DNA of 64,000 nucleotides from positions 558,001 through 622,000 of the forward strand of contig JAIWND010000011.1 of NCBI GenBank assembly GCA_025330725.1, given 5' to 3'. Under the pieces are notes generated by a model. It did no database searches. It was not told the origin of the DNA and was given only the letters and a program-made list of their open reading frames with translations. Shown one piece after another: positions 1-64,000 of the stretch (position 1 is its first letter; each line of letters begins with the position of its first letter). The position numbers and the translations under genes are program-made. Source of the DNA: Chlamydoabsidia padenii (taxonomy: Eukaryota; Mucoromycota; Mucoromycetes; Mucorales; Cunninghamellaceae).

Positions 1-728
1 CATCGCTGCCACCCAAATTCAGAAATAGACCACTCTGCATGACGGGTTACCAAGAAAAAAGTGCACATGATATTATACATTTAGTTCCAAATTGTTCTCT
101 CCCGTCCTAGACCCAAACCTTACATCTATCAAAATGATGTCCTTTATATCAAAACATACAAATTAAGTATAAAAAGTGCTTTATGTTTTATTTGTTTTGG
201 TTAAAAAAAAAAGAAGACTATTCTATTCCAAGTCCTATTGCCTATAAAGAAGAAGAGATTCGTTAGCATGATATTTGTTCAAACCCCGCCTCTAACCGAC
301 CCCAACTTACCAGTAAAGTAGCCGATTTCCATCATTCCCATTTGATTGACAGTAGTTAGACCCACCCATACAAACGAGATAGTTAGTTCGTCAATAGTGT
401 CATTGTTCATACCTTGAAGATCACATCCTTTGCCCACTATCATAAAGAGAAGGAAGGGATCTTGGTCAAGTGAAGAGTTCACTTGTGAGATCCAACCTAC
501 CCATACAGTGCCACTATCACTTTGAGCGAAAAAAAAAGAGGCCAGTGATTCATCAAGATTACCATTGTTCTTTTTGATCCGTTTAGGGAATGAAAAGGGA
601 AGGAGAATCAAAAAAAAAAAAAAAGGTTGACGGCATTTCGAAACCGGCAATTGATCCCTTGCTCCGCCGTTCCCAACCCCACAGTGGTCAGCAAAATAAG
701 AGGGCGACATGTGAATTAAAGCCATTCA
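1..728. other. Left-edge intergenic region, no supported gene
   Basis: AT-rich DNA upstream of the SCP2-like gene. The minus strand holds an open frame at 279-725, but it runs through poly-A/T tracts, shows no recognisable domain and has no splice context, so it is not called a gene. A TTCAAACCCCGCC element lies at 278-290, of the same type found upstream of many genes here. Its target gene, if any, may lie outside the window or be unannotated. Confidence 0.4.
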
Positions 729-740
729 TTCCAATCCCGC
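729..740 (+). promoter_or_regulatory. CCCGC/TTYAAA-type promoter element of the SCP2-like gene
   Basis: TTCCAATCCCGC about 100 bp before the SCP2 ATG. It is followed by a CACGTG E-box-like hexamer (747-752) and an A/T-rich TATA-like stretch near 770. It is one variant of the element recurring across the window. Confidence 0.4.
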
Positions 741-836
741 ATTGGCACGTGAATTCCCCCCTCCCTTCCTTTATTTAAAAACTCACCCCCCCTTTTTTCT
801 TCTTCTCCCTCTTGTTTACTTTATACAAACGAAATC

Positions 837-1336
837 ATGTCTGACATTATTGTACCTGGCTTTAAGGGCTCTGAACTCATTGCTGAATTGAACAAGGCTT
901 TTGAAGCTTATACTCCTGAAGAACGCGCCAAATTGATCAAACAAGTAAATGGTGTCTTCCAATTCGTCCTCAAGGCTAATGGAAAAGAAGAAATCTTCAC
1001 CGTGGATGTCAAGAAGGAAGGCAAAGTGGTCCGTGGTAAGGGTAACATCAAGCCTGATGCTGTGCTCACATTGTAAGTTAACGAGGTATATGGATTTTTT
1101 TTTTACTAACTCTTTCTTTTTTCTAGGAACGACGCTGACTTTGTTGCTTTGGCTGAAGGCAAACTCAACGGTCAAAAGGCTTACATGTCTGGTAAACTCA
1201 AGGTCAAGGGTCAAATCATGCTTGCTATGGTAAGGAAAAGAAGGAGACAATGAATGGGGTTGACTAACTTTTGTTTGTCTTGTAGAAATTGGATAACGTC
1301 TTCAAGTCTATCAAACCTGCTAATGCCAAACTCTAG
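837..1336 (+). CDS. SCP2: SCP2 sterol-carrier domain protein, peroxisomal
   Basis: Non-specific lipid-transfer (SCP2) domain protein of 129 residues, in three exons: 837-1072, 1127-1229 and 1286-1336. Phases join exactly. The first exon starts [11 protein letters not shown] and has the amphipathic helix typical of the fold; later come [10 protein letters not shown] and the [10 protein letters not shown] segment of the lipid-binding core. The protein ends NAKL, and its last three residues AKL form a C-terminal peroxisomal targeting signal (PTS1 variant). Free-standing fungal SCP2 proteins of this size are peroxisomal and linked to fatty-acid metabolism; that role is inferred from the family. 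Both introns contain ACTAAC branch sites. Identification is firm, the physiological ligand is not known. Confidence 0.93.
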
Positions 1337-1400
1337 ATATACGTGTAGTATAGCGCATGTTTGATACATCTGTGTATATAAATATATATATTAACAATGT

Positions 1401-1406
1401 AATAAA
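1401..1406 (+). terminator. Poly(A) signal of the SCP2-like gene
   Basis: AATAAA 65 bp after the stop codon, embedded in AT-rich DNA before the convergent Kelch gene. Confidence 0.55.
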
Positions 1407-1625
1407 ATGAATATCCATCACAATGGATATCCTTATACAAGTTTTACAAATGTGAATATAGATGATTTAATAATGTTTATTTCTTTACAATTAATGGGTT
1501 GGAAAGGGGAGGGGGGGTAAAGAGATATATAAAAAGTATGTATAGTATGTAACAAGGTATAATATGTATATGTATATGTATATGTAATAAATAGAGGGTG
1601 GGGGGGGGGCAAAGATACAATTATT

Positions 1626-2296
1626 CTATAGGTGATCAGTGATGACCAGCATGGGAACATCCTTCTTCACATTGGGTGAAGATCGCATGAGACGAGGTAA
1701 CCACCGAGGACTGATCAATTTAGCATCCTTCCGTAATCGTCGCATACCCCAAAAGACACCACCAGCCAAGCAAAAGGCAAACACGCCAAACCCAATTCCC
1801 AGTCCTTGTTTTAATGTCATGGTATTAGAGTTGGAGATTACTGTGGATGGTAGACTATCACCATCACTATTACCGCCCGTGGTTTGAGACATGCGTAAAT
1901 CAAATCGACAAGCTGGTTGACTAGGTGGTGGTAACGTGTGGATGGGGGGCAAGGATTGAACCCAGGTCCATGTTGACATGTCGAGGATACCAAAATCGTT
2001 TGCATAAGTGAGTGTATTTCCAGTCCCAACGTCCGTGATGCCTATAGGAACAGAGTTGACATGCCATTGTAGTGTTCCTTTTTCTTTTTTCTTTTACCTA
2101 CCTCCCATGATAATCATATAATGTCCAATAGCAATTGCTTCATGGCCAGCACGAGCAGTAGGTGGGGTGCCTTGAATGTTGGGCGTTGACCACGATAATG
2201 TACAAGTATCTAGGACATATACGGTTTGTGTGGCTATAAATCGATGCTTGTCTAATGTTTTCCCACCAAAGATGACAATGGATCTTCCGTCCGGTG

Positions 2297-2331
<35 letters not shown>

Positions 2332-3557
2332 GAGATGTGTTAGTAACTGATCCCTCCTCCTTCTTCTGGATTCCATTTACCTTCTGTTGCCGAGAACCTA
2401 GATATAAAAAAAAGGGGGGTCGATGAGTAACTTGAAAGTGTGATTGGGATTTAATAGTTTACCTTATCAATCCAGGAGGAATATCATTGATGGTCGCCAT
2501 ACTAATGGAAGCACGTTGGATGGTATCAAATACTATAAAGGTGATGAGTTTTTAATCCCATTGTTCTTTATCATTTACCTAATACACTTTTAAAATCCGC
2601 CACATCCACAATCCAAGTATTATCTGTTACATTCCAGATGGCTGTTTTCCCACCCAAGATGAATAATTGACCCATTCTGTATATTAAACAAGTGTATTAA
2701 TTAGTAATGGTACATGTATGTATTAATTAATTATTACTTACAATAAAGTAGAAGTGTGACCAAATCGGGATGGACGAACTCCACCAGTATAAACCACATC
2801 AGGCCATTGCCAAGTATTTGTCATTGTATCAAAGTAATAAAAGTCATTGTACTATATATATATATAGAGAGAGAGATATTAGTACCCATTCCTATTTCTT
2901 TTTTCTTTCCCCCATACTACTTGCATAATCATAATGCCCTAATGCTTGTTGAGTTTGTGTATTCCGCCCACCATAATACCATGCTTGATGTGTAGTTGTG
3001 TTTAATGAAGCTGTCATTTCCGCCCGAACCACGGGTACCTGTCCCGATCCATTCACTTGAAAAAAAAAAGTATGTGTTAGCTAATCTTTGTCAAGACAAG
3101 ATATATATATTACCTGTTGTCCATGATTGAGTATTTATGTCATACTTGACACCATTCATCATTGTCGGGGTTCCACCATCACCAGTTTGTGCAAATAGAT
3201 TTTGATCGGGTGTCGCATAGGCCACGCCGTACATATAAGGTCGTAAAGTCGAATGTAAACGGAGCCAAGGCGGGGGACAGAGTGCAAGATCTAAACCCAT
3301 GGTCAAGTTCAAAGTCCATATATCACTAGACGTCTATTAAATATAATGTTCTTTTAGTATTAAAAAAAAAAAAAAAGACATGATCTAGTAGTGTGTTGTT
3401 TTACCGGATTACCGCCCGTCAAATACAAGTTGGATTGTATCTGTACCAAATTAAAGTCGGAATAGTTTTGTGGTCCAATGGCTTTACATATCGTTTGACA
3501 AGTAACACTAGTTGTAAATAGTAATAAGTATATAAGATATGGGTATAATAGAATCAT
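1626..3557 (-). CDS. Secreted/type I membrane Kelch-repeat protein
   Basis: Multi-exon gene of roughly 450-480 codons. Exon 1 gives a signal peptide (MILLYPYLIYLLLFTTSVTC) followed by QTICKAIGPQNYSDF. Later exons carry beta-propeller blades with Kelch signatures: LYLTGGNP, WYYGGRNT, LFILGGKT, IVIFGGK and HYMIIMGGG, each followed by a Trp-containing strand (SWTTG, TWQWPD, LSWSTP). The last exon encodes a membrane segment (QGLGIGFGVFAFCLAGGVFW), then a basic cytoplasmic tail ending MLVITDHL. The topology suggests an extracellular propeller anchored at the surface. The ligand is unknown. Exon edges are read from gt/ag sites and not all were phase-checked. One intron contains a (TA)n microsatellite. 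Confidence 0.8.
2298..2328. repeat. (TA)n microsatellite in a Kelch-gene intron
   Basis: About 15 TA units, entirely inside an intron, so length changes would not alter the protein. Confidence 0.9.
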
Positions 3558-3651
3558 GTAATGTAGTGGAGGAAAAAAAGAATAAATAGGAGAAAGAGAA
3601 AGAAAAAAAGGGGGTAAAGGGATCCAAAATCAATGGAGGAAACATCCATTT

Positions 3652-3664
3652 TTCAAATCCCGCG
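3652..3664 (+). promoter_or_regulatory. Recurrent element upstream of the Kelch gene
   Basis: TTCAAATCCCGCG, an exact copy of the core, 95 bp upstream of the Kelch ATG (gene on the minus strand). Confidence 0.5.
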
Positions 3665-3946
3665 CGGCAGTTTAAAAAAATGAGAAAGAAGGACTCCATC
3701 CTAATTGTGGAATTGATTGAACACTAAAAATAGACATCCTTCCGTTCCAGACCAAGCTCATTAATATCTAGTTGTTGGTTTCCTTGTATATCTTTCGTAC
3801 CAGTGGCATTGATTAACTTGACTTTATATATCTTATCATACAAAGTGGCACTTCCCTCCTTTTTTTTTTTCTGGATTGAACATTGCCTTTATAGAGAAAC
3901 AATGACAGGTCGAGTTAAACAGGCGGATGTTGTACCATGTGTGAAA

Positions 3947-3957
3947 TTCAAATCCCG
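3947..3957 (+). promoter_or_regulatory. Recurrent element upstream of the Ser/Thr-rich surface protein
   Basis: TTCAAATCCCG about 65 bp before the ATG at 4018. With the copy at 3652-3664 it makes a pair across this divergent intergenic region. Confidence 0.45.
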
Positions 3958-4017
3958 AAAAAGGTATTTGGTTACTGATTTCTCAATTTTTTCTTCTTTT
4001 TCCCATTCTTCCAAACA

Positions 4018-4958
4018 ATGAAATTCATCCTTTTTTTATTATTGACTTTACAACTCACTACTCTTGCTCAATCACAGGTGACTGGTGTTCTTGGTGGTCA
4101 ATCAATGTCACCCGCTAATGGGACAGCAATAACGGGGGGTAGTCAAGCACCCACCACTGATCCGACCACACCAACAGCACCTTCCACACCTTCTACACCA
4201 ACCAAGGATCCTACCACCTCTATTCCAGTAGTGACGACACCATCAGCCTATACGTCTGATACATTCACACCTACAACACCAATAGATAATCCACTCCCAT
4301 CAGACGTCACTTCAAGTAATAATGGTGGAATGACTCCCTCTCCTACTAAGAACCATGATCGAACCAGTGCTAATACTGATGGCAACAACCAAGGTGGCCA
4401 ACCTACGACACCTCCTTCTTCCAATGGTGACGACAATACTAATAGCTCTCAACAGGATGCTGGATCCCCTCCTGGAGACAATACGGGCAAGATTGCAGGT
4501 GGAGTCGTTGGCGGTATTGGTAAGTCCCTTTACTATATAAGGTTAATTTGCATTCACACATTCCCTTTTTATTAAAAATCCTAGTGGCATTGGCACTGAT
4601 AGGTGGACTTTTAACATGGTTGAATCGACGGGGTGGATGTACAAGTCGAACGAAACCAAGGAACCAAGCAGCGTTTGAAGAATTTGCAATGAAGGATCCT
4701 GAACATGGTACAACAATGGGATATAATGACACGGCATCCCCATTCCAACGCCGTATGGCGCCTATGATTCCACAAACAACAGGCTATATGAATCTTGGTC
4801 ATGAAGACTTCTCTGATACCAGTACCGCGGTGCCCATGGATCCTTATGGTGGTGGTTATAAGACACAACAACAACCTGATCCTTATTATTTTGCACCACA
4901 ACAACCAAATCATCAAATGAAACCTGATACAATAGATCACAAACCTAATGAATTATAG
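4018..4958 (+). CDS. Ser/Thr/Pro-rich single-pass surface protein
   Basis: Two exons, 4018-4519 and 4585-4958, give 291 residues. A signal peptide (residues 1 to about 19, MKFILFLLLTLQLTTLAQS) leads into a roughly 130-residue mucin-like stretch dominated by Thr, Ser and Pro (TPTAPSTPSTPTKDPTTS). A transmembrane helix follows (GKIAGGVVGGIVALALIGG), then basic residues (WLNRRGG) and a tail rich in Gln/Pro. This architecture is common to fungal wall-stress sensors of the Wsc/Mid2 type, but there is no WSC cysteine domain, so only the class is claimed. The intron falls inside the transmembrane segment. Function is inferred from composition only. Confidence 0.75.
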
Positions 4959-5109
4959 ATAGCATTACATTAGTCCCCACTACCCTCTTTTTTATTGATG
5001 TATTATATAAATAAATATTGTTTATTATCATATTAAAGTTGTCTACAAATCCATGTATTAATAAAAAGGTACATGATCCTATCGGGTCAAATAGCAAGTA
5101 ACATTGACT

Positions 5110-5818
5110 TTATAGTGGTAGGTCATCTTCATTGCCCCATTCTAAATCACTACCTACAACAACAAGAGAGAGGTTATCAATTACCTAATGTCTTTTCTTT
5201 TTTCCATCATTTTCCTTACCATAGTGTCTCTTGTCTATAAAATGTTTTCCAAGAGCGATACTTGGCTTGTAAAGATATCAGTGGTAAGAGACTGAATACG
5301 ATATAAAAAGTCAGGGACCCAGATTGTTGATCAGGATCACCATACTTGAGGGGAATGTTGTATTGTTGAATCGGATTTACTTTATAGTGGCAAAGAATCG
5401 AAGGATCTTCAGAAAAGGAAGAGAGAGAGAAGAAAAAAAGCTAAATCTAGATATTGTATTACCAAACCCCGCTCATCCCGATTTTGATGGCCCTTGAATA
5501 GAGCTTCAATGTAGAAAAAAAATAGTGCATGATACTCTTGGATGGTTGTACTTGCACAAAGTTTCCTTCTCGATCGGGGTTTAAATCACCAGGGCTGCAT
5601 ATTGGGAAGAAAGGTTGATAGATGAATCTGTCAAGAAAAGATACATTTTGTCTTCACGTGCAACTTGGTATCATGTAAGGTACCTTTTTTTTTCCACAAT
5701 AGTACCCCACAAGTCGTTTGGGATCTCCCCAGTGCTTTTTATTATCACCGCAAAGCCACAAGTATCATGTAACGCATTGCAATAAAGTGTTCCATCTTTC
5801 AATTTCCCACATGGGTAA
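5110..5818 (-). CDS. Unrecognised gene, model incomplete
   Basis: Downstream exons are phase-consistent: 5818-5684 (Cys-containing, SYPCGKLKDGTLYCNALHDT), 5627-5468 (FIYQPFFPICSPGDLNPD), 5440-5220 (hydrophobic LTFYIVFSLLPLISLQ) and 5149-5110, ending NEDDLPL. Two oddities remain. No upstream exon could be joined in the needed phase: candidate ATGs at 5910-5930 lead to phase 0 or 1 at the donor near 5890, while the next exon needs phase 2. The gap between the second and third exons is only 27 nt and contains three in-frame stops. I do not recognise the family. It may be a small membrane protein, or a gene that is decaying. The 5' part overlaps a dispersed repeat. Confidence 0.4.
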
Positions 5819-6026
5819 CTTGAATAAGCGGAGGATGAAATATCAGTTAATATTATGTGGGAAGTATGTGGTTTCCTTTTCTTTTTCACTTACCGTTGGC
5901 CGAAGCCCCGTACCCATGCATTGTCAAATTATAACGATCTTATACAGGACTTTGGTCATCATAGTTCGCATTAATGAGATGAAACCTATAGGAAGCCACT
6001 CGGGCTAAAGCTTACTCTAATCGACG
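5813..6026 (-). repeat. Dispersed repeat, copy 1
   Basis: Read on the minus strand this matches 26292-26655 in order: a tcgattag...gtggcttcctatagg block, a tctcattaatgc block, a caatgcatggg block, an (a/t)gg(g)ct(t)tggccaacggtaagtg block, and cacataat...gatatttcatcctccgcttattc. It is at the 5' end of the unresolved minus-strand gene and includes its apparent exon 1 donor. Confidence 0.75.
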
Positions 6027-6051
6027 AAAATTCTACTCTTCCCACATAATA

Positions 6052-7135
<1,084 letters not shown>

Positions 7136-7384
7136 TTCTCATAAAGGTAAACCCCTCCCCCATCAACTTGAAAATAAAAGTAGTCTTTTTACCCTCGTCG
7201 GATAAATATTTTTACCTCACTCCCACTTGCTTTATAAAATAAAAAACATGCTTTTCTGATTTTTTTTTTCTTACTTTCTTTTTTGATACTCCTTTTTTTT
7301 TTTTTTAATATCTTCTTATAGCTCTTCCCTGGGATCAACAGTGCAACATTGGAACCAACCTATCTAACTATTGTTAATGACAAG

Positions 7385-7446
7385 GTAAGCTATCACATGA
7401 AAAAGGGTTTTATACCACAATGACTAATCATGCATCTGTATTGTAG
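7385..7446 (+). other. Probable 5' UTR intron of the phosphodiesterase gene
   Basis: A gtaagc donor and ttgtag acceptor bracket 62 nt just before the ATG at 7459. Splicing would join a leader containing a short upstream ATG (7377) whose frame ends at the TGA that overlaps the main start (7460-7462). Confidence 0.45.
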
Positions 7447-7458
7447 AACAAGGCAACT

Positions 7459-8757
7459 ATGACTGGGGTGGAATATACTAGAACTATGACTGAACACCAT
7501 ACCATGGACACAATGGAACAAGAAGATGAACCACTTTTACTAGAACAAGACTATACCCACCACATCAAGCCAAACACTAATCGACTGACGGACTACTGGA
7601 CAACGGCAACCTCATCAGTGAAACACTTTTTTTTCGGCTCTACTCCATCCGAGAAAGACGATGATTCGGATATTAGTTTATACGAAGATTGGTCCACCGC
7701 ACCTACATCATCATCATGGCGACCATGTATTCTACGATCACTCTATCTCCTTCTCGGTCTTCCACTTGGCCTACTTATCCTGCTCTTCATCACCTACGCC
7801 ATCCTCTTTCGACCTCCTCCACTGCACAGTCCACTTGGGTTTCCGGCCACTAACAGCAGCACAGCCCGACTATTGACCTACAACATTTTTATGCGACCAC
7901 CAGGAGTCAAGAACAATGCCAACGACTACAAGGATGCCCGACTGGACGACATCATCAACACCATCCTTCCTCATTATGACATTATCACCTTCCAAGAAGC
8001 GTTTGCGTTTGGTAATCATCGAGTGGATCGACTGATCGAGGCGGCACAACAACGTGGGTTTGGCTACTTGATGTCTCCGAGACATGGGCCTTGGGAATTA
8101 GCCGCGGATGGTGGATTATTGCTCTTGTCTCGGTACCCGATACTCCAGGTGGATGTGTTGGAATACCCCCGTGGGTTGCATAGTGATTGGTTAGCTCGCA
8201 AAGGCGCCCTCCATGCCTTGATCGGTCTGGATCACTCGTCATTGGATATCTATACAACACATACCCAGGCATCGTATGGAAAGGGGGGCACACGGAGTCA
8301 ACAGGATATACAGATGCGACTGGATCAGTTTGAACGGTTAGGGCGATTCATCAATGATACCATGACAACGGGGACGATCGTTGCCATGGGGGATTTCAAC
8401 ATTGATAGCATTGATCATACTATGGCTATCACCGACAAGGCGATCAACAGCTCTAGGGCGTATACGATGATGATGCATCGGTTACCGTTGATCGATGCGG
8501 TGTATACGGCATTTGGGTATCATCCCATCACGTTTGGTGATTATGCCAGGGACGATCAGGGGAAATTGGTGCCTGCTGAAACCGTATTGACTCATTCTCA
8601 ACAAGTCTTGACTGGTCAAAGTATCGATCAGTTGTTATGGTCTCCTCTTTCACCGGTCAGGTTGACCAATGTCACTATAGAAAAATTCCTGGTCTCGGAT
8701 AAACCTTACACCCAATTATCTGATCATTATGGTATTAGTTGTCTTGTTAGTTTTTAG
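7459..8757 (+). CDS. Neutral sphingomyelinase-like membrane phosphodiesterase
   Basis: Uninterrupted 432-codon gene. An acidic N-terminal cytosolic region (1-85) is followed by one transmembrane helix (about 91-117, LYLLLGLPLGLLILLFITYA) and an endonuclease/exonuclease/phosphatase fold domain. Catalytic landmarks of the DNase I/nSMase superfamily are present: YNIFMRPPG (about 141-149), the metal-binding Glu in FQEAF (Glu180), THTQA (about 267-271), GDFNID (311-316) and the final LSDHYG (Asp422-His423). The TNSST segment after the helix could be glycosylated. The family hydrolyses sphingomyelin, lysophospholipids or inositol phosphosphingolipids. Fungi mainly use the last, so the substrate cannot be fixed from sequence. 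It lies head-to-tail after HEM2. Confidence 0.88.
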   Translation: MTGVEYTRTMTEHHTMDTMEQEDEPLLLEQDYTHHIKPNTNRLTDYWTTATSSVKHFFFGSTPSEKDDDSDISLYEDWSTAPTSSSWRPCILRSLYLLLGLPLGLLILLFITYAILFRPPPLHSPLGFPATNSSTARLLTYNIFMRPPGVKNNANDYKDARLDDIINTILPHYDIITFQEAFAFGNHRVDRLIEAAQQRGFGYLMSPRHGPWELAADGGLLLLSRYPILQVDVLEYPRGLHSDWLARKGALHALIGLDHSSLDIYTTHTQASYGKGGTRSQQDIQMRLDQFERLGRFINDTMTTGTIVAMGDFNIDSIDHTMAITDKAINSSRAYTMMMHRLPLIDAVYTAFGYHPITFGDYARDDQGKLVPAETVLTHSQQVLTGQSIDQLLWSPLSPVRLTNVTIEKFLVSDKPYTQLSDHYGISCLVSF

Positions 8758-8947
8758 ACTAGATGTATCGTTATAAATAAATTTTTATTGACTATATATT
8801 GTTTTGGCATTATGGGCGGGACGTGTAACCGGTCCTTTTTTTTTTTTGTTGCAGGATGGTTAAAAATCTCCGACACAATACTGTAAATGTGAATTTTTTA
8901 AAAAAAAGGATTTTATTATGACAAGAATAAAGATGTAATTACTATAA

Positions 8948-12040
<3,093 letters not shown>

Positions 12041-12231
12041 TATCAAGATGTAGTGGATTGCCGGATATTTTCAATGATATACAAAGAGATAAAGGTATAA
12101 TAACTGGATCAGTATAAAGTAAAGTAATGAAAAGAAGGGTGGGAAGGGGTTGAAGAAGAAAGAAACAAAAAGGTGTTCAATGACCCAAAGCGCATTTCTT
12201 CAAAATTAACATTCCGACTTGTTCCCCTTTT

Positions 12232-12243
12232 TTCAAATTCCGC
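12232..12243 (+). promoter_or_regulatory. Recurrent element upstream of RSP5
   Basis: TTCAAATTCCGC 190 bp upstream of the RSP5 ATG and past the 3' end of RPN2, so assignable only to RSP5. Confidence 0.4.
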
Positions 12244-12334
12244 ACACAATGGGACACTGTGAAGCCTTTTATGAATATCATAACGAGTTTTTATTTAATA
12301 AAAGAGAAAAGTTAAACAAATCTACATAACTATA

Positions 12335-15300
12335 CTAATTGTCTTCAAATGGATATTCAAATGGTTCAAATGGAGCCGCTTCTTCTTCGTTTGTGTTTTC
12401 TTGACCATCAGCTATAATAGAATGATTAAATGTTAATTGTAATCAATCAATGATAGTTTCTTTTTTTTTTTTCTTTTTACCTGATGTTGGCGCACTTGGT
12501 TCGATCAATTCTTCTTCTTCATTTGGTCTTCGATCTTCCATCAAGACAATACCACTAACAGTACCCTTTTTAATAGGTACATAGCGACAATCGTCCTTGA
12601 ATGCTACCCGTTTCAATTGAGCAGGCACCACCCTAGCAAGATTTTCCAGTATATCATAGTTTTCTTCCTTCTTCTTTTTGCCTTTTCGTCGTTGATCGTC
12701 CTTGTTTGTGTCTTCTTCGTCTGCCTTGATTTCTTCATCCTTTGAGGGTTCTTTGTCCACGTCCATCATATCACCTTTTTCCTTTTCAGATTTCTTTGCT
12801 CTTGCCTTGGCCTTGGCTGTAGTAGACAATACGGCTGTGGCCACCTATATTTAAGAGAGAGAGAGAAAGAAAATGAATGAGATCATGTCATTTATCTATG
12901 ATTCGTTTATTTACCTTTTCAACCACTGCTGCAGAGGGAGGTTTCAGAGCAGGTGGATAGGAAAACAAGGAGGGTTTGGCGTTGGATATAAATTCAAACC
13001 TGGGGGTCTATTATCAACAACAAAAGAAGGGTCAATACATTGTCTATATTAAACCTTTTCTTTTCTTTCTTTTGATACCTGTAAGTTCTTGTTCAAACCA
13101 ATGATAGCAGTAGGGGTAAAGGATAAACTGAGCATGTGGGTCAAAGGATGCCAGTACCAGAATTGAGTAAATACAGCCATACCGACAATAGCAGGCATGT
13201 TTGCATGTCCTGAGCGAGACACCAATGAGATAGTTACATTGCGTCCACCAGCATCAATGATACCTTGAGCCAAAACAGCACCAAACTTGGACATGGGATC
13301 TTCGTGCTTGTCACTAATGATCTTTGCATAAAGCTTTCGGACACCAGCCACCTTGGGGTTTGTATTTTCTGTTTGTTGAATGAGGATCATTGCTTGAGAT
13401 ATCAAAGCACCTTGTCGGACAAAATCAACAGGATCCTTGGTCATTGGTTCCAAAAGATCCAAAGCATCCTAAACATCATCGTCAGGTGACAAAAAAAAAA
13501 AAAAGAGAGAGAGAGAGATTAGTATTAATCCATTATTAACCTCTTTTTCCCTTTCTTACCAAATAGCCAGTACCAGCACAGGAGATACCTAAAGCAAGAG
13601 TGGCACCATATCGGACATGAGGATTATAGCTTTCGGCCAAAAGTTGGACAATACGGGGTACTTGTTTAGGATTTTTCAAAAGGATAAAGCCCAAAGAGGT
13701 CACTGCAGCACGGCGGACATCATCGTTCACATCACTGACAGCAACATGGAGTAAGCGACGAATAGCCTTGTTGTTTCCTGTTCCACTGTAAGCCATGGCG
13801 ATCGTATAAATACCACCATATCGAAGAACAGGATCCTATTAAAAAAAAAAAAAAAGTCAGTTCTGTAGTATATTCATTTGTATCACTGTTCCTTACCTTG
13901 TCATCCAACAGTTGATCAATCAACACGTCAGCTTGTTCTTCTCTTCCGTACATGATGAGCGAGATACCAACAGCCAATCCACGGATAATCTTTTCGTGTT
14001 GAGTTTCATGTGCATATTGGAGCATTTCTTCGATGGCTTCTTCAGATGCAGTACCCAACTTGACGAGACCCATAGCAAGACCAGCAGATTCACCAGCAAC
14101 AGCGCTGTCGCTAAATAGCACAGTCTTCAGTTCGTTGTAGATATCTATCAGAATAAACAAATAAAAAAGCATTCAGTATGAGCACCTACGACATTATCGT
14201 TTCCATTTACCTTCGCTATCAGTGGCCATTCCTGCGACACCGAGACCAAGACCAGCACCATGTTGGATTACTTCTTTATCAGTATCTTTCAATGCCTTTT
14301 TCAAAAAGTTCAAGACATCTTGACCATGGTTTGCATTGATAAGACCAAGAGCATATAAAGACCCACCTTCAGAGTATTCGCTTCCACCTTGAGCACCTTC
14401 TTGTGGTAAGTAAGGTGCCAACAAATTCATTGATTGTGATAGTTGACCCTAGTGGTTATAAAAAAAAAAAGCAGGTGAGTCAGCCGTAACACTATTTTGT
14501 AACCACCTTTTATTTTTTATTTTTATTTTTATTTTTTTTTTTACCTTGTGAATGACACCAAGAGCCGCAGTGGCACTGAATTTAGTCCAATTCGTAGCTC
14601 TTGACAACCATTCGAGATTTTGTCGCAAGAATTCGTCACTGGTGGTACCTGCATGCATAAAGGCGTTGGCAAAAGTAAGAGCAGAGTGATAAATCGAGTT
14701 GCGAGATTCCAAAGCGCTCTATAATGAGAAAGATAAAATGACACAATTCGTTAGTTACAGTTTTTCTTGATCTTTTCATTATATTACCTTTGTGTTCTTC
14801 AAGATCATAAGGTCGGTATGGTTATTTCGGTAGAGGAATTCCAGATACAAGCGAATGGATTCTTCACCAGATAAGATAGATGCAATTTTCTTGAAGGGAT
14901 CATTATTGTTGGCCTATAATAAAGAGTTGGTACTATTTCATCCAATTACATTTATGATTAATTACTTACTGCAGAGTCTTCTTCAGTTTTTGCGGGCACT
15001 GGCAAGTTGTTGGACACCTTGGACAAAAAGTCTTGAGTAGCGATTTCTTCCAAGTCAAAAGCAATTTGATAGGCCATGAGCTAAACATTTTATTTTATAA
15101 AAGAGAGTTAATTGATTAATTCATATTCCTTTGTTTATACATCAAATGGTCTTTATTAGTTTACCTCTTCCTTTTTCTCGATCAATTCCTTGAGCATTTT
15201 GGCAGCAGACTGAGAATCATTCAAGTGAACGAGACATTGACTGATGGAAATATAATCAGGTTCTTGCAAGTTTTGATACAATTCCACCAAAAGTTGTAAC

Positions 15301-16275
15301 ACCTAAGAGTAAAACAAAAACGTCAAATTAGTTTATTGTTTATCACCAAGATCTTTTAATCCCACTTGCCTGATTTCTGAATTCCAATTGTTGCACCAAA
15401 GTCATCGATACTTCCAAGACATAAGGTAAGAGTTTTGCCGAGTCGCCCTTTTCAACCATAGCCTTCACCACATCCAATCGTCTAGATTCCAAAGCGATAC
15501 CAATGGCTTGTTCATATTCTTCATCTTGAGCACATCTTTGGAACATACGTTCGACAATATCTTGAAGTCTGGCATCAATGTCTTCAGTCATACCTTCCGA
15601 ACTGGATTCTTGTTGTCGAAGATAGATATATTTGTCGATACATTTGGCTATAACAAAGAAGGAGGTCAGAGGAAACATCAAGAGTTTTATTATTATCAAT
15701 GTTTTGTACTTACAAATAATGGTTTCGACGTATTCAGACTTTTCAGAGAGGTCGAACCGTTTCCCAGCACCAAGGGCAAAAGTCAAAGAGTCATCTAATT
15801 CACCCAAGTAGTAGTAAACCTATGAGGTGGACGAGTATATAACCAAAAAAAAAAAAAAAAAGTTGGTATACAGATCTTGTCATCAGGATTGTCCATTAAA
15901 AAGATTGCACTTTACCTTGGAGGCTACCAAAGCAGCTAATTCGATATCAGGGAATTCTGCATCTTCATACAAGATTTCACTACGTAATAAGACAAAAAGG
16001 TTAGTATCATCGAGTATGTCATCCATCCATCACTTGTTCTTACATTTTCGCCACCGAGTCTGATATTTCCGCCCAGAATTGGTTGACGAGAGTATTAAGT
16101 TGTTGTAAAGCATATACTTTCAATTCAGGTTGTTGTTCATCGAGTAAAGCAACCACTCCACCTAATATCACAAACACCAAAAAAAAAAAAAAAAAGATCA
16201 TCAAGTCAGTGACCATTCTTATCCCATTCTTGTTCTATTGTTTTTTAACTTACTTGCTGAAGTAAGGGCAGCCAT
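12335..16275 (-). CDS. RPN2: 26S proteasome regulatory subunit Rpn2 (PSMD1)
   Basis: About 16 exons and roughly 935 residues. The largest base subunit of the 19S particle, it scaffolds ubiquitin receptors and Rpn1/Rpn13. The start MAALTSAS sits on a very short 22-nt first exon (16254-16275). An N-terminal helical region leads into the proteasome/cyclosome (PC) repeat toroid, with typical Gly/Ala-rich units such as [39 protein letters not shown] and [16 protein letters not shown] Lys/Glu-rich linker near 12650-12790 is followed by the conserved C-terminal domain with RYVPIKKG. The protein ends FEYPFEDN. Intron positions are numerous, but exon joins give continuous family-like sequence. Confidence 0.95.
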
Positions 16276-16408
16276 TGTTTCAATCTTGTTAATTAAAATA
16301 AATAAAAAGTAAAAGAAAGAAAAGTGTCCACGCGTTTAATGGGAGAGGGCCATAGAAAAATCCAGTGTGGCGGGAACTGAATTGTACGCGTGGGCTAAAT
16401 GACGTCCA

Positions 16409-16474
<66 letters not shown>

Positions 16475-17329
16475 AGGGGGCGGATGATGAAATCTTGTCT
16501 TTTCCTCTCCTTCCACCTTTTTTAATGAACAGCCACACCAGGATCAAGCACAACATTATAATACTGGTCGGTACCAACAATCCAGCTTGCTTTATTGTTA
16601 CCAAGTGCTGACCCCCCTGGGATTGCAATATAGTGTCCGTTATTTAAAAAGGTAAAAAACTAACCTACTAAACGGTTTTTAGTTTGGATTAACCTCCCAC
16701 ATACGATAATCAGTCATCCATTTATCGAACAACAGCACAAGCAACCCTTGGGATATATCAACCTGAATAGACTTGCACCAACCACAGCAAATAAGATCGG
16801 GAACGTGGTTGAAGTAAAACAGGGATCAGGATCTAGGCATATAATCAGCGGACTTGGCAAGAAGAATTACATGGAATCTTTGGAAGCGGTGACTTGGAAT
16901 AATATACGACCTTTGGATATAGTATTTAGCTTTAGTCAATAGTATTGTTATAGGTTATTGTTGTTGTTTCAAAATAAATATATCTCCTGCTACGGAATTC
17001 CGCTGTATGTGATGATTCTAGTTTGTTTACTAATAAATGTATTGGTTTTATTCATGTACGGCATAAACAGTATATATAAAAGGACGAATCGGCGTGAGGG
17101 GGGGGGACAACATCCACTCATTATACTTCTTGCAATGTCAATCTTTATACATGAGGAGGTGCACTAAGCGGGGTTTCATTTGAAAATCCTGCATTAGATA
17201 ACTAGTTTTCAACATGGTCCTTCTTGCATGATTCATCCTAAGGGTAAAATTGAGTGGACAAGAATGGGTTTATAAAAAATTGTGTATGTAGATGAGTTCA
17301 CTTTGTTTTTTTGGCCACCTCTGTCGCTT
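16276..17329. other. Gene-poor stretch with an orphan open frame
   Basis: It contains a TTCAGTTCCCGCC-like element upstream of RPN2 (minus-strand reading of 16368-16380), a long poly-T tract, and an open frame on the plus strand (16682-16942) running LVWINLPHTIISH to IRPLDIVFSFSQ. That frame has no in-frame ATG near its start and no family I recognise; it could be a gene fragment. Further plus-strand DNA to 17329 shows no supported gene. Confidence 0.4.
16411..16467. repeat. 57-nt poly(T) tract
   Basis: Longest homopolymer of the window, followed by eight A residues. It could be a poly-A tail scar of an inserted retrocopy on the minus strand, or simple slippage. Confidence 0.9.
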
Positions 17330-18600
17330 TGTCGTCTACATATGAAGTTTCATTCTAAACACCCGCCAACCTGTCCCTGTGCCTACATATGATCAAAGAC
17401 TGATAAAACGCAATAGAGAAGAATGTTAAACCAATTTAGATTATATTTTTTATTACGACACCGCAAATCATGATTTACAAAATAAAGAATAATCAATAAC
17501 AACAAACTTTATTAACCACATAGTAAAAGACAATAAATATACAGTATAGGGGAAAAATCGCTATTTAAATAATGTATAAGGAAATAGTCTATTGATTTAA
17601 TAAGGGGAATGATCAGTTGTTGTATATCTTTATTTGTTTTATCCAAGTTATCTTTTGAAGCCAATGGTACCAAAAGGGATATAATATTTCTAACTAAAAG
17701 TCTATTCTAAACCCGAGCTTGTGATACCAATACCAGTAAAGACGACGCTTCGTTTACAACCTGAGCTGACCCACTCTGGAAGTCAATTCATCATCCACTC
17801 CAAGATCCTTAGAGACCGGTTTACCATTGCTGGCAACAACATAATAGTAACAAATGGTCGAAGGCGCAGGCAAAGGAGAATCTTCATCTTCATCAGTAGG
17901 AGAGGATACAAAAGGATGGTTCTTGATGTAATTGCAGACATTATCTTGATATTGCACTTTTTCCAAGTATGATTTTACCACCATCAGTTCGCGATCACCA
18001 TTAGATTGGAAGACAGGAGATTTGTGATCAAATTCGGATACTACACAATGATTATAGGGTTGCAGGATGGTCTTTTCAGGAGAGTCGTCCAATAAGAGGG
18101 TGTTTTCCGGACCAAAGTCAGGCAGTTCCTTCCACACACGTTCCAAATCCTTGATCGTTAGGGTTTTTGTGTGGTATTCCTTTGCCGTCAATCCGAATTT
18201 CGATCTATCCCATACCAACGTGAGCTTGTTTCGATGTTCACCAAAGATACGGCACATGTTGCTGACATTTTGGAATTGGGCTATTTTCCCCTCCATACCA
18301 AAAACAAAAAGGGGAGAATTAGTATGTGTCATTAGAAAGGAGTGTTTTCTTCTTCTTTTTCTTCTTTATTACCTGAACTCCACACCATCACAGTAAAGTT
18401 TTCAAAGATGTAGTCAAAGAAGATGTCATGATAAGGTCTTGCATAGAAAGCAGTGGTGGGTTTCAATCTTGAGACCAAGGTGCCATTAAGATCCAGAATC
18501 AACAGTTGCTTTTTCAACATTGGTGTCTTGAGAGTTTCCGAAGGGATTTTAGTTTGATCTACATAAGACTGATGAGGTTTTGTTGGCTTTGTTGGTGTCT
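17330..18600. repeat. Segmental duplication, unit A
   Basis: Aligns with 19272-21058. Shared landmarks are the non-coding gatcaaagactgataaaac block at 17391, caaatcatgatttac at 17464, agccaatggtaccaaaaggga at 17657, and the whole FCP1-like coding region. Homology begins near the catatgaagttt block, in noncoding DNA downstream of the gene, and ends close to the start codon. Confidence 0.85.
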
Positions 18601-18625
18601 TTGATGATGGTGTTGCTTCTACCAT
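17754..18625 (-). CDS. FCP1/NIF-type HAD phosphatase-like protein, copy A
   Basis: Two exons, 18625-18373 and 18280-17754, give 259 residues with exact phase. The FCP1-homology (NLI-interacting factor) domain starts with LLILDLNGTL, where the nucleophile Asp45 is kept but the usual second Asp of DxDx(T/V) is Asn47. The second motif is intact: NTLLLDDSPEK with Asp149-Asp150, followed by LQPYNHCVV. The family dephosphorylates phosphoserine or phosphothreonine, for example on the RNA polymerase II tail. The D-to-N change makes catalysis uncertain, although DLNG variants do exist in the family. The C-terminus ends VGQLRL. A broken paralogue lies 2.4 kb away. Confidence 0.82.
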
Positions 18626-19271
18626 TGATAACTGTTAAAAAAGAAAAGGGGGAAAACGGCAAACTCTATGATATTTATATTCAAGATCCGCCGACAACAC
18701 ACTGTATTTTGGGAAATGACCCCGCTGCGAACAATGATCGCCAAAGTGATACTCCGACTGTCTGGGCTCAAACAAAGAACATTCGAAGCATGCTAAACCT
18801 GCCACGTCCTTCTTTCTGGACAGAAAACCATCCATTATACTGTCAATAAACCCTGCAGATTAAAATCATATAGAGATACACATCCAAAATGCGGCATTCT
18901 TCACTTATTTTGGAATCCCGACAACATCTTGCATGAGTGAATCTTCGTTCATTCATGCGCATGTGCGTTGATCAATGGCACCATTGACCACATTCACACA
19001 TTTTCACAACTCATGCACATTCAAGGTGTTTAATGCAAAGGTAAACTTGGCAATTATCACCAAGTCAAGTTGGTTCAAGTAAAAAATAAAAAAAAAAAAA
19101 AGACGGGGGAGGCTAGGAAGTGACTAGTCCTAGATCTTCTTCCTATATATCGTGACATACTTGCTATTTTATTTATTCACAGATAAAAACTCATGATTTT
19201 TGACGCAAAAGAAGTAAAAGTTTAATTATTAATGATTGAATGATTAATGACGGTTTGTACGCGACCTCTCT

Positions 19272-21058
19272 CTTTTGTTGTCTGCATATGAAGTTTTAGT
19301 TTAAATCCCGCCTACCCCTGTCATTGTCCCTGAATCCACATTGAAAGAATGCTATATTATATGATCAAAGACTGATAAAACATAATAGAGAAAAATGTTA
19401 AACCATTTAGATTATATTTTTTATCAAGACATCACAAATCATGATTTACCAGATAAAGAATAAACAACAACAAGCTTTATTAATCACAGAGTAAAAGACA
19501 ATATATACATATATAGGGTGAGGGTAACTAAAAGATGTATAAGAAGGGAATAGTCTATTGGTTTGATAAGATTTGTTATTGGCACAGGTGGTTCTCTTGA
19601 TTGGTCTAAAGGGGTCATTTCGATTTCCAGGGCCTAAAATCAGATCACCAAGTAGTAGGAGTCCACCTTGACACCTGTTTGACAAACGACCAGTTGTTTT
19701 TGAAGGTCGAAGAAAGGTTGGTTCCTTTGTATACTTGAGCAATTTCTGATGGATCCACTTTGTTCACTGGTTATTGTAAAAGTTGTTGTATTGATGTTTC
19801 TGTAAAGATGATAATTTCTTTTGGTTTACAAACTATAAGCATAAATGAATCCAAGTTTAGTAGCTATTTTTTTTTCTTTTTTAACCCATCCTATTCATTA
19901 CCTATCAAGTTACGAGTAGCAATACTGAATTATTTACCAGCATCTTGATTTTCTTTATTTGTAAGCGGGATAGTCCGCCGAGTTGATAAAAAACCAAAGA
20001 TGTCTAAACAAGAAGAATGATCAGTTTGTGTATATTCAAACCTATTTTAACCAAGTTACCTTTTGAAGCCAATGGTACCAAAAGGGAGGAAGAAAGACAG
20101 CTAGACCTAAATCATTGATCAGATGCATGGAGAAGAAGAGCAGATTTTATTTGAATAATTTTTTTTTTTTTGAGTGCGGGGTTATATCACCAATGTCAAT
20201 AGAGAAGACGTTACGTTTTACAATCTGAGCCGCTCCACCTGGGAAGTCAAGTCGTCTGCCACACCAAGATCCTTAGAGGTTGGTTTATCCCACACTTTAT
20301 AATAATAGCATATGGCCGAAGGAGCAGGCAAAGGAGGATCTTGTTCTTCAGTAGGAGAGGATACAAAAGGGTGGTTTTTAATATAGTTGCATACATTATC
20401 TTGGTGTTGTAGTTTTTCCAAGTATGATTTCATCACCATCAGTTCACGATCACCATTGGACTTGAAGATAGGAGATTTGTGATCAAATTCGGATACTACA
20501 CAATGATTATAGGGTTGCAAGATGGTTTTTTCTGGTGAGCTTTTCAATAAGAGGGTGTTCTTTGGACCAAAGTCAGGCAGTTCCTTCCACACACGTTCCA
20601 AATCCTTGATCGTCATAGTCTTTGTGTTGTATTCCTTCGTTGTTAGTTCAAATTTCAATCGATCCCATACTGATTTGAGGTCTTTTTGATGTTCACCAAA
20701 GATACGGCACATGTTGGTGACATTCTGGATTTGGGCTAGTCCCCCATGTCAAACAACAACAACAACAAAAAAAAAAAAAAAAAAAAAAGAGGTAAATTAG
20801 TCAATGTCATTAGTTAGGAATGTGTTTACCTGAACTCCACACCATTACAGTAAAGTTTCAAAGACGTAATCAAGGAAGATGTCGTGATAAGGTCTTGCAT
20901 AGAAGTGTTTAGTGAATTTCACTCGTGAGAGCAAGGTGCCACCAAAGCCCAGAATCAACAGTTGCTTTTTAAACATGGGTGTCTTGAGATTTTCCGAAGA
21001 GACGTTAGTTTGATCCACATAAGCCTGGTTGGGCTTTGTTGGTTTGGGTAGTTGTCTT
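19272..21058. repeat. Segmental duplication, unit B
   Basis: Direct-orientation copy of 17330-18600 with the same gene order. It is longer because of a roughly 435-bp insertion (19571-20006) and poly-A growth in the intron (20768-20788). A TTTAAATCCCGCC element is present at 19300-19312, where unit A has a diverged ctaaacacccgcc. Confidence 0.85.
19571..20006. other. Insertion inside duplication unit B
   Basis: Unit A is continuous at the equivalent point (about 17598-17605). The inserted segment has minus-strand fragments that read like coding sequence (for example DIFGFLSTRRTIPLTNKENQ near 19950-20000, then KVDPSEIAQVYKGTNL near 19740) broken by stops, so it may be a decayed gene piece. 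No terminal repeats or transposase were recognised. Confidence 0.5.
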
Positions 21059-21069
21059 GTTCTCCACAT
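20218..21069 (-). pseudogene. FCP1/NIF phosphatase-like paralogue, copy B, frameshifted
   Basis: Exons 21069-20830 and 20735-20218 align with copy A over the whole length. Three kinds of damage are visible. Motif I reads LLILGFGGTL, losing both Asp residues. Motif NTLLLDDSPEK has become NTLLLKSSPEK. One T is missing at 20855-20858 compared with 18399-18402, which shifts the frame at DYVFETL and brings an immediate stop. The C-terminal half is otherwise open and well conserved through to VERLRL. The N-terminus (MWRTRQLPKPTKP) differs from copy A. It is either a recent pseudogene or a copy kept for a non-catalytic C-terminal product. Confidence 0.8.
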
Positions 21070-21395
21070 GGCCAATTTTTTTTCAAAAAAAAAAAAAAAA
21101 AAAAAAGTAAGAGAAAGAAAAGGGGGAGATTGGAAACTACGCAAAACCCTTTTTTTGAAACGACCACTCTGCACGATGATCAACAATTAAAAACCCGACA
21201 CCTCTTGCGTGAGTTAAGCTTGCATCCTTTATAAACAATAGAGGGGAGCGAAAAAATTGTATTCACACGGGTCATTTGACTTGTCCAAGTCTTTTCATGG
21301 GAGTACTTTCCTCCTCCGACAACTGCGATAGTGGAAGTGCTATTTTGCCAGTTTACTCCTTGAAACAAGAAGATGGTTTACATCTCTCTTTCAGG

Positions 21396-21500
21396 GACCT
21401 AGTCCAACGGTGAAGTTGAAATAAAAAAGAAAGCCAGACACTTGCGCATAATACTAACGGTCATTTCATTCTCCGCATATGGAGCCTAAAATTCAAGTTA
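21396..21500 (+). repeat. Dispersed repeat, partial diverged copy 3
   Basis: Matches the second half of copies 1 and 2: ggacctagtccaacggtgaag, cataatactaacggtcatttcattctccgcatatg and aaaattcaagttac. The 5' half is missing. It lies between the broken FCP1-like copy and the 3' end of the Arf GEF gene. Confidence 0.6.
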
Positions 21501-21724
21501 CGATTCATGCAAGATGAAGGACGATCACTTTACCCTTTTGGGATGCTACTGTGCACACACACACACACAAGATACATTGCATATATTATAAAAAGTTGTT
21601 TGGTTTTTTTTATTGACAAGGGGTAATAATACAAATGATTAGGTGATGATAATAAAAAGTAAAGAGTACATTAATAGGTTGTAAAGATAATATATGTAAA
21701 AAACCCAAACTATAAGATGATCTA

Positions 21725-24700
21725 CTACTGCAAGTCCAGTTCATCTTCAATTTCCTTGATCAAATCCATATCATGTAAATCAATGAGAGCAACATGATCC
21801 AAGGCAAGATTATCCGACGAGGCCAATTGAAGACTTTGTTCCAGCGCATCACAGTAGTGTTGGTATTTGATGATATCCCCCAACAAGTAGGAAGATTTGA
21901 GAGTCCAGTTGGAGAGAGCACGTTTATAATTGAAGGAGCGTTTGTTGGGAAACCGAACGAGCATCTTGGTCTTGATATCACGATGAGCATTGATTTCCGA
22001 ATGTAGCCAGCGAAGATGATGGTTGAGGGCATCCAATTGGCGAGTAGGATCGTCCGTGTGCTGACTAGCTACCGCAGGCGCTACAGGAGGTTGCCAATCA
22101 TAGATCACGAGCGAGTCTGCGTCGCCTCCACCCACCGTATTACCCGTCATGACATCGCCATTTTGTATCGCATCGAGATCCACAATCACCGTATGGAGAC
22201 ATTCGCCCCAGCCATAGTCCATATTGCCCACCCCGCCTTGGAGTGGTTCCTTGCTTTGTCGTGCCGCCCAATAGTTGCAAGTCAATACCCATGATGTCAC
22301 ATCGTCCAATGATGTCCCTTGGAATAAGTAAACACCGCCATTGGGTTGTTGGAATGCAAATACATGTTGACGCATCTTGTTGTAGCCGGGTGGTGGTAAT
22401 ACGTTCGATAGGGTATGTTTCAAATCAATAGTAAGCACCAAAAGATCCTATAATAATAATAAAAAAGTATGAGAAGACAAAATCCTCCCATTCCGAGTTT
22501 GAAGGTACTACTTACATTCCATGAAGGATCAAATTTTGATAATGGACCTTGAATATGTTTTCTTGTGTTGTTGCGGCCATGTGTGTGTCTAAAAAGTTCG
22601 ATAGATCCCTGTGTAATCCGATCCGTTTCCCTTTGTCCTGGTATATCATAAAGCTTCATAACACCTTGATCGTCCACCACCATGAGCTGTTCTTTCCATT
22701 CCCTTGATTTCGCCTTGTGATTAGAGCTTTTCAGTAGGTGCTTGCACATGACCACCGATTCTTTCGCAAAGGGAGCATCTTGAAAATAGGTGCCGGGTGT
22801 AAACAGAATGGGAGAGAGCGCCGAGTTGTTTCGATGGCCGCTATTTATCGTATCATGTCTTGACTGTCGTGTGTTGTCTGTAGTCGATCCGTCTAGACTT
22901 GATGTGATGGATGATCCAATAGACGTCATTGATTCATTACTGTGGTATTTTCCTGATGCTGTTAGTGATGAGGCTTGACGAAGGGATATAGAGCGTGAGA
23001 GTCTCCTTGATGTTGATGCTGTTGTTGTTGATATCCTAGGAGGAGGTGCTGGATTTGACAATGATGAGTGATATATTGATGATCTTGATGGCGTGGACAA
23101 TGGTGAGGACGGTCTTGGCATTATTGGAATGTCGTTGTTGGCCATCATCATGCTTTCCCGCCCAGCTTTGCGAATCATTGAGCTGACCCCACGTTTTAAA
23201 CTTTCTACATGTCGTAAGGTATTCCCTGTTTTAGTATCGGCACAATGGGTCGCCGGCCAGTGTTCATCCGAGAGAGGCTGTAGAATTTGGTAATTCTTGA
23301 CCGACATGTAAATTTCCTACAAGAGTAATGGTATTAGTCATCATGTCATTCTGATGTTGTCAGGTCAGGCAACAAGATAATTACCTTTAAATACCTTTCC
23401 ATATCAGGGTCAAATTGTGATGAATAGGTGATTTCCGAATGTAATCGTAGCTGGGAATGGATGGCAAGCATGGTGTTCTTGATAAAATCTTGTTTGGACA
23501 TTCGATGATGATTGCCCTGAGCCACATGTAAATCAGTATTGAGTAAAAGTAGGGAATAGACTACCGCATAGACTACATCTAGAAAGAGAGAATCATTAGA
23601 CAAGGTATTCATTTTTTTTTTAAATCCATTGTCGCCTACCTGGGCATTTGAATTCGGAGTTTGGATTGCAATCCCAAAAACGGTGAGCAAACACCTCCAA
23701 GATACGATCGATTTGTTGTGCTTCGGCCTTAAAATAAAGTTTGCTGCATAGTTTCCTATAGAATAAAGATTAAATTTTTTGAATGATCTTTTTTTATTTT
23801 TATTATTACCTGAAAGCACTATCCAATTTCATACCCGTAAAATAAAACAGGTCCATGTAACACACCAGGGTTTCAGCATTGTATGGCACCCTATATATAT
23901 ATATATATATAAAGAGGGTCAGTCATCCATTCATGGTTACACAAATCATTCCAAGCGTACTTACAATTGACCCAGCCATTCGGCATAGCGATCCACAGGT
24001 AAAAACGATTCATCACAATTCCAAATCCGTTTTGCCGTTTCCTTTGCCCTTGTAGACAATTCAGCTGGTCGAGTCCATGCAGTGGATAGACGAGGATCCC
24101 GCATTTGGTGTGACAGATTCGAAGACACATCATCACTGTTCCAAGCTTCGTCCAATGTTTTCGAGAACATTTCCGAAAGTGCCTTGATTGATCTGGATCG
24201 TTCGTGGTGAAGATGCCCTGGTGGAGATGTGTTGACCCTGTCGTTTCCCATCAAGATACTTTCAGTGTGTGCCCGCAATGCCTCTTTATCTTCTTTGGAC
24301 AGTTCAGGATCGTCGTCGGCTTGTGCTGTCGGTGGTTGATCAGATTTGGCAATGTCGCTGCTGAATCGCTTGTCGATGGTCCCGTCGCCGACACTTTTCC
24401 GTTTCCAATCGAGCATCACCTTTGCCAAATCATCAGGAGGAGGAGAGTTGCGGAGTTGTTGCACCATAGACTGTCGACTTGGTTGGTTTCGTAAAGAATG
24501 ACGCATATTGACCACTAAACCACCTGCACTACCAAAATGCCCAGCACTGAGCCGCTTGGTGAGACTGGCTCGGCTCTTGTTGCCAACAACGGGTTCCAAG
24601 TCTAATTCTTCCGAAGCATCCACATAGGATTCGTCGCTGCTGTCATCGCCATCATTGTCGCTGCTGTTGTCTATTTTGATTTTAATCACATTGTTGGCAA

Positions 24701-25469
24701 TATCTTCAAGATCAGGTTGAGGTTGCTGGATTTCTGTTTCATTGTGATGACTGCTAGTGGTATTATTGAGTGCTGTTGGTTGTTCCAAGTGAGAATTCAT
24801 TGTTGTATCTGATTTGGCGGTTGTTGTTGTTGCGGGAGTAAGAAAAAAGTTTGGTGGAGTTGTATACATGACCGAAGGTAAAGTTGCTGACCGCCTCCTT
24901 TTTGCTTTTTCCAAACTAGTTGCCTTGTCCTTTGTCCCTGTCAAACGGTTCTTGTTGGTGGTAGGGGTGGGATAATCTAAGTTACGACCTGGCACTGGTG
25001 TTGATACATTGGTAGTGACGGTTGGAGTTGAGGAATGCCGTTGAGCAGGAGGTGGAGATTCGTTGTTCCAGTTGGCCGAACCACGATTGTCAGACTGGGT
25101 AAAAAAAAAAAAGTATGAGCATACATGTTCGTTGACCATAATTATTTGGTCTTTACCTTTGTAGTGAATCGCTCCAGCATGCGCCTTCCGATTCCCTTGT
25201 TCTTTTTGACTTTCTATATATCAGAAGAGAAGAGTTTTTGGTTAGTGAGTTATGCATAGTTGTTTGATGACATCCCCAAGGTTACTTACATTGTGTTCAT
25301 TTTGGTTATTACAGGTGGACTCCAGTGAGGTTGAATTAAGGTCGTCGTAGACATATACAGGTGTTGAATTGGCGAGAAACCTGGACAAGAAGTGTTTTGA
25401 TCTAGTTCCACGGCCATTCATGTTGCTTTTGTCAGATGGAGAAGGGAGCACCGACGAATGCTGTGTCAT
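21725..25469 (-). CDS. Sec7-PH Arf guanine-nucleotide exchange factor
   Basis: About eight exons and roughly 1,100 residues. The long Ser/Thr-rich N-terminal half is probably disordered. The Sec7 domain begins at about 24040 (AKRIWNCDESFLPVDRYAEW). The glutamic-finger segment is FKAEAQQIDRILEVF (Glu in the AEAQ core), and the second motif is LLLNTDLHVAQGNHHRMS. A PH domain follows (EWKEQLMVVDDQGVMKLYD to VTSWVLTCNYWA), with a C-terminal helical region ending EIEDELDLQ. Sec7-PH order fits the EFA6/Psd and fungal Syt1/Yel1 type that activates Arf GTPases at the plasma membrane. Exons 1-3 (25469-25290, a short basic exon, 25094-23965) are explicit; later joins are read from splice sites. Confidence 0.9.
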
Positions 25470-25637
25470 AATGTTAACAAGCAGACTTTCGCGGTCGAAT
25501 GGACAAAGTAAGGAGGTAGTGACAATAAGGAAGGGAAAGATTACTTTATTTAATAAGGTGTTTGGTATAAAAGTAATATAAAGGGGTAGAGTAAAATAAA
25601 GTAAAAGTGAAAAAAAAGGGAAGAGGGAAGAAGAAGA

Positions 25638-25651
25638 GCGGGATTATTAAA
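25638..25651 (-). promoter_or_regulatory. Recurrent element variant upstream of the Arf GEF
   Basis: GCGGGATTATTAAA, 170 bp upstream of the ATG. The A/T part is longer than usual, so this is a weaker instance. Confidence 0.25.
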
Positions 25652-25784
25652 TGTGTGTCAATAAAAACCAATTTATAGAATCATGTGCCACAGATAATCT
25701 TGCCAACCAAAGTTTATGGAAGCCAGGCACGTTTTTTTTTTTTTTTTGTCAAAAAGACCATCCCTTGAGTGCACTGATATGAGC

Positions 25785-26168
25785 TTAAGCTACATAACGT
25801 TTACGCATGGTACGATATTTCTTTAGGTAATACATCATTTCTAGTTCTATTGATAACGCCTATCAGTTAACCAGTCATTGTTACATGTATCCTATTTACC
25901 TTTACAAACGTATTCACCTAGAGCAATGCACTTTTTAATTTCGTCTTCATCCTTCAGATCCTTCTTTTTCATAAAGGCGGCTTTAAGTTTGGGTCTAAAA
26001 AAGTCATTGTACCCAGCAGGATATTCACGACCTAGATAAGACAACTAAAAACATCCATAAGCAAAAAGTCATTTAGTAAACTGGTTTATAACAAACTATC
26101 AAGTCTTTTTATTTCATGTTTACCTGTTTGTATAAAGCAATCACTTGAGGTCGTAAAGCTTGTGACAT
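25785..26168 (-). CDS. ETFRF1: LYR-motif protein, ETF regulatory factor 1 (LYRM5) homologue
   Basis: Three exons, 26168-26124, 26044-25900 and 25846-25785, encode 83 residues. The pattern [14 protein letters not shown], then [16 protein letters not shown], then [20 protein letters not shown], matches the small mitochondrial Complex1_LYR protein that removes FAD from electron transfer flavoprotein, and length is normal for the family. As in other members of this branch, the LYR tripeptide is not strict. It belongs in the mitochondrial matrix and would restrain fatty-acid and amino-acid electron input. Its introns contain canonical donors and acceptors. Confidence 0.92.
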
Positions 26169-26262
26169 TATATATAATTGAAGTAATCAACTGAAAGAGA
26201 GAGAAAGCCCCCCCCCCAAAAAAAACTGGTTTCAATTTTGTGGGAAGAAAAATGGCCAATGA

Positions 26263-26274
26263 TTCAAATCCCGC
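26263..26274 (+). promoter_or_regulatory. Recurrent element upstream of ETFRF1
   Basis: TTCAAATCCCGC, perfect core, 95 bp upstream of the ETFRF1 ATG and immediately before dispersed-repeat copy 2. Confidence 0.5.
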
Positions 26275-26291
26275 TCACATGCAATTTGAGT

Positions 26292-26655
26292 ACGTCGATT
26301 AGGGTAAACTTTGGCCCAAGTGGCTTCCTATAGGCTTCATCTCATTAATGCAAACTATGATGGTCAATGTCCTGTAGAAGATTGTTATAATTTGACAATG
26401 CATGGGTTTTGATCATCTTATTTTTTCTTTTTCACACCATATAAAAGAGCTTTTTAAATTCTTTTCCTTTAACAAACAACAACAACTTGTCAGTCAGTTC
26501 TTGGATGAGACTATGGCTGGCACCCCTCCTTTGAGAGGGAAGGTTACAGGGCTTTGGCCAACGGTAAGTGAAAACTAAAAGGAAACCACCTACTTCCCAC
26601 ATAATAGTAACTGATATTTCATCCTCCGCTTATTCGACGAAAAATTCAAGTTACC
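26292..26655 (+). repeat. Dispersed repeat, copy 2
   Basis: Longest copy. Between the caatgcatggg block (26396) and the tggccaacggtaagtg block (26555) it has about 150 bp absent from copy 1. That extra DNA contains a TATA-like tataaaag (26440), a CAACAACAAC leader and an ATG (26514) opening MAGTPPLRGKVTGLWPT up to a gtaagtg donor. It therefore looks like the promoter and first exon of a gene whose body is missing or unrecognised downstream (26656-27112). Confidence 0.65.
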
Positions 26656-27112
26656 CAGAAAGACGAGGACGCTTGCTTGCGACCATATAGCAAACCCTTC
26701 ACACAGACTTGAGGATTATTAATGCAAGACAAGCCAGTTAGGATTATATACAGGACTGTTCGTGTAATGTGATTTGAGTTGATCACTTTACATTCACGCC
26801 CTGATCTTACTCCACGATCTATCTACTTTTTTTACTTTTTTTTTATACTTTATAACAACACCCATATTAAAAAGCATTGACTGCATTACATAAATGTCAT
26901 TTTTATTAAAAGAATGAGAAGAGAAAAGACATAATTCTAAAAAGTAAAAAACCAAAAAGTCTATGAGGGAAAGAGGGAGAGGAGATCATACAAATAACTA
27001 TAACTACATTGAATTAAAACAACACTACATATGTACATAGAGAGAGGGCATAAGGGTGGAAGGTGGGATTATCGGGGATTTAAACTGCATAAATGTAAGG
27101 GCAAGGAGGATC

Positions 27113-28515
27113 CTACTTTTTTTTCATCAAAAAGTCAAATTTGCCTTTACCGTATTGTCTTGATATCTTGAGATCAGAGTATGATGTTGATTCTGTTGCC
27201 GATGATGATCCGTTCGGGTCCTGTCGATAGTAGTTAAATTCGACACCAACCAGAGTACGACAGAATTCGTGGATCATAGATTTGATGAGTTCATGGCGTC
27301 GTTTTGATGTTTGAGAGACGCTCATAAAGACCGGTGCATCCGTCAAAGGGCTGGTGTAGATCATCTCATGTTCACGTTCAATATAACCCAATAACACATT
27401 GACTGCTGCAAATCTGGTTTCATCGGGATAGTATGTCGTCAATTCACCTACATACACACAAAAGAAAGATATGAATGAGTTTTCGATTGGTCTTGATGAA
27501 TAACACCACTTACCGCAATTTGCTACCATCTGTTGATAAGTATCAGTCATTAGGAAGCGCATATAACTGGATTCCAATAAAGAGTAAACAGAGCGTTTGG
27601 CTGGTTCAAAGCATTTTTCCACATCCTTTTGTTCCAAACTGTCAGTCACCATACGTCGTACCTTGTCGTCCAAATTGACTTCGAAATGACTGTTGCGAGT
27701 CAAATAAGTGTTGTAAATATGTTGTGCAGTGGCCAATTGTTGTACTTTAGATACATACTGAAATGTTTCATATTGTTCCATTTCAATAAAGAAAAACTAC
27801 AAAAGAAAAAGAAGAAGAGTTAGTACGCCCAAGTACTTCTCCACCCTAGTACCTGACTTACCAGATTTTCATGACTGTATTCACCCAACAAGTGATACAA
27901 AAAGTAGCAAAGTGGGACTTTAGACTGTAATAAAGCCTTGAGCCCTTCCTTTTTAATTTCCTTGACACAGATATCATGAGGGATGGATTCACCAAAAAAG
28001 TGATCGAGTTTTCGTGAAGAGCGAGTTGTCTTGATACGATAGAGTGTATGGACATCAAAGTTGGGACTTGGTGTGGTGGTTATGATACTAGAGATGGAGG
28101 AGGATCGTGGCCGTGACCAGTCAGTGTCAGAAGAACTAGTGGTGGGTGTGGACAAGGAGGTGGGTGGTTGGAGTCCATGCGACGTGGCGATCATGTTGGC
28201 ATTCATCACCGACAGACGTTGTTCTTCTTGACTGGTCACGATCCTGCCTGTCGAACAAGACGTGGTGGGGTGAGGTTGTTGTGTAATGTCGAAAAACGTC
28301 GTCGTCGTATCAGATAAAAGGGCTGGAGTGAGACTGGTGCCAACAATACTACTGGATGTTGATGAGGTATCACCTACCACCGATCCACGTCTGGATTTAC
28401 TGATCGATTTGGGTGTACGTGGCGATAAAAGATCATCGTCCACTGTCGTCCCACCCACATTAATATGAGAAGGTCGTCGCCGCGTCGTCGTACTTGTCGT
28501 ACGATCTATTTGCAT
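27113..28515 (-). CDS. RGS-domain protein (GTPase-activating regulator of G-alpha)
   Basis: Three exons, 28515-27862, 27796-27514 and 27447-27113, give 423 residues with exact phases. The first ~160 residues are Ser/Thr-rich and low complexity (TTSTTTRRRPSH). The RGS box follows: ALLQSKVPLCYFLYHLLGEY, then ENLFFFIEMEQYETF, with QHIYNTYLTRNS and VYSLLESSYMRFLMTDTY completing the nine-helix pattern. A helical extension ends KFDFLMKKK. Such proteins speed GTP hydrolysis on heterotrimeric G-alpha subunits in pheromone or nutrient signalling; which G-alpha is unknown. No DEP or transmembrane segment was seen, so it is not a full Sst2/FlbA type. The TTG before the ATG extends the frame but is not the start. 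Confidence 0.9.
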
Positions 28516-29238
28516 CAATAAGAGTGAATGGTGTAGAGAAGGAGTGAAGTAAACGAGAAAAAGAGGGGAAATAAAAAATTTAACCGCTTATAAACTTGAT
28601 TACTTTTGAATCGCCGCTCCAATCAGAGCAAGGATCCATTAGCCGGATTTTTTTCTTTTGCCTTTTTTCATTGTTCATTAAACTTTTGATACCCAGATAA
28701 TCAATGAACCCTTCTAGTGCACCTTTTTAGATCGATTCGATCATAAATATTGTCATTATTTTATTAACAAGCTATACTCTATTTATTAGGGAACCAAAGG
28801 GAAGAGTCGTCAAGAACTGAGTTGGGATAAACACGTGGTAAGTGGCATTACCGGCAAGGAATGCGGTTCTTCCACTACTTGATTTAGAATCTTCCGGTTT
28901 GCCACTCTCCCATATAGAAAAGAGAGAGAGAGAGGCGGATCGGGATTTCGGAGGCGCTGTCTTTACCCGATATATACCTTGTTAATAAAATGAATCAAAG
29001 TATCAGCATAATTACTTGTCACCCTTTAACCACAGAGACGGGAAGATCCGGGAAGCCGATAACCAGTAATAGTACACGCCCTGATGTATGGCTTTTTTGC
29101 TTGACAGATGACTATGGATTGATAAACCGCTTTACCCCACACTTTTTTGACAGATATGGCAATCGTCGGAGTTGAATACCAACCAACTCTAAAAGTGTCA
29201 CTCCACTCTTTTATTCAAAAATATATACAATCTATTAA
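28516..29238. other. Intergenic region between the RGS and peptide transporter genes
   Basis: About 720 bp of AT-rich DNA with a short purine-rich (GA)n tract near 28920 and no supported gene. A plus-strand fragment at 28790-28850 is open but too short to assign. Confidence 0.4.
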
Positions 29239-31107
29239 TTAAACCTTCACTTCATACTCATCCACCTTGTCATCCACCTTGACACGCACGATATTATCCT
29301 CGGCCACATCAGTAGCATCATTCTTGCCATGGCACACGTAAAATAAGACGGCACAGATAAACATGGCGGCACTGATTCCAGCATACATCCATTGCAACTT
29401 TGGATCGACAGCGACCGAGACCAGAGCAAAACCCAAAATGGCCCCGATACAATTGGTGAACAAAAAGAGCGACATGACCAAGGATTTCATCTTTTCAGGG
29501 GCTTTCTTAAAGGCGTACTCGAGTCCGGTGACAGAGGCAAAGATTTCGGAAATGGCCACGAGCACATAGGAGGGAACGACCACAGCTGCTGTCAAATCAT
29601 TCTTCCGGCCGGTGGGGTGATCATAGTAGGGTGGTCGAGTGTAGATCATGTGTTGAATGATGGCTGTATATGCCATGGCAATGGATGCAAATACAAAACC
29701 ACAAGTAATACGACACATGGGTCGCATAGGGAATCCCCAGCGTCGTAGCCCGGGGTAAACCAAGCGATCCTGCATGAAAAAAGTTAAAATTTCAAATCCC
29801 GTTTTTTTTTTTTTTTTTTTTTTGAATGATCGTCTTTACCATGATGGGGATACAAATAACAAGAGTCATAGGATTGATATTTTGCATGATATCATTGGGA
29901 ACGGATCCAGTTTGAGTGGTAGCGACCATGGAGACGAGATTGTTTGTCATTTGAGAGTAGCATAACCAATACAGGGGAAACCAGCAAAAAACAATACATG
30001 CTTTGAATGTCCGCCTCAGTTCGTCCACAAACACATCATCCCATGTCACCCCCTGTTGTTCTTTGGGCAACCGAGAAGGTTTACAAGCTTCCAAACTACG
30101 ATGAGAGATGGCGAGACGCAAGACCGAGGCAACTTCGACAAAAATGCTCCCCCTTGGCGGGGTTTGAACATACCAACCTTTTCCCACGACGACCAGGATG
30201 ATACCAGGAATAAACACGCACGTGGGAAGTAAAAATGCTGCCCAAAATCCGACATTTTTTTCGATCAAAGGCGTGGTCACCGCTGCCAATGAACCACAGT
30301 TGATGCCCCAGTAAAACATGTTGAAGAGTTTTTGGTACGTCGCTTGAGGACTCACGATCACTCGGGTTCCATTTTTCAATGTCCGAATAAAAGGTTTGTT
30401 ATGGGGGTATTGTTCGGCAACCAGAGGAGAGACGTTGGATTTGATCCCACCGGTGGCAAACCCGATCACGATCAGAGAGACGACAAATCCTGGGAAAGCA
30501 GCGCCGTTTTCAATGGCGGCAGGGACAGAAGTACAGGTAAGGATCAATAGACCAACGAGGTAGATGCATGCAAAGACCAAGATCGTCTTGTATTTTCCAA
30601 AATACTTGTCAGCCACAATGGCACTAGTAGAGAGAAAAAGGGGTGAATGGGATGGATGGAGAAGAAAAAAAAAAGCAGGGGCTTACCCAAGGATAGGTGT
30701 GCAATAGCACCAAAAATTAAAAAAGGTCGTCAAGGCAGTGGCGGTTTGTTGACCTTTACCGAGGGCTCCAGGTACGGCGGCAGGGTCTGACAGGTTGGTT
30801 ACACAAAAAATCAACATCAAACTCCGATAACGCTACCTTTTTTTTTTTTTTTTTTTAACATGTACAACTTACATGAAGGAGGAGGTGGCTGTTGAATATA
30901 GTTTTGAAAGGGTCCACTGAGACCATAAAAGGTAAACCGTTCACAAAACTCGATCAAGATGATGAGAAAGGCTGAGGTCGGGATCGTATCTGCCATTTCA
31001 CGCAGATTTTTCCAATCTTCGGGAGTAGGTTCAATGGTATGATCATCAACTGGTAAGGCTGTGATGCTCACTACCATTTCACTCTCTTTGAGCCCTTTAT
31101 TATCCAT
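29239..31107 (-). CDS. PTR2: Proton-dependent oligopeptide transporter (POT/PTR2 family)
   Basis: Four exons, 31107-30873, 30786-30687, 30623-29840 and 29769-29239, sum to 549 residues. It has the multi-helix MFS fold of POT carriers. The first helix bears the proton-coupling signature FCERFTFYGLSGPFQNYIQ (the ExxERFxYY type). PTR signature 1 follows in NFWCYCTPILGAIVADKYFGKY, and the FNMFYWGINCGS segment matches PTR signature 2. It imports di- and tripeptides across the plasma membrane with protons. Acidic residues close the tail (VDDKVDEYEVKV). The intron between exons 3 and 4 contains a copy of the recurrent TTCAAATCCCG element. A poly-A tract lies in the upstream region. Confidence 0.95.
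29791..29801 (+). promoter_or_regulatory. Recurrent element inside a PTR2 intron
   Basis: TTCAAATCCCG followed by a run of T, within the 29770-29839 intron, not upstream of a known ATG. Confidence 0.35.
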
Positions 31108-31169
31108 CTTTGAAAGTCGAATAAAAAAAAACAAAAGGAAGAAGAAGAAGAAGAAGCAGGGTCTGGTAC

Positions 31170-31204
<35 letters not shown>

Positions 31205-31219
31205 TAAAACCTGGGACTC

Positions 31220-31230
31220 GGCGGGATTTC
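31220..31230 (-). promoter_or_regulatory. Recurrent element half upstream of PTR2
   Basis: GGCGGGATTTC about 115 bp before the PTR2 ATG. The CGGGATTT part is kept, but the last AA of TTTGAA is missing. Confidence 0.3.
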
Positions 31231-31239
31231 TTTTTTTTT

Positions 31240-32115
31240 TCTGATCCGCTATCACACAGTTCCAATCATCATTTCAATCACCTGGTTTTATCAAGTTATA
31301 AAGTAGTAGTAATAAAGAGGTAGAGTAAGAGAGAGAGAGAGTATCTATACTAAGGGGACGGTGATTCTATTATCTAAAGGGGAAGAGGGCTTGACCAAGT
31401 TTCGATATCAGCCTGACACTGTATAGCCTGATGGGTGCCCATTCTAATATTACCGAGAAGGGTGTCGCCTAGATCCATCCAGGTCCTATTCCATCAAAAA
31501 GGAAGGGGTGGGCTCCTTGGTCTGATTGGTTTGTCGTATTCCCGGTAATCGATCCTGTAATGGCCATAATAAGCAGATGAGTTTCAAACTTGTTCTTTGT
31601 TTTCTATTTTATTTGATTCAGGTTGATCGGAAGAAGCTTTAGGCAATCCCGATTTTCCCTACATTATGCCAAATCAAACAGGATGGGCTTCAAGTGAGTG
31701 TCCTTTTCATTATACATACCAAGAAGAGTCCCACTTGAATCCTTGCTTTGTTGGATTAAGAGAGAGATGGATTATTGTAAACATGGCAACCTATTACGAA
31801 TTCAATTATAAAAAGAGAAGAGGGTACTAGATTAGTGAATAGTCACCGTAAGCAATCATCTAACTACAAAGTGAGTAAACTGATAAACTCTTTTTGCTTC
31901 ATTATATACGCAGTAGTCTATAATGGAAGAGTGTATCTATATTGTTTAAAGCAAAATAAAGGAAAGAAAGAGGATGAAAACAAATTGCCCCTTTTTTCAA
32001 AAATAAAAAAATGCTCAGCGCTCATCGGGATTTGAAATTCGATTCTTGCCTTCATGCTGGGATAAAAATAAATTGCATATGCCCTTTTATTATTCTTTGC
32101 AAAAATGAGTCTCCT
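31240..32115. other. Intergenic region, no supported gene
   Basis: The region upstream of PTR2 and downstream of the stress-protein gene. No frame with coding character was seen on either strand. A TCGGGATTTGAAATTC element sits at 32025-32040, beyond the 3' end of the convergently read stress-protein gene, which is unexpected for a promoter element. Confidence 0.45.
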
Positions 32116-32806
32116 TCAAAAGATGGAGAAAATAGATCGTCGTCTACTTCCCTTCTCCACTTCATCTTCTTGGGGCCGAGCTACCACGACAGCACAAGGA
32201 CAATGATGGACACAATAATCACTGACACTTCCCACAAACGCTCTATCATGACAATCACCCCCTCATAAAAGATTAATGACAATGCTGATCATGTCAATGA
32301 TATCTTACCGTTTAACAGGACCAAGATTACGGGACCCCATCAAAAGAACATCGGCTCTAATTTCTTTGACTTTTCGGATGATTTCCTCTTTTGGATCTCC
32401 GGCTAATGCAAATGCCTGACAAGCAATTTGCCTTTGACGGAACCATTGGATGTATTCTTTCAACAAGGCTATACTGGCATTTCGACTTGCTTTGTTTTGT
32501 GGATCGAATTCTTCAACGATTCGAGTCGGATGCACATAGGAGCCGATAGAGGCGTCGATCTTTCTCACATTAATTAGAACAACCTATATATAGGATGATG
32601 TATAAGATATGCGTTGAATATCAAGTCGGCATCACACATACCATATCCTTATGCGGTTGGAGAAAATTGGCCAGAGCCCATTCCAGTATATAGTTTGCTG
32701 AGGAGGAGTCGATGGAGATGACAATCACTCGCTCCAAACGGCTTTGGGCTTCTTTATCATGAGAACACCTATCAATCAATTCCTCTCGCGTGGTTTTATC
32801 GCTCAT
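32116..32806 (-). CDS. Universal stress protein (UspA domain)
   Basis: Three exons, 32806-32642, 32583-32309 and 32242-32116, give 188 residues with matching phases. The fold starts RVIVISIDSSSANYILEWAL, equivalent to the first strand and Asp of UspA proteins. The ATP-binding signature is LLMGSRNLGPVKRAFVGSVS followed by HHCPCAVVVA, i.e. the G-x2-G-x9-G(S) pattern. A basic Ser-rich tail (KGSRRRSIFSIF) could be phosphorylated. Such proteins bind ATP and respond to starvation or oxidative stress; the exact role in fungi is poorly known. A TCGGGATTTGAAA element lies 115 bp upstream. Confidence 0.92.
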
Positions 32807-32920
32807 GATGATTAAAAAAAAAAAAAAATGGAAAAGATATCCTGAAACAAGAGAGAGAATATATATTATCATACCCTTCGTTATCGTTAGAAACCCCCAC
32901 CCTAAAAAAGGCATCCAATG

Positions 32921-32933
32921 TCGGGATTTGAAA
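32921..32933 (-). promoter_or_regulatory. Recurrent element upstream of the stress protein gene
   Basis: TCGGGATTTGAAA, reverse orientation, 115-127 bp before the ATG. Confidence 0.45.
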
Positions 32934-32979
32934 AGCGGTGGTTAAAATGCATGATTACACTTTATTGATATCACATAAA

Positions 32980-34022
32980 TTATACGTTTTTGGTCCAAGG
33001 GTAATGACCTACAGGACAATGTTGACTTTGTTCTTCGAGAACAGCAGCGATGCCACTATAAAAAGCACCCAATGCCGCTAAAATACAGCATACACCTAAA
33101 AAAAAAAAACGGTTAATTATGCAAGCTCCCCCCCCTGTCTAGTTTTTTTTTTCTTTCTTTTCTTACCACTGGCTCGAACCATATGTTCACCTATACCAGG
33201 AGATATTAAGAAATGACATCCATTCAAGATCAAAGCGAGAAAGACAAAAAAGAGATTAAAAGTAAGATTGAATGTACCGGAACGAATCTTGAGAGAGAGA
33301 CAGACTAGCATGAAAGTGTAGAGAGCCCAAATGATATCATAAATGGCATCAGCTTGAATAGCATCCATAGGATCCGCATACATTCTAGTGCTACCCGTTT
33401 CTGCATCAGGGAAAAACATGATCCCACGACCGGTCCAAAAAGCCCCATAAGAAACCAGAATGGTACCTGAAAATGTCCCACCCACAAAAAGATCGAGAAA
33501 TCTATATGTAAAAAAAAAAAAAAAATGAAATGAGATATCATGTTCTCTCTCCCCCCCCGGTTCGATCTCACCCTGCCACGAGTTGTGAAAGACCACCAAA
33601 CATTAATGCCGTAGGTAGAAGCATGTTGATAGGCTTCCAGGGTAAAAACAATCTATCGATACCTAAAAGAATCGTCACCATGGCAAATGACCATAATCCT
33701 ATACGAAAACGGAGTACATGAGCGGGTATTGAAATATTAAAAGTTTCACTTTTTTTTTTTTTTTTTTTTTTTGCATGAATGGGAGTTACACACCTATTAC
33801 ACTTGGATTCCCCATGTGCAACGGACGTTCACTTTTTTGTCCATTGACAACGGGAGAGGCTGTTCGCACCATCATGTTATAAGCTGCATACATGTTTCCC
33901 ACGTCTCTCAAGGCCTTTTCATCGTATCTTGAAGCCTCAGGTAATGAAAGCCTATGTCGATACCTATCCTCATATCTATTTCCTTCCTCTCGAATATCTT
34001 CTGGGTCGTTTCCTTGACTCAT
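32980..34022 (-). CDS. GPR1/FUN34/YaaH (Ato) family acetate/ammonium transporter
   Basis: Four exons, 34022-33794, 33698-33572, 33501-33167 and 33095-32980, encode 268 residues. A charged N-terminal cytosolic stretch precedes the family signature NPSVIGLWSFAMVTILLGI (N-P-x-x-x-G-L). Six membrane helices follow, with the typical LMFGGLSQLVAGFLDLFVG and TFSGTILVSYGAFW segments. The second is the conserved Ser-Tyr-Gly-x-Phe-Trp region of acetate channels. The C-terminal helix has LAALGAFYSGIAAVL. Relatives (Ady2/Ato, AcpA, SatP) move acetate or succinate with protons; earlier work called them ammonium exporters. The substrate is not determined here. Confidence 0.93.
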
Positions 34023-34345
34023 CAGTGTGATAGGAAAGGAAAAAGTCGGGGGAGGAGTTCCTTGCGTTCAAATAGAACCCATTCTGTTTTTTCCTTTTCT
34101 TCTCTTCTAGAGTATGGATGAGCAACAACAAATAGAAGATGATGAGGTCTAAATATAGATCAGCCCACCAATCTAAAGTAAGATTTTTCCGAGGAGTGAT
34201 AACAAACAAGTAGAGAAGAATGCCTCAAAATAGCCTCACATCATCTTCTTTTTTTTTATATGATAGATCAACAGTAAACAAAAAAGCAAAGACATGGTGC
34301 GGGGGAATAGGTACCTGATCTTTGCTTTGCAAAGAAAGTTGCCAG

Positions 34346-34357
34346 TCGGGATTTAAA
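34346..34357 (-). promoter_or_regulatory. Recurrent element in the divergent Ato/Kre9-like promoter
   Basis: TCGGGATTTAAA, 200 bp before the plus-strand Kre9-like ATG and 325 bp before the minus-strand transporter ATG, so ownership is unclear. Confidence 0.35.
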
Positions 34358-34557
34358 TATAACTATGGATTCATGCAGATCAGTGCTATTGGATGATCAC
34401 GCATAACAAAGAAGAATAAACCTTCCATCCATATCTTTGGCTAAGCTTAAACTAAGCTTTCTAATAATAATATAATGCTACACATGATTTGTAACTTGTT
34501 ATATAAGGAAGATGATGTTCTATGGACAAAAAATAAAAAAGACTCATCCTTTATACC

Positions 34558-35267
34558 ATGACCACATTATTTCTATTCCTCACTTACTTTACAGCTATTC
34601 TATCTACCGTAATAGCAGGTGTCTTGAAACGACAAATAGTTAGCACAGCAGATATGTTGTATACTTACAACCCACCTCGCGTGAATCCTGATTATTGCAT
34701 TGGTAAAGAAAACGTCGTTTTGAACCCCGCTCATGCGTGCCTTTTTTTTGATAGGCTTCCGGATCACTTACCCCACCTACCCAGGGCAAGCATTTGAGGC
34801 CAAATCATTACAACAAGTTTCATGGGAAGTGGATCGAGATATTCCCCATTCTCCTGATAGTATTTTCCGAATCCGTATTTTAAACAGTACACAGCATAAT
34901 GAACTAGTGCTTGGTGAAAATCTACGTAAGGTGGCGGGGGTTAAACTAGTGGAGTCCTCGATCTTGCTCACCCAACTTTTTCTTTTTGATATAGCAATAT
35001 ATACCAAGGGCAATACTGGATCAACAGAATTTCATCTGGATGTGGATGATCGTACTGGAATGTATCATTATCGTGTTATGGTTAACTATCCTGTAAGTGT
35101 GAGCACTTGTATTGGATTAGAAAAGAGAAACTAACTTTTTTTTGGGGGGGGATCATACCTAGGGAACTACTACCCATTGTGTTTTTGAGTCTGTGCCATT
35201 CATGATTCTACAAAATCCTTATGAGATTTATCATTCGGCTGGTGCAAAGAATAAAACCCAAAATTAG
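34558..35267 (+). CDS. Small secreted Kre9/Knh1-like domain protein
   Basis: Four exons, 34558-34702, 34755-34925, 34995-35092 and 35163-35267, give 172 residues in exact phase. A signal peptide (MTTLFLFLTYFTAILSTVIA) precedes a beta-sandwich domain with ITYPTYPGQAFEAKSLQQVS and SWEVDRDIPHSPDSIFRIRI, the pattern of the Kre9/Knh1 N-terminal (Ser/Thr-rich GPI-anchored) domain: a 'P...G..W..G....ITW'-like start. There is no GPI signal or Ser/Thr-rich tail, so it would be freely secreted. Yeast Kre9 affects beta-1,6-glucan; the link here is by fold only. Intron 1 carries a TTTTGAACCCCGC element. Confidence 0.72.
34718..34730 (+). promoter_or_regulatory. Recurrent element in intron 1 of the Kre9-like gene
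   Basis: TTTTGAACCCCGC within the 34703-34754 intron, 160 bp after the ATG. Confidence 0.3.
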
Positions 35268-35299
35268 TTTGGTGGCCGATAGGGCTCTTGGCATCGTAC

Positions 35300-35312
35300 G
35301 GCGGGGGTTTAA
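35300..35312 (-). promoter_or_regulatory. Recurrent element upstream of PIL1
   Basis: GGCGGGGGTTTAA 87-99 bp before the PIL1 ATG, within the 130-bp gap after the Kre9-like stop. Confidence 0.4.
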
Positions 35313-35398
35313 TTTTTACATTTAATAAAATAAAATAAAAAAAAGCCCACTTTCATTTTTTCCCCTCGCTTTTCTACTTTTTAATACCATCTCGAAAC

Positions 35399-37672
35399 AT
35401 GAACTTTAAAGATCTCCAATATTCTATTGGTAGATTGACTACTGATGTTCGTAGTCATATGGCACGAAACAATCCTCTTCAAAAACAAGACACCAAGGCA
35501 TTATCAATGTGGATATTTAATGAACGGAACAACTTGGCGACGATGCGAACCTTGGCTTACCAACAGTCTGAAACGAACAAGGTCTTTCAGCAATGGACAA
35601 AGGAAGAACTCTTGAATGATAAAGAAGATAATGGTCGTGACATTGAAGTAAGTAGTGAAGGTAGTGGTGGATTACCTGCTCTTTTTTTTTATACTCTCTC
35701 TCTTATATAGGATATTGGTGATAAACTGGTCAAGCTTTTAGAAAAGCAAACTGAAATCGAACAACAATACGCAGGTAAGTCCTCAAAAAAGAAAAAGATA
35801 TAACAAATCAAGTTATACTAACCATTCTCTCTTATTATTGTAGCTAAATACCAACAATATCGACATGCTATCAAGTCTATTCGGGACCGTGAAGACCGAC
35901 TCTCTGATATCCGTGAGAAGAAGCGCACACTCTCAAGCCGGATCACCAATCTCACCAAGACCAGCCCAAAGTCTCCCAAACTACGTGAACTACAAAAGGA
36001 ACTGGCCTCTCTGGATCGGGATACTCACGACACTGAATTGGAAATGGGCGACTTTAAACGATTTGCACTCAAAGAAGCCTTCTACTTACGGTTCAATGCC
36101 ATGAACGAGTATGCCGAAAAGACCGCGATGATTGCTGGGTTTGGTAAATACATTGTGGATCTCTTGGACATTACACCCTCGGTATCGACTCGAAAACCTT
36201 ATGATAAGGGGATTGAAGCCGCCATGATCTTTGCTGATGCGATGAATGCTGTGGATGCTTGGCAACCTCAAGAAGGCGATGAACGACCTACCATTGCCGA
36301 TAATACTAGTAAACACCAAGGAACGGACGCTACCAAGGACGATGACGATAGTGAAGAATTCAAGAATGAAGATGGTGGTAAAGGGAAGCAACCTCAAGGT
36401 ACAACACCGGCGCCACAAAGTCCAGCTACTCCTCCTCGACTGCCACCTAGATCACCCGTGCCTTCTCATGAACAACCTGATTCCGACTCTAGTGCATCTT
36501 CTCCTCCTCAACGACATCAAGAAACTCAACAAGATCTTGATCAAGTGGATCTTTATGATGTGCCTCCACCTGCCTATGAACCTAATCAAGCCGATCAAGA
36601 TAAACAGCAAGGATTGGATGATAAACAGAAACTTCAGGAACAGCAAAGACAGCAAGAAGAACAGCAAAGGCAACAAGAGCAGCAAAGACTTCAAGAACAA
36701 CAAAGACAGCAAGAAGAACAAAGACTTCAGGAACAACAAAGACAGCAAGAAGAACAAAGACAGCAAGAAGAACAAAGACAGCAAGAAGAACAAAGATTTG
36801 AAGAACAGCAAAGACAACAAGAACAACAAAGACTTCAGGAACAACAAAAACTTGAAGAACAGCAAAAACTTGAAGAACAGCAAAGACAGCAGGAACAGCA
36901 AAGACAGAAGGAACAGCAAAGACAGCAGGAACAGCAAAGACAGCAGGAACAGCAAAGACAACAAGAACAGCAAAGGCTACAGGAACAACAAAAGCAACAG
37001 CAGCAAGACGAAGGAAATGCGTCACTACGTAATTCAGCCGAGCCTGTAGTTACACAAGAGATCAACCAAGCTATTCCGGATATTCATGAACCTGCTAGTC
37101 CACCTTTACCACCTGCACCATCTGCTTCTCACGCACGACCTATTGCTCACGAAGACAAAGAACAGTTGGATGAGCCGCTGGGTCAATTCGAATCACCTTA
37201 CCAAAGTCACAACACCACTCTCAGCAGCACACCGTCCACGCCACAATATCAACAATCACCTTTACCCATGCAACAACAATACCCTTCGCCAGCCTACCAT
37301 TATCATCATCCATCTTATGGTGGGGTTGAACCTCAGTATCACCATGGACAATATCAACAATTATACAATCAATTGACCGAGCGACAACAACAAGGACCGG
37401 TCCAACGCCCTTATGCTGAGTTCCAACAACAATATATGCGTCCACCACGTCAAGATATAGGCGGCTTCCGGATTCCCACTTCCTCTTCTTCACCTTCTCT
37501 CTCTGCTGATGAAGAAAAACGATTGTTGGCGGAACGATATGCGATGGAAGAAACCCAAGCTCGAAAGGCGTCGATCCAAACAATGCACCACGACTCTTCT
37601 GTTTCATCAAAGAAATCCGTCATTCTACCTGAAGGTGAAGATCATGGATACACACCTAGTAAAAAGAAATAG
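35399..37672 (+). CDS. PIL1: Eisosome core protein Pil1/Lsp1 with a Q-rich tail
   Basis: Three exons, 35399-35647, 35711-35774 and 35844-37672, encode 713 residues. Residues 1 to about 250 are the Pil1-type BAR domain: DLQYSIGRLTTDVRSHMAR, DTKALSMWIFNERNNLATMR, then KYQQYRHAIKSIRDREDRL and FGKYIVDLLDITP. It shapes plasma-membrane furrows. Yeast Pil1 has about 340 residues, so the remaining ~450 are an extension: an acidic linker, a VPPPAYEP PY motif (about 345-352), a Glu/Gln/Arg heptad-like repeat (about 363-493) and a Pro/Gln/Tyr-rich end. The tail is one long open exon in the same frame, so it is not a mis-join. It ends TPSKKK, a basic patch that could touch lipids. Confidence 0.93.
36618..37011 (+). 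repeat. Coding minisatellite (EQQRQQ-type) in PIL1
   Basis: Tandem caacaaagacagcaagaa-like units, 18-21 nt, encode E-Q-Q-R-Q-Q/L and expand a helical charged-Gln rod. Long shadow frames (Leu-rich on the minus strand, Asn/Lys-rich on the plus strand) arise from it. Confidence 0.9.
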
Positions 37673-37855
37673 TAGTCTAGCTTAATATATATTAGTGGTT
37701 TACAATCAATAATAAAGACATTATTAATTAATTAATTAAAATATAAAACTGTTGTATTTATCTACATGATGACTTTTTTTTATTTTATTTTAGTTGCTTT
37801 ATACAATGTATGTGATGAATGATCTATGTTGGTTTTTTTTTTGTGTGTATGTATT

Positions 37856-38065
37856 TTAGAGTGAAGAAGATGAATGCAGATTGACGACAACGTGCATCCA
37901 CTCATGATGATGAGTTGAAAAATGAAGAGTGATGTATTTGAAGACAAAGGAGCCATGCATTCGTACCAGTAAACGTTCTGAGCAGATGGGACATGTTTGA
38001 TAAGAGTATCTTTTTGGATGGATGAGAGAAGACAAGCTTTTTTTACTGGTATCATTGGTCATCAT
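37856..38065 (-). CDS. Possible small Cys/His protein
   Basis: 69-codon frame beginning MMTNDTSKKSLSSLIHPKRY, with a TCPICSE pair of cysteines followed by LHFSTHHHEW, a spacing compatible with one C2H2-like zinc knuckle. A perfect acceptor (ctatag) lies just before the ATG, implying a 5' UTR intron, and a TTCAAATCCG element lies 86 bp upstream. Convergent with PIL1. No family recognised; it could be chance. Confidence 0.35.
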   Translation of the reverse strand: MMTNDTSKKSLSSLIHPKRYSYQTCPICSERLLVRMHGSFVFKYITLHFSTHHHEWMHVVVNLHSSSSL

Positions 38066-38150
38066 CCTATAGATATAAATAAAAAGCAGAAGAAAAAGAA
38101 GAAAAGGTACCATTTATATATAAAAGACGGTTTTATTTATTCATGTACGT

Positions 38151-38160
38151 TTCAAATCCG
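38151..38160 (+). promoter_or_regulatory. Recurrent element variant upstream of the small Cys/His ORF
   Basis: TTCAAATCCG, one C short of the core. Its placement supports the adjacent ORF being a transcribed gene. Confidence 0.3.
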
Positions 38161-38169
38161 TCCAAATAG

Positions 38170-39166
38170 AGATGCACCACAGACCATGCATGGCATGATA
38201 AAAAAGAAAATCGAGGAGCCCAAGCCTATGCACGTTGATAAATAAGGGCCGATCTTGATGCCGAGAGGATGGATAAATATAACTAATGGATTAAAGAGAG
38301 GATTTTATTGATTCATAGTATTAATAATAAGGGGGGGGGAAAGAGTAACTATAGCTAAGCATATGTGTGTGTGTGTGTGTGTGTGTGTAGTTTATTATCG
38401 TCATTGCAGATCATCGATTGATAAAGAAGCCAATCAAAAGAGAGAGAGAGAGAGAGTTGATGCCATTACAAACCAGACCAATCCATTGACAGGTTTCCCG
38501 ATATTCCTTGTTCAGCCTATTCCGTCTATGTCTTCTTTTATTCTATCGATATGTATCTATTTTACTTTACCTGGATAGTTTCCTGGGATTCACCAGTAAT
38601 AGAACATGTCACTATTTAGAATGTTCCTATCGGTGATAAGTTTGAATATGGTGAGTAAGATCTGTCCCTTCCTCTCCCCCCCCTTTTTTTGTCTATGCAC
38701 TGCCTTACCTATCAGTTCCTTGGTCAAAGTTGAATTTTAGGAATGTTCGACAAATGACGGTTTCCAGTCGTAACAGAAACTTCATTGCCAGTATAAAGTC
38801 GTGTTGATTGCTTTGTGTTTTTAATATGTTGTTGATCCTTGTTGTAGAGATAGAGATGGAATTGAGGGAAGAAGGAAAGAAAGAGAGACCCTCTTTCCCA
38901 TTTATAAATCAAATGTTCAAACCCCGCCTTTTTTTTTTTTTTTGCCCCATCATCACCTTGGGATCCCACACATACACAAAAGATAGAATGAATAAAAATG
39001 TAGTTTTTATTAATCAAGAATATCTAAATAGAACACATAAAAAGAATAATACGCAAATTACCAAAAAAAAAAAAAGGACAAACTAATAAACTAAAGAATA
39101 GATAACACTAATAACATAGCAACAAGATAACTAAAGTGATCCATCATCGTAATCAAGTTTACAATT
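38170..39166. other. Intergenic region with microsatellites
   Basis: About 1 kb with no supported gene. It contains (GT)n at 38366-38388, (AG)n near 38440, and a TTCAAACCCCGCC element at 38916-38928 followed by a T tract. The element lies downstream of the SR gene (minus strand) and has no known gene to serve. Confidence 0.45.
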
Positions 39167-40306
39167 CTAATCTTGAGCAGCAGTATCCACAGGAGTCACC
39201 GAAGCAGACCGATCTTGAAGAGGAGTTCCATCACGGGCGGGTGGTGAACGAGATCGACGAGGAGATCTCGAGTAAGAGCGACCACGTCTAGGTGATCGAG
39301 AGAGAGGTGATCTGGAGCGAGAGATAGATCGAGAGTACGATCTGTCATCACGGTGTCGACGAGGAGGAGGACTTCTGGACACCGAGCGAGAATAGCTTCT
39401 TCTTCTTCTTCTACGATCACGAGAAGGAGATCGAGAATAACTAGAATGGCGACGACGACGACGTGGTGATGGTGATCTAGAATAACTTCTGTAACGTCTG
39501 CTTCTTCTGCTTCTTGATGGAGACCGGCTACGAGATCTATATCTACAAGAAAATCAAAAAAAAAGGTAGTGTTAGAATGATGGATAAGGTGGAATGATGA
39601 ATGGATTAAAAGGTTGCCATGGCTTTATCAAGGCTTTTTCTTTTCTGGAAGTATAAAATAAGAAGAATGTTCCTGTTCAAGTCCAATCATCATAAAGGGG
39701 GAGCGATACATACCTTGGACGAGATCGCTGCCTGCAATCTCTAGCATAGTGACCTAATAATCAAATTAATCCGTTAATTCCAATGATCACAGTTTTTATA
39801 TTATTTACCTTCTTCACCACAATTATAGCACCCACGTTCGTCACTACGACGGACGTGACCCTTGGCTTTTTCCACAACAATACGAACACCATCAAGATCC
39901 TAAGTGAATAAAGTATCAAGTTAGTCCTTATACTACCCCCCATAGTATTATCCTTTCTTGTTTGTGTATACATACCATGCCGTCCACTTCTTTTATAGCA
40001 AATTCAGCATCGTCTTCATTATCGAATTCCACAAAACCGTAGGCTATTTCAAGAAATAATAATAAGTATGATATAGTCAAACGTGTTTCCATTGTCACTT
40101 ACAAAAACTTTTCCCTTTCTATTAGTAAAACAAACAAACAAACAATCCAGACAGTCAGTTTTTCTGCAAACCCCCCCCACCTTTTTTTTTCTTCTTCTAA
40201 ATATTACCTTGATTTCACAACGAGTGATCTTGCCATACTTGACAAAGATATCTTCAAGATCGTATTGTTTTATACTTGGGGGGATTCTACCGATGAATAA
40301 AGCCAT
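39167..40306 (-). CDS. SR splicing factor with RRM and CCHC zinc knuckle
   Basis: Six exons, 40306-40208, 40118-40103 (16 nt), 40043-39976, 39899-39809, 39753-39714 and 39542-39167, give 229 residues. The RRM begins ALFIGRIPPSIKQYDLEDIF (RNP-2 FIGRIP), and RNP-1 is KGKSFSYGFVEF, partly encoded by the microexon. A zinc knuckle CYNCGEEGHYARDC and an RS domain follow (SRSPSRSRSRRYRS onward). This order matches human SRSF7/9G8 and plant RSZ proteins, which bind exonic enhancers and help mRNA export. The RS tail would be phosphorylated by SRPK/Clk kinases. The ending is DTAAQD. The first intron holds a poly-C/T tract. Confidence 0.93.
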
Positions 40307-40396
40307 TGTAGATCAATAAAGAAGAATGAGGAAACGAGGAAAAAGTAAGAAAAAAAAAAAAAAAAAAGAGGGAAAACAGAATAAATATCTTACTCG

Positions 40397-40409
40397 TTTA
40401 AAATCCCGC
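40397..40409 (+). promoter_or_regulatory. Recurrent element upstream of the SR factor
   Basis: TTTAAAATCCCGC about 90 bp before the SR ATG, one of two elements in the 260-bp divergent promoter with prefoldin 2. Confidence 0.5.
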
Positions 40410-40466
40410 ATTCCTCACTCACTCACAGTTCTTGCCTTTCCACGTCATTTCCTCCCCCCCTCAGAG

Positions 40467-40477
40467 TTCAAGTCCGA

Positions 40478-40479
<2 letters not shown>
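40467..40479 (+). promoter_or_regulatory. Recurrent element upstream of prefoldin 2
   Basis: TTCAAGTCCGACC about 90 bp before the prefoldin ATG, followed directly by a 42-nt T tract (40480-40521). Confidence 0.35.

Positions 40480-40521
<42 letters not shown>
40480..40521. repeat. 42-nt poly(T) tract in the PFD2 promoter
   Basis: Homopolymer between the promoter element and the start codon. Such tracts exclude nucleosomes in fungal promoters. Confidence 0.85.
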
Positions 40522-40566
40522 CTCCCTTCCCTTCCTTCCTTCTTCTTTTTAAATCCATATACCGAC

Positions 40567-41097
40567 ATGTCAAACAAAAAACCCACTGATGCCGAACTGC
40601 AACAACAGGTAAGAGAATTAGTTTGGAAACATACTTTACTAAAAAATGGGGGTTTTTTTTTTTTTAAATATCTTAGTATAATCAATACAAGAATGAATTA
40701 CAATCCATGGCACAAAAGATTGGTGAACTTGAATCAGAAGTCGAAGAACACAAGTAAGTAAAAACACGATAATCATATCATTCTCTCAACTCGTCTTTGC
40801 TTCTAGGTTGGTCATCGATAGTATCTCACCTTTGGAACCTGAACGTAAATGCTTCCGTATGGTAGGTGGCGTGTTGGTCGAACGAACTGTCAAGGAAGTA
40901 CTACCGGCTTTGGAAACAAACTTTAACGGGGTAAGTCCTGATGATTCATATATCACAATGGACTCACATACGGTTTTATTATTTGGGCGTAGATACAACA
41001 AGTGATCCAGTCCCTGTTACAATCTTATAAAAGAAAAGAACAAGACTTTATCGAATTCCAAAAGAAACACAACATCAAGGTCATGGCCCGCCAATAA
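40567..41097 (+). CDS. GIM4: Prefoldin subunit 2 (Gim4)
   Basis: Four exons, 40567-40608, 40677-40753, 40807-40930 and 40993-41097, encode 115 residues. It has the beta-type prefoldin layout: an N-terminal coiled coil (ELQQQYNQYKNELQSMAQKI), a central beta hairpin with RKCFRMVGGVLVERTV, which is diagnostic for subunit 2, and a C-terminal coiled coil (KRKEQDFIEFQKKHNIKV). It is part of the hexamer that hands unfolded actin and tubulin to the CCT chaperonin in the cytosol. Length equals the family norm. Three short introns separate the coil and hairpin parts. Confidence 0.95.
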
Positions 41098-41652
41098 ATA
41101 TACTCTCCCTCCTCAATAGTGTAGTATTAGAATATATCACCCCCCCCATCCGTATGAAGTCATTCAATTAAATAAAACACTCATTTTGCCTCTGATCCGT
41201 GAATACTGGGTACTTTTTTTTTTTTTTTTTTTTATGATCTGTCAGTCAGTGCGCACAATTCCGAAATAGGAAATATGGGTTGTATGTTGGGACACATTAC
41301 CCTAGCTTGACCATCAATATACCAAATAGATCATCCACTCCAATCGGCTTTTAATCCAACAACGCATACGTCCACTGTATATCAACCTCCTGTCATGGAT
41401 GATCCTTGACTTGATGAGCTTACCAAAAGATTGAAAAATAGCGTCAAGGTACACCGTATAGGTAAGGTGCCATTTATCACTATTACAACATGCAATTAAG
41501 CTTAAATGTTTGGTTGAGAAAGTAAGATAAAAACACTTTAAATGCATATACCAAGTATGGTCCTTGTACCTTTTATTTTAAACAAGTGAACGAGCAGAGG
41601 CGACGTACTAGAATGTTCTGGCGAGCAGACGGCGTTTGAAAAAGTATAAAAA
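41098..41652. other. Intergenic region with a possible decayed RRM fragment
   Basis: No intact gene. On the minus strand around 41340-41460 one frame reads YLDAIFQSFGKLIKSRIIHD, which resembles the helix-strand-strand core of an RRM. It lacks RNP motifs and is surrounded by non-coding sequence. If real, it is a relic. Confidence 0.3.
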
Positions 41653-41664
41653 TTTGAATTCCCG
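41653..41664 (+). promoter_or_regulatory. Recurrent element upstream of the CHORD gene
   Basis: TTTGAATTCCCG 74-85 bp before the ATG, followed by a T tract. Confidence 0.4.
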
Positions 41665-41737
41665 TTAGTTTTTTTTTTTTTTTTCCTCTACTTCTTTCCT
41701 GTCTTTTTTAATCCTTCTTCTTGCTAATTTATTTGTA

Positions 41738-43042
41738 ATGGTCAAGTGTACTCATCAAGGCTGTGGAAAAGAATTCGACGAAGAAACCAATGTTGAAAAT
41801 GGTAAGTGGTGAAAACGATTACAATGTGAACGAAAACTGAATGTAACACAATCGCGCTGTTATTCTACATTGGATGAATCTTTTTAGGTTGTCAATTCCA
41901 TTCTGGTGCACCAGTCTTCCATGAAGGTAACGATAATAGATATAAATTGACTTTCTTAGGTCCAATCTAATGGAAATATACTTTGGGTAGGTTTGAAAGG
42001 GTGGTCGTGCTGCAAGAAACGGGTGGATGACTTTGACGAATTCTTACAGCTTCCTGGATGTACATTTGGCAAACACACAGTCGAAAAGCAACAACAACAA
42101 CAACAACAACCAGTAGTGAAGGAAAGTGCATCAGTCGTGGCTAGTGTAAAGGATGGCGTAGAAGTTTATGGTCAACAAACGGTGGAATCTGTCAAGGAAA
42201 CAGTGGAACCTGTCAAGGTGGCTGCTGAACAACAACAACAAGAAGAAGATGAAGACGATGATGAATCCATCCCTGTCAAGGTTGGTACTACCTGTCGTCG
42301 TCGTGGATGTGGAGTGACGTTTACTGATGATGCTACAAACCGTCAAGGAGGTCCTGAATCTGTCTGTCATTATCATCCTGGTGCGCCCATCTTCCATGAA
42401 GGATCTAAAGGTTGGAGCTGTTGTCCTCGAAAAGTCCTCGAATTTGACGAATTCCTCAAGATCAAGGGGTGCAAAGAACGCCAAGGTCATTTGTTTGTAG
42501 GCAGCAAGAAGGATGGTCAACAACAAGAAGAATTGGTGGATTGTCGCTTGGATTGGTATCAAACACAGACTAATGTTATTCTCAGTATCTTTGCCAAGAA
42601 CAAGCAAGATACTCAAGTCAAATTCTCTAGTCGCGCTATAGAAGTCGATGTCAAGATGAAGGATAACAAGCGATACAAGAAACGTATACCACTCTTCCAT
42701 GTAAGTATTACTGCTTTATGATAATTGTAAAAAAAAAAAGAAAGAAAAGAAAACTCATTGGCCTTTATATATAGTTAATTGATTGTGACGCATCCAAGTA
42801 TACTGCCTTATCCACCAAGGTTGAAATTAACTTGAAAAAGACAAATGGGATGTCATGGGCTGCATTGGAACCAACGAATGATGTAAAGTCATGGACTACT
42901 TTCGGTGTAACAGGCACAGGTGGTACTGTTGGCTCAAAAGAGGTAGGACCAATGTTATCATCCGATCAAGATGATACTCACACTTTTTATTTTATTACAG
43001 ATGCACTACAGTGGTGACTCTCCATTACACATGAAGGATTAG
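41738..43042 (+). CDS. CHORDC1: CHORD-CS domain cochaperone
   Basis: Five exons, 41738-41801, 41888-41926, 41991-42700, 42775-42942 and 43001-43042, give 340 residues in exact phase. Two CHORD zinc domains: the first is CTHQGCGKEFDEE, CQFHSGAPVFHEG, GWSCCKKRVDDFDEFLQLPGC; the second is CRRRGCGVTFTDD, CHYHPGAPIFHEGSKGWSCC. Both keep the Cys3-His pattern. Poly-Gln and acidic spacers separate them. The C-terminal CS (p23-like) domain is DWYQTQTNVILSIFAKNK to WAALEPTN. The architecture equals animal CHORDC1/melusin. These proteins bind Hsp90 and Sgt1. The first CHORD is spread over three exons. Confidence 0.95.
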
Positions 43043-43147
43043 GTTCTATTAATGTAGTTTATAGTATTAGACGTGTTTTTTTTTTAAAAAAAAATAAAAC
43101 AATAAAAATGGGTTTGATGTTATATGAATCGTGGTTGGACTCGATAT

Positions 43148-43159
43148 GCGGGGTTTAAA
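43148..43159 (-). promoter_or_regulatory. Recurrent element downstream of CHORD, upstream of the arrestin gene
   Basis: GCGGGGTTTAAA, 287 bp before the arrestin ATG; a long pyrimidine-rich leader separates them. Confidence 0.35.
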
Positions 43160-43445
43160 TTACCGAATGCAATGGGAAAAAAAATTAAGTTTTTTGCGTC
43201 GGTATCCTCTTTCTTTCCCTTCTCTCTCTCTCTCTCTTTTTTTTTTTATTTTTATTTTTTAACTCGATATCCCACCCCACCCCCCTCTCCCTTCCATTTA
43301 TCTACCTACTATAGTAATAATTGTCCTTTGTTTAGGACTCTATAATTTTTATACACTATCATCCTTCTTCCTCTAGTAGCATTACAATATACTTCCTTCC
43401 TCCCTCCTTCCCCCCCCTTGTCTCATCTTGGATCTCTTTTAATCT

Positions 43446-43574
43446 ATGCGTAATCGTGGCAAGACAAATAAAACCATTGATATCCAGCTTTATGAAGAAA
43501 AGTTTTATTTCCCTGGTGAAGTAATAAAAGGTAAAATAAACTCGTTAATGATTAGGATAAAGAAAACAACAAAG

Positions 43575-43607
<33 letters not shown>

Positions 43608-45761
43608 TACTGCTAACCTATTTTTATTTTGTGCTATTATTGTAGGTGTTGTTATCGTACATCCAAAAAGTGCCACCAAGACCAACCATATCATTGTACG
43701 GTTCTCTGGTCAGGTGTTTATATCTGTCAAGGACAAGGAAACCATCAATCTCTTCTCGAAAACCAAGATACTACCCATCTCCACGGAAGATAATAAATCT
43801 TCTCATGTATTGGACGCCAAGCAACACTCGTTTCCTTTTGAATTTGTCGTCCCTAATGAACTTCCAAGTACTATGGAGGTAAGTTAATAAACGAAAAAGG
43901 TCATGGATTTATACTGATATATTAACAACACGTATGAAAACCCTAGTTCGGTAAAAGAAAAGCCAGGGTCAAGTATATTTTGACGGCAGTACACGATCGA
44001 CCTATGGTGCCTGAATCTCTTTGTGCAAAAGTATCTTATAGTGTACCTATTCTAGAACTAGTGGATGTTACCAAGATGCCTTTTATCAAGCCTCAAGAAA
44101 AGTCAATGGATATTTTATTGCCTGGTGCAAAATATAACAAGAAATGTCAAACGACAGGATCTATGCCAAGATTTGGATATACACGGGGTAATAATTTAAA
44201 AGATGAAATGGAGGAGGAGGGAGAACTAAAGCAGGTTTTTATTTTTTCCTAACATAGGCGAAATCTTACCTTTGAAGGTGATTATCAATCATTTTGAATC
44301 CTTCTCACAATCAAATGCCTTGGAGGTGGAACTCGTACGTACTGTGGAAATCCGTACTCAAAGGTAAACAAACATTTGCATCAATTATATTACTCTCCTT
44401 GACTCTGATATTCATTATATTATGATAGAAACACAGCAACTACTGAAGATATCCTCAAGGTAGTGAAACAGGACATCAAGATCATTGGTCCTTACAACTT
44501 TTCTCAATCGACAACATGCCAACTTATGATTCCTACCTCAACACCACCCACCATTCGATTCAAGGATAAAACCTTACATATACATTACAAGGTACGGGTT
44601 AAAGTGCGACTGGGGAAGACTGGAAATGCAACACCTTCGACCCTTGAAATGCCGTTTGTAGTAGGAACATGGCCTCGGGCGGATATTCCTATTGACGATG
44701 ACGACGATGAAGAACTGATACAACTATTAGGGGAAACCATGCTCAGTGACGACGACGAAGATGATGACGATGGATCTTACGATGTAGACAAAAGGGAAAC
44801 GAACTTGTCATTATCTTCACACCAAAAACGATATTCTGTATTATCATCATCATCGGCGACAACCTTGACTATGCCAAAGAACAACAATGTCGTGGGTCGA
44901 TCGGATTCAACACAATCAAGAGTATCTCACAAGTCTATGGGGTCAGTCTCTTCTTGGCGATCAAGTCAATCATTGGAAAACAACAATATATCTCGCACCA
45001 CATCATCCACACCAGGGGATCCGTACCAACAACAACAACAACAACAAATGTATCCAGGTTTTGGTCGAAACAGCACATCAAGCGATATGATATACCCATC
45101 AGCCAATTACTTGAACCGGTCATCATCCACACCAGATTTACTTGCCAATCCGACTTTACCATATTATGGACAATATCCTGGAGGAACACCTTATTTACAA
45201 CATCAAAATACTTATCCACTATACGAACACAACCGCCAATCTTTATATGACGACAGAGGAACACCATCGTACTATCAACAAGGCATCTCACCTTATCCTA
45301 CACAACAACAACAACAACAACAACATATACCATACAACAACAACAATCTGGATCGAGCATCAACGTCACCTTCATCATCCATATCATCTTACTCGCCGTA
45401 CCAACATCATAGGATGGGATCTGAAGAATATCGACCTATGGGCATTCCATCACCTCAACAACAAGCTTTACCTCCTCCACCACTTTTGATAGACGATGTA
45501 CCTACCAAAGTACTGCAACCCATGTCAACCACCACTTCTTCTCATTCGACTATCAATCGATTCCGAACGGATGGGAACAACTCGGCCCGTAGACACTGCA
45601 ATGACACTGCGACACAAAACATGGCGGTAATCTCTGATGATGATGATGATGATGATGATGATTCGGATGATGGGGACTTGTTTGTCATTATCGAACGAAA
45701 GAAGAAACTAGCGGAAAAGGAAATGCGACAGAAACGAACGATGTATACGGTGACTGAATAA
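43446..45761 (+). CDS. Alpha-arrestin (ART-type ubiquitin-ligase adaptor)
   Basis: Five exons, 43446-43530, 43646-43878, 43947-44187, 44258-44363 and 44429-45761, encode 665 residues. The N-terminal arrestin fold has IDIQLYEEKFYFPGEVIKG (first strand motif) and SFPFEFVVPNELPST. The C-terminal arrestin part has ILPLKVIINHFESFSQSNAL and IHYKVRVKVRLGKTG. After about residue 300 comes a disordered tail with Asp runs (about 310-336 and 625), poly-Gln and Ser/Thr clusters. It includes a TLPYYGQY segment fitting the L/P-P-x-Y motif bound by WW domains. Fungal members recruit Rsp5 to transporters for endocytosis. Poly-A (about 30 nt) fills intron 1. Confidence 0.9.
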
Positions 45762-46056
45762 ACTTTGGTAGATCCCCCTTGTTATCTATAGTTTATCCCT
45801 ATCTTTACATATATACATATATATTTATTGTTATATCATTTTTTTATAATTTCTCTCTCTCTCTCTCTCTTTATTCTTATTCTCCATTTTTGTACATTTT
45901 ACATTAATAAAATTTGTTTGTCCATCCATCCGTGTTGAATCCAAAGGAACAATGCCCTTGGAACTCCGATTGGATGGTCAATCTTGACCTCTTGACAATA
46001 AAAAAGAGGAATAGGTGTTTATTTGAGGTGGGGGGGGGGGATGAAGATCATGATAG

Positions 46057-46095
<39 letters not shown>

Positions 46096-46204
46096 GGATA
46101 CTCAAACCATCACTTGATGATGTTTCGGTTTTAAAAAAGTTTCCATTATGCAGGCATTGTCCCCAATTTGTGACCGCACGCACAAAAATTTGGTTGAGAT
46201 AAAA

Positions 46205-46235
<31 letters not shown>

Positions 46236-46332
46236 CTCTTTCTTCCCTTTTCATTCTTGTACCATCATATCTTCCCGTTCTTATATTCTAACCTGATTCA
46301 CCACTAGTATACATATTCTTTCTCCTTTATAA
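45762..46332. other. Intergenic region with a (TA)n microsatellite
   Basis: Contains an AATAAA near 45906, a G10 run, (TA)n around 46052-46091 and a 29-nt T tract at 46207-46235 before the SAP gene. No element copy or gene was found. Confidence 0.5.
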
Positions 46333-48435
46333 ATGTACCAATTTGACGACAAAGATAAACCACCACCATCCACTTTGTCTTTTACGATACCCAACAACAG
46401 ACCTGATGGCAACAATGACGATCACCTATATAGTTCATCCTACCCGTCTTTATCGTTTCACCAACCTCATTCCTTGGATGATAATTATTCATTCTTGAAC
46501 TGGGGTAATGAAACACACGATTCGATGCCACCATCTGCGTTTTTATCAGACATGCCGTCACTTGGTCAAGGTTCCTTTTTGGCCCAAGATGGTATCTATG
46601 TGTCTTCTGGTGATCAACAAGAACCTGGTCCCATGTTTTCTCCTCTGACAAACAATCAACAAGGCAACGTGGACATGTTCTCTTCTTTGACTGACCAAGA
46701 ACAATACGCCATCTTGATGTCTGAACCCAATTTTTTACGCCAACAAACACTTTTACAACAGAACAAAGAAGACAATGTACAACAACAAGATGATTCTCCA
46801 ATGCGATCCAATTTGACAGCCATGTTTGGCCAATCATCATCCTCTGCCAAAACACCACTGATCAACAACAAGCTTCGAAAGGAAACGAACCGACGGTCTC
46901 AACCACGTGGCATCAATCGAATGAATGCAATTCCTATCAATGCAGGTTCAAAACATTCTTCGGCGGAAATTGATCACCAGCGACGATTCAACGAATTACA
47001 AGCACGTTTTCGAGTTAATTATGCACGTAAACCAACCACATCCTCTTCTTTATCCACACAACAATTTGACTTGTCAGTAGATGGAAATGACTTTGGTTTG
47101 CAAAACCATACTGGTGCTTTTGGATCATCGATGCCTACTTACATGGAAAAAAGCAATAGGGTATTTGGTGATACTGAAAATGGGATTGGTAAGTGGAGAC
47201 TATTTATTATACTAAAAAAAAAAAAAATTAACAAATGATTTCATTCTATAGGTCATCTCGGTACTAAATCATCTACAACACCAGTAAAAGGCATAACTAT
47301 TCCAAAAAACAACAACTCTTCTTCTTCCAGTATCAAACAAGCAGCATCATCATTCCCATCACGAACTATGCCGATCCAAATCCAACGTGTCCATCGTACC
47401 AATATCAATCAACCATTAGACGCCGAACAACATCAAAAACGACTAGATGATCAACTTGTAAAAACCAACTTTGATGACATCACTGTATCTGAACTCAAAG
47501 AAATGTTACGACAACGTGGGAAACCGGCAACAGGAAAAAAGGCGATATTACTTCAACGACTTGTTGACGAACGTGACATTATTCATGCTGTGCGCAGTGG
47601 CAAGATACTTCATCGACATTCTCAACCACCAATCATATCGGCGTCCAGTTACGATAACAACAATACTACTACTACTACTACTACTACTTCTTCTCAACCA
47701 TACCAAGGCGACACATCACCAATGTATCATCATGCATCTTCACTTGACAGCCCATCCTCTGTACCCAACACCATGTTTTTATCCAGCTCACCTGGTTCGG
47801 TGACTTTATTGAATCGATCCATTGCTGACATGCATATCGGCTCACCACCCATACGACGCTACTCACCTTATAATGCACCAGGATCACCACGAGCATCACC
47901 TAAAATGCAAACTCAGCAACAACAAGCGGTCTATTCCTCATCCATGCCTAACCACTCGTCTCTGTCCTCATCACTTGATGATGGTTATCTGAACCCGAAT
48001 CGAAACATGCGATTTTATAATCAGGGGTTGGCTGGACCTAAATCCTATGCTCCTTTCACCTCTTCTGCTTTGGCAACACCTGATCGGGATCATGATGATC
48101 CGTTTGATAGAATGGCTCGTGAACAAGGCAATGTCGATCAACCAATATACACAAATGGAACGGATGAAACGATGGAATGGGCAAATAATCATGGAGGAGA
48201 TTCATCATTGAATGCTCTTTTACAAGGCAAGTATCTAGGAGAAGGAGGGGAATCTAGTGACTCATCTTTTCTCTCTTGTATAGATTTACCAGAAGGTGTA
48301 TCTATTGATCAATTCTTGGCTTGGTTGGCGGAAAATGGGGATCAATTCAACATGGATCCAATGAAAATGGATATGGATGGGATGATACCAATGGATCCTG
48401 GTAGACCTCTTTATGATGATCCTTCAACACAGTAG
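46333..48435 (+). CDS. SAP-domain protein of unknown function
   Basis: Two exons, 46333-47188 and 47252-48435, give 679 residues. Most of the chain is Ser/Asn/Gln-rich and likely disordered. The only domain seen is a SAP motif, TVSELKEMLRQRGKPATGKKAILLQRLVDE, at about residue 370-400, the two-helix DNA/RNA-binding unit of chromatin proteins. Basic segments nearby (RKETNRRSQPRGINR) suit nuclear import. The C-terminal segment LPEGVSIDQFLAWLAENGDQ could be an interaction motif. A gtatct...tatag pair at 48233-48286 looks intron-like, but its removal shifts the frame, so the exon is read through. Possibly a transcription or RNA cofactor; not identified further. Confidence 0.75.
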
Positions 48436-48758
48436 ATTAAGCTTCCCTTATTTGTACTATATATATATAAATATATATTTATTCCTTCCTACCAGAATAG
48501 ACATTTCCTCTTGTTTTATCATGCTTTTATACATCTTAAACTAATTCAACTATATAATAAAACGGACAAATGGAGGGATTGTTTGCATGATTTCAGTCAA
48601 GGGGCGGAGTTGAACATATTACCCACATTGGACAGTAGTCAAAATATTATGTTAAAATCAAAACAATGTGTTAATTTATTGAATAGTATGATATAAATAA
48701 AGAGACGATACTAGGGGGGGGGAGTTGATGCATAAGAGGTAAAAAAAAAAAAAGAGAT
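48436..48758. other. Convergent intergenic region
   Basis: 3'-to-3' gap. It holds an isolated GGGCGGAGTTGAACA stretch at 48602-48616, similar to the recurrent element but without an adjacent start codon, and a poly-A tract near 48740. Confidence 0.4.
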
Positions 48759-50215
48759 CTATTTGTGGTAGTTGGCAGGGACAAAGGGCATCTTTTCAAT
48801 AACAGCAGCTTGAATTCTATTTCTAACCCGGACATCCAATTCAGTACCCTTCTTGTGATAACCATTCTTGACATAACCCATGGCGATATTCTTCTTCAAG
48901 CTTGGGGAAGGGCAACCAGAAGTGATCTTGCCAATGATTTCTCCTTGCTTGTTCAAGATATCAGCACCATCACGAGCAGGAGCACCTTGAACGGTGAGAC
49001 CTACCCGACGACGAGTGACACCACCCTTGATTTGAGGCAAGATATGTTCGGCACCCAAGAAACCACCCGTGTCACGACGTGATTTGGCTACAGAGATAGA
49101 GAGAGAATGAGTAAAGAGGAGAACGAAGCGTTTGATTTCCAACTTACCAATGGTCCAAGTCAAACCAGCTTCAACAGGGGTAGTGGTGTCATCCAAATCA
49201 TTACCGTAGAGACAAAGACCAGCTTCCAAACGTAAACTATCACGAGCACCCAAACCGGCCATTTCAACATCAGGGTTGGATAACAATTTTTCGGTGATGG
49301 TAACGATTTCAGGAGTAGGTACGGACAACTAAATGAAAAACCTCCATTAGTCATGCATTACCTTCTATTTTTTTTTGCCTATTTACCTCGAAACCATCTT
49401 CACCAGTATATCCAGAGCGAGCCACATGACAAGGCACACCGGCCACATCCAAGAATCGACCATTCATAAAGGGGAAATCAGCGAGACTTTTACCAATCAA
49501 CGCTTCCAAAGCCGCTGCCGATTTGGGACCTTGAATAGCAATGAGGGAATGATCATCAATCACTTGGAAATCCACATCACCCCCCTTTTGTTGAAAGAGA
49601 CCGAGTTGATGACGGATATGAGCCAAATCCTTGTCAGCACAACCAGCATTGGAGACCACATAAAGACAGTCTTGTTGTTGCATAATAATGGTATCATCAA
49701 TAATCCCACCTTGTTCATTGGTGAAGACAGACAGAGTGCCTTGACCTACAGGCATATTGTGTAAATCGGCAACACAAAGAGTTTCGAAAAACTTTTGTCG
49801 ATCTTTACCCACCACACTATACAAACAAATCCCGTTCTATTAGTTTGCCGTTATTACTTTTTTTTTTTTTTTTTGTGTGTGTATATACTTTACCGTGATT
49901 GAAGCATGTGGGAGACATCAAAGATGGAGGCCTTTTCGCGAGTATGCAAATGAGACGCCAAGGCACCCATGTTCTTGTACAAGACAGGCATAGCATAACC
50001 AGCAAAAGGCACCATCTTGCCACCGTGCTTTACGTGGAAATCATACAAGGCAGTTTTCTTGACATTCTATATAAAGAAAAAAAAAAAAAAAAAGGTGAGT
50101 TCGTCAGTTGTCTTTCTACTTGAATACTTACTTCTTCAGTAGCATAGAATCGTTTAGCCAAAGGACGAGTTTGTCGCAAGATGGAAGTAGAACGTGCTTG
50201 TAAAGTAGAAAGCAT
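48759..50215 (-). CDS. GCV1: Mitochondrial aminomethyltransferase (glycine cleavage T protein)
   Basis: Five exons, 50215-50132, 50066-49894, 49816-49387, 49328-49148 and 49087-48759, encode 398 residues. An Arg/Ser-rich N-terminus ([20 protein letters not shown]) is a mitochondrial presequence. The GcvT fold follows: [39 protein letters not shown], the folate-site segment [11 protein letters not shown] and [20 protein letters not shown]. The C-terminal domain has [18 protein letters not shown]. It transfers the methylene group to tetrahydrofolate, releasing ammonia, in the glycine decarboxylase complex. Length and motifs are standard. Confidence 0.96.
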
Positions 50216-50557
50216 AATGGAATGGGATATATTGTGAGATGGGAAAGAAAAAAGAAGAAAATAAAATAAATAAAAAAAACGTACTTTTATCTAAAAGAGA
50301 AGATATGCTTGACTCGGTGGAATCCAAATCGGGATATGCAAACCATTTGATTGGATCCTTCGGCGAAGAAAAAAAAAAAATAAGAGTTTATCGGCGAATC
50401 AAAAAATTGACACGGTGGAAGCTATATAAAAAAAAAAGTAGATGGTGATAGATCTTTTATTTATTGAGAGAGAGAGAGAGACATTAAAGAGATAGTATAC
50501 TAATAAAAAGTGTGTGTGTGGGGGGAATATATAAACTAGAGAATCATTAAACTAACA

Positions 50558-52352
50558 TTAATCCTGTCCCATGAGTCGTTTCAGATCGGCCAGCCGTTGT
50601 CGTAAACCCTGTCGTTCATTTTCGCTATCAGCATAGAGCACCTTGATATCCACCACCATTTTCTCCATATAAGCCAATTGCTCCTCCAGGGCCGAGTTCC
50701 GTTGTACCAAAGCCGAGTTCTTTGTACTGAGCACCTCCAATTCGTCCTTGACCCGCCCTTCCACATCCCCAGGTAATGTTTCCAAGGCCTTTTTCAAATC
50801 ATGCGCTTGTTGTCGGAGCGCATCGTTTTCGTCGTGAATCCGAGCAATATCCATCTTGGTTTCGATCAGTTGATTGGCTACTTGGGTATGTTCCTTGTTC
50901 AAATCGGTCATGTTGGTTTCCAGTTGTTTGGCGGTTTCTGATAATAGTTTGTTTTGTCGTTTAAGAGTATCGATCGCTTCGGCTTCAGTGTTGGCTTTGG
51001 CACTTTCCAGTTGATATTCTTTGGCAAGTTTGTCCAGGCGTTTGGGCATGATTTTTATGGTATATGCATCTGTCAATAGTTGACTAATCTTATCCTATAA
51101 TAAAGAATGTATCAGTAAAATGATGATTCCCTGATATTTTACCTTGTATATTTCCAAAACATCATTCTTTAAGAAATGAAGCAGACTATCAAACTCCATA
51201 CTGAGAATGATAGATTGATTCTTTTCCAAGATCGCCACCGCCAATCGATGTAGTGCTTCAATCCCCTGAGCCAATATGAGATCGTATACCCGGAAGACAA
51301 AGTGGAATGGGAATTTGTAGGCAAATAAAGTCATAAACCATTGAGAAGCATACATGTTGGATCGGATACCTTGGTTTTCAAAGTGACGGTAAACATGTGG
51401 TAATTGATCATATATCAGTCCATCCAGTTGATACATTCGTTGGTGTAAAAGATTGAGTTGTGGTGCAAAATGTCCCTTGAGTTGATACCTATCCATCAAT
51501 TGCACTAGTACCCCAAACGCTTCTTCTTCGGGCATCTACATTTAAGGGAATATGAGTACATTGATATCAAAAGAGAGAGACTTACATTGACCAAGAGAGG
51601 ACCAGCAATAAAAGCAATACCTTGACAATAACCTACATCCAGATCATAGAGAGAATACGCCTTGACTACATTAAAGAGTGCATCCTTGCCTTGTTTGTTT
51701 TTAAAATAGTCGTGGTGAGGGAAGGTCCGGTCGAGATCACGAAGGATGGCTTTTTCATACACCGATTCTTCTTTAAGTAGTTGCATATACCGTTGTTCTA
51801 GTTTGATGTCTTTGGATTTCGCAAATAGTTGCCACACCATACCACGAAGAGCTTGAGGGACACCTCGTTGGACATGTAATAGGAGCACCTTGGGTTCGGT
51901 TTTAGCTACACGATCATATTCACTAATCACTTGCGACCAGAATTCTAAGAGAAAGAGAGAGAAAAAAAAAAAGGGTCATTTAATGTTGATTGGATTGATT
52001 TTATCCTGTACTTACCCCAATCAGTGTCATCTTGTTCTTCATCGGTTGGTTGATCTGTTTCTTTAGACTGCTGGTCTGGTTCAACAGGAGGAGTGTCTGC
52101 AGGTGCTGTTATAGATGGTGCTTCTTCTTCTTCTTCTTCTTCTTCTTCTTCAGTGACGGATTGATTGTTGAAAACATGTACTGGTGGAAGTGGAGGTGGT
52201 TGCTGTTGACTGATGGTTCCCCTTCGCCTTCGACCTGTTGGTGTGGGTGTTTTAGACAAGTTGGAGGTATCGTTTGAAATAGGTGTGGTATTCTGCGGTG
52301 ATGTGTCTTTCGGAGGAGTATCCGTCATGGGAAGAATATCAGTGGATGCCAT
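50558..52352 (-). CDS. TBC-domain Rab GTPase-activating protein (Gyp5-like)
   Basis: Four exons, 52352-52016, 51944-51586, 51535-51143 and 51094-50558, give 541 residues in phase. The N-terminal ~110 residues are Pro/Thr/Glu-rich with a Glu run. The TBC domain starts about FWSQVISEYDRVAKTEPK and LLLHVQRGVPQALRGMVW. The arginine finger lies in ILRDLDRTFPHHDYF (IxxDxxR) and the glutamine finger in VGYCQGIAFIAGPLL (YxQ), so both catalytic residues are present. A C-terminal coiled coil of about 150 residues (TEAEAIDTLKRQNKLLSETA onward) ends RLMGQD. The order matches yeast Gyp5/Gyl1, which act on Ypt1/Sec4 in exocytosis. Confidence 0.93.
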
Positions 52353-52442
52353 CAAGATGAATGGAAGGTTTTTATTCTTTAAAAAAAAAAAAAAAAAGAA
52401 TGTGAAAAAGGGGGGTGATATCCTATTTATAGACACTAGTAA

Positions 52443-52456
52443 TTTTAAAATACCGC
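52443..52456 (+). promoter_or_regulatory. Recurrent element variant upstream of the RabGAP
   Basis: TTTTAAAATACCGC, 91-104 bp before the RabGAP ATG and 17 bp beyond the end of the next gene, so the two genes are almost abutting. Confidence 0.35.
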
Positions 52457-52472
52457 TAAATCAAGGCACGCG

Positions 52473-53238
52473 CTAAACCGAGGGAGGAATATCATCATCC
52501 GTCAATCCAATAGACCTTAAATGATCCATACAGTTAAACCGATCGACCTTGATTGGATCACCATGACGGATTTGAGATAACCCGGTATTACCATGATGGC
52601 CACGCCGTAGCCGATCACGACTACCATCATATTGACAATCCCGACTCCACCATAAACAGAGCGATCGAAGAGGTCCACCATGGGTAACAATCAGGATGTG
52701 TTGATAATTGGCCGTGGTGGCTTCCTTGACGAGATCGTTATAGGTGTCCAACACCCGAGTTGTGAATTCCTGTTCCGTTTCACCGCCATGAGTCTTGACA
52801 CAGACCTTTTGACCCAACGCAAACAAATGACTAATGGGCTGATTCGATAGATCGCCAAAACTTCGTTCGCGTAGACCGGATAGGTAGGTGATGGGTGTGT
52901 CTTGATGATGAATGTCCAGAATGGCTTGAGCGGTCTTGGTGAGAAAAAGACTTTGACTTGTTAATAATGTTTCTTTTGTTTTATAAAGAGTTATTGTTTT
53001 TACCTGTTTACATCTAGTCAAGTCGCTACAATAGACCTTGTCAAAGTGTTCGTTGGCAAGGCGTTTACCTACGAGAGCTGCTTGACGATGGCCCAGTTCA
53101 TTCAAGACGGTATCTATCAACAAGGTGAGTATGTACAAGCTAATCCCAGCTCTTTCTATATTTACCTGTTTGGCCCTGAAGAATACGTTGCTTATTGGCG
53201 TCAGTGTTTCCATGTCTAATCAATGTAATGAGAAGCAT
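52473..53238 (-). CDS. Histidine phosphatase (phosphoglycerate mutase-like)
   Basis: Three exons, 53238-53166, 53113-53004 and 52934-52473, encode 214 residues. The N-terminal catalytic RHG motif is LITLIRHGNTDANKQ (His8-Gly9 type), followed by QRILQGQTDTVLNELGHRQA and the phosphate-pocket Arg in YCSDLTRCKQTAQAIL. GLRERSFGDL supplies the family Glu, and ILIVTHGGPLRSL has the second catalytic His. Branch-1 histidine phosphatases include phosphoglycerate mutases and fructose-2,6- or sedoheptulose-bisphosphatases; the substrate cannot be assigned. Start at 53238 is preferred because the ATG just precedes the RHG strand. Confidence 0.9.
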
Positions 53239-53302
53239 AACAAAAAAAAAAAAAAAGAGTGAAAAATGAAATATTCGTTTTTGAAGTTCAAAAAAGATCA
53301 AA

Positions 53303-53315
53303 GGCGGCATTTGAA
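53303..53315 (-). promoter_or_regulatory. Recurrent element upstream of the histidine phosphatase
   Basis: GGCGGCATTTGAA, 65 bp before the phosphatase ATG; first of two copies in the 182-bp divergent promoter. Confidence 0.4.
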
Positions 53316-53325
53316 TTTTTTAAAT

Positions 53326-53338
53326 GCGGGATATGAAA
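53326..53338 (-). promoter_or_regulatory. Recurrent element upstream of the TMEM97-like gene
   Basis: GCGGGATATGAAA, 83-95 bp before the TMEM97-like ATG. It is followed by T/C tracts. Confidence 0.4.
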
Positions 53339-53420
53339 TATATACTCTTTCCTCTTTTTTTTTTTTTTTTCATTTCCTTCTTTCTCTTTCCTCTTCTTCT
53401 TTTTTTTTTTTTTATCCAAC

Positions 53421-53996
53421 ATGGCCACCAGTCTTTTTAAAAGACCACTTGATTTGGTCTATTTTATCTACTTCTTTACCCATATTCCTGTCACACTTAT
53501 GATTGACTTTCAAATCTTCTACCCTCCTCATCTTGTACCTCAAGCTCTGAAGGATGCCCTTATAATGTACATTCGCGATTACAAGGATCCATTTATAGGG
53601 GCCAATCCTCCTCTGTATTGGTTCATGTCCTTCATGTACTCTGAACTCTTATTCCAGTTTATCTTCTTTTTTATTGCTTGCTATGGTCTTTGGAAAGGTA
53701 ATAATAATACAACAACAACAAAATAGGACTCACCTCCCCTCTCTTTCTTTTATATTATAGATTCTACTCGTTGCCGCCTTGGTCTCTGTATTTATGGCTC
53801 TCATGTCGCCACCACTGTATTCGCCAGTCTGTTTGAAGTATTACTTAATCCTGCACACCATTTGACATCCACTGAACGATATACCTTGTCGAGCTTTTAC
53901 CTCCCGTATTTTATCATTCCTGTGGTTATGGTGGTGGACTCTTACTGCAAACTCTCCAAACTAATTGCAAATCATCACATCAAAAAAGTAAACTAG
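53421..53996 (+). CDS. TMEM97: TMEM97/sigma-2-receptor-like EXPERA membrane protein
   Basis: Two exons, 53421-53697 and 53761-53996, give 170 residues, the usual size. Four membrane helices are visible: LVYFIYFFTHIPVTLMIDFQ, PLYWFMSFMYSELLFQFIFF, GSHVATTVFASLFEVLL and FYLPYFIIPVVMVVDSYCKL. The EXPERA domain pattern is clear, with paired acidic residues (Asp in the first helix region, Glu in MYSELLF). The C-terminal HHIKKVN is a dilysine-like ER-retention signal. Relatives bind sterols and regulate NPC1 or act like sterol isomerase-fold proteins; the ligand here is inferred. Confidence 0.92.
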
Positions 53997-54096
53997 ATTA
54001 GAATAGATCTCCTCCCCCTTTATTAGACATAAAGTTAAATAATGATTATAATAAAAAACGTGTTTATTGGTAAATATAATGTGTTAAACTAGTCTA

Positions 54097-55155
54097 TCAA
54101 GTGGATGGATCAGGGCTCACACGGAGGACAATTTTACCCACAGTGCGATGTGATTCCAACATTTCATGTGCCTTGTACCCATCCTTCAAATCAAACACGT
54201 TACCATCCGGCACATAACTTTTGATCAAACCCTGTTCCATCCACGGGGCAACATGAGAGGCAAATTTGGTATTATCAAAACCCATAATGAAGCCATAACG
54301 TCGAGGAGCAAACAGTTTTCGGTAAAACACGGTGGTCACTATAGACAATAATTTAAACATACCCAAAGGAGAGTCTCCAGAATTTTCCACAGGACCTACA
54401 GCAGAAATAAAGATCCCAGTCTTCTTCTTGACAAGATGGAGGCATTTGGTATAATAGTATTCACCACCAATGAGATCCAGCACCACATCATAACTATCAG
54501 GCTCTTCTTGATCCAGCGCCTTTGGATCAGTGTAATCCACCACTCGGTCAGCACCAAACGTATCGATCACCAATGACTTGTTCTTTCCACTGCATACACC
54601 CACCACCTGATTGGCACCACGTGCTTTGGCAATCTGGATAGCATATGTTCCCACACCTCCAGAGGCGCCGATCACCAACACCTTTTGTATGGGTTCCGGG
54701 TGACTGACGAGGAGACCTTGAATTGCCGTCAAGGTCGCTATTCCCATTGACGCCGCCGAGACAAAATCAATACCAGCAGGTATTTTTGCAATGGCTTGAC
54801 TTGTATTTGCCACCAGGTATTCAGCATAGGAGCCATGAGACACACCAAGGGGGAGACTACCAAACACCCGATCGTTCACATTGAATTCTGTCACTTTGCT
54901 ACCTTTAGCCACCACCACACCAGAGTAATCACCGCCTAGAATAGAGTTCTTTTTGAAAATGAAGCTGCCCATGTATCCTTGACGTATTTTGGATTCAATA
55001 GGATTGACACCGGCGGCTACCACTTTGATCAAGATGTCCTTGGGATGACGTAGTTGAGGCATAGGTACGGTTTTGTAGTTGAGGGCTTGAGAAGCAGGTC
55101 CAAAGGATTCCATAACGAGAGCATGAATATTATCAGGTATATCTTGTTGAGACAT
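54097..55155 (-). CDS. MDR-superfamily quinone oxidoreductase-like protein
   Basis: Intronless, 352 residues. GroES-like N-terminal domain (ILIKVVAAGVNPIESKIRQG and LGGDYSGVVV) followed by a Rossmann domain with VLVIGASGGVGTYAIQIAKA (glycine motif GASGGVG, 163-169). The structural/catalytic zinc ligands of alcohol dehydrogenases are absent (position after GGDYSG has no Cys/His pair), so it belongs with the zinc-independent quinone reductases such as reticulon-4-interacting protein 1 and yeast Ast/YhdH-like proteins. NADPH is the expected cofactor. The substrate is unknown. A TTTCAAATTCCGC element lies about 85 bp upstream. Confidence 0.93.
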   Translation of the reverse strand: MSQQDIPDNIHALVMESFGPASQALNYKTVPMPQLRHPKDILIKVVAAGVNPIESKIRQGYMGSFIFKKNSILGGDYSGVVVAKGSKVTEFNVNDRVFGSLPLGVSHGSYAEYLVANTSQAIAKIPAGIDFVSAASMGIATLTAIQGLLVSHPEPIQKVLVIGASGGVGTYAIQIAKARGANQVVGVCSGKNKSLVIDTFGADRVVDYTDPKALDQEEPDSYDVVLDLIGGEYYYTKCLHLVKKKTGIFISAVGPVENSGDSPLGMFKLLSIVTTVFYRKLFAPRRYGFIMGFDNTKFASHVAPWMEQGLIKSYVPDGNVFDLKDGYKAHEMLESHRTVGKIVLRVSPDPST

Positions 55156-55237
55156 GATGTATTATTGAGAGAGAGAGAGAGAGAGAGAATAAAGAAGAAG
55201 ATGATGAATCAAAAAAGTCGCATTGATAAATGAATAA

Positions 55238-55250
55238 TTTCAAATTCCGC
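55238..55250 (+). promoter_or_regulatory. Recurrent element in the divergent MDR/LMBRD2 promoter
   Basis: TTTCAAATTCCGC, 83 bp from the MDR ATG and 101 bp from the LMBRD2-like ATG; only one clear copy serves this pair. Confidence 0.45.
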
Positions 55251-55342
55251 TTTCATTCCCCGAAGTCGATTTTGGGAAAGCTTCGTAAGTGTTTCGCTCC
55301 TCTTCTTTTTTTTTCTGATTCAGCCATTCAATATAATACCCA

Positions 55343-55354
55343 ATGTCAACATGA
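55343..55354 (+). promoter_or_regulatory. Four-codon uORF overlapping the LMBRD2-like start
   Basis: ATG TCA ACA TGA: its stop overlaps the main ATG (55351) as ATGA. Such an arrangement can permit reinitiation or set leaky scanning. Confidence 0.45.
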
Positions 55355-58346
55355 CTGAACAAAGCAATTGGCTTCCGCTTGTGTTCAGTATTCTAATCCT
55401 TATTATTATTGTTTCCACGTTGGTGTCCTTTTATGGAAACTTCAAGTCTCAACCTTGGTATGTATCTCTGGTTTGCATCGTTGGTTGGTTCTTTCCGTTC
55501 TGGATTGTGCTCTTGCTACCTTTGGATATGGCATCGGTAATTACACGGAGAATAAAAAAAAATAAAGCATGTTACTGACTTTTTATTAATGTAGACTCTT
55601 TACGAAGATTGTGATGTGAATTGTCGACGACCATTAACGTATGTCTCCCAATCCTTCCTTTACGTTGCGTGGCGAACCATCTACTGGACATCCTTTTGTT
55701 TGACCTGGTAAGTATATAAATAGACTCGGTATTTTGGTACTTGCAATGTTTTATTTTTAATATTCTTGTTACTTTAGGATGTTTATCCCAATGATGCAAG
55801 CATATGTTAACACGGGTGAATTCCAAGCCGTACGCCGTCTAATTTCGGCGGCAAAAGTCAATTTCCGATTTTATATGATCTATGTGGTAATTGGTATTCT
55901 TGGTCTGTTTTACCTGGTTTTCAAAGGTGGTATTACAACAAGGTAAAACAAGGTGGGGGAAAAAAAATGATGATGGGACTAACTTGTCCTGTTTATAAAT
56001 AGGATGAAACTACAAGGATTTGTGATGGCAATGGCGAACAGTTGGGGATTATTCTTGGTGATCATGTTAATGGGGTATGGATTGGTAGCGGTGCCTCGAA
56101 AACTATGGTATGCCAGTAATAGTCAACATCACTTGAATGAACTCTATAAAAAAGCATCACGAATTAAGGAAGAATGTATGGATAGCGAACTGGAATTCAA
56201 TGAACTAGCAAAGGTAATAAACTGCAATACGAGAAATCATCTTTTATATAACATGTTACTTATATATATATATATATATATAGACTATCAACACTATTTC
56301 TCATCGACCTATTCGATCAGATCCCAATTTACGACTGATGGTGGACAATACTGTAAAACGATTCCCATTTGTCAAACATCCTATCTACGCTGATCGTGAT
56401 CATTCATCAGGTATTCCTCAAGTATTGACTGAAGAATATATTATCACTTTAAATCGGAACATGATCCTCGCAGCTAGAATGAAGGACAGGAAATCGGCGT
56501 AAGTATGGAGAATCATGGATGATAATGTAATTACTCATGTATGTATGTATGTATAGATTATGGCAAAACCTTTTATCTGAAGCTTACTACTTGCAAGACA
56601 TTGAAACTAACAAAGGCAACTTGGATAGGTAAAATATACTTCAGCTTGTTTGATCTCTTTATCCTTTTTTATTTTTTATATATATTAACTTGGCTTGTCT
56701 CTTTCGAATAGACGCTTCCACTCCAACCTGCGACCGCTTCAGGAGGTTACATTCTGGACGGATATGAAAACACGAATAGGTAAAGTTGTATCTAAAATGG
56801 TTATTTGAAATTCAGCAACTAATTTGGGTAAATTCGATAAAGAATGGTGGTGGGTGATTATGTTTAGATCTATTATCTACCGTGGTTTATCTGTCATCCT
56901 TGGTGTAGCCAGCATCTGTATCTTATGGTCCGAACTTGTCTTTAATATTAAATCACCTCTGATTTCTATTGTTGGTCTTACTATCAATGCTTGTGGTTTG
57001 AATTATGCAGCTGTAGAGGTATTGTACAGTACTATAGAAGATTCTTACAGATATTAACTTTCTTCTCTATCTCTCTCTCTAGGTGTTGTCATTCCTGACC
57101 CTAACATGGATGTGTATTTGTGTGTATACATCCCTTTTTAAAGTGCGATTCTTCAACTTGTACTTGTTAATCCCTCATCATCATACGGATCCCAACAGTC
57201 TACTATGGTTTACCGGATACATGTGCAAAATGATGCAAGTACTATATATATATATATTGTCTGTCAATAAACCCATTCACTAATCCTTCTTTTTCGTTTC
57301 ACTTAGGGCACCATTATGCTATAATTATATAAACCTGATTGGACCCACTGAAACTAGGAACAATCAAGATCATACAGAAACCGTATTCAGTCAGGTAAAA
57401 ATACACAAACTAGTATATAGTGGGTATAATGACTAAATTACATGTTATACTTTTAGTTTATGGGCAAAGCAGATCTTGTGCCATTTTTAGGGTCTACCTT
57501 TATGGATTGGTTCCCTGTGGTTGTTTTGATTCCGGCCTTTGCAGCTATCTTCCATATTCCATCATTGAAATGGTTCGGTGATAATAACGACGGGGATCTT
57601 GAAGATGGAGGAAGTTTGAATATTAACGTGGCTGAGGGAAAAGATCTTGTTTTGGAAGGTAAAAGCAAATACACTAACTAGGATGGATGGCTAATTTTCC
57701 CTCTTTTGTGGAATAGAACGACGATTATTGGAAAGAAGCATGGATCATGACAATGGACCTCCTCTTGGCTTGCTGGATCGTGCAAAAAGTATCTTTGGCG
57801 TAAGTCCGACTCTCCTCTTTATAAATAGTTGATAACTAACGCAAAAGCGACTAGACATCCTTTTCTAGATCCACTCGACCACGACTTGATGATGTCACCT
57901 CAAGTAATACTAGTCAGCATTCTATCGGACCACTCTCCTCTTCTTTACGACAGGAACGCGATAAACGCCTCGATGCAATTCTCGGAAAACAGCCCACGAA
58001 TTCAACAGATGCCTCTTCCTCCTCTAGACCAACGGCACAAGATAATCCTCTAAATGTCAAATTACAATCTTTTGGTGATAATGTCAAATCAAGATTTGGA
58101 CAACTCTTTGGCGGTAACGACAGCGAACCCATGCCGGTCAACCTATCATCAACAACACGAATACCATCACCGCCACCACCACCGCCACCAAATAAAGATA
58201 TCACTCGATCGGGGCGTGTATTTGGCACAGCAGCACCAAGATCTCCATCTCCTAATCTATTCCAAAAGGCAACGACGGCTCGGGGAAATCAAGGAACCAC
58301 CATCTCTCCGTTTGCCAGGTTTGATGATCATCCATCATCCACTTGA
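55351..58346 (+). CDS. LMBRD2: LMBR1-domain membrane protein, LMBRD2 homologue
   Basis: Thirteen exons give 749 residues, with every junction phase-checked: 55351-55536, 55595-55707, 55778-55942, 56003-56213, 56284-56498, 56557-56628, 56712-56779, 56816-57018, 57083-57234, 57307-57394, 57457-57658, 57717-57799 and 57855-58346. About nine helices, starting NWLPLVFSILILIIIVSTLV, with LMBR1 landmarks GFVMAMANSWGLFLVIMLMG and a DKEWWWVIMFRSIIYRGLSV segment in mid-protein. The ninth intron is of GC-AG type (gcaagt). The C-terminal ~165 residues are Ser/Pro-rich and cytosolic. Animal LMBRD2 modulates beta-adrenoceptor signalling; the fungal role is unknown. Confidence 0.92.
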
Positions 58347-58700
58347 TCATATTAGAAATAGTTCCCCTATCTATTAGATTTATCCTCTCTTACTTTGTAT
58401 TATCTTACTGTATATTGTCTTATGTATCCATCTTTATAATAAAATTGGCTTCATGGCCTGGTGACTTTATTATTATTATTATTACAGCGGCGCTTTTATC
58501 TATTTTCTGATTTGCATGAATGCGGGGTTTAAATAACATGTTGGTGGGTGGATTTGCCCACGAGTGTAAATATGATTAAAGAGATTATTTTATTGGTAAT
58601 GATAGGATATACAAAACGAACGACTACACTAATGACTAAATACAAGAGTTATATCTATAGGATTAATGATTATAACAAAGAAGGAGGATAGGAGGGGTGT
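58347..58700. other. Convergent intergenic region
   Basis: 3'-to-3' gap with AATAAAA at 58438 and a (TTA)n stretch near 58470. A good GCGGGGTTTAAA element lies at 58522-58533 with no start codon of a known gene near it. Confidence 0.45.
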
Positions 58701-59794
58701 TCATACTTGGCCAAAAGGAGTAATGAGAATTTTATCGGATGACAGAGTAGCACCACCATCAGGTTTTATATTTTGATACAAAGTTTCTTCTTCATGTCGA
58801 GGAGGTAGATTTGCCATCATATGAGGTTGTATGGCTTCCATGGAAGGAATTGGATCAGTAACAAAAAGCATTGGGTCCATGGGAATAAACACCTTTCCAA
58901 TAAACGTAGCTACAAATACAGTCCAATGGGTCTAGACAAAAAAAAATGAGTCAAGAGTGAGTGATAATTCACCACTTACATAAAGTAAAAAAATGAGAAT
59001 GACACATAACAAGGACCATTTGATTTCATCGTTAAACAATCGTTCACAATTGTAATAATCCGATGCCATGGGTAAAGTGGTATTCATATTGGCATTGGTT
59101 TGAATATGTGATAATCCGTCCGAGATGCACCATTGATGGAAGGATGTTTGATTGGCAACAAAATAGACAAAGTTGGAGAGTGTATCGATGACGACGGCAG
59201 CAGCTGATAGTCCCAATACATAAACCAAGTGTCTATCAAAGACACGGTGCTAAAAGTAATAAGTTAGAAAGTGGATTGATTAGGTTTTATTTATTATATT
59301 TGAACCTACAGAGATCACAATCATGATAAAGGTGAAGAGAGTGATTAAACCAAAGATGAGATTGACGACACCAAAGACCATCAATGGTGCTGTTTCTAGA
59401 TTAGAATAAAATGCTATAAACAACATGGATTAGTATCAAACTCCCACGCCCTTTCTATTGTACTTACGACTTTTCTGCATAAACGACAGGACAGCAAAGT
59501 AAAAACTGAAGCCCTATATATTCACAAAGGAAGAATGAGACTTGTTCTGTTAGTTTTTATTATTATTTATGATATTACGTACCGACATGATCAAACAGCC
59601 CAAGAGACTTCCAAACCAATTGGGAAAGCAGCCACAACACCTTGGATGGAGGCGAGAACTAATTTAATAAAAGAGAGAGTCAATTCCTACTCCTAACTTT
59701 TTTTTTTTAAAGAAAAAAACATAACATACCGCTTGTATTGATCTTGTAACTTTGTCAGGTCATCTTTTGTTCGTATTGGCCTTGATTGGAACAT
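58701..59794 (-). CDS. Four-transmembrane protein with Cys-rich first helix
   Basis: Six exons, 59794-59730, 59658-59583, 59513-59468, 59413-59310, 59249-58980 and 58931-58701, give 263 residues in phase. The short cytosolic N-terminus runs into RLHPRCCGCFPNWFGSLLGC, then helices FSFYFAVLSF, PLMVFGVVNLIFGLITLFTF and HLVYVLGLSAAAVVIDTLSN. A large loop with several cysteines (HQWCISD, YYNCERLF) and a fourth helix (SLLCVILIFLLYVTHWTVFV) follow. The layout resembles fungal four-helix plasma-membrane or LAPTM/MARVEL-like proteins, but I cannot place it. The acidic/Pro-rich tail ends ILITPFGQV. Confidence 0.75.
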
Positions 59795-60163
59795 GGAGAT
59801 TGTGTGTGGGAGGAAAAGAAGAAGGAAGGAAAAACAAATACAATCTGATTTTTTTTAAATAAGGGACGAGACAAAACAGAAAGCCAAAAAAGGTAGCTCC
59901 GACTCCATGAGCAAATGCTTTTATAGCCCGCCTGCCGAGAGAAAATAAAGGTATACATGGACTTATTATGCAGGTGCACTGTATTTATACACTTCTCAAC
60001 CCGATTGAGCTTTTTATTTTTTTTCACATCAGCTTTCCTGGATTAGATTGCAAGAAAAAAAGGAAGATGGGAAAAGAAAACTCCCATAGTATGATAGAAT
60101 GCATTGGCACAGCAAGAGTGAAACATTGGAAGGACCGAGAAAAATGGTCAGCCCGTTCGAAAA

Positions 60164-60175
60164 GTTCAATCCCCG
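60164..60175 (+). promoter_or_regulatory. Recurrent element upstream of the BXI1-like gene
   Basis: TTCAATCCCCGC, 75-86 bp before the ATG at 60250. Confidence 0.4.
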
Positions 60176-60249
60176 CTCGGTCGTAAAAAAGAGAGCTTTT
60201 ATTTTTTTATTTTTTTCTCTTCCTTTTCTTTTACCTAACAAAAAGAAAA

Positions 60250-61197
60250 ATGTCCTACCAGAATTATACACAACCTCCACCTGCTTACGATGCTGAAGCT
60301 CGTCAACCTTTAATGGGTGATGATGAAACTGATGATATCTTCAAGGTCGCCAACAGCAGTATTGATGTTCGAATGGGTAAAGTATCTGAAAACAAGTGTT
60401 TGATGTTTTGCTCACTCTTCTTTTTATAATATCTAGCCTTTGTACGAAAAGTGTATTCTATACTTTCCGTTCAATTATTAAGCACCATAGTATTGTCTTC
60501 TGTTTACATGTATAATGCTTCTGTCAAATCTTGGGTACAAACAAAGTAAGTTGAAGCTTGGCATTCGTAGATAGGGGAGACCTTTGTTAACTAATCTTTT
60601 TCTTCTCTATAGTCCTTGGTTACTTTTGGTCTCTGGTATTGGCTCTTTGGGTGTTTTGTTTGCACTCATGTGGAAAGCTCGCTCGACTCCTTTGAATTAT
60701 TACCTCTTGGCACTTTTCACCTTGTTGGAAGGACACTTGGTGGGTACTATTGGTAAGAAGGGATACAAAAGTGTACAAAAAAAAAAGTGTGTTTGATACT
60801 CACCTTGCTATTTATTCTTAAAGTGACATTCTATGACCAAACGATCGTCCTCCAGGCATTGATTATCACCTTTGGCGTATTTATCGGACTGACATTATTC
60901 ACGATCCAATCGAAATGGGACTTTTCTGGAATGGCACCTTTCCTCTTTGCTGGTTTATGTGTCTTGATGTTGGCGGGTATTGTCCAGATCTTTATCCCAT
61001 TCTCCGAAGGTTTCCAATTAGCTTTGGCCATTGGTGGTGTGGTGATCTTTAGCTGTTATATCATCCTTGACACTTATCTGATCTTCAACCGTTACTCTCC
61101 TGAAGACTATATCATGGCTTCTGTACAACTTTATATGGACTTTATCAACTTGTTTATTCGTCTCTTACAAGTCTTGAATGCCATGCAAAGAGATTAA
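60250..61197 (+). CDS. BXI1: Bax inhibitor-1/lifeguard (TMBIM) family protein
   Basis: Four exons, 60250-60376, 60437-60545, 60613-60752 and 60824-61197, encode 249 residues. The N-terminal cytosolic segment TQPPPAYDAEARQPLMG contains a PPAY motif, as in yeast Bxi1 (PPPPY) and human lifeguard proteins. Seven helices follow. The UPF0005 pattern is clear: FVRKVYSILSVQLLSTIVLS, LEGHLVGT, then AIGGVVIFSCYIILDTYLIF and DYIMASVQLYMDFINLFIRL with the two membrane Asp residues of the calcium-leak pore. It resides in ER or vacuole membranes and affects the unfolded-protein response and calcium. The third intron is near the SET-like LLALFTLLEG helix. Confidence 0.95.
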
Positions 61198-61477
61198 AAC
61201 CAGTGGATGCTTCCCCTATAGTTAGTAGTATATATTAGTTTAGTTATGATATCCCCCCCCCTTAGTATTTTTTTAAAGTCCAATAAACGTCATCCAGGTT
61301 TTATAAACTATTATGTGTCTTTTGAATGATAAAAAGTTGATATGTACCCACTACCCTGCACATAGCAACATCCAGGCAGTGCATGCATCCTACACCAAGT
61401 CAAATTGTAAAAAGATTTTATTTCATCATCTATTTTAAAAATTATACTATATTATAAAGACAATCTACCTAGATAGT

Positions 61478-61770
61478 CTATAAACGAGCGATCAAGTCAG
61501 TCGATTTGATGTCGTTTGTTTTGAATTGATAGCAAACCATCGGAGGCAGAAGTAATCCTGGCATACAAGGTCGCCGCCATGATCTACCTGTATGCATGCC
61601 TCGAAACCTATCCATAAAAAGTCAAGGTGTCAGTCATCAATCATTTCCTTTTTTTTTTCCCTTACCAATGTGCCAATGAAGTGGCAAAACCAACACCAAG
61701 AAGAATATCAATCACAGGTGCGCACACCAATAATAGGTACAGAATTCAAGATGTCAGTGATAAGATCCAT
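61478..61770 (-). pseudogene. Small membrane-like gene split by a one-base frame difference
   Basis: Exons 61770-61666 and 61607-61478 are bounded by good splice sites. The ATG frame opens MDLITDILNSVPIIGVRT and soon stops. The downstream frame that fits the splice phase reads PVIDILLGVGFATSLAHW, then FRGMHTGRSWRRPCMPGL, and ends DLIARL. The two halves join if one base near 61707-61722 is extra or two are missing. A TTTCAAATCCCGC element lies about 190 bp upstream, so the locus is probably transcribed. Either a recent frameshift, a sequencing error, or frameshifting is at work. No family recognised. Confidence 0.45.
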
Positions 61771-61957
61771 GTAGACGATTGGTAAGTGGTGACTTGAACA
61801 AAGAGACAGCTAGAAGGAAGTCTTAGTGGATTATCGTTTATCAAATAAAATTGGGTATCTACACAAATGGATCTTCACCAAAATCATGGGTTTTAGACCA
61901 TCAAGCGAGCAGAGAGAGTAAGATAATAGGAAAAGAGTGCCCCCTTTTCATACAAAT

Positions 61958-61970
61958 TTCAAATCCCGCA
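61958..61970 (+). promoter_or_regulatory. Recurrent element upstream of the small frame-split gene
   Basis: TTTCAAATCCCGC, perfect core, in the 330-bp gap between the small gene and the aldehyde dehydrogenase 3' end; only the small gene starts nearby. Confidence 0.45.
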
Positions 61971-62097
61971 TCTGGTCACTTCCATGCATAAATGGTTAAG
62001 ACTGCAAAAGGTTGAATTTTATTACAAAAAAATATACACAAGTAAAAAAAACTTCACATCATCATCATCATTAGAATAAACTAATCAACTAGGGCCA

Positions 62098-63991
62098 TTA
62101 AAGTCTGGAGAGGAGTTGAATCTTGACGGACTTGACGTGAGAGTATTCCTTCAAACTATCCAAACCCAATTCCTTGCCAAAACCAGATTGCTTGTAGCCA
62201 CCAAAGGGAGTGCTTTGATCAAATACATCATAACTAGATAAAATATAAAAATGAGTCATCCATCCTAGATCCTTTATATTATTATGATTATGATTACTTA
62301 CCAGTTCACCCAGATAGTACCGGCTTCTATGCTGTTGGATACAATGATACCAGTGTCAATGTTTGAAGTGTACACACCACCAGCAAGACCGTAATCAGAG
62401 TCATTAGCAATTTCGATGGCTTCTTCAATAGTCTTGAATGTACCAATGGCAACAACAGGGCCAAAGATTTCCTCCCGCATAATCCTATTATAACAAAAAG
62501 AGACATAAGTAAACGAGGAATTGTTGTTGTTTAGAACCCGACTTACCGCATGTTGTTGTGACAATGGGTGAACACGGTGGGTTCAACATAGTATCCCTTG
62601 TCAAAGAGACGACGACCACCAAAGACCAGCTTAGCACCTTCCTTCTTGCCAATATCAATGTACTCGAGGACCTTTTGGAATTGAGCCTTGTTGATCAAAG
62701 GACCTTGAGAGACTTCGGGATCAAAGGGATCACCCACCTTGATCTTCTTGGCTTCGGCAATAAATAATTCCAAAAACTTGTCGTGGACGTCTTCGTGGAC
62801 CAAGATACGAGAACCAGCGTTGCAGCTTTGACCGTGGTTGTTAAAGATACCACCACAGGCTTGGACAGCAGCGTTTTCAAGATCAGCATCGGCACATACG
62901 ATTTGTGCAGATTTACCACCGAGTTCCAATTGTACCTTTTTGAGATTGCTCTTGGCGGATCCATCCATCACACGACGACCAGTGGCGGTGGAACCAGTAA
63001 AGGCGATCTTGTGAACACCAGGATGGGCAGTGAGATGGTTACCAGTGATATGACCGTAGCCAGTAACAATGTTGACAACACCCTAAGAAAAAGAGAGAAA
63101 GAAAGAGAGACTCAGTTTGAGACATTCGATCGATCATATGGAAAGGAGTACTTACAGCAGGGATACCAGCTTCGGCAATAAGTTCTGCAACCTTAAGCAT
63201 ACCCAATGGGGTCACTTCAGAAGTCTTGAGGACGACTAAATTAAAATAAAGAGTTAGACCAAGAAACTATTATATACAATGAGATACTTACTTGTGTTAC
63301 CAGCAGCCAAAGCAGGAGCCAATTTCCAAGTCTATCAGGAAAAAAAAAAGAGACATGAGCCCATTATCCCTATTATCCTCCCCCTCCACTCTATTTACTT
63401 ACAGGCATCATGATACTGTAGTTCCAAGGAGTGACGGCAGCCACAACACCAATACTTTCCAAACGAGTATAACACAACTTGTCATAGGTAGTTTCGATAG
63501 TGTTACCATGGATCTTATCCGCCCAACCAGCAAAGTAACGGAAACAAGCAATCGAGTCAGTAATGTCGACATCACGAGCCACCACAAATGACTTGCCATT
63601 GTCGAGAGCTTCCAAAGTAGCGAGTTCGTCAATATCGCGTTCCATCAAATCGGCGAGCTTGTTGAGGTAACGACCACGTTGAGCAGCAGGCACCTTTTTC
63701 CAGACATTATTATAGGCCTTGGTGGCAGCATCCACAGCCACATCAACATCCTTTTCACTGGCAGAATGGACCTTGCAAATGACTTGTTCATTCACAGGGT
63801 TGATGGTTTCAATCAAAGGGCCATTGCCAGGGACAAATTGGTTGTTGATAAAGAGTTGAGTGTGGACTACATCATTAGGTAACAAAAGATTAGTACTGAG
63901 CCAGAGGACGCTTCTTCTTCTTTTTGAATCTCTTACCTTTAAGAGAGTTACCATTGGACAACTTGGCAGTTTGGATATCAGCTTGAGTCAT
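62098..63991 (-). CDS. NAD(P)-dependent aldehyde dehydrogenase
   Basis: Seven exons, 63991-63937, 63866-63403, 63331-63292, 63235-63156, 63082-62547, 62484-62302 and 62233-62098, give 497 residues with exact phases; start codon MTQADIQT at 63991. The Rossmann segment has FTGSTATGRR (cofactor loop). The general base is Glu266 (LELGGK) and the nucleophile Cys300 (NNHGQSCNAGSR). MREEIFGPVV and the C-terminal [20 protein letters not shown] are typical of class 1/2 ALDHs. No mitochondrial presequence is apparent, so a cytosolic enzyme oxidising acetaldehyde or other aldehydes is likely. Substrate not determined. Confidence 0.95.
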
Positions 63992-64000
63992 TTTGAAAGA

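Follow-up and report, generated by a model that had tools for sequence, protein, structure and literature searches.

The window, the whole 64,000-nucleotide stretch of Chlamydoabsidia padenii DNA that was analysed, contains repeated copies of a 12-letter motif, WTTYAAAYCCCGMY. Judging from the sequence, this motif is probably (probability about 0.6) the site of one putative abundant DNA-binding protein that acts as a general regulatory factor (GRF) in this Mucorales fungus. In the best reading, the putative factor would work like Reb1/Abf1, organising both promoters and nucleosomes. More tentatively, at somewhat less than even odds, the candidate factor would be a dominant and hitherto undescribed one, with a site at about half or more of promoters and in much other intergenic DNA. 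Its sites would follow a spacing grammar, in which two of them either share one open gap (<~45 bp) or stand at least ~190 bp apart, a nucleosome's worth.

Identity and abundance of the motif

The first-pass annotation reported a recurring short element; this observation was confirmed and proved stronger than first supposed. With at most one mismatch, TTYAAATCCCGC matched 20 times in the window, compared with 0.67 expected and a maximum of 4 in 100 shuffles. Genome-wide word counts covered the 34.2-Mb genome, with the reversed-letter word as the control: exact TTYAAATCCCGC was present in 2,530 copies (1,277 + 1,253) and the control in none (0 + 0). Motif words topped the list of over-represented words in 264 kb. 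The refined motif was WTTYAAAYCCCGMY, of whose 66 exact copies in 314 kb 59 were intergenic. A PWM detected 197 sites above 14 bits, versus a mean of 5.1 and a maximum of 9 with 10 column-permuted matrices. Overlapping PWM matches within 8 bp were merged, and loci L001–L008 and L029–L034 were left out of the counts. All 12 places first given as examples were recovered in the PWM list, some shifted by 1–2 bases. Copies in the window are given below with strand, location and score.

278..289, +: motif copy, distal, 553 bp upstream; 21.3 bits
729..740, +: motif copy, 102 bp upstream of predicted gene 837-1336 (+), presumably SCP2-like; 13.1 bits
3652..3663, +: exact motif between divergent genes, 358 bp upstream; 19.8 bits
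3947..3958, +: motif, 65 bp upstream of gene 4018-4958 (+); 18.8 bits
5574..5585, -: motif TTTAAACCCCGA, distal, 560 bp; 17.5 bits
6052..6063, -: motif, 82 bp upstream of ALAD (6140, +); 18.7 bits
12232..12243, +: motif, 198 bp upstream of predicted HECT-domain gene 8948-12040 (-); 17.9 bits
16370..16381, -: motif, 101 bp upstream of predicted proteasome/cyclosome-repeat gene 12335-16275 (-); 16.0 bits
19300..19311, +: exact motif, distal, 681 bp; 18.8 bits
26263..26274, +: exact motif, 101 bp upstream of gene 25785-26168 (-); 21.1 bits
28606..28617, +: motif, 97 bp upstream of gene 27113-28515 (-); 15.5 bits
32025..32036, -: motif, distal, 954 bp; 20.0 bits
32921..32932, -: motif, no predicted ATG nearby; 21.6 bits
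33722..33733, -: motif, 104 bp upstream of predicted gene 32980-33624 (-); 17.3 bits
34346..34357, -: motif, 206 bp upstream of gene 34558-35267 (+); 19.2 bits
35301..35312, -: motif, 92 bp upstream of gene 35399-37672 (+), Pil1 domain; 15.7 bits
38916..38927, +: motif, tail-to-tail intergenic; 21.3 bits
40398..40409, +: motif, 98 bp upstream of gene 39167-40306 (-); 16.7 bits
41629..41640, -: motif, 103 bp upstream of CHORD-domain gene 41738-43017 (+); 16.4 bits
43148..43159, -: motif TTTAAACCCCGC, 292 bp upstream of gene 43446-45761 (+); 18.6 bits
53304..53315, -: motif, first member of a pair, divergent promoter of genes 52473-53238 (-) and 53421-53996 (+); 20.3 bits
53326..53337, -: motif, second member of the pair, 22 bp from the 53304 copy; 17.3 bits
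55239..55250, +: motif, divergent promoter, 90 bp to gene 54097-55155 (-) and 106 bp to gene 55351-58346 (+); 19.3 bits
58522..58533, -: motif, 354-bp tail-to-tail region, roughly halfway from one stop codon to the other; 18.6 bits
60165..60176, +: motif, 79 bp upstream of Bax1-I gene 60250-61197 (+); 18.1 bits
61958..61969, +: exact motif, tail-to-tail region, 134 bp from a stop codon; 21.3 bits

In the ALAD comparison, the nearest named relative was Cunninghamella blakesleeana (Mucorales). Among the open-licence papers listed in literature searches, none described the motif. Among the matches listed in a search with the literal letters, no title dealt with a promoter motif and two dealt with fungal genetic tools. 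The accessible part of PMC11258239 contained no such motif, and the mould terms were absent from PMC10985990.

Position relative to genes

All distances to ATGs rest on start codons from ab initio HMM gene models made without transcripts; genes shorter than 80 aa were dropped, leaving 140 of 166 predicted genes. The first-pass annotation had named a flat distance distribution as contrary to its view; the observed distribution was sharply peaked (314 kb): density reached 12.6 sites/kb at 80–100 bp upstream versus ~1.5/kb far out, with the peak at 80–120 bp 5' of predicted ATGs and centred at ~95 bp. A site was present 40–160 bp upstream of 77 of the 140 genes and missing there from 63. Random intergenic anchors gave a mean of 29 and a maximum of 46 (300 trials), so part of the 77 reflects the general intergenic density. 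Relative to the gene, 43 sites had the same and 43 the opposite orientation. The site-bearing genes were unrelated in function (ALAD, proteasome repeat, CHORD, COPI-associated, Pam17, G-alpha and aldehyde dehydrogenase). Pfam searches on a chosen subset found a family in the longest exons of 12 of 20 site-bearing genes, in 9 of 10 genes without a site and in 7 of 10 ORFs. The idea of a general element, independent of orientation in its placement, at unrelated genes was supported.

The density of sites above 10 bits was 0.17 per kb in coding DNA, 2.83 in divergent, 2.19 in tandem and 1.50 in tail-to-tail intergenic regions. At least one site occurred in 33/34 head-to-head, 54/69 tandem and 15/35 tail-to-tail regions. 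The window itself held 51 such sites, 41 of them intergenic, 5 coding and 5 intronic. That copies lie mostly 60–190 bp before an ATG was true of 8 of the 12 examples first given (3947, 6052, 26263, 35301, 40398, 53304 with 53326, 55239 and 60165); of the others, 12232 lay at 198 bp and 3652 at 358 bp, and 32921 and 61958 were near no predicted start. However, only 18 of the 41 intergenic window sites fell within this range, which makes "most" generous for the full set.

At promoters, a T-rich stretch separated the motif from the ATG. Tail-to-tail sites (n = 16) lacked this pyrimidine tract (skew 0.058, versus 0.086 in random tail-to-tail DNA), indicating that the motif is more than a promoter signal; hidden promoters as the cause of these copies were thus unsupported. 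The 87 distal sites outside tail-to-tail regions showed a slight pyrimidine excess (0.17 versus 0.103, p = 0.0005), and given this excess some of them may serve unannotated starts.

Spacing between copies

In the main spacing test, the zones of a ~240-bp repeat, with 15 of the 274 local sites, were masked. Pairs 45–150 bp apart were depleted (9 versus 33.0 expected; 0/1000 shuffles as low) and pairs 190–260 bp apart were enriched (30 versus 17.8; 3/1000 shuffles as high). Non-promoter sites alone showed 5 pairs versus 16.2 expected at 45–150 bp and 20 versus 9.3 at 190–260 bp. With the repeat unmasked, the bias was stable at four score cut-offs and held against a null preserving distances to the ATG. 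An excess at 340–420 bp was moderate (25 versus 16.1; 19/1000 shuffles) and did not reach significance when non-promoter sites were taken alone (12 versus 8.9; 173/1000). A dip at 260–340 bp was not significant either (12 versus 18.2; 78/1000). Close pairs, 9–45 bp apart, numbered 21 versus 12.8 expected; this excess was absent at the 14-bit cut-off with the repeat unmasked (6 versus 6.7). Genome-wide, same-orientation AAATCCCG pairs numbered 25 at 50–110 bp, 21 at 110–170 bp, 111 at 200–260 bp and 37 at 265–325 bp, and the backwards controls 0 except for 2 at 110–170 bp.

The spacing could be merely the period of the ~240-bp repeat, a tandem and dispersed element that would also have spread the motif. 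It has 988 core copies (≤2 mismatches), often in tandem, and several local copies carry the motif ~65–73 bp 5' of the core. By eye, it made up 31–33 of the 82 same-orientation 200–260 bp matches listed with letters (111 counted, 100 of them listed). We nevertheless consider this explanation unlikely: the few local sites in repeat zones were masked and the exclusion survived, although very decayed copies may remain. Convergent pairs, an arrangement not produced by head-to-tail copies, displayed the same bias (12 at 50–110 bp and 41 at 200–260 bp genome-wide), and flanks beyond ~15 bp had no sequence common to sites. The repeat showed no consensus fold of a structured RNA on either strand in 12 copies. 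The spacing rule, the tail-to-tail copies and the motif-bearing repeat were all absent from the first-pass annotation.

Exclusion at 45–150 bp together with the preference for 200–260 bp suggests a nucleosome-scale organiser. A putative GRF would maintain a nucleosome-depleted region immediately 5' of the transcription start, along the T-rich stretch from motif to ATG, and each bound site would form a barrier abutted by the next nucleosome. With such barriers, two sites could not stand a fraction of a nucleosome apart. Non-promoter copies would organise or insulate intergenic chromatin.

Candidate factors

E2F/DP alone, freed from pRb control in this lineage, might be the general factor and read a shifted site. 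The genome has six E2F/DP domain matches, CCCGC is common to the motif and TTTCCCGC, and the available text of PMC4862756 describes zygomycetes as having kept E2F and lost pRb. That source also gives the E2F consensus as GCGSSAAA, which the motif does not resemble, with T or C at position 6 and A as the last base in 36% of sites. The motif does not contain the E2F word TTTSSCGC, which was hardly enriched in intergenic DNA, at ~0.075 versus ~0.058 per kb (20 copies in 314 kb, 8 intergenic and 12 genic). We regard this candidate as slightly less probable than the repeat.

The upstream position and the lack of orientation bias would also suit an ordinary upstream activating site, such as an operator serving a single pathway or stress regulon. 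Such an operator is quite improbable, as the 140 genes come with 239 intergenic sites scoring above 10 bits and the site-bearing genes are functionally unrelated.

A CDE/CHR-type element bound by an E2F/DP–LIN54 (DREAM/MuvB) complex, the likeness first proposed, is more improbable still. In such elements, the distance from CDE to CHR is 4 nt; in 314 kb, gaps of N4, N3 and N2 occurred 0, 3 and 29 times. The six E2F/DP matches and the CCCGC half, reminiscent of E2F, would fit, and a hybrid E2F/LIN-54 motif is known from the worm C. elegans (PMC3093354). TTYAAA is compatible with the TTYRAA that LIN54 accepts according to the accessible part of PMC4974476; yet LIN54 would take either purine, and the fourth base of the CHR-like half was almost always A (66 copies of TTYAAAYCCCGM, the TTYAAA variant, versus 6 of TTYGAAYCCCGM, the TTYGAA variant, in 314 kb). 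Sites at about half of the genes are no cell-cycle set. TCR/CXC (PF03638) gave no match by the method that found E2F, and neither did a human LIN54 CXC query (E ≤ 1) or LIN9 DIRP, all run without a positive-control genome, so these results do not amount to absence.

The remaining proposal, a TFIIIC B-box or ETC-like site, can practically be dismissed: TTCAAATCC is similar to the pol III B-box consensus, GGTTCRANTCC, but the flanking G was depleted (5% at position -1), the C was replaced by T in 22% of sites, the full B-box had 1 copy in 314 kb, and Rfam scans of the window and a further 250 kb detected one tRNA gene only.

Words for DREAM, E2F, Reb1, MBF (ACGCGT) and the B-box were counted in 314 kb, and none accounts for the motif.

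Comparison with known systems

If the dominant-factor reading is true, the genome sequence would encode part of its own nucleosome map, decoded by one factor. A counterpart in early-diverging fungi would show the solution recurring with a different site. It would also make Mucorales promoters easier to annotate and provide a nucleosome ruler encoded in the genome.

The motif shares the TTCAAATCC core letters with the pol III B-box, unlike which it has no GG flank, invariant C or tRNA context. Like CDE/CHR and the worm hybrid motif of DREAM/DRM, it has a GC-rich half beside TTTRAA. Unlike in CDE/CHR, however, its half-sites are 2 nt apart instead of 4 and the fourth base of TTYAAA is fixed as A; unlike those of DREAM/DRM, its targets are general rather than cell-cycle genes, and the LIN54/LIN9 searches, lacking a positive-control genome, were empty. 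Metazoan housekeeping elements (DRE, Ohler motif 1/M1BP, NRF1) likewise place a single site type at many housekeeping promoters, but the motif differs in its many non-promoter copies, its sequence and its clade.

The closest likeness in function would be with yeast GRFs, of which Rap1 is a further one of this type. The Reb1 site is TTACCCG, a different word from the motif; it had 17 copies in 314 kb, 4 of them intergenic. The part of PMC2897762 available ties yeast Abf1, Reb1 and Cbf1 sites to nucleosome-free regions and maps swaps over twelve species, with the GRF repertoire replaced between yeast lineages. Like the sites of Reb1, Abf1 and Cbf1, the motif occurs at many promoters. It differs from that of Reb1 in sequence, and from yeast GRF sites in that the spacing exclusion is read in the DNA itself and the host belongs to the Mucorales, not the Ascomycota.

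A short motif upstream of predicted genes

The recurrence of TTYAAATCCCGC, which the first-pass annotation put at more than 20 copies, typically 60–190 bp ahead of an ATG, and read as a general promoter element, was borne out in the window, where matches with at most one mismatch numbered 20 against 0.67 expected. Across the genome (34.2 Mb, 95 contigs), the exact pattern occurred 1,277 times in forward and 1,253 times in reverse orientation, and the control, the pattern reversed without complementing, did not occur (0 + 0). In 314 kb, comprising the window and 250 kb from elsewhere in the same genome, 66 exact copies were found, against one for four scrambled 12-letter controls together. The top-ranked over-represented 8- to 11-mers in 264 kb were parts of the motif. 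The consensus in the 264 kb was WTTYAAAYCCCGMY; since positions further out had no clear preference, the motif is a short site.

Genes were called on the 314 kb with a purpose-built ab initio gene finder, which predicted 166 genes and 528 introns; counts are based on the 140 genes that encode 80 aa or more. Predicted introns in the 264-kb run had a median length of 70 bp, most commonly with the ends GTAAGT (170 of 447) and TAG (396 of 447). DNA close to the predicted ATG was rich in T, which reached 48%, and G fell as low as 7%.

The motif is concentrated upstream of predicted start codons. Plain consensus copies in the 314 kb were intergenic in 59 cases and genic in seven. A position-weight matrix (PWM) found 284 sites above 10 bits: 29 coding (0.17/kb), 16 in introns (0.43/kb), 86 in divergent (2.83/kb), 122 in tandem (2.19/kb) and 27 in tail-to-tail intergenic regions (1.50/kb), classed by the orientation of the flanking predicted genes, and four at edges, the intergenic counts being favoured because the matrix was trained on intergenic sites. 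Ten column-permuted matrices at this cut-off gave a mean of 38.1 sites (maximum 78). At least one site was present in 33/34 divergent, 54/69 tandem and 15/35 tail-to-tail regions. The claimed upstream placement was confirmed by a density of 12.6/kb at 80–100 bp before the predicted ATG and 9.7/kb at 100–120 bp, against approximately 1.5/kb far out. The claimed orientation independence is supported by a count of 43 versus 43. A site lay 40–160 bp upstream of 77 of the 140 genes (random intergenic anchors: mean 29, maximum 46, 300 trials).

Among sampled exons of site-bearing genes, 12 of 20 had a family match: proteasome repeats, NIF phosphatase, CHORD, histidine phosphatase, Bax1-I, aldehyde dehydrogenase, COPI-associated, Pam17, DEAD helicase, FAS1-like dehydratase region, G-alpha and SASA esterase, in agreement with the earlier claim of unrelated genes. 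The ALAD gene, whose protein was 89% identical to one of Cunninghamella blakesleeana (other mucoralean matches ranked lower, a 93% match higher), had the motif 82 bp upstream. Site-less genes were also functionally mixed (9/10 sampled with a family), so in this small sample there was no functional split between the two sets.

Other words were seen alongside. ACGCGT, an MBF-like word, had three of its five copies in the 314 kb 40–160 bp upstream of a predicted ATG, too few to judge. The weaker, motif-related TTTCATYMTCCGC may be a second site type. Window features:
5828–5839, 16480–16491, 21465–21476 and 26618–26629: TTTCATYMTCCGC
36638–36975: 18-bp tandem repeat GAACAGCAAAGACAGCAA, 18.6 copies, within the open frame of a Pil1-domain gene

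A dispersed repeat carrying the motif

A sequence-diverged dispersed repeat (unit approximately 205 bp, spaced approximately 240 bp in tandem) had the core GATGCTAATGATTAAAGTGG, found 988 times genome-wide at up to two mismatches (control: 0). Several local copies carried the motif at their 5' end, approximately 65–73 bp before the core. Copies, by locus of the same genome:
L016, 7879–8329
L027, 4778–5193
L023, 9034–9515

The repeat had no conserved RNA fold, no Rfam match and, by eye, no conserved reading frame; no copies were found within the 64-kb window. Repeat zones held 15 of 274 motif sites, and tail-to-tail DNA still had 1.18 sites/kb after masking. Five exact motif copies, two belonging to the repeat, occurred in 1.8 kb without a predicted gene (L016, 6301–8139).

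Spacing between sites

Site pairs 45–150 bp apart in one intergenic region were avoided (9 observed versus 36.8 expected). This was seen at cut-offs of 8 (20 versus 52.1), 10 (9 versus 37.3), 12 (7 versus 30.2) and 14 bits (2 versus 18.0), and persisted against a null that kept every site's distance to its ATG. With the repeat masked, 9 pairs at 45–150 bp were observed versus 33.0 expected (0/1000 shuffles as low), and pairs were in excess at 190–260 bp (30 versus 17.8; 3/1000) and 340–420 bp (25 versus 16.1; 19/1000); the count at 260–340 bp (12 versus 18.2) was not significant. Non-promoter sites alone, likewise masked, gave 5 versus 16.2 at 45–150 bp, 20 versus 9.3 at 190–260 bp and a non-significant excess at 340–420 bp (12 versus 8.9).

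Genome-wide, same-orientation exact AAATCCCG pairs numbered, start to start, 25 at 50–110 bp, 21 at 110–170 bp, 111 at 200–260 bp and 37 at 265–325 bp (backwards controls: 0, save two at 110–170 bp). The 200–260 bp bin was the one of the four sifted by eye for repeat copies; 31–33 of the 82 pairs judged were the approximately 240-bp repeat, hence at least 49 lie outside it. Convergent pairs, an arrangement that head-to-tail repeats do not produce, numbered 12 at 50–110 bp versus 41 at 200–260 bp (24 and 82 rows, the pattern being palindromic and hence on both strands). These distances suggest that the 45–150 bp exclusion may reflect a nucleosome.

Comparison with known regulatory systems

Binding by E2F only is a live alternative because zygomycetes retained E2F and lost pRb, according to the available part of PMC4862756. 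Six E2F/DP winged-helix domain matches were found in the genome, three of 62–63 residues and three of 73–76:
Contigs C7, C56, C19, C67, C1 and C8 of this genome (G000; loci L029–L034)
The E2F word TTTSSCGC was barely enriched in intergenic DNA of the 314 kb. The CDE/CHR (DREAM) identity proposed in the first-pass annotation was not upheld: at the base equivalent to R of the LIN54 site, TTYRAA in the available text of PMC4974476, A outnumbered G 66 to 6, and CDE-N4-CHR was absent from the 314 kb. Searches run with no positive-control genome gave no match for LIN54, by Pfam or by the human domain, nor for LIN9. The pol III B-box, also proposed, was not supported, its word having failed in the 314-kb count. 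The Reb1 word, tried as an identity, failed in the 314-kb count as well.

On the reading we favour, the motif acts as the sites of general regulatory factors do; its word differs from that of Reb1. The DNA arrangement itself shows the placement upstream of genes and the spacing; a protein would bind the motif and would affect nucleosomes and transcription. The fungal motif resembles the hybrid E2F/LIN-54 motif described in the worm (PMC3093354, available part). The closest working analogy is with the general regulatory factors of yeasts, which lineages have exchanged, as the accessible portion of PMC2897762 describes.
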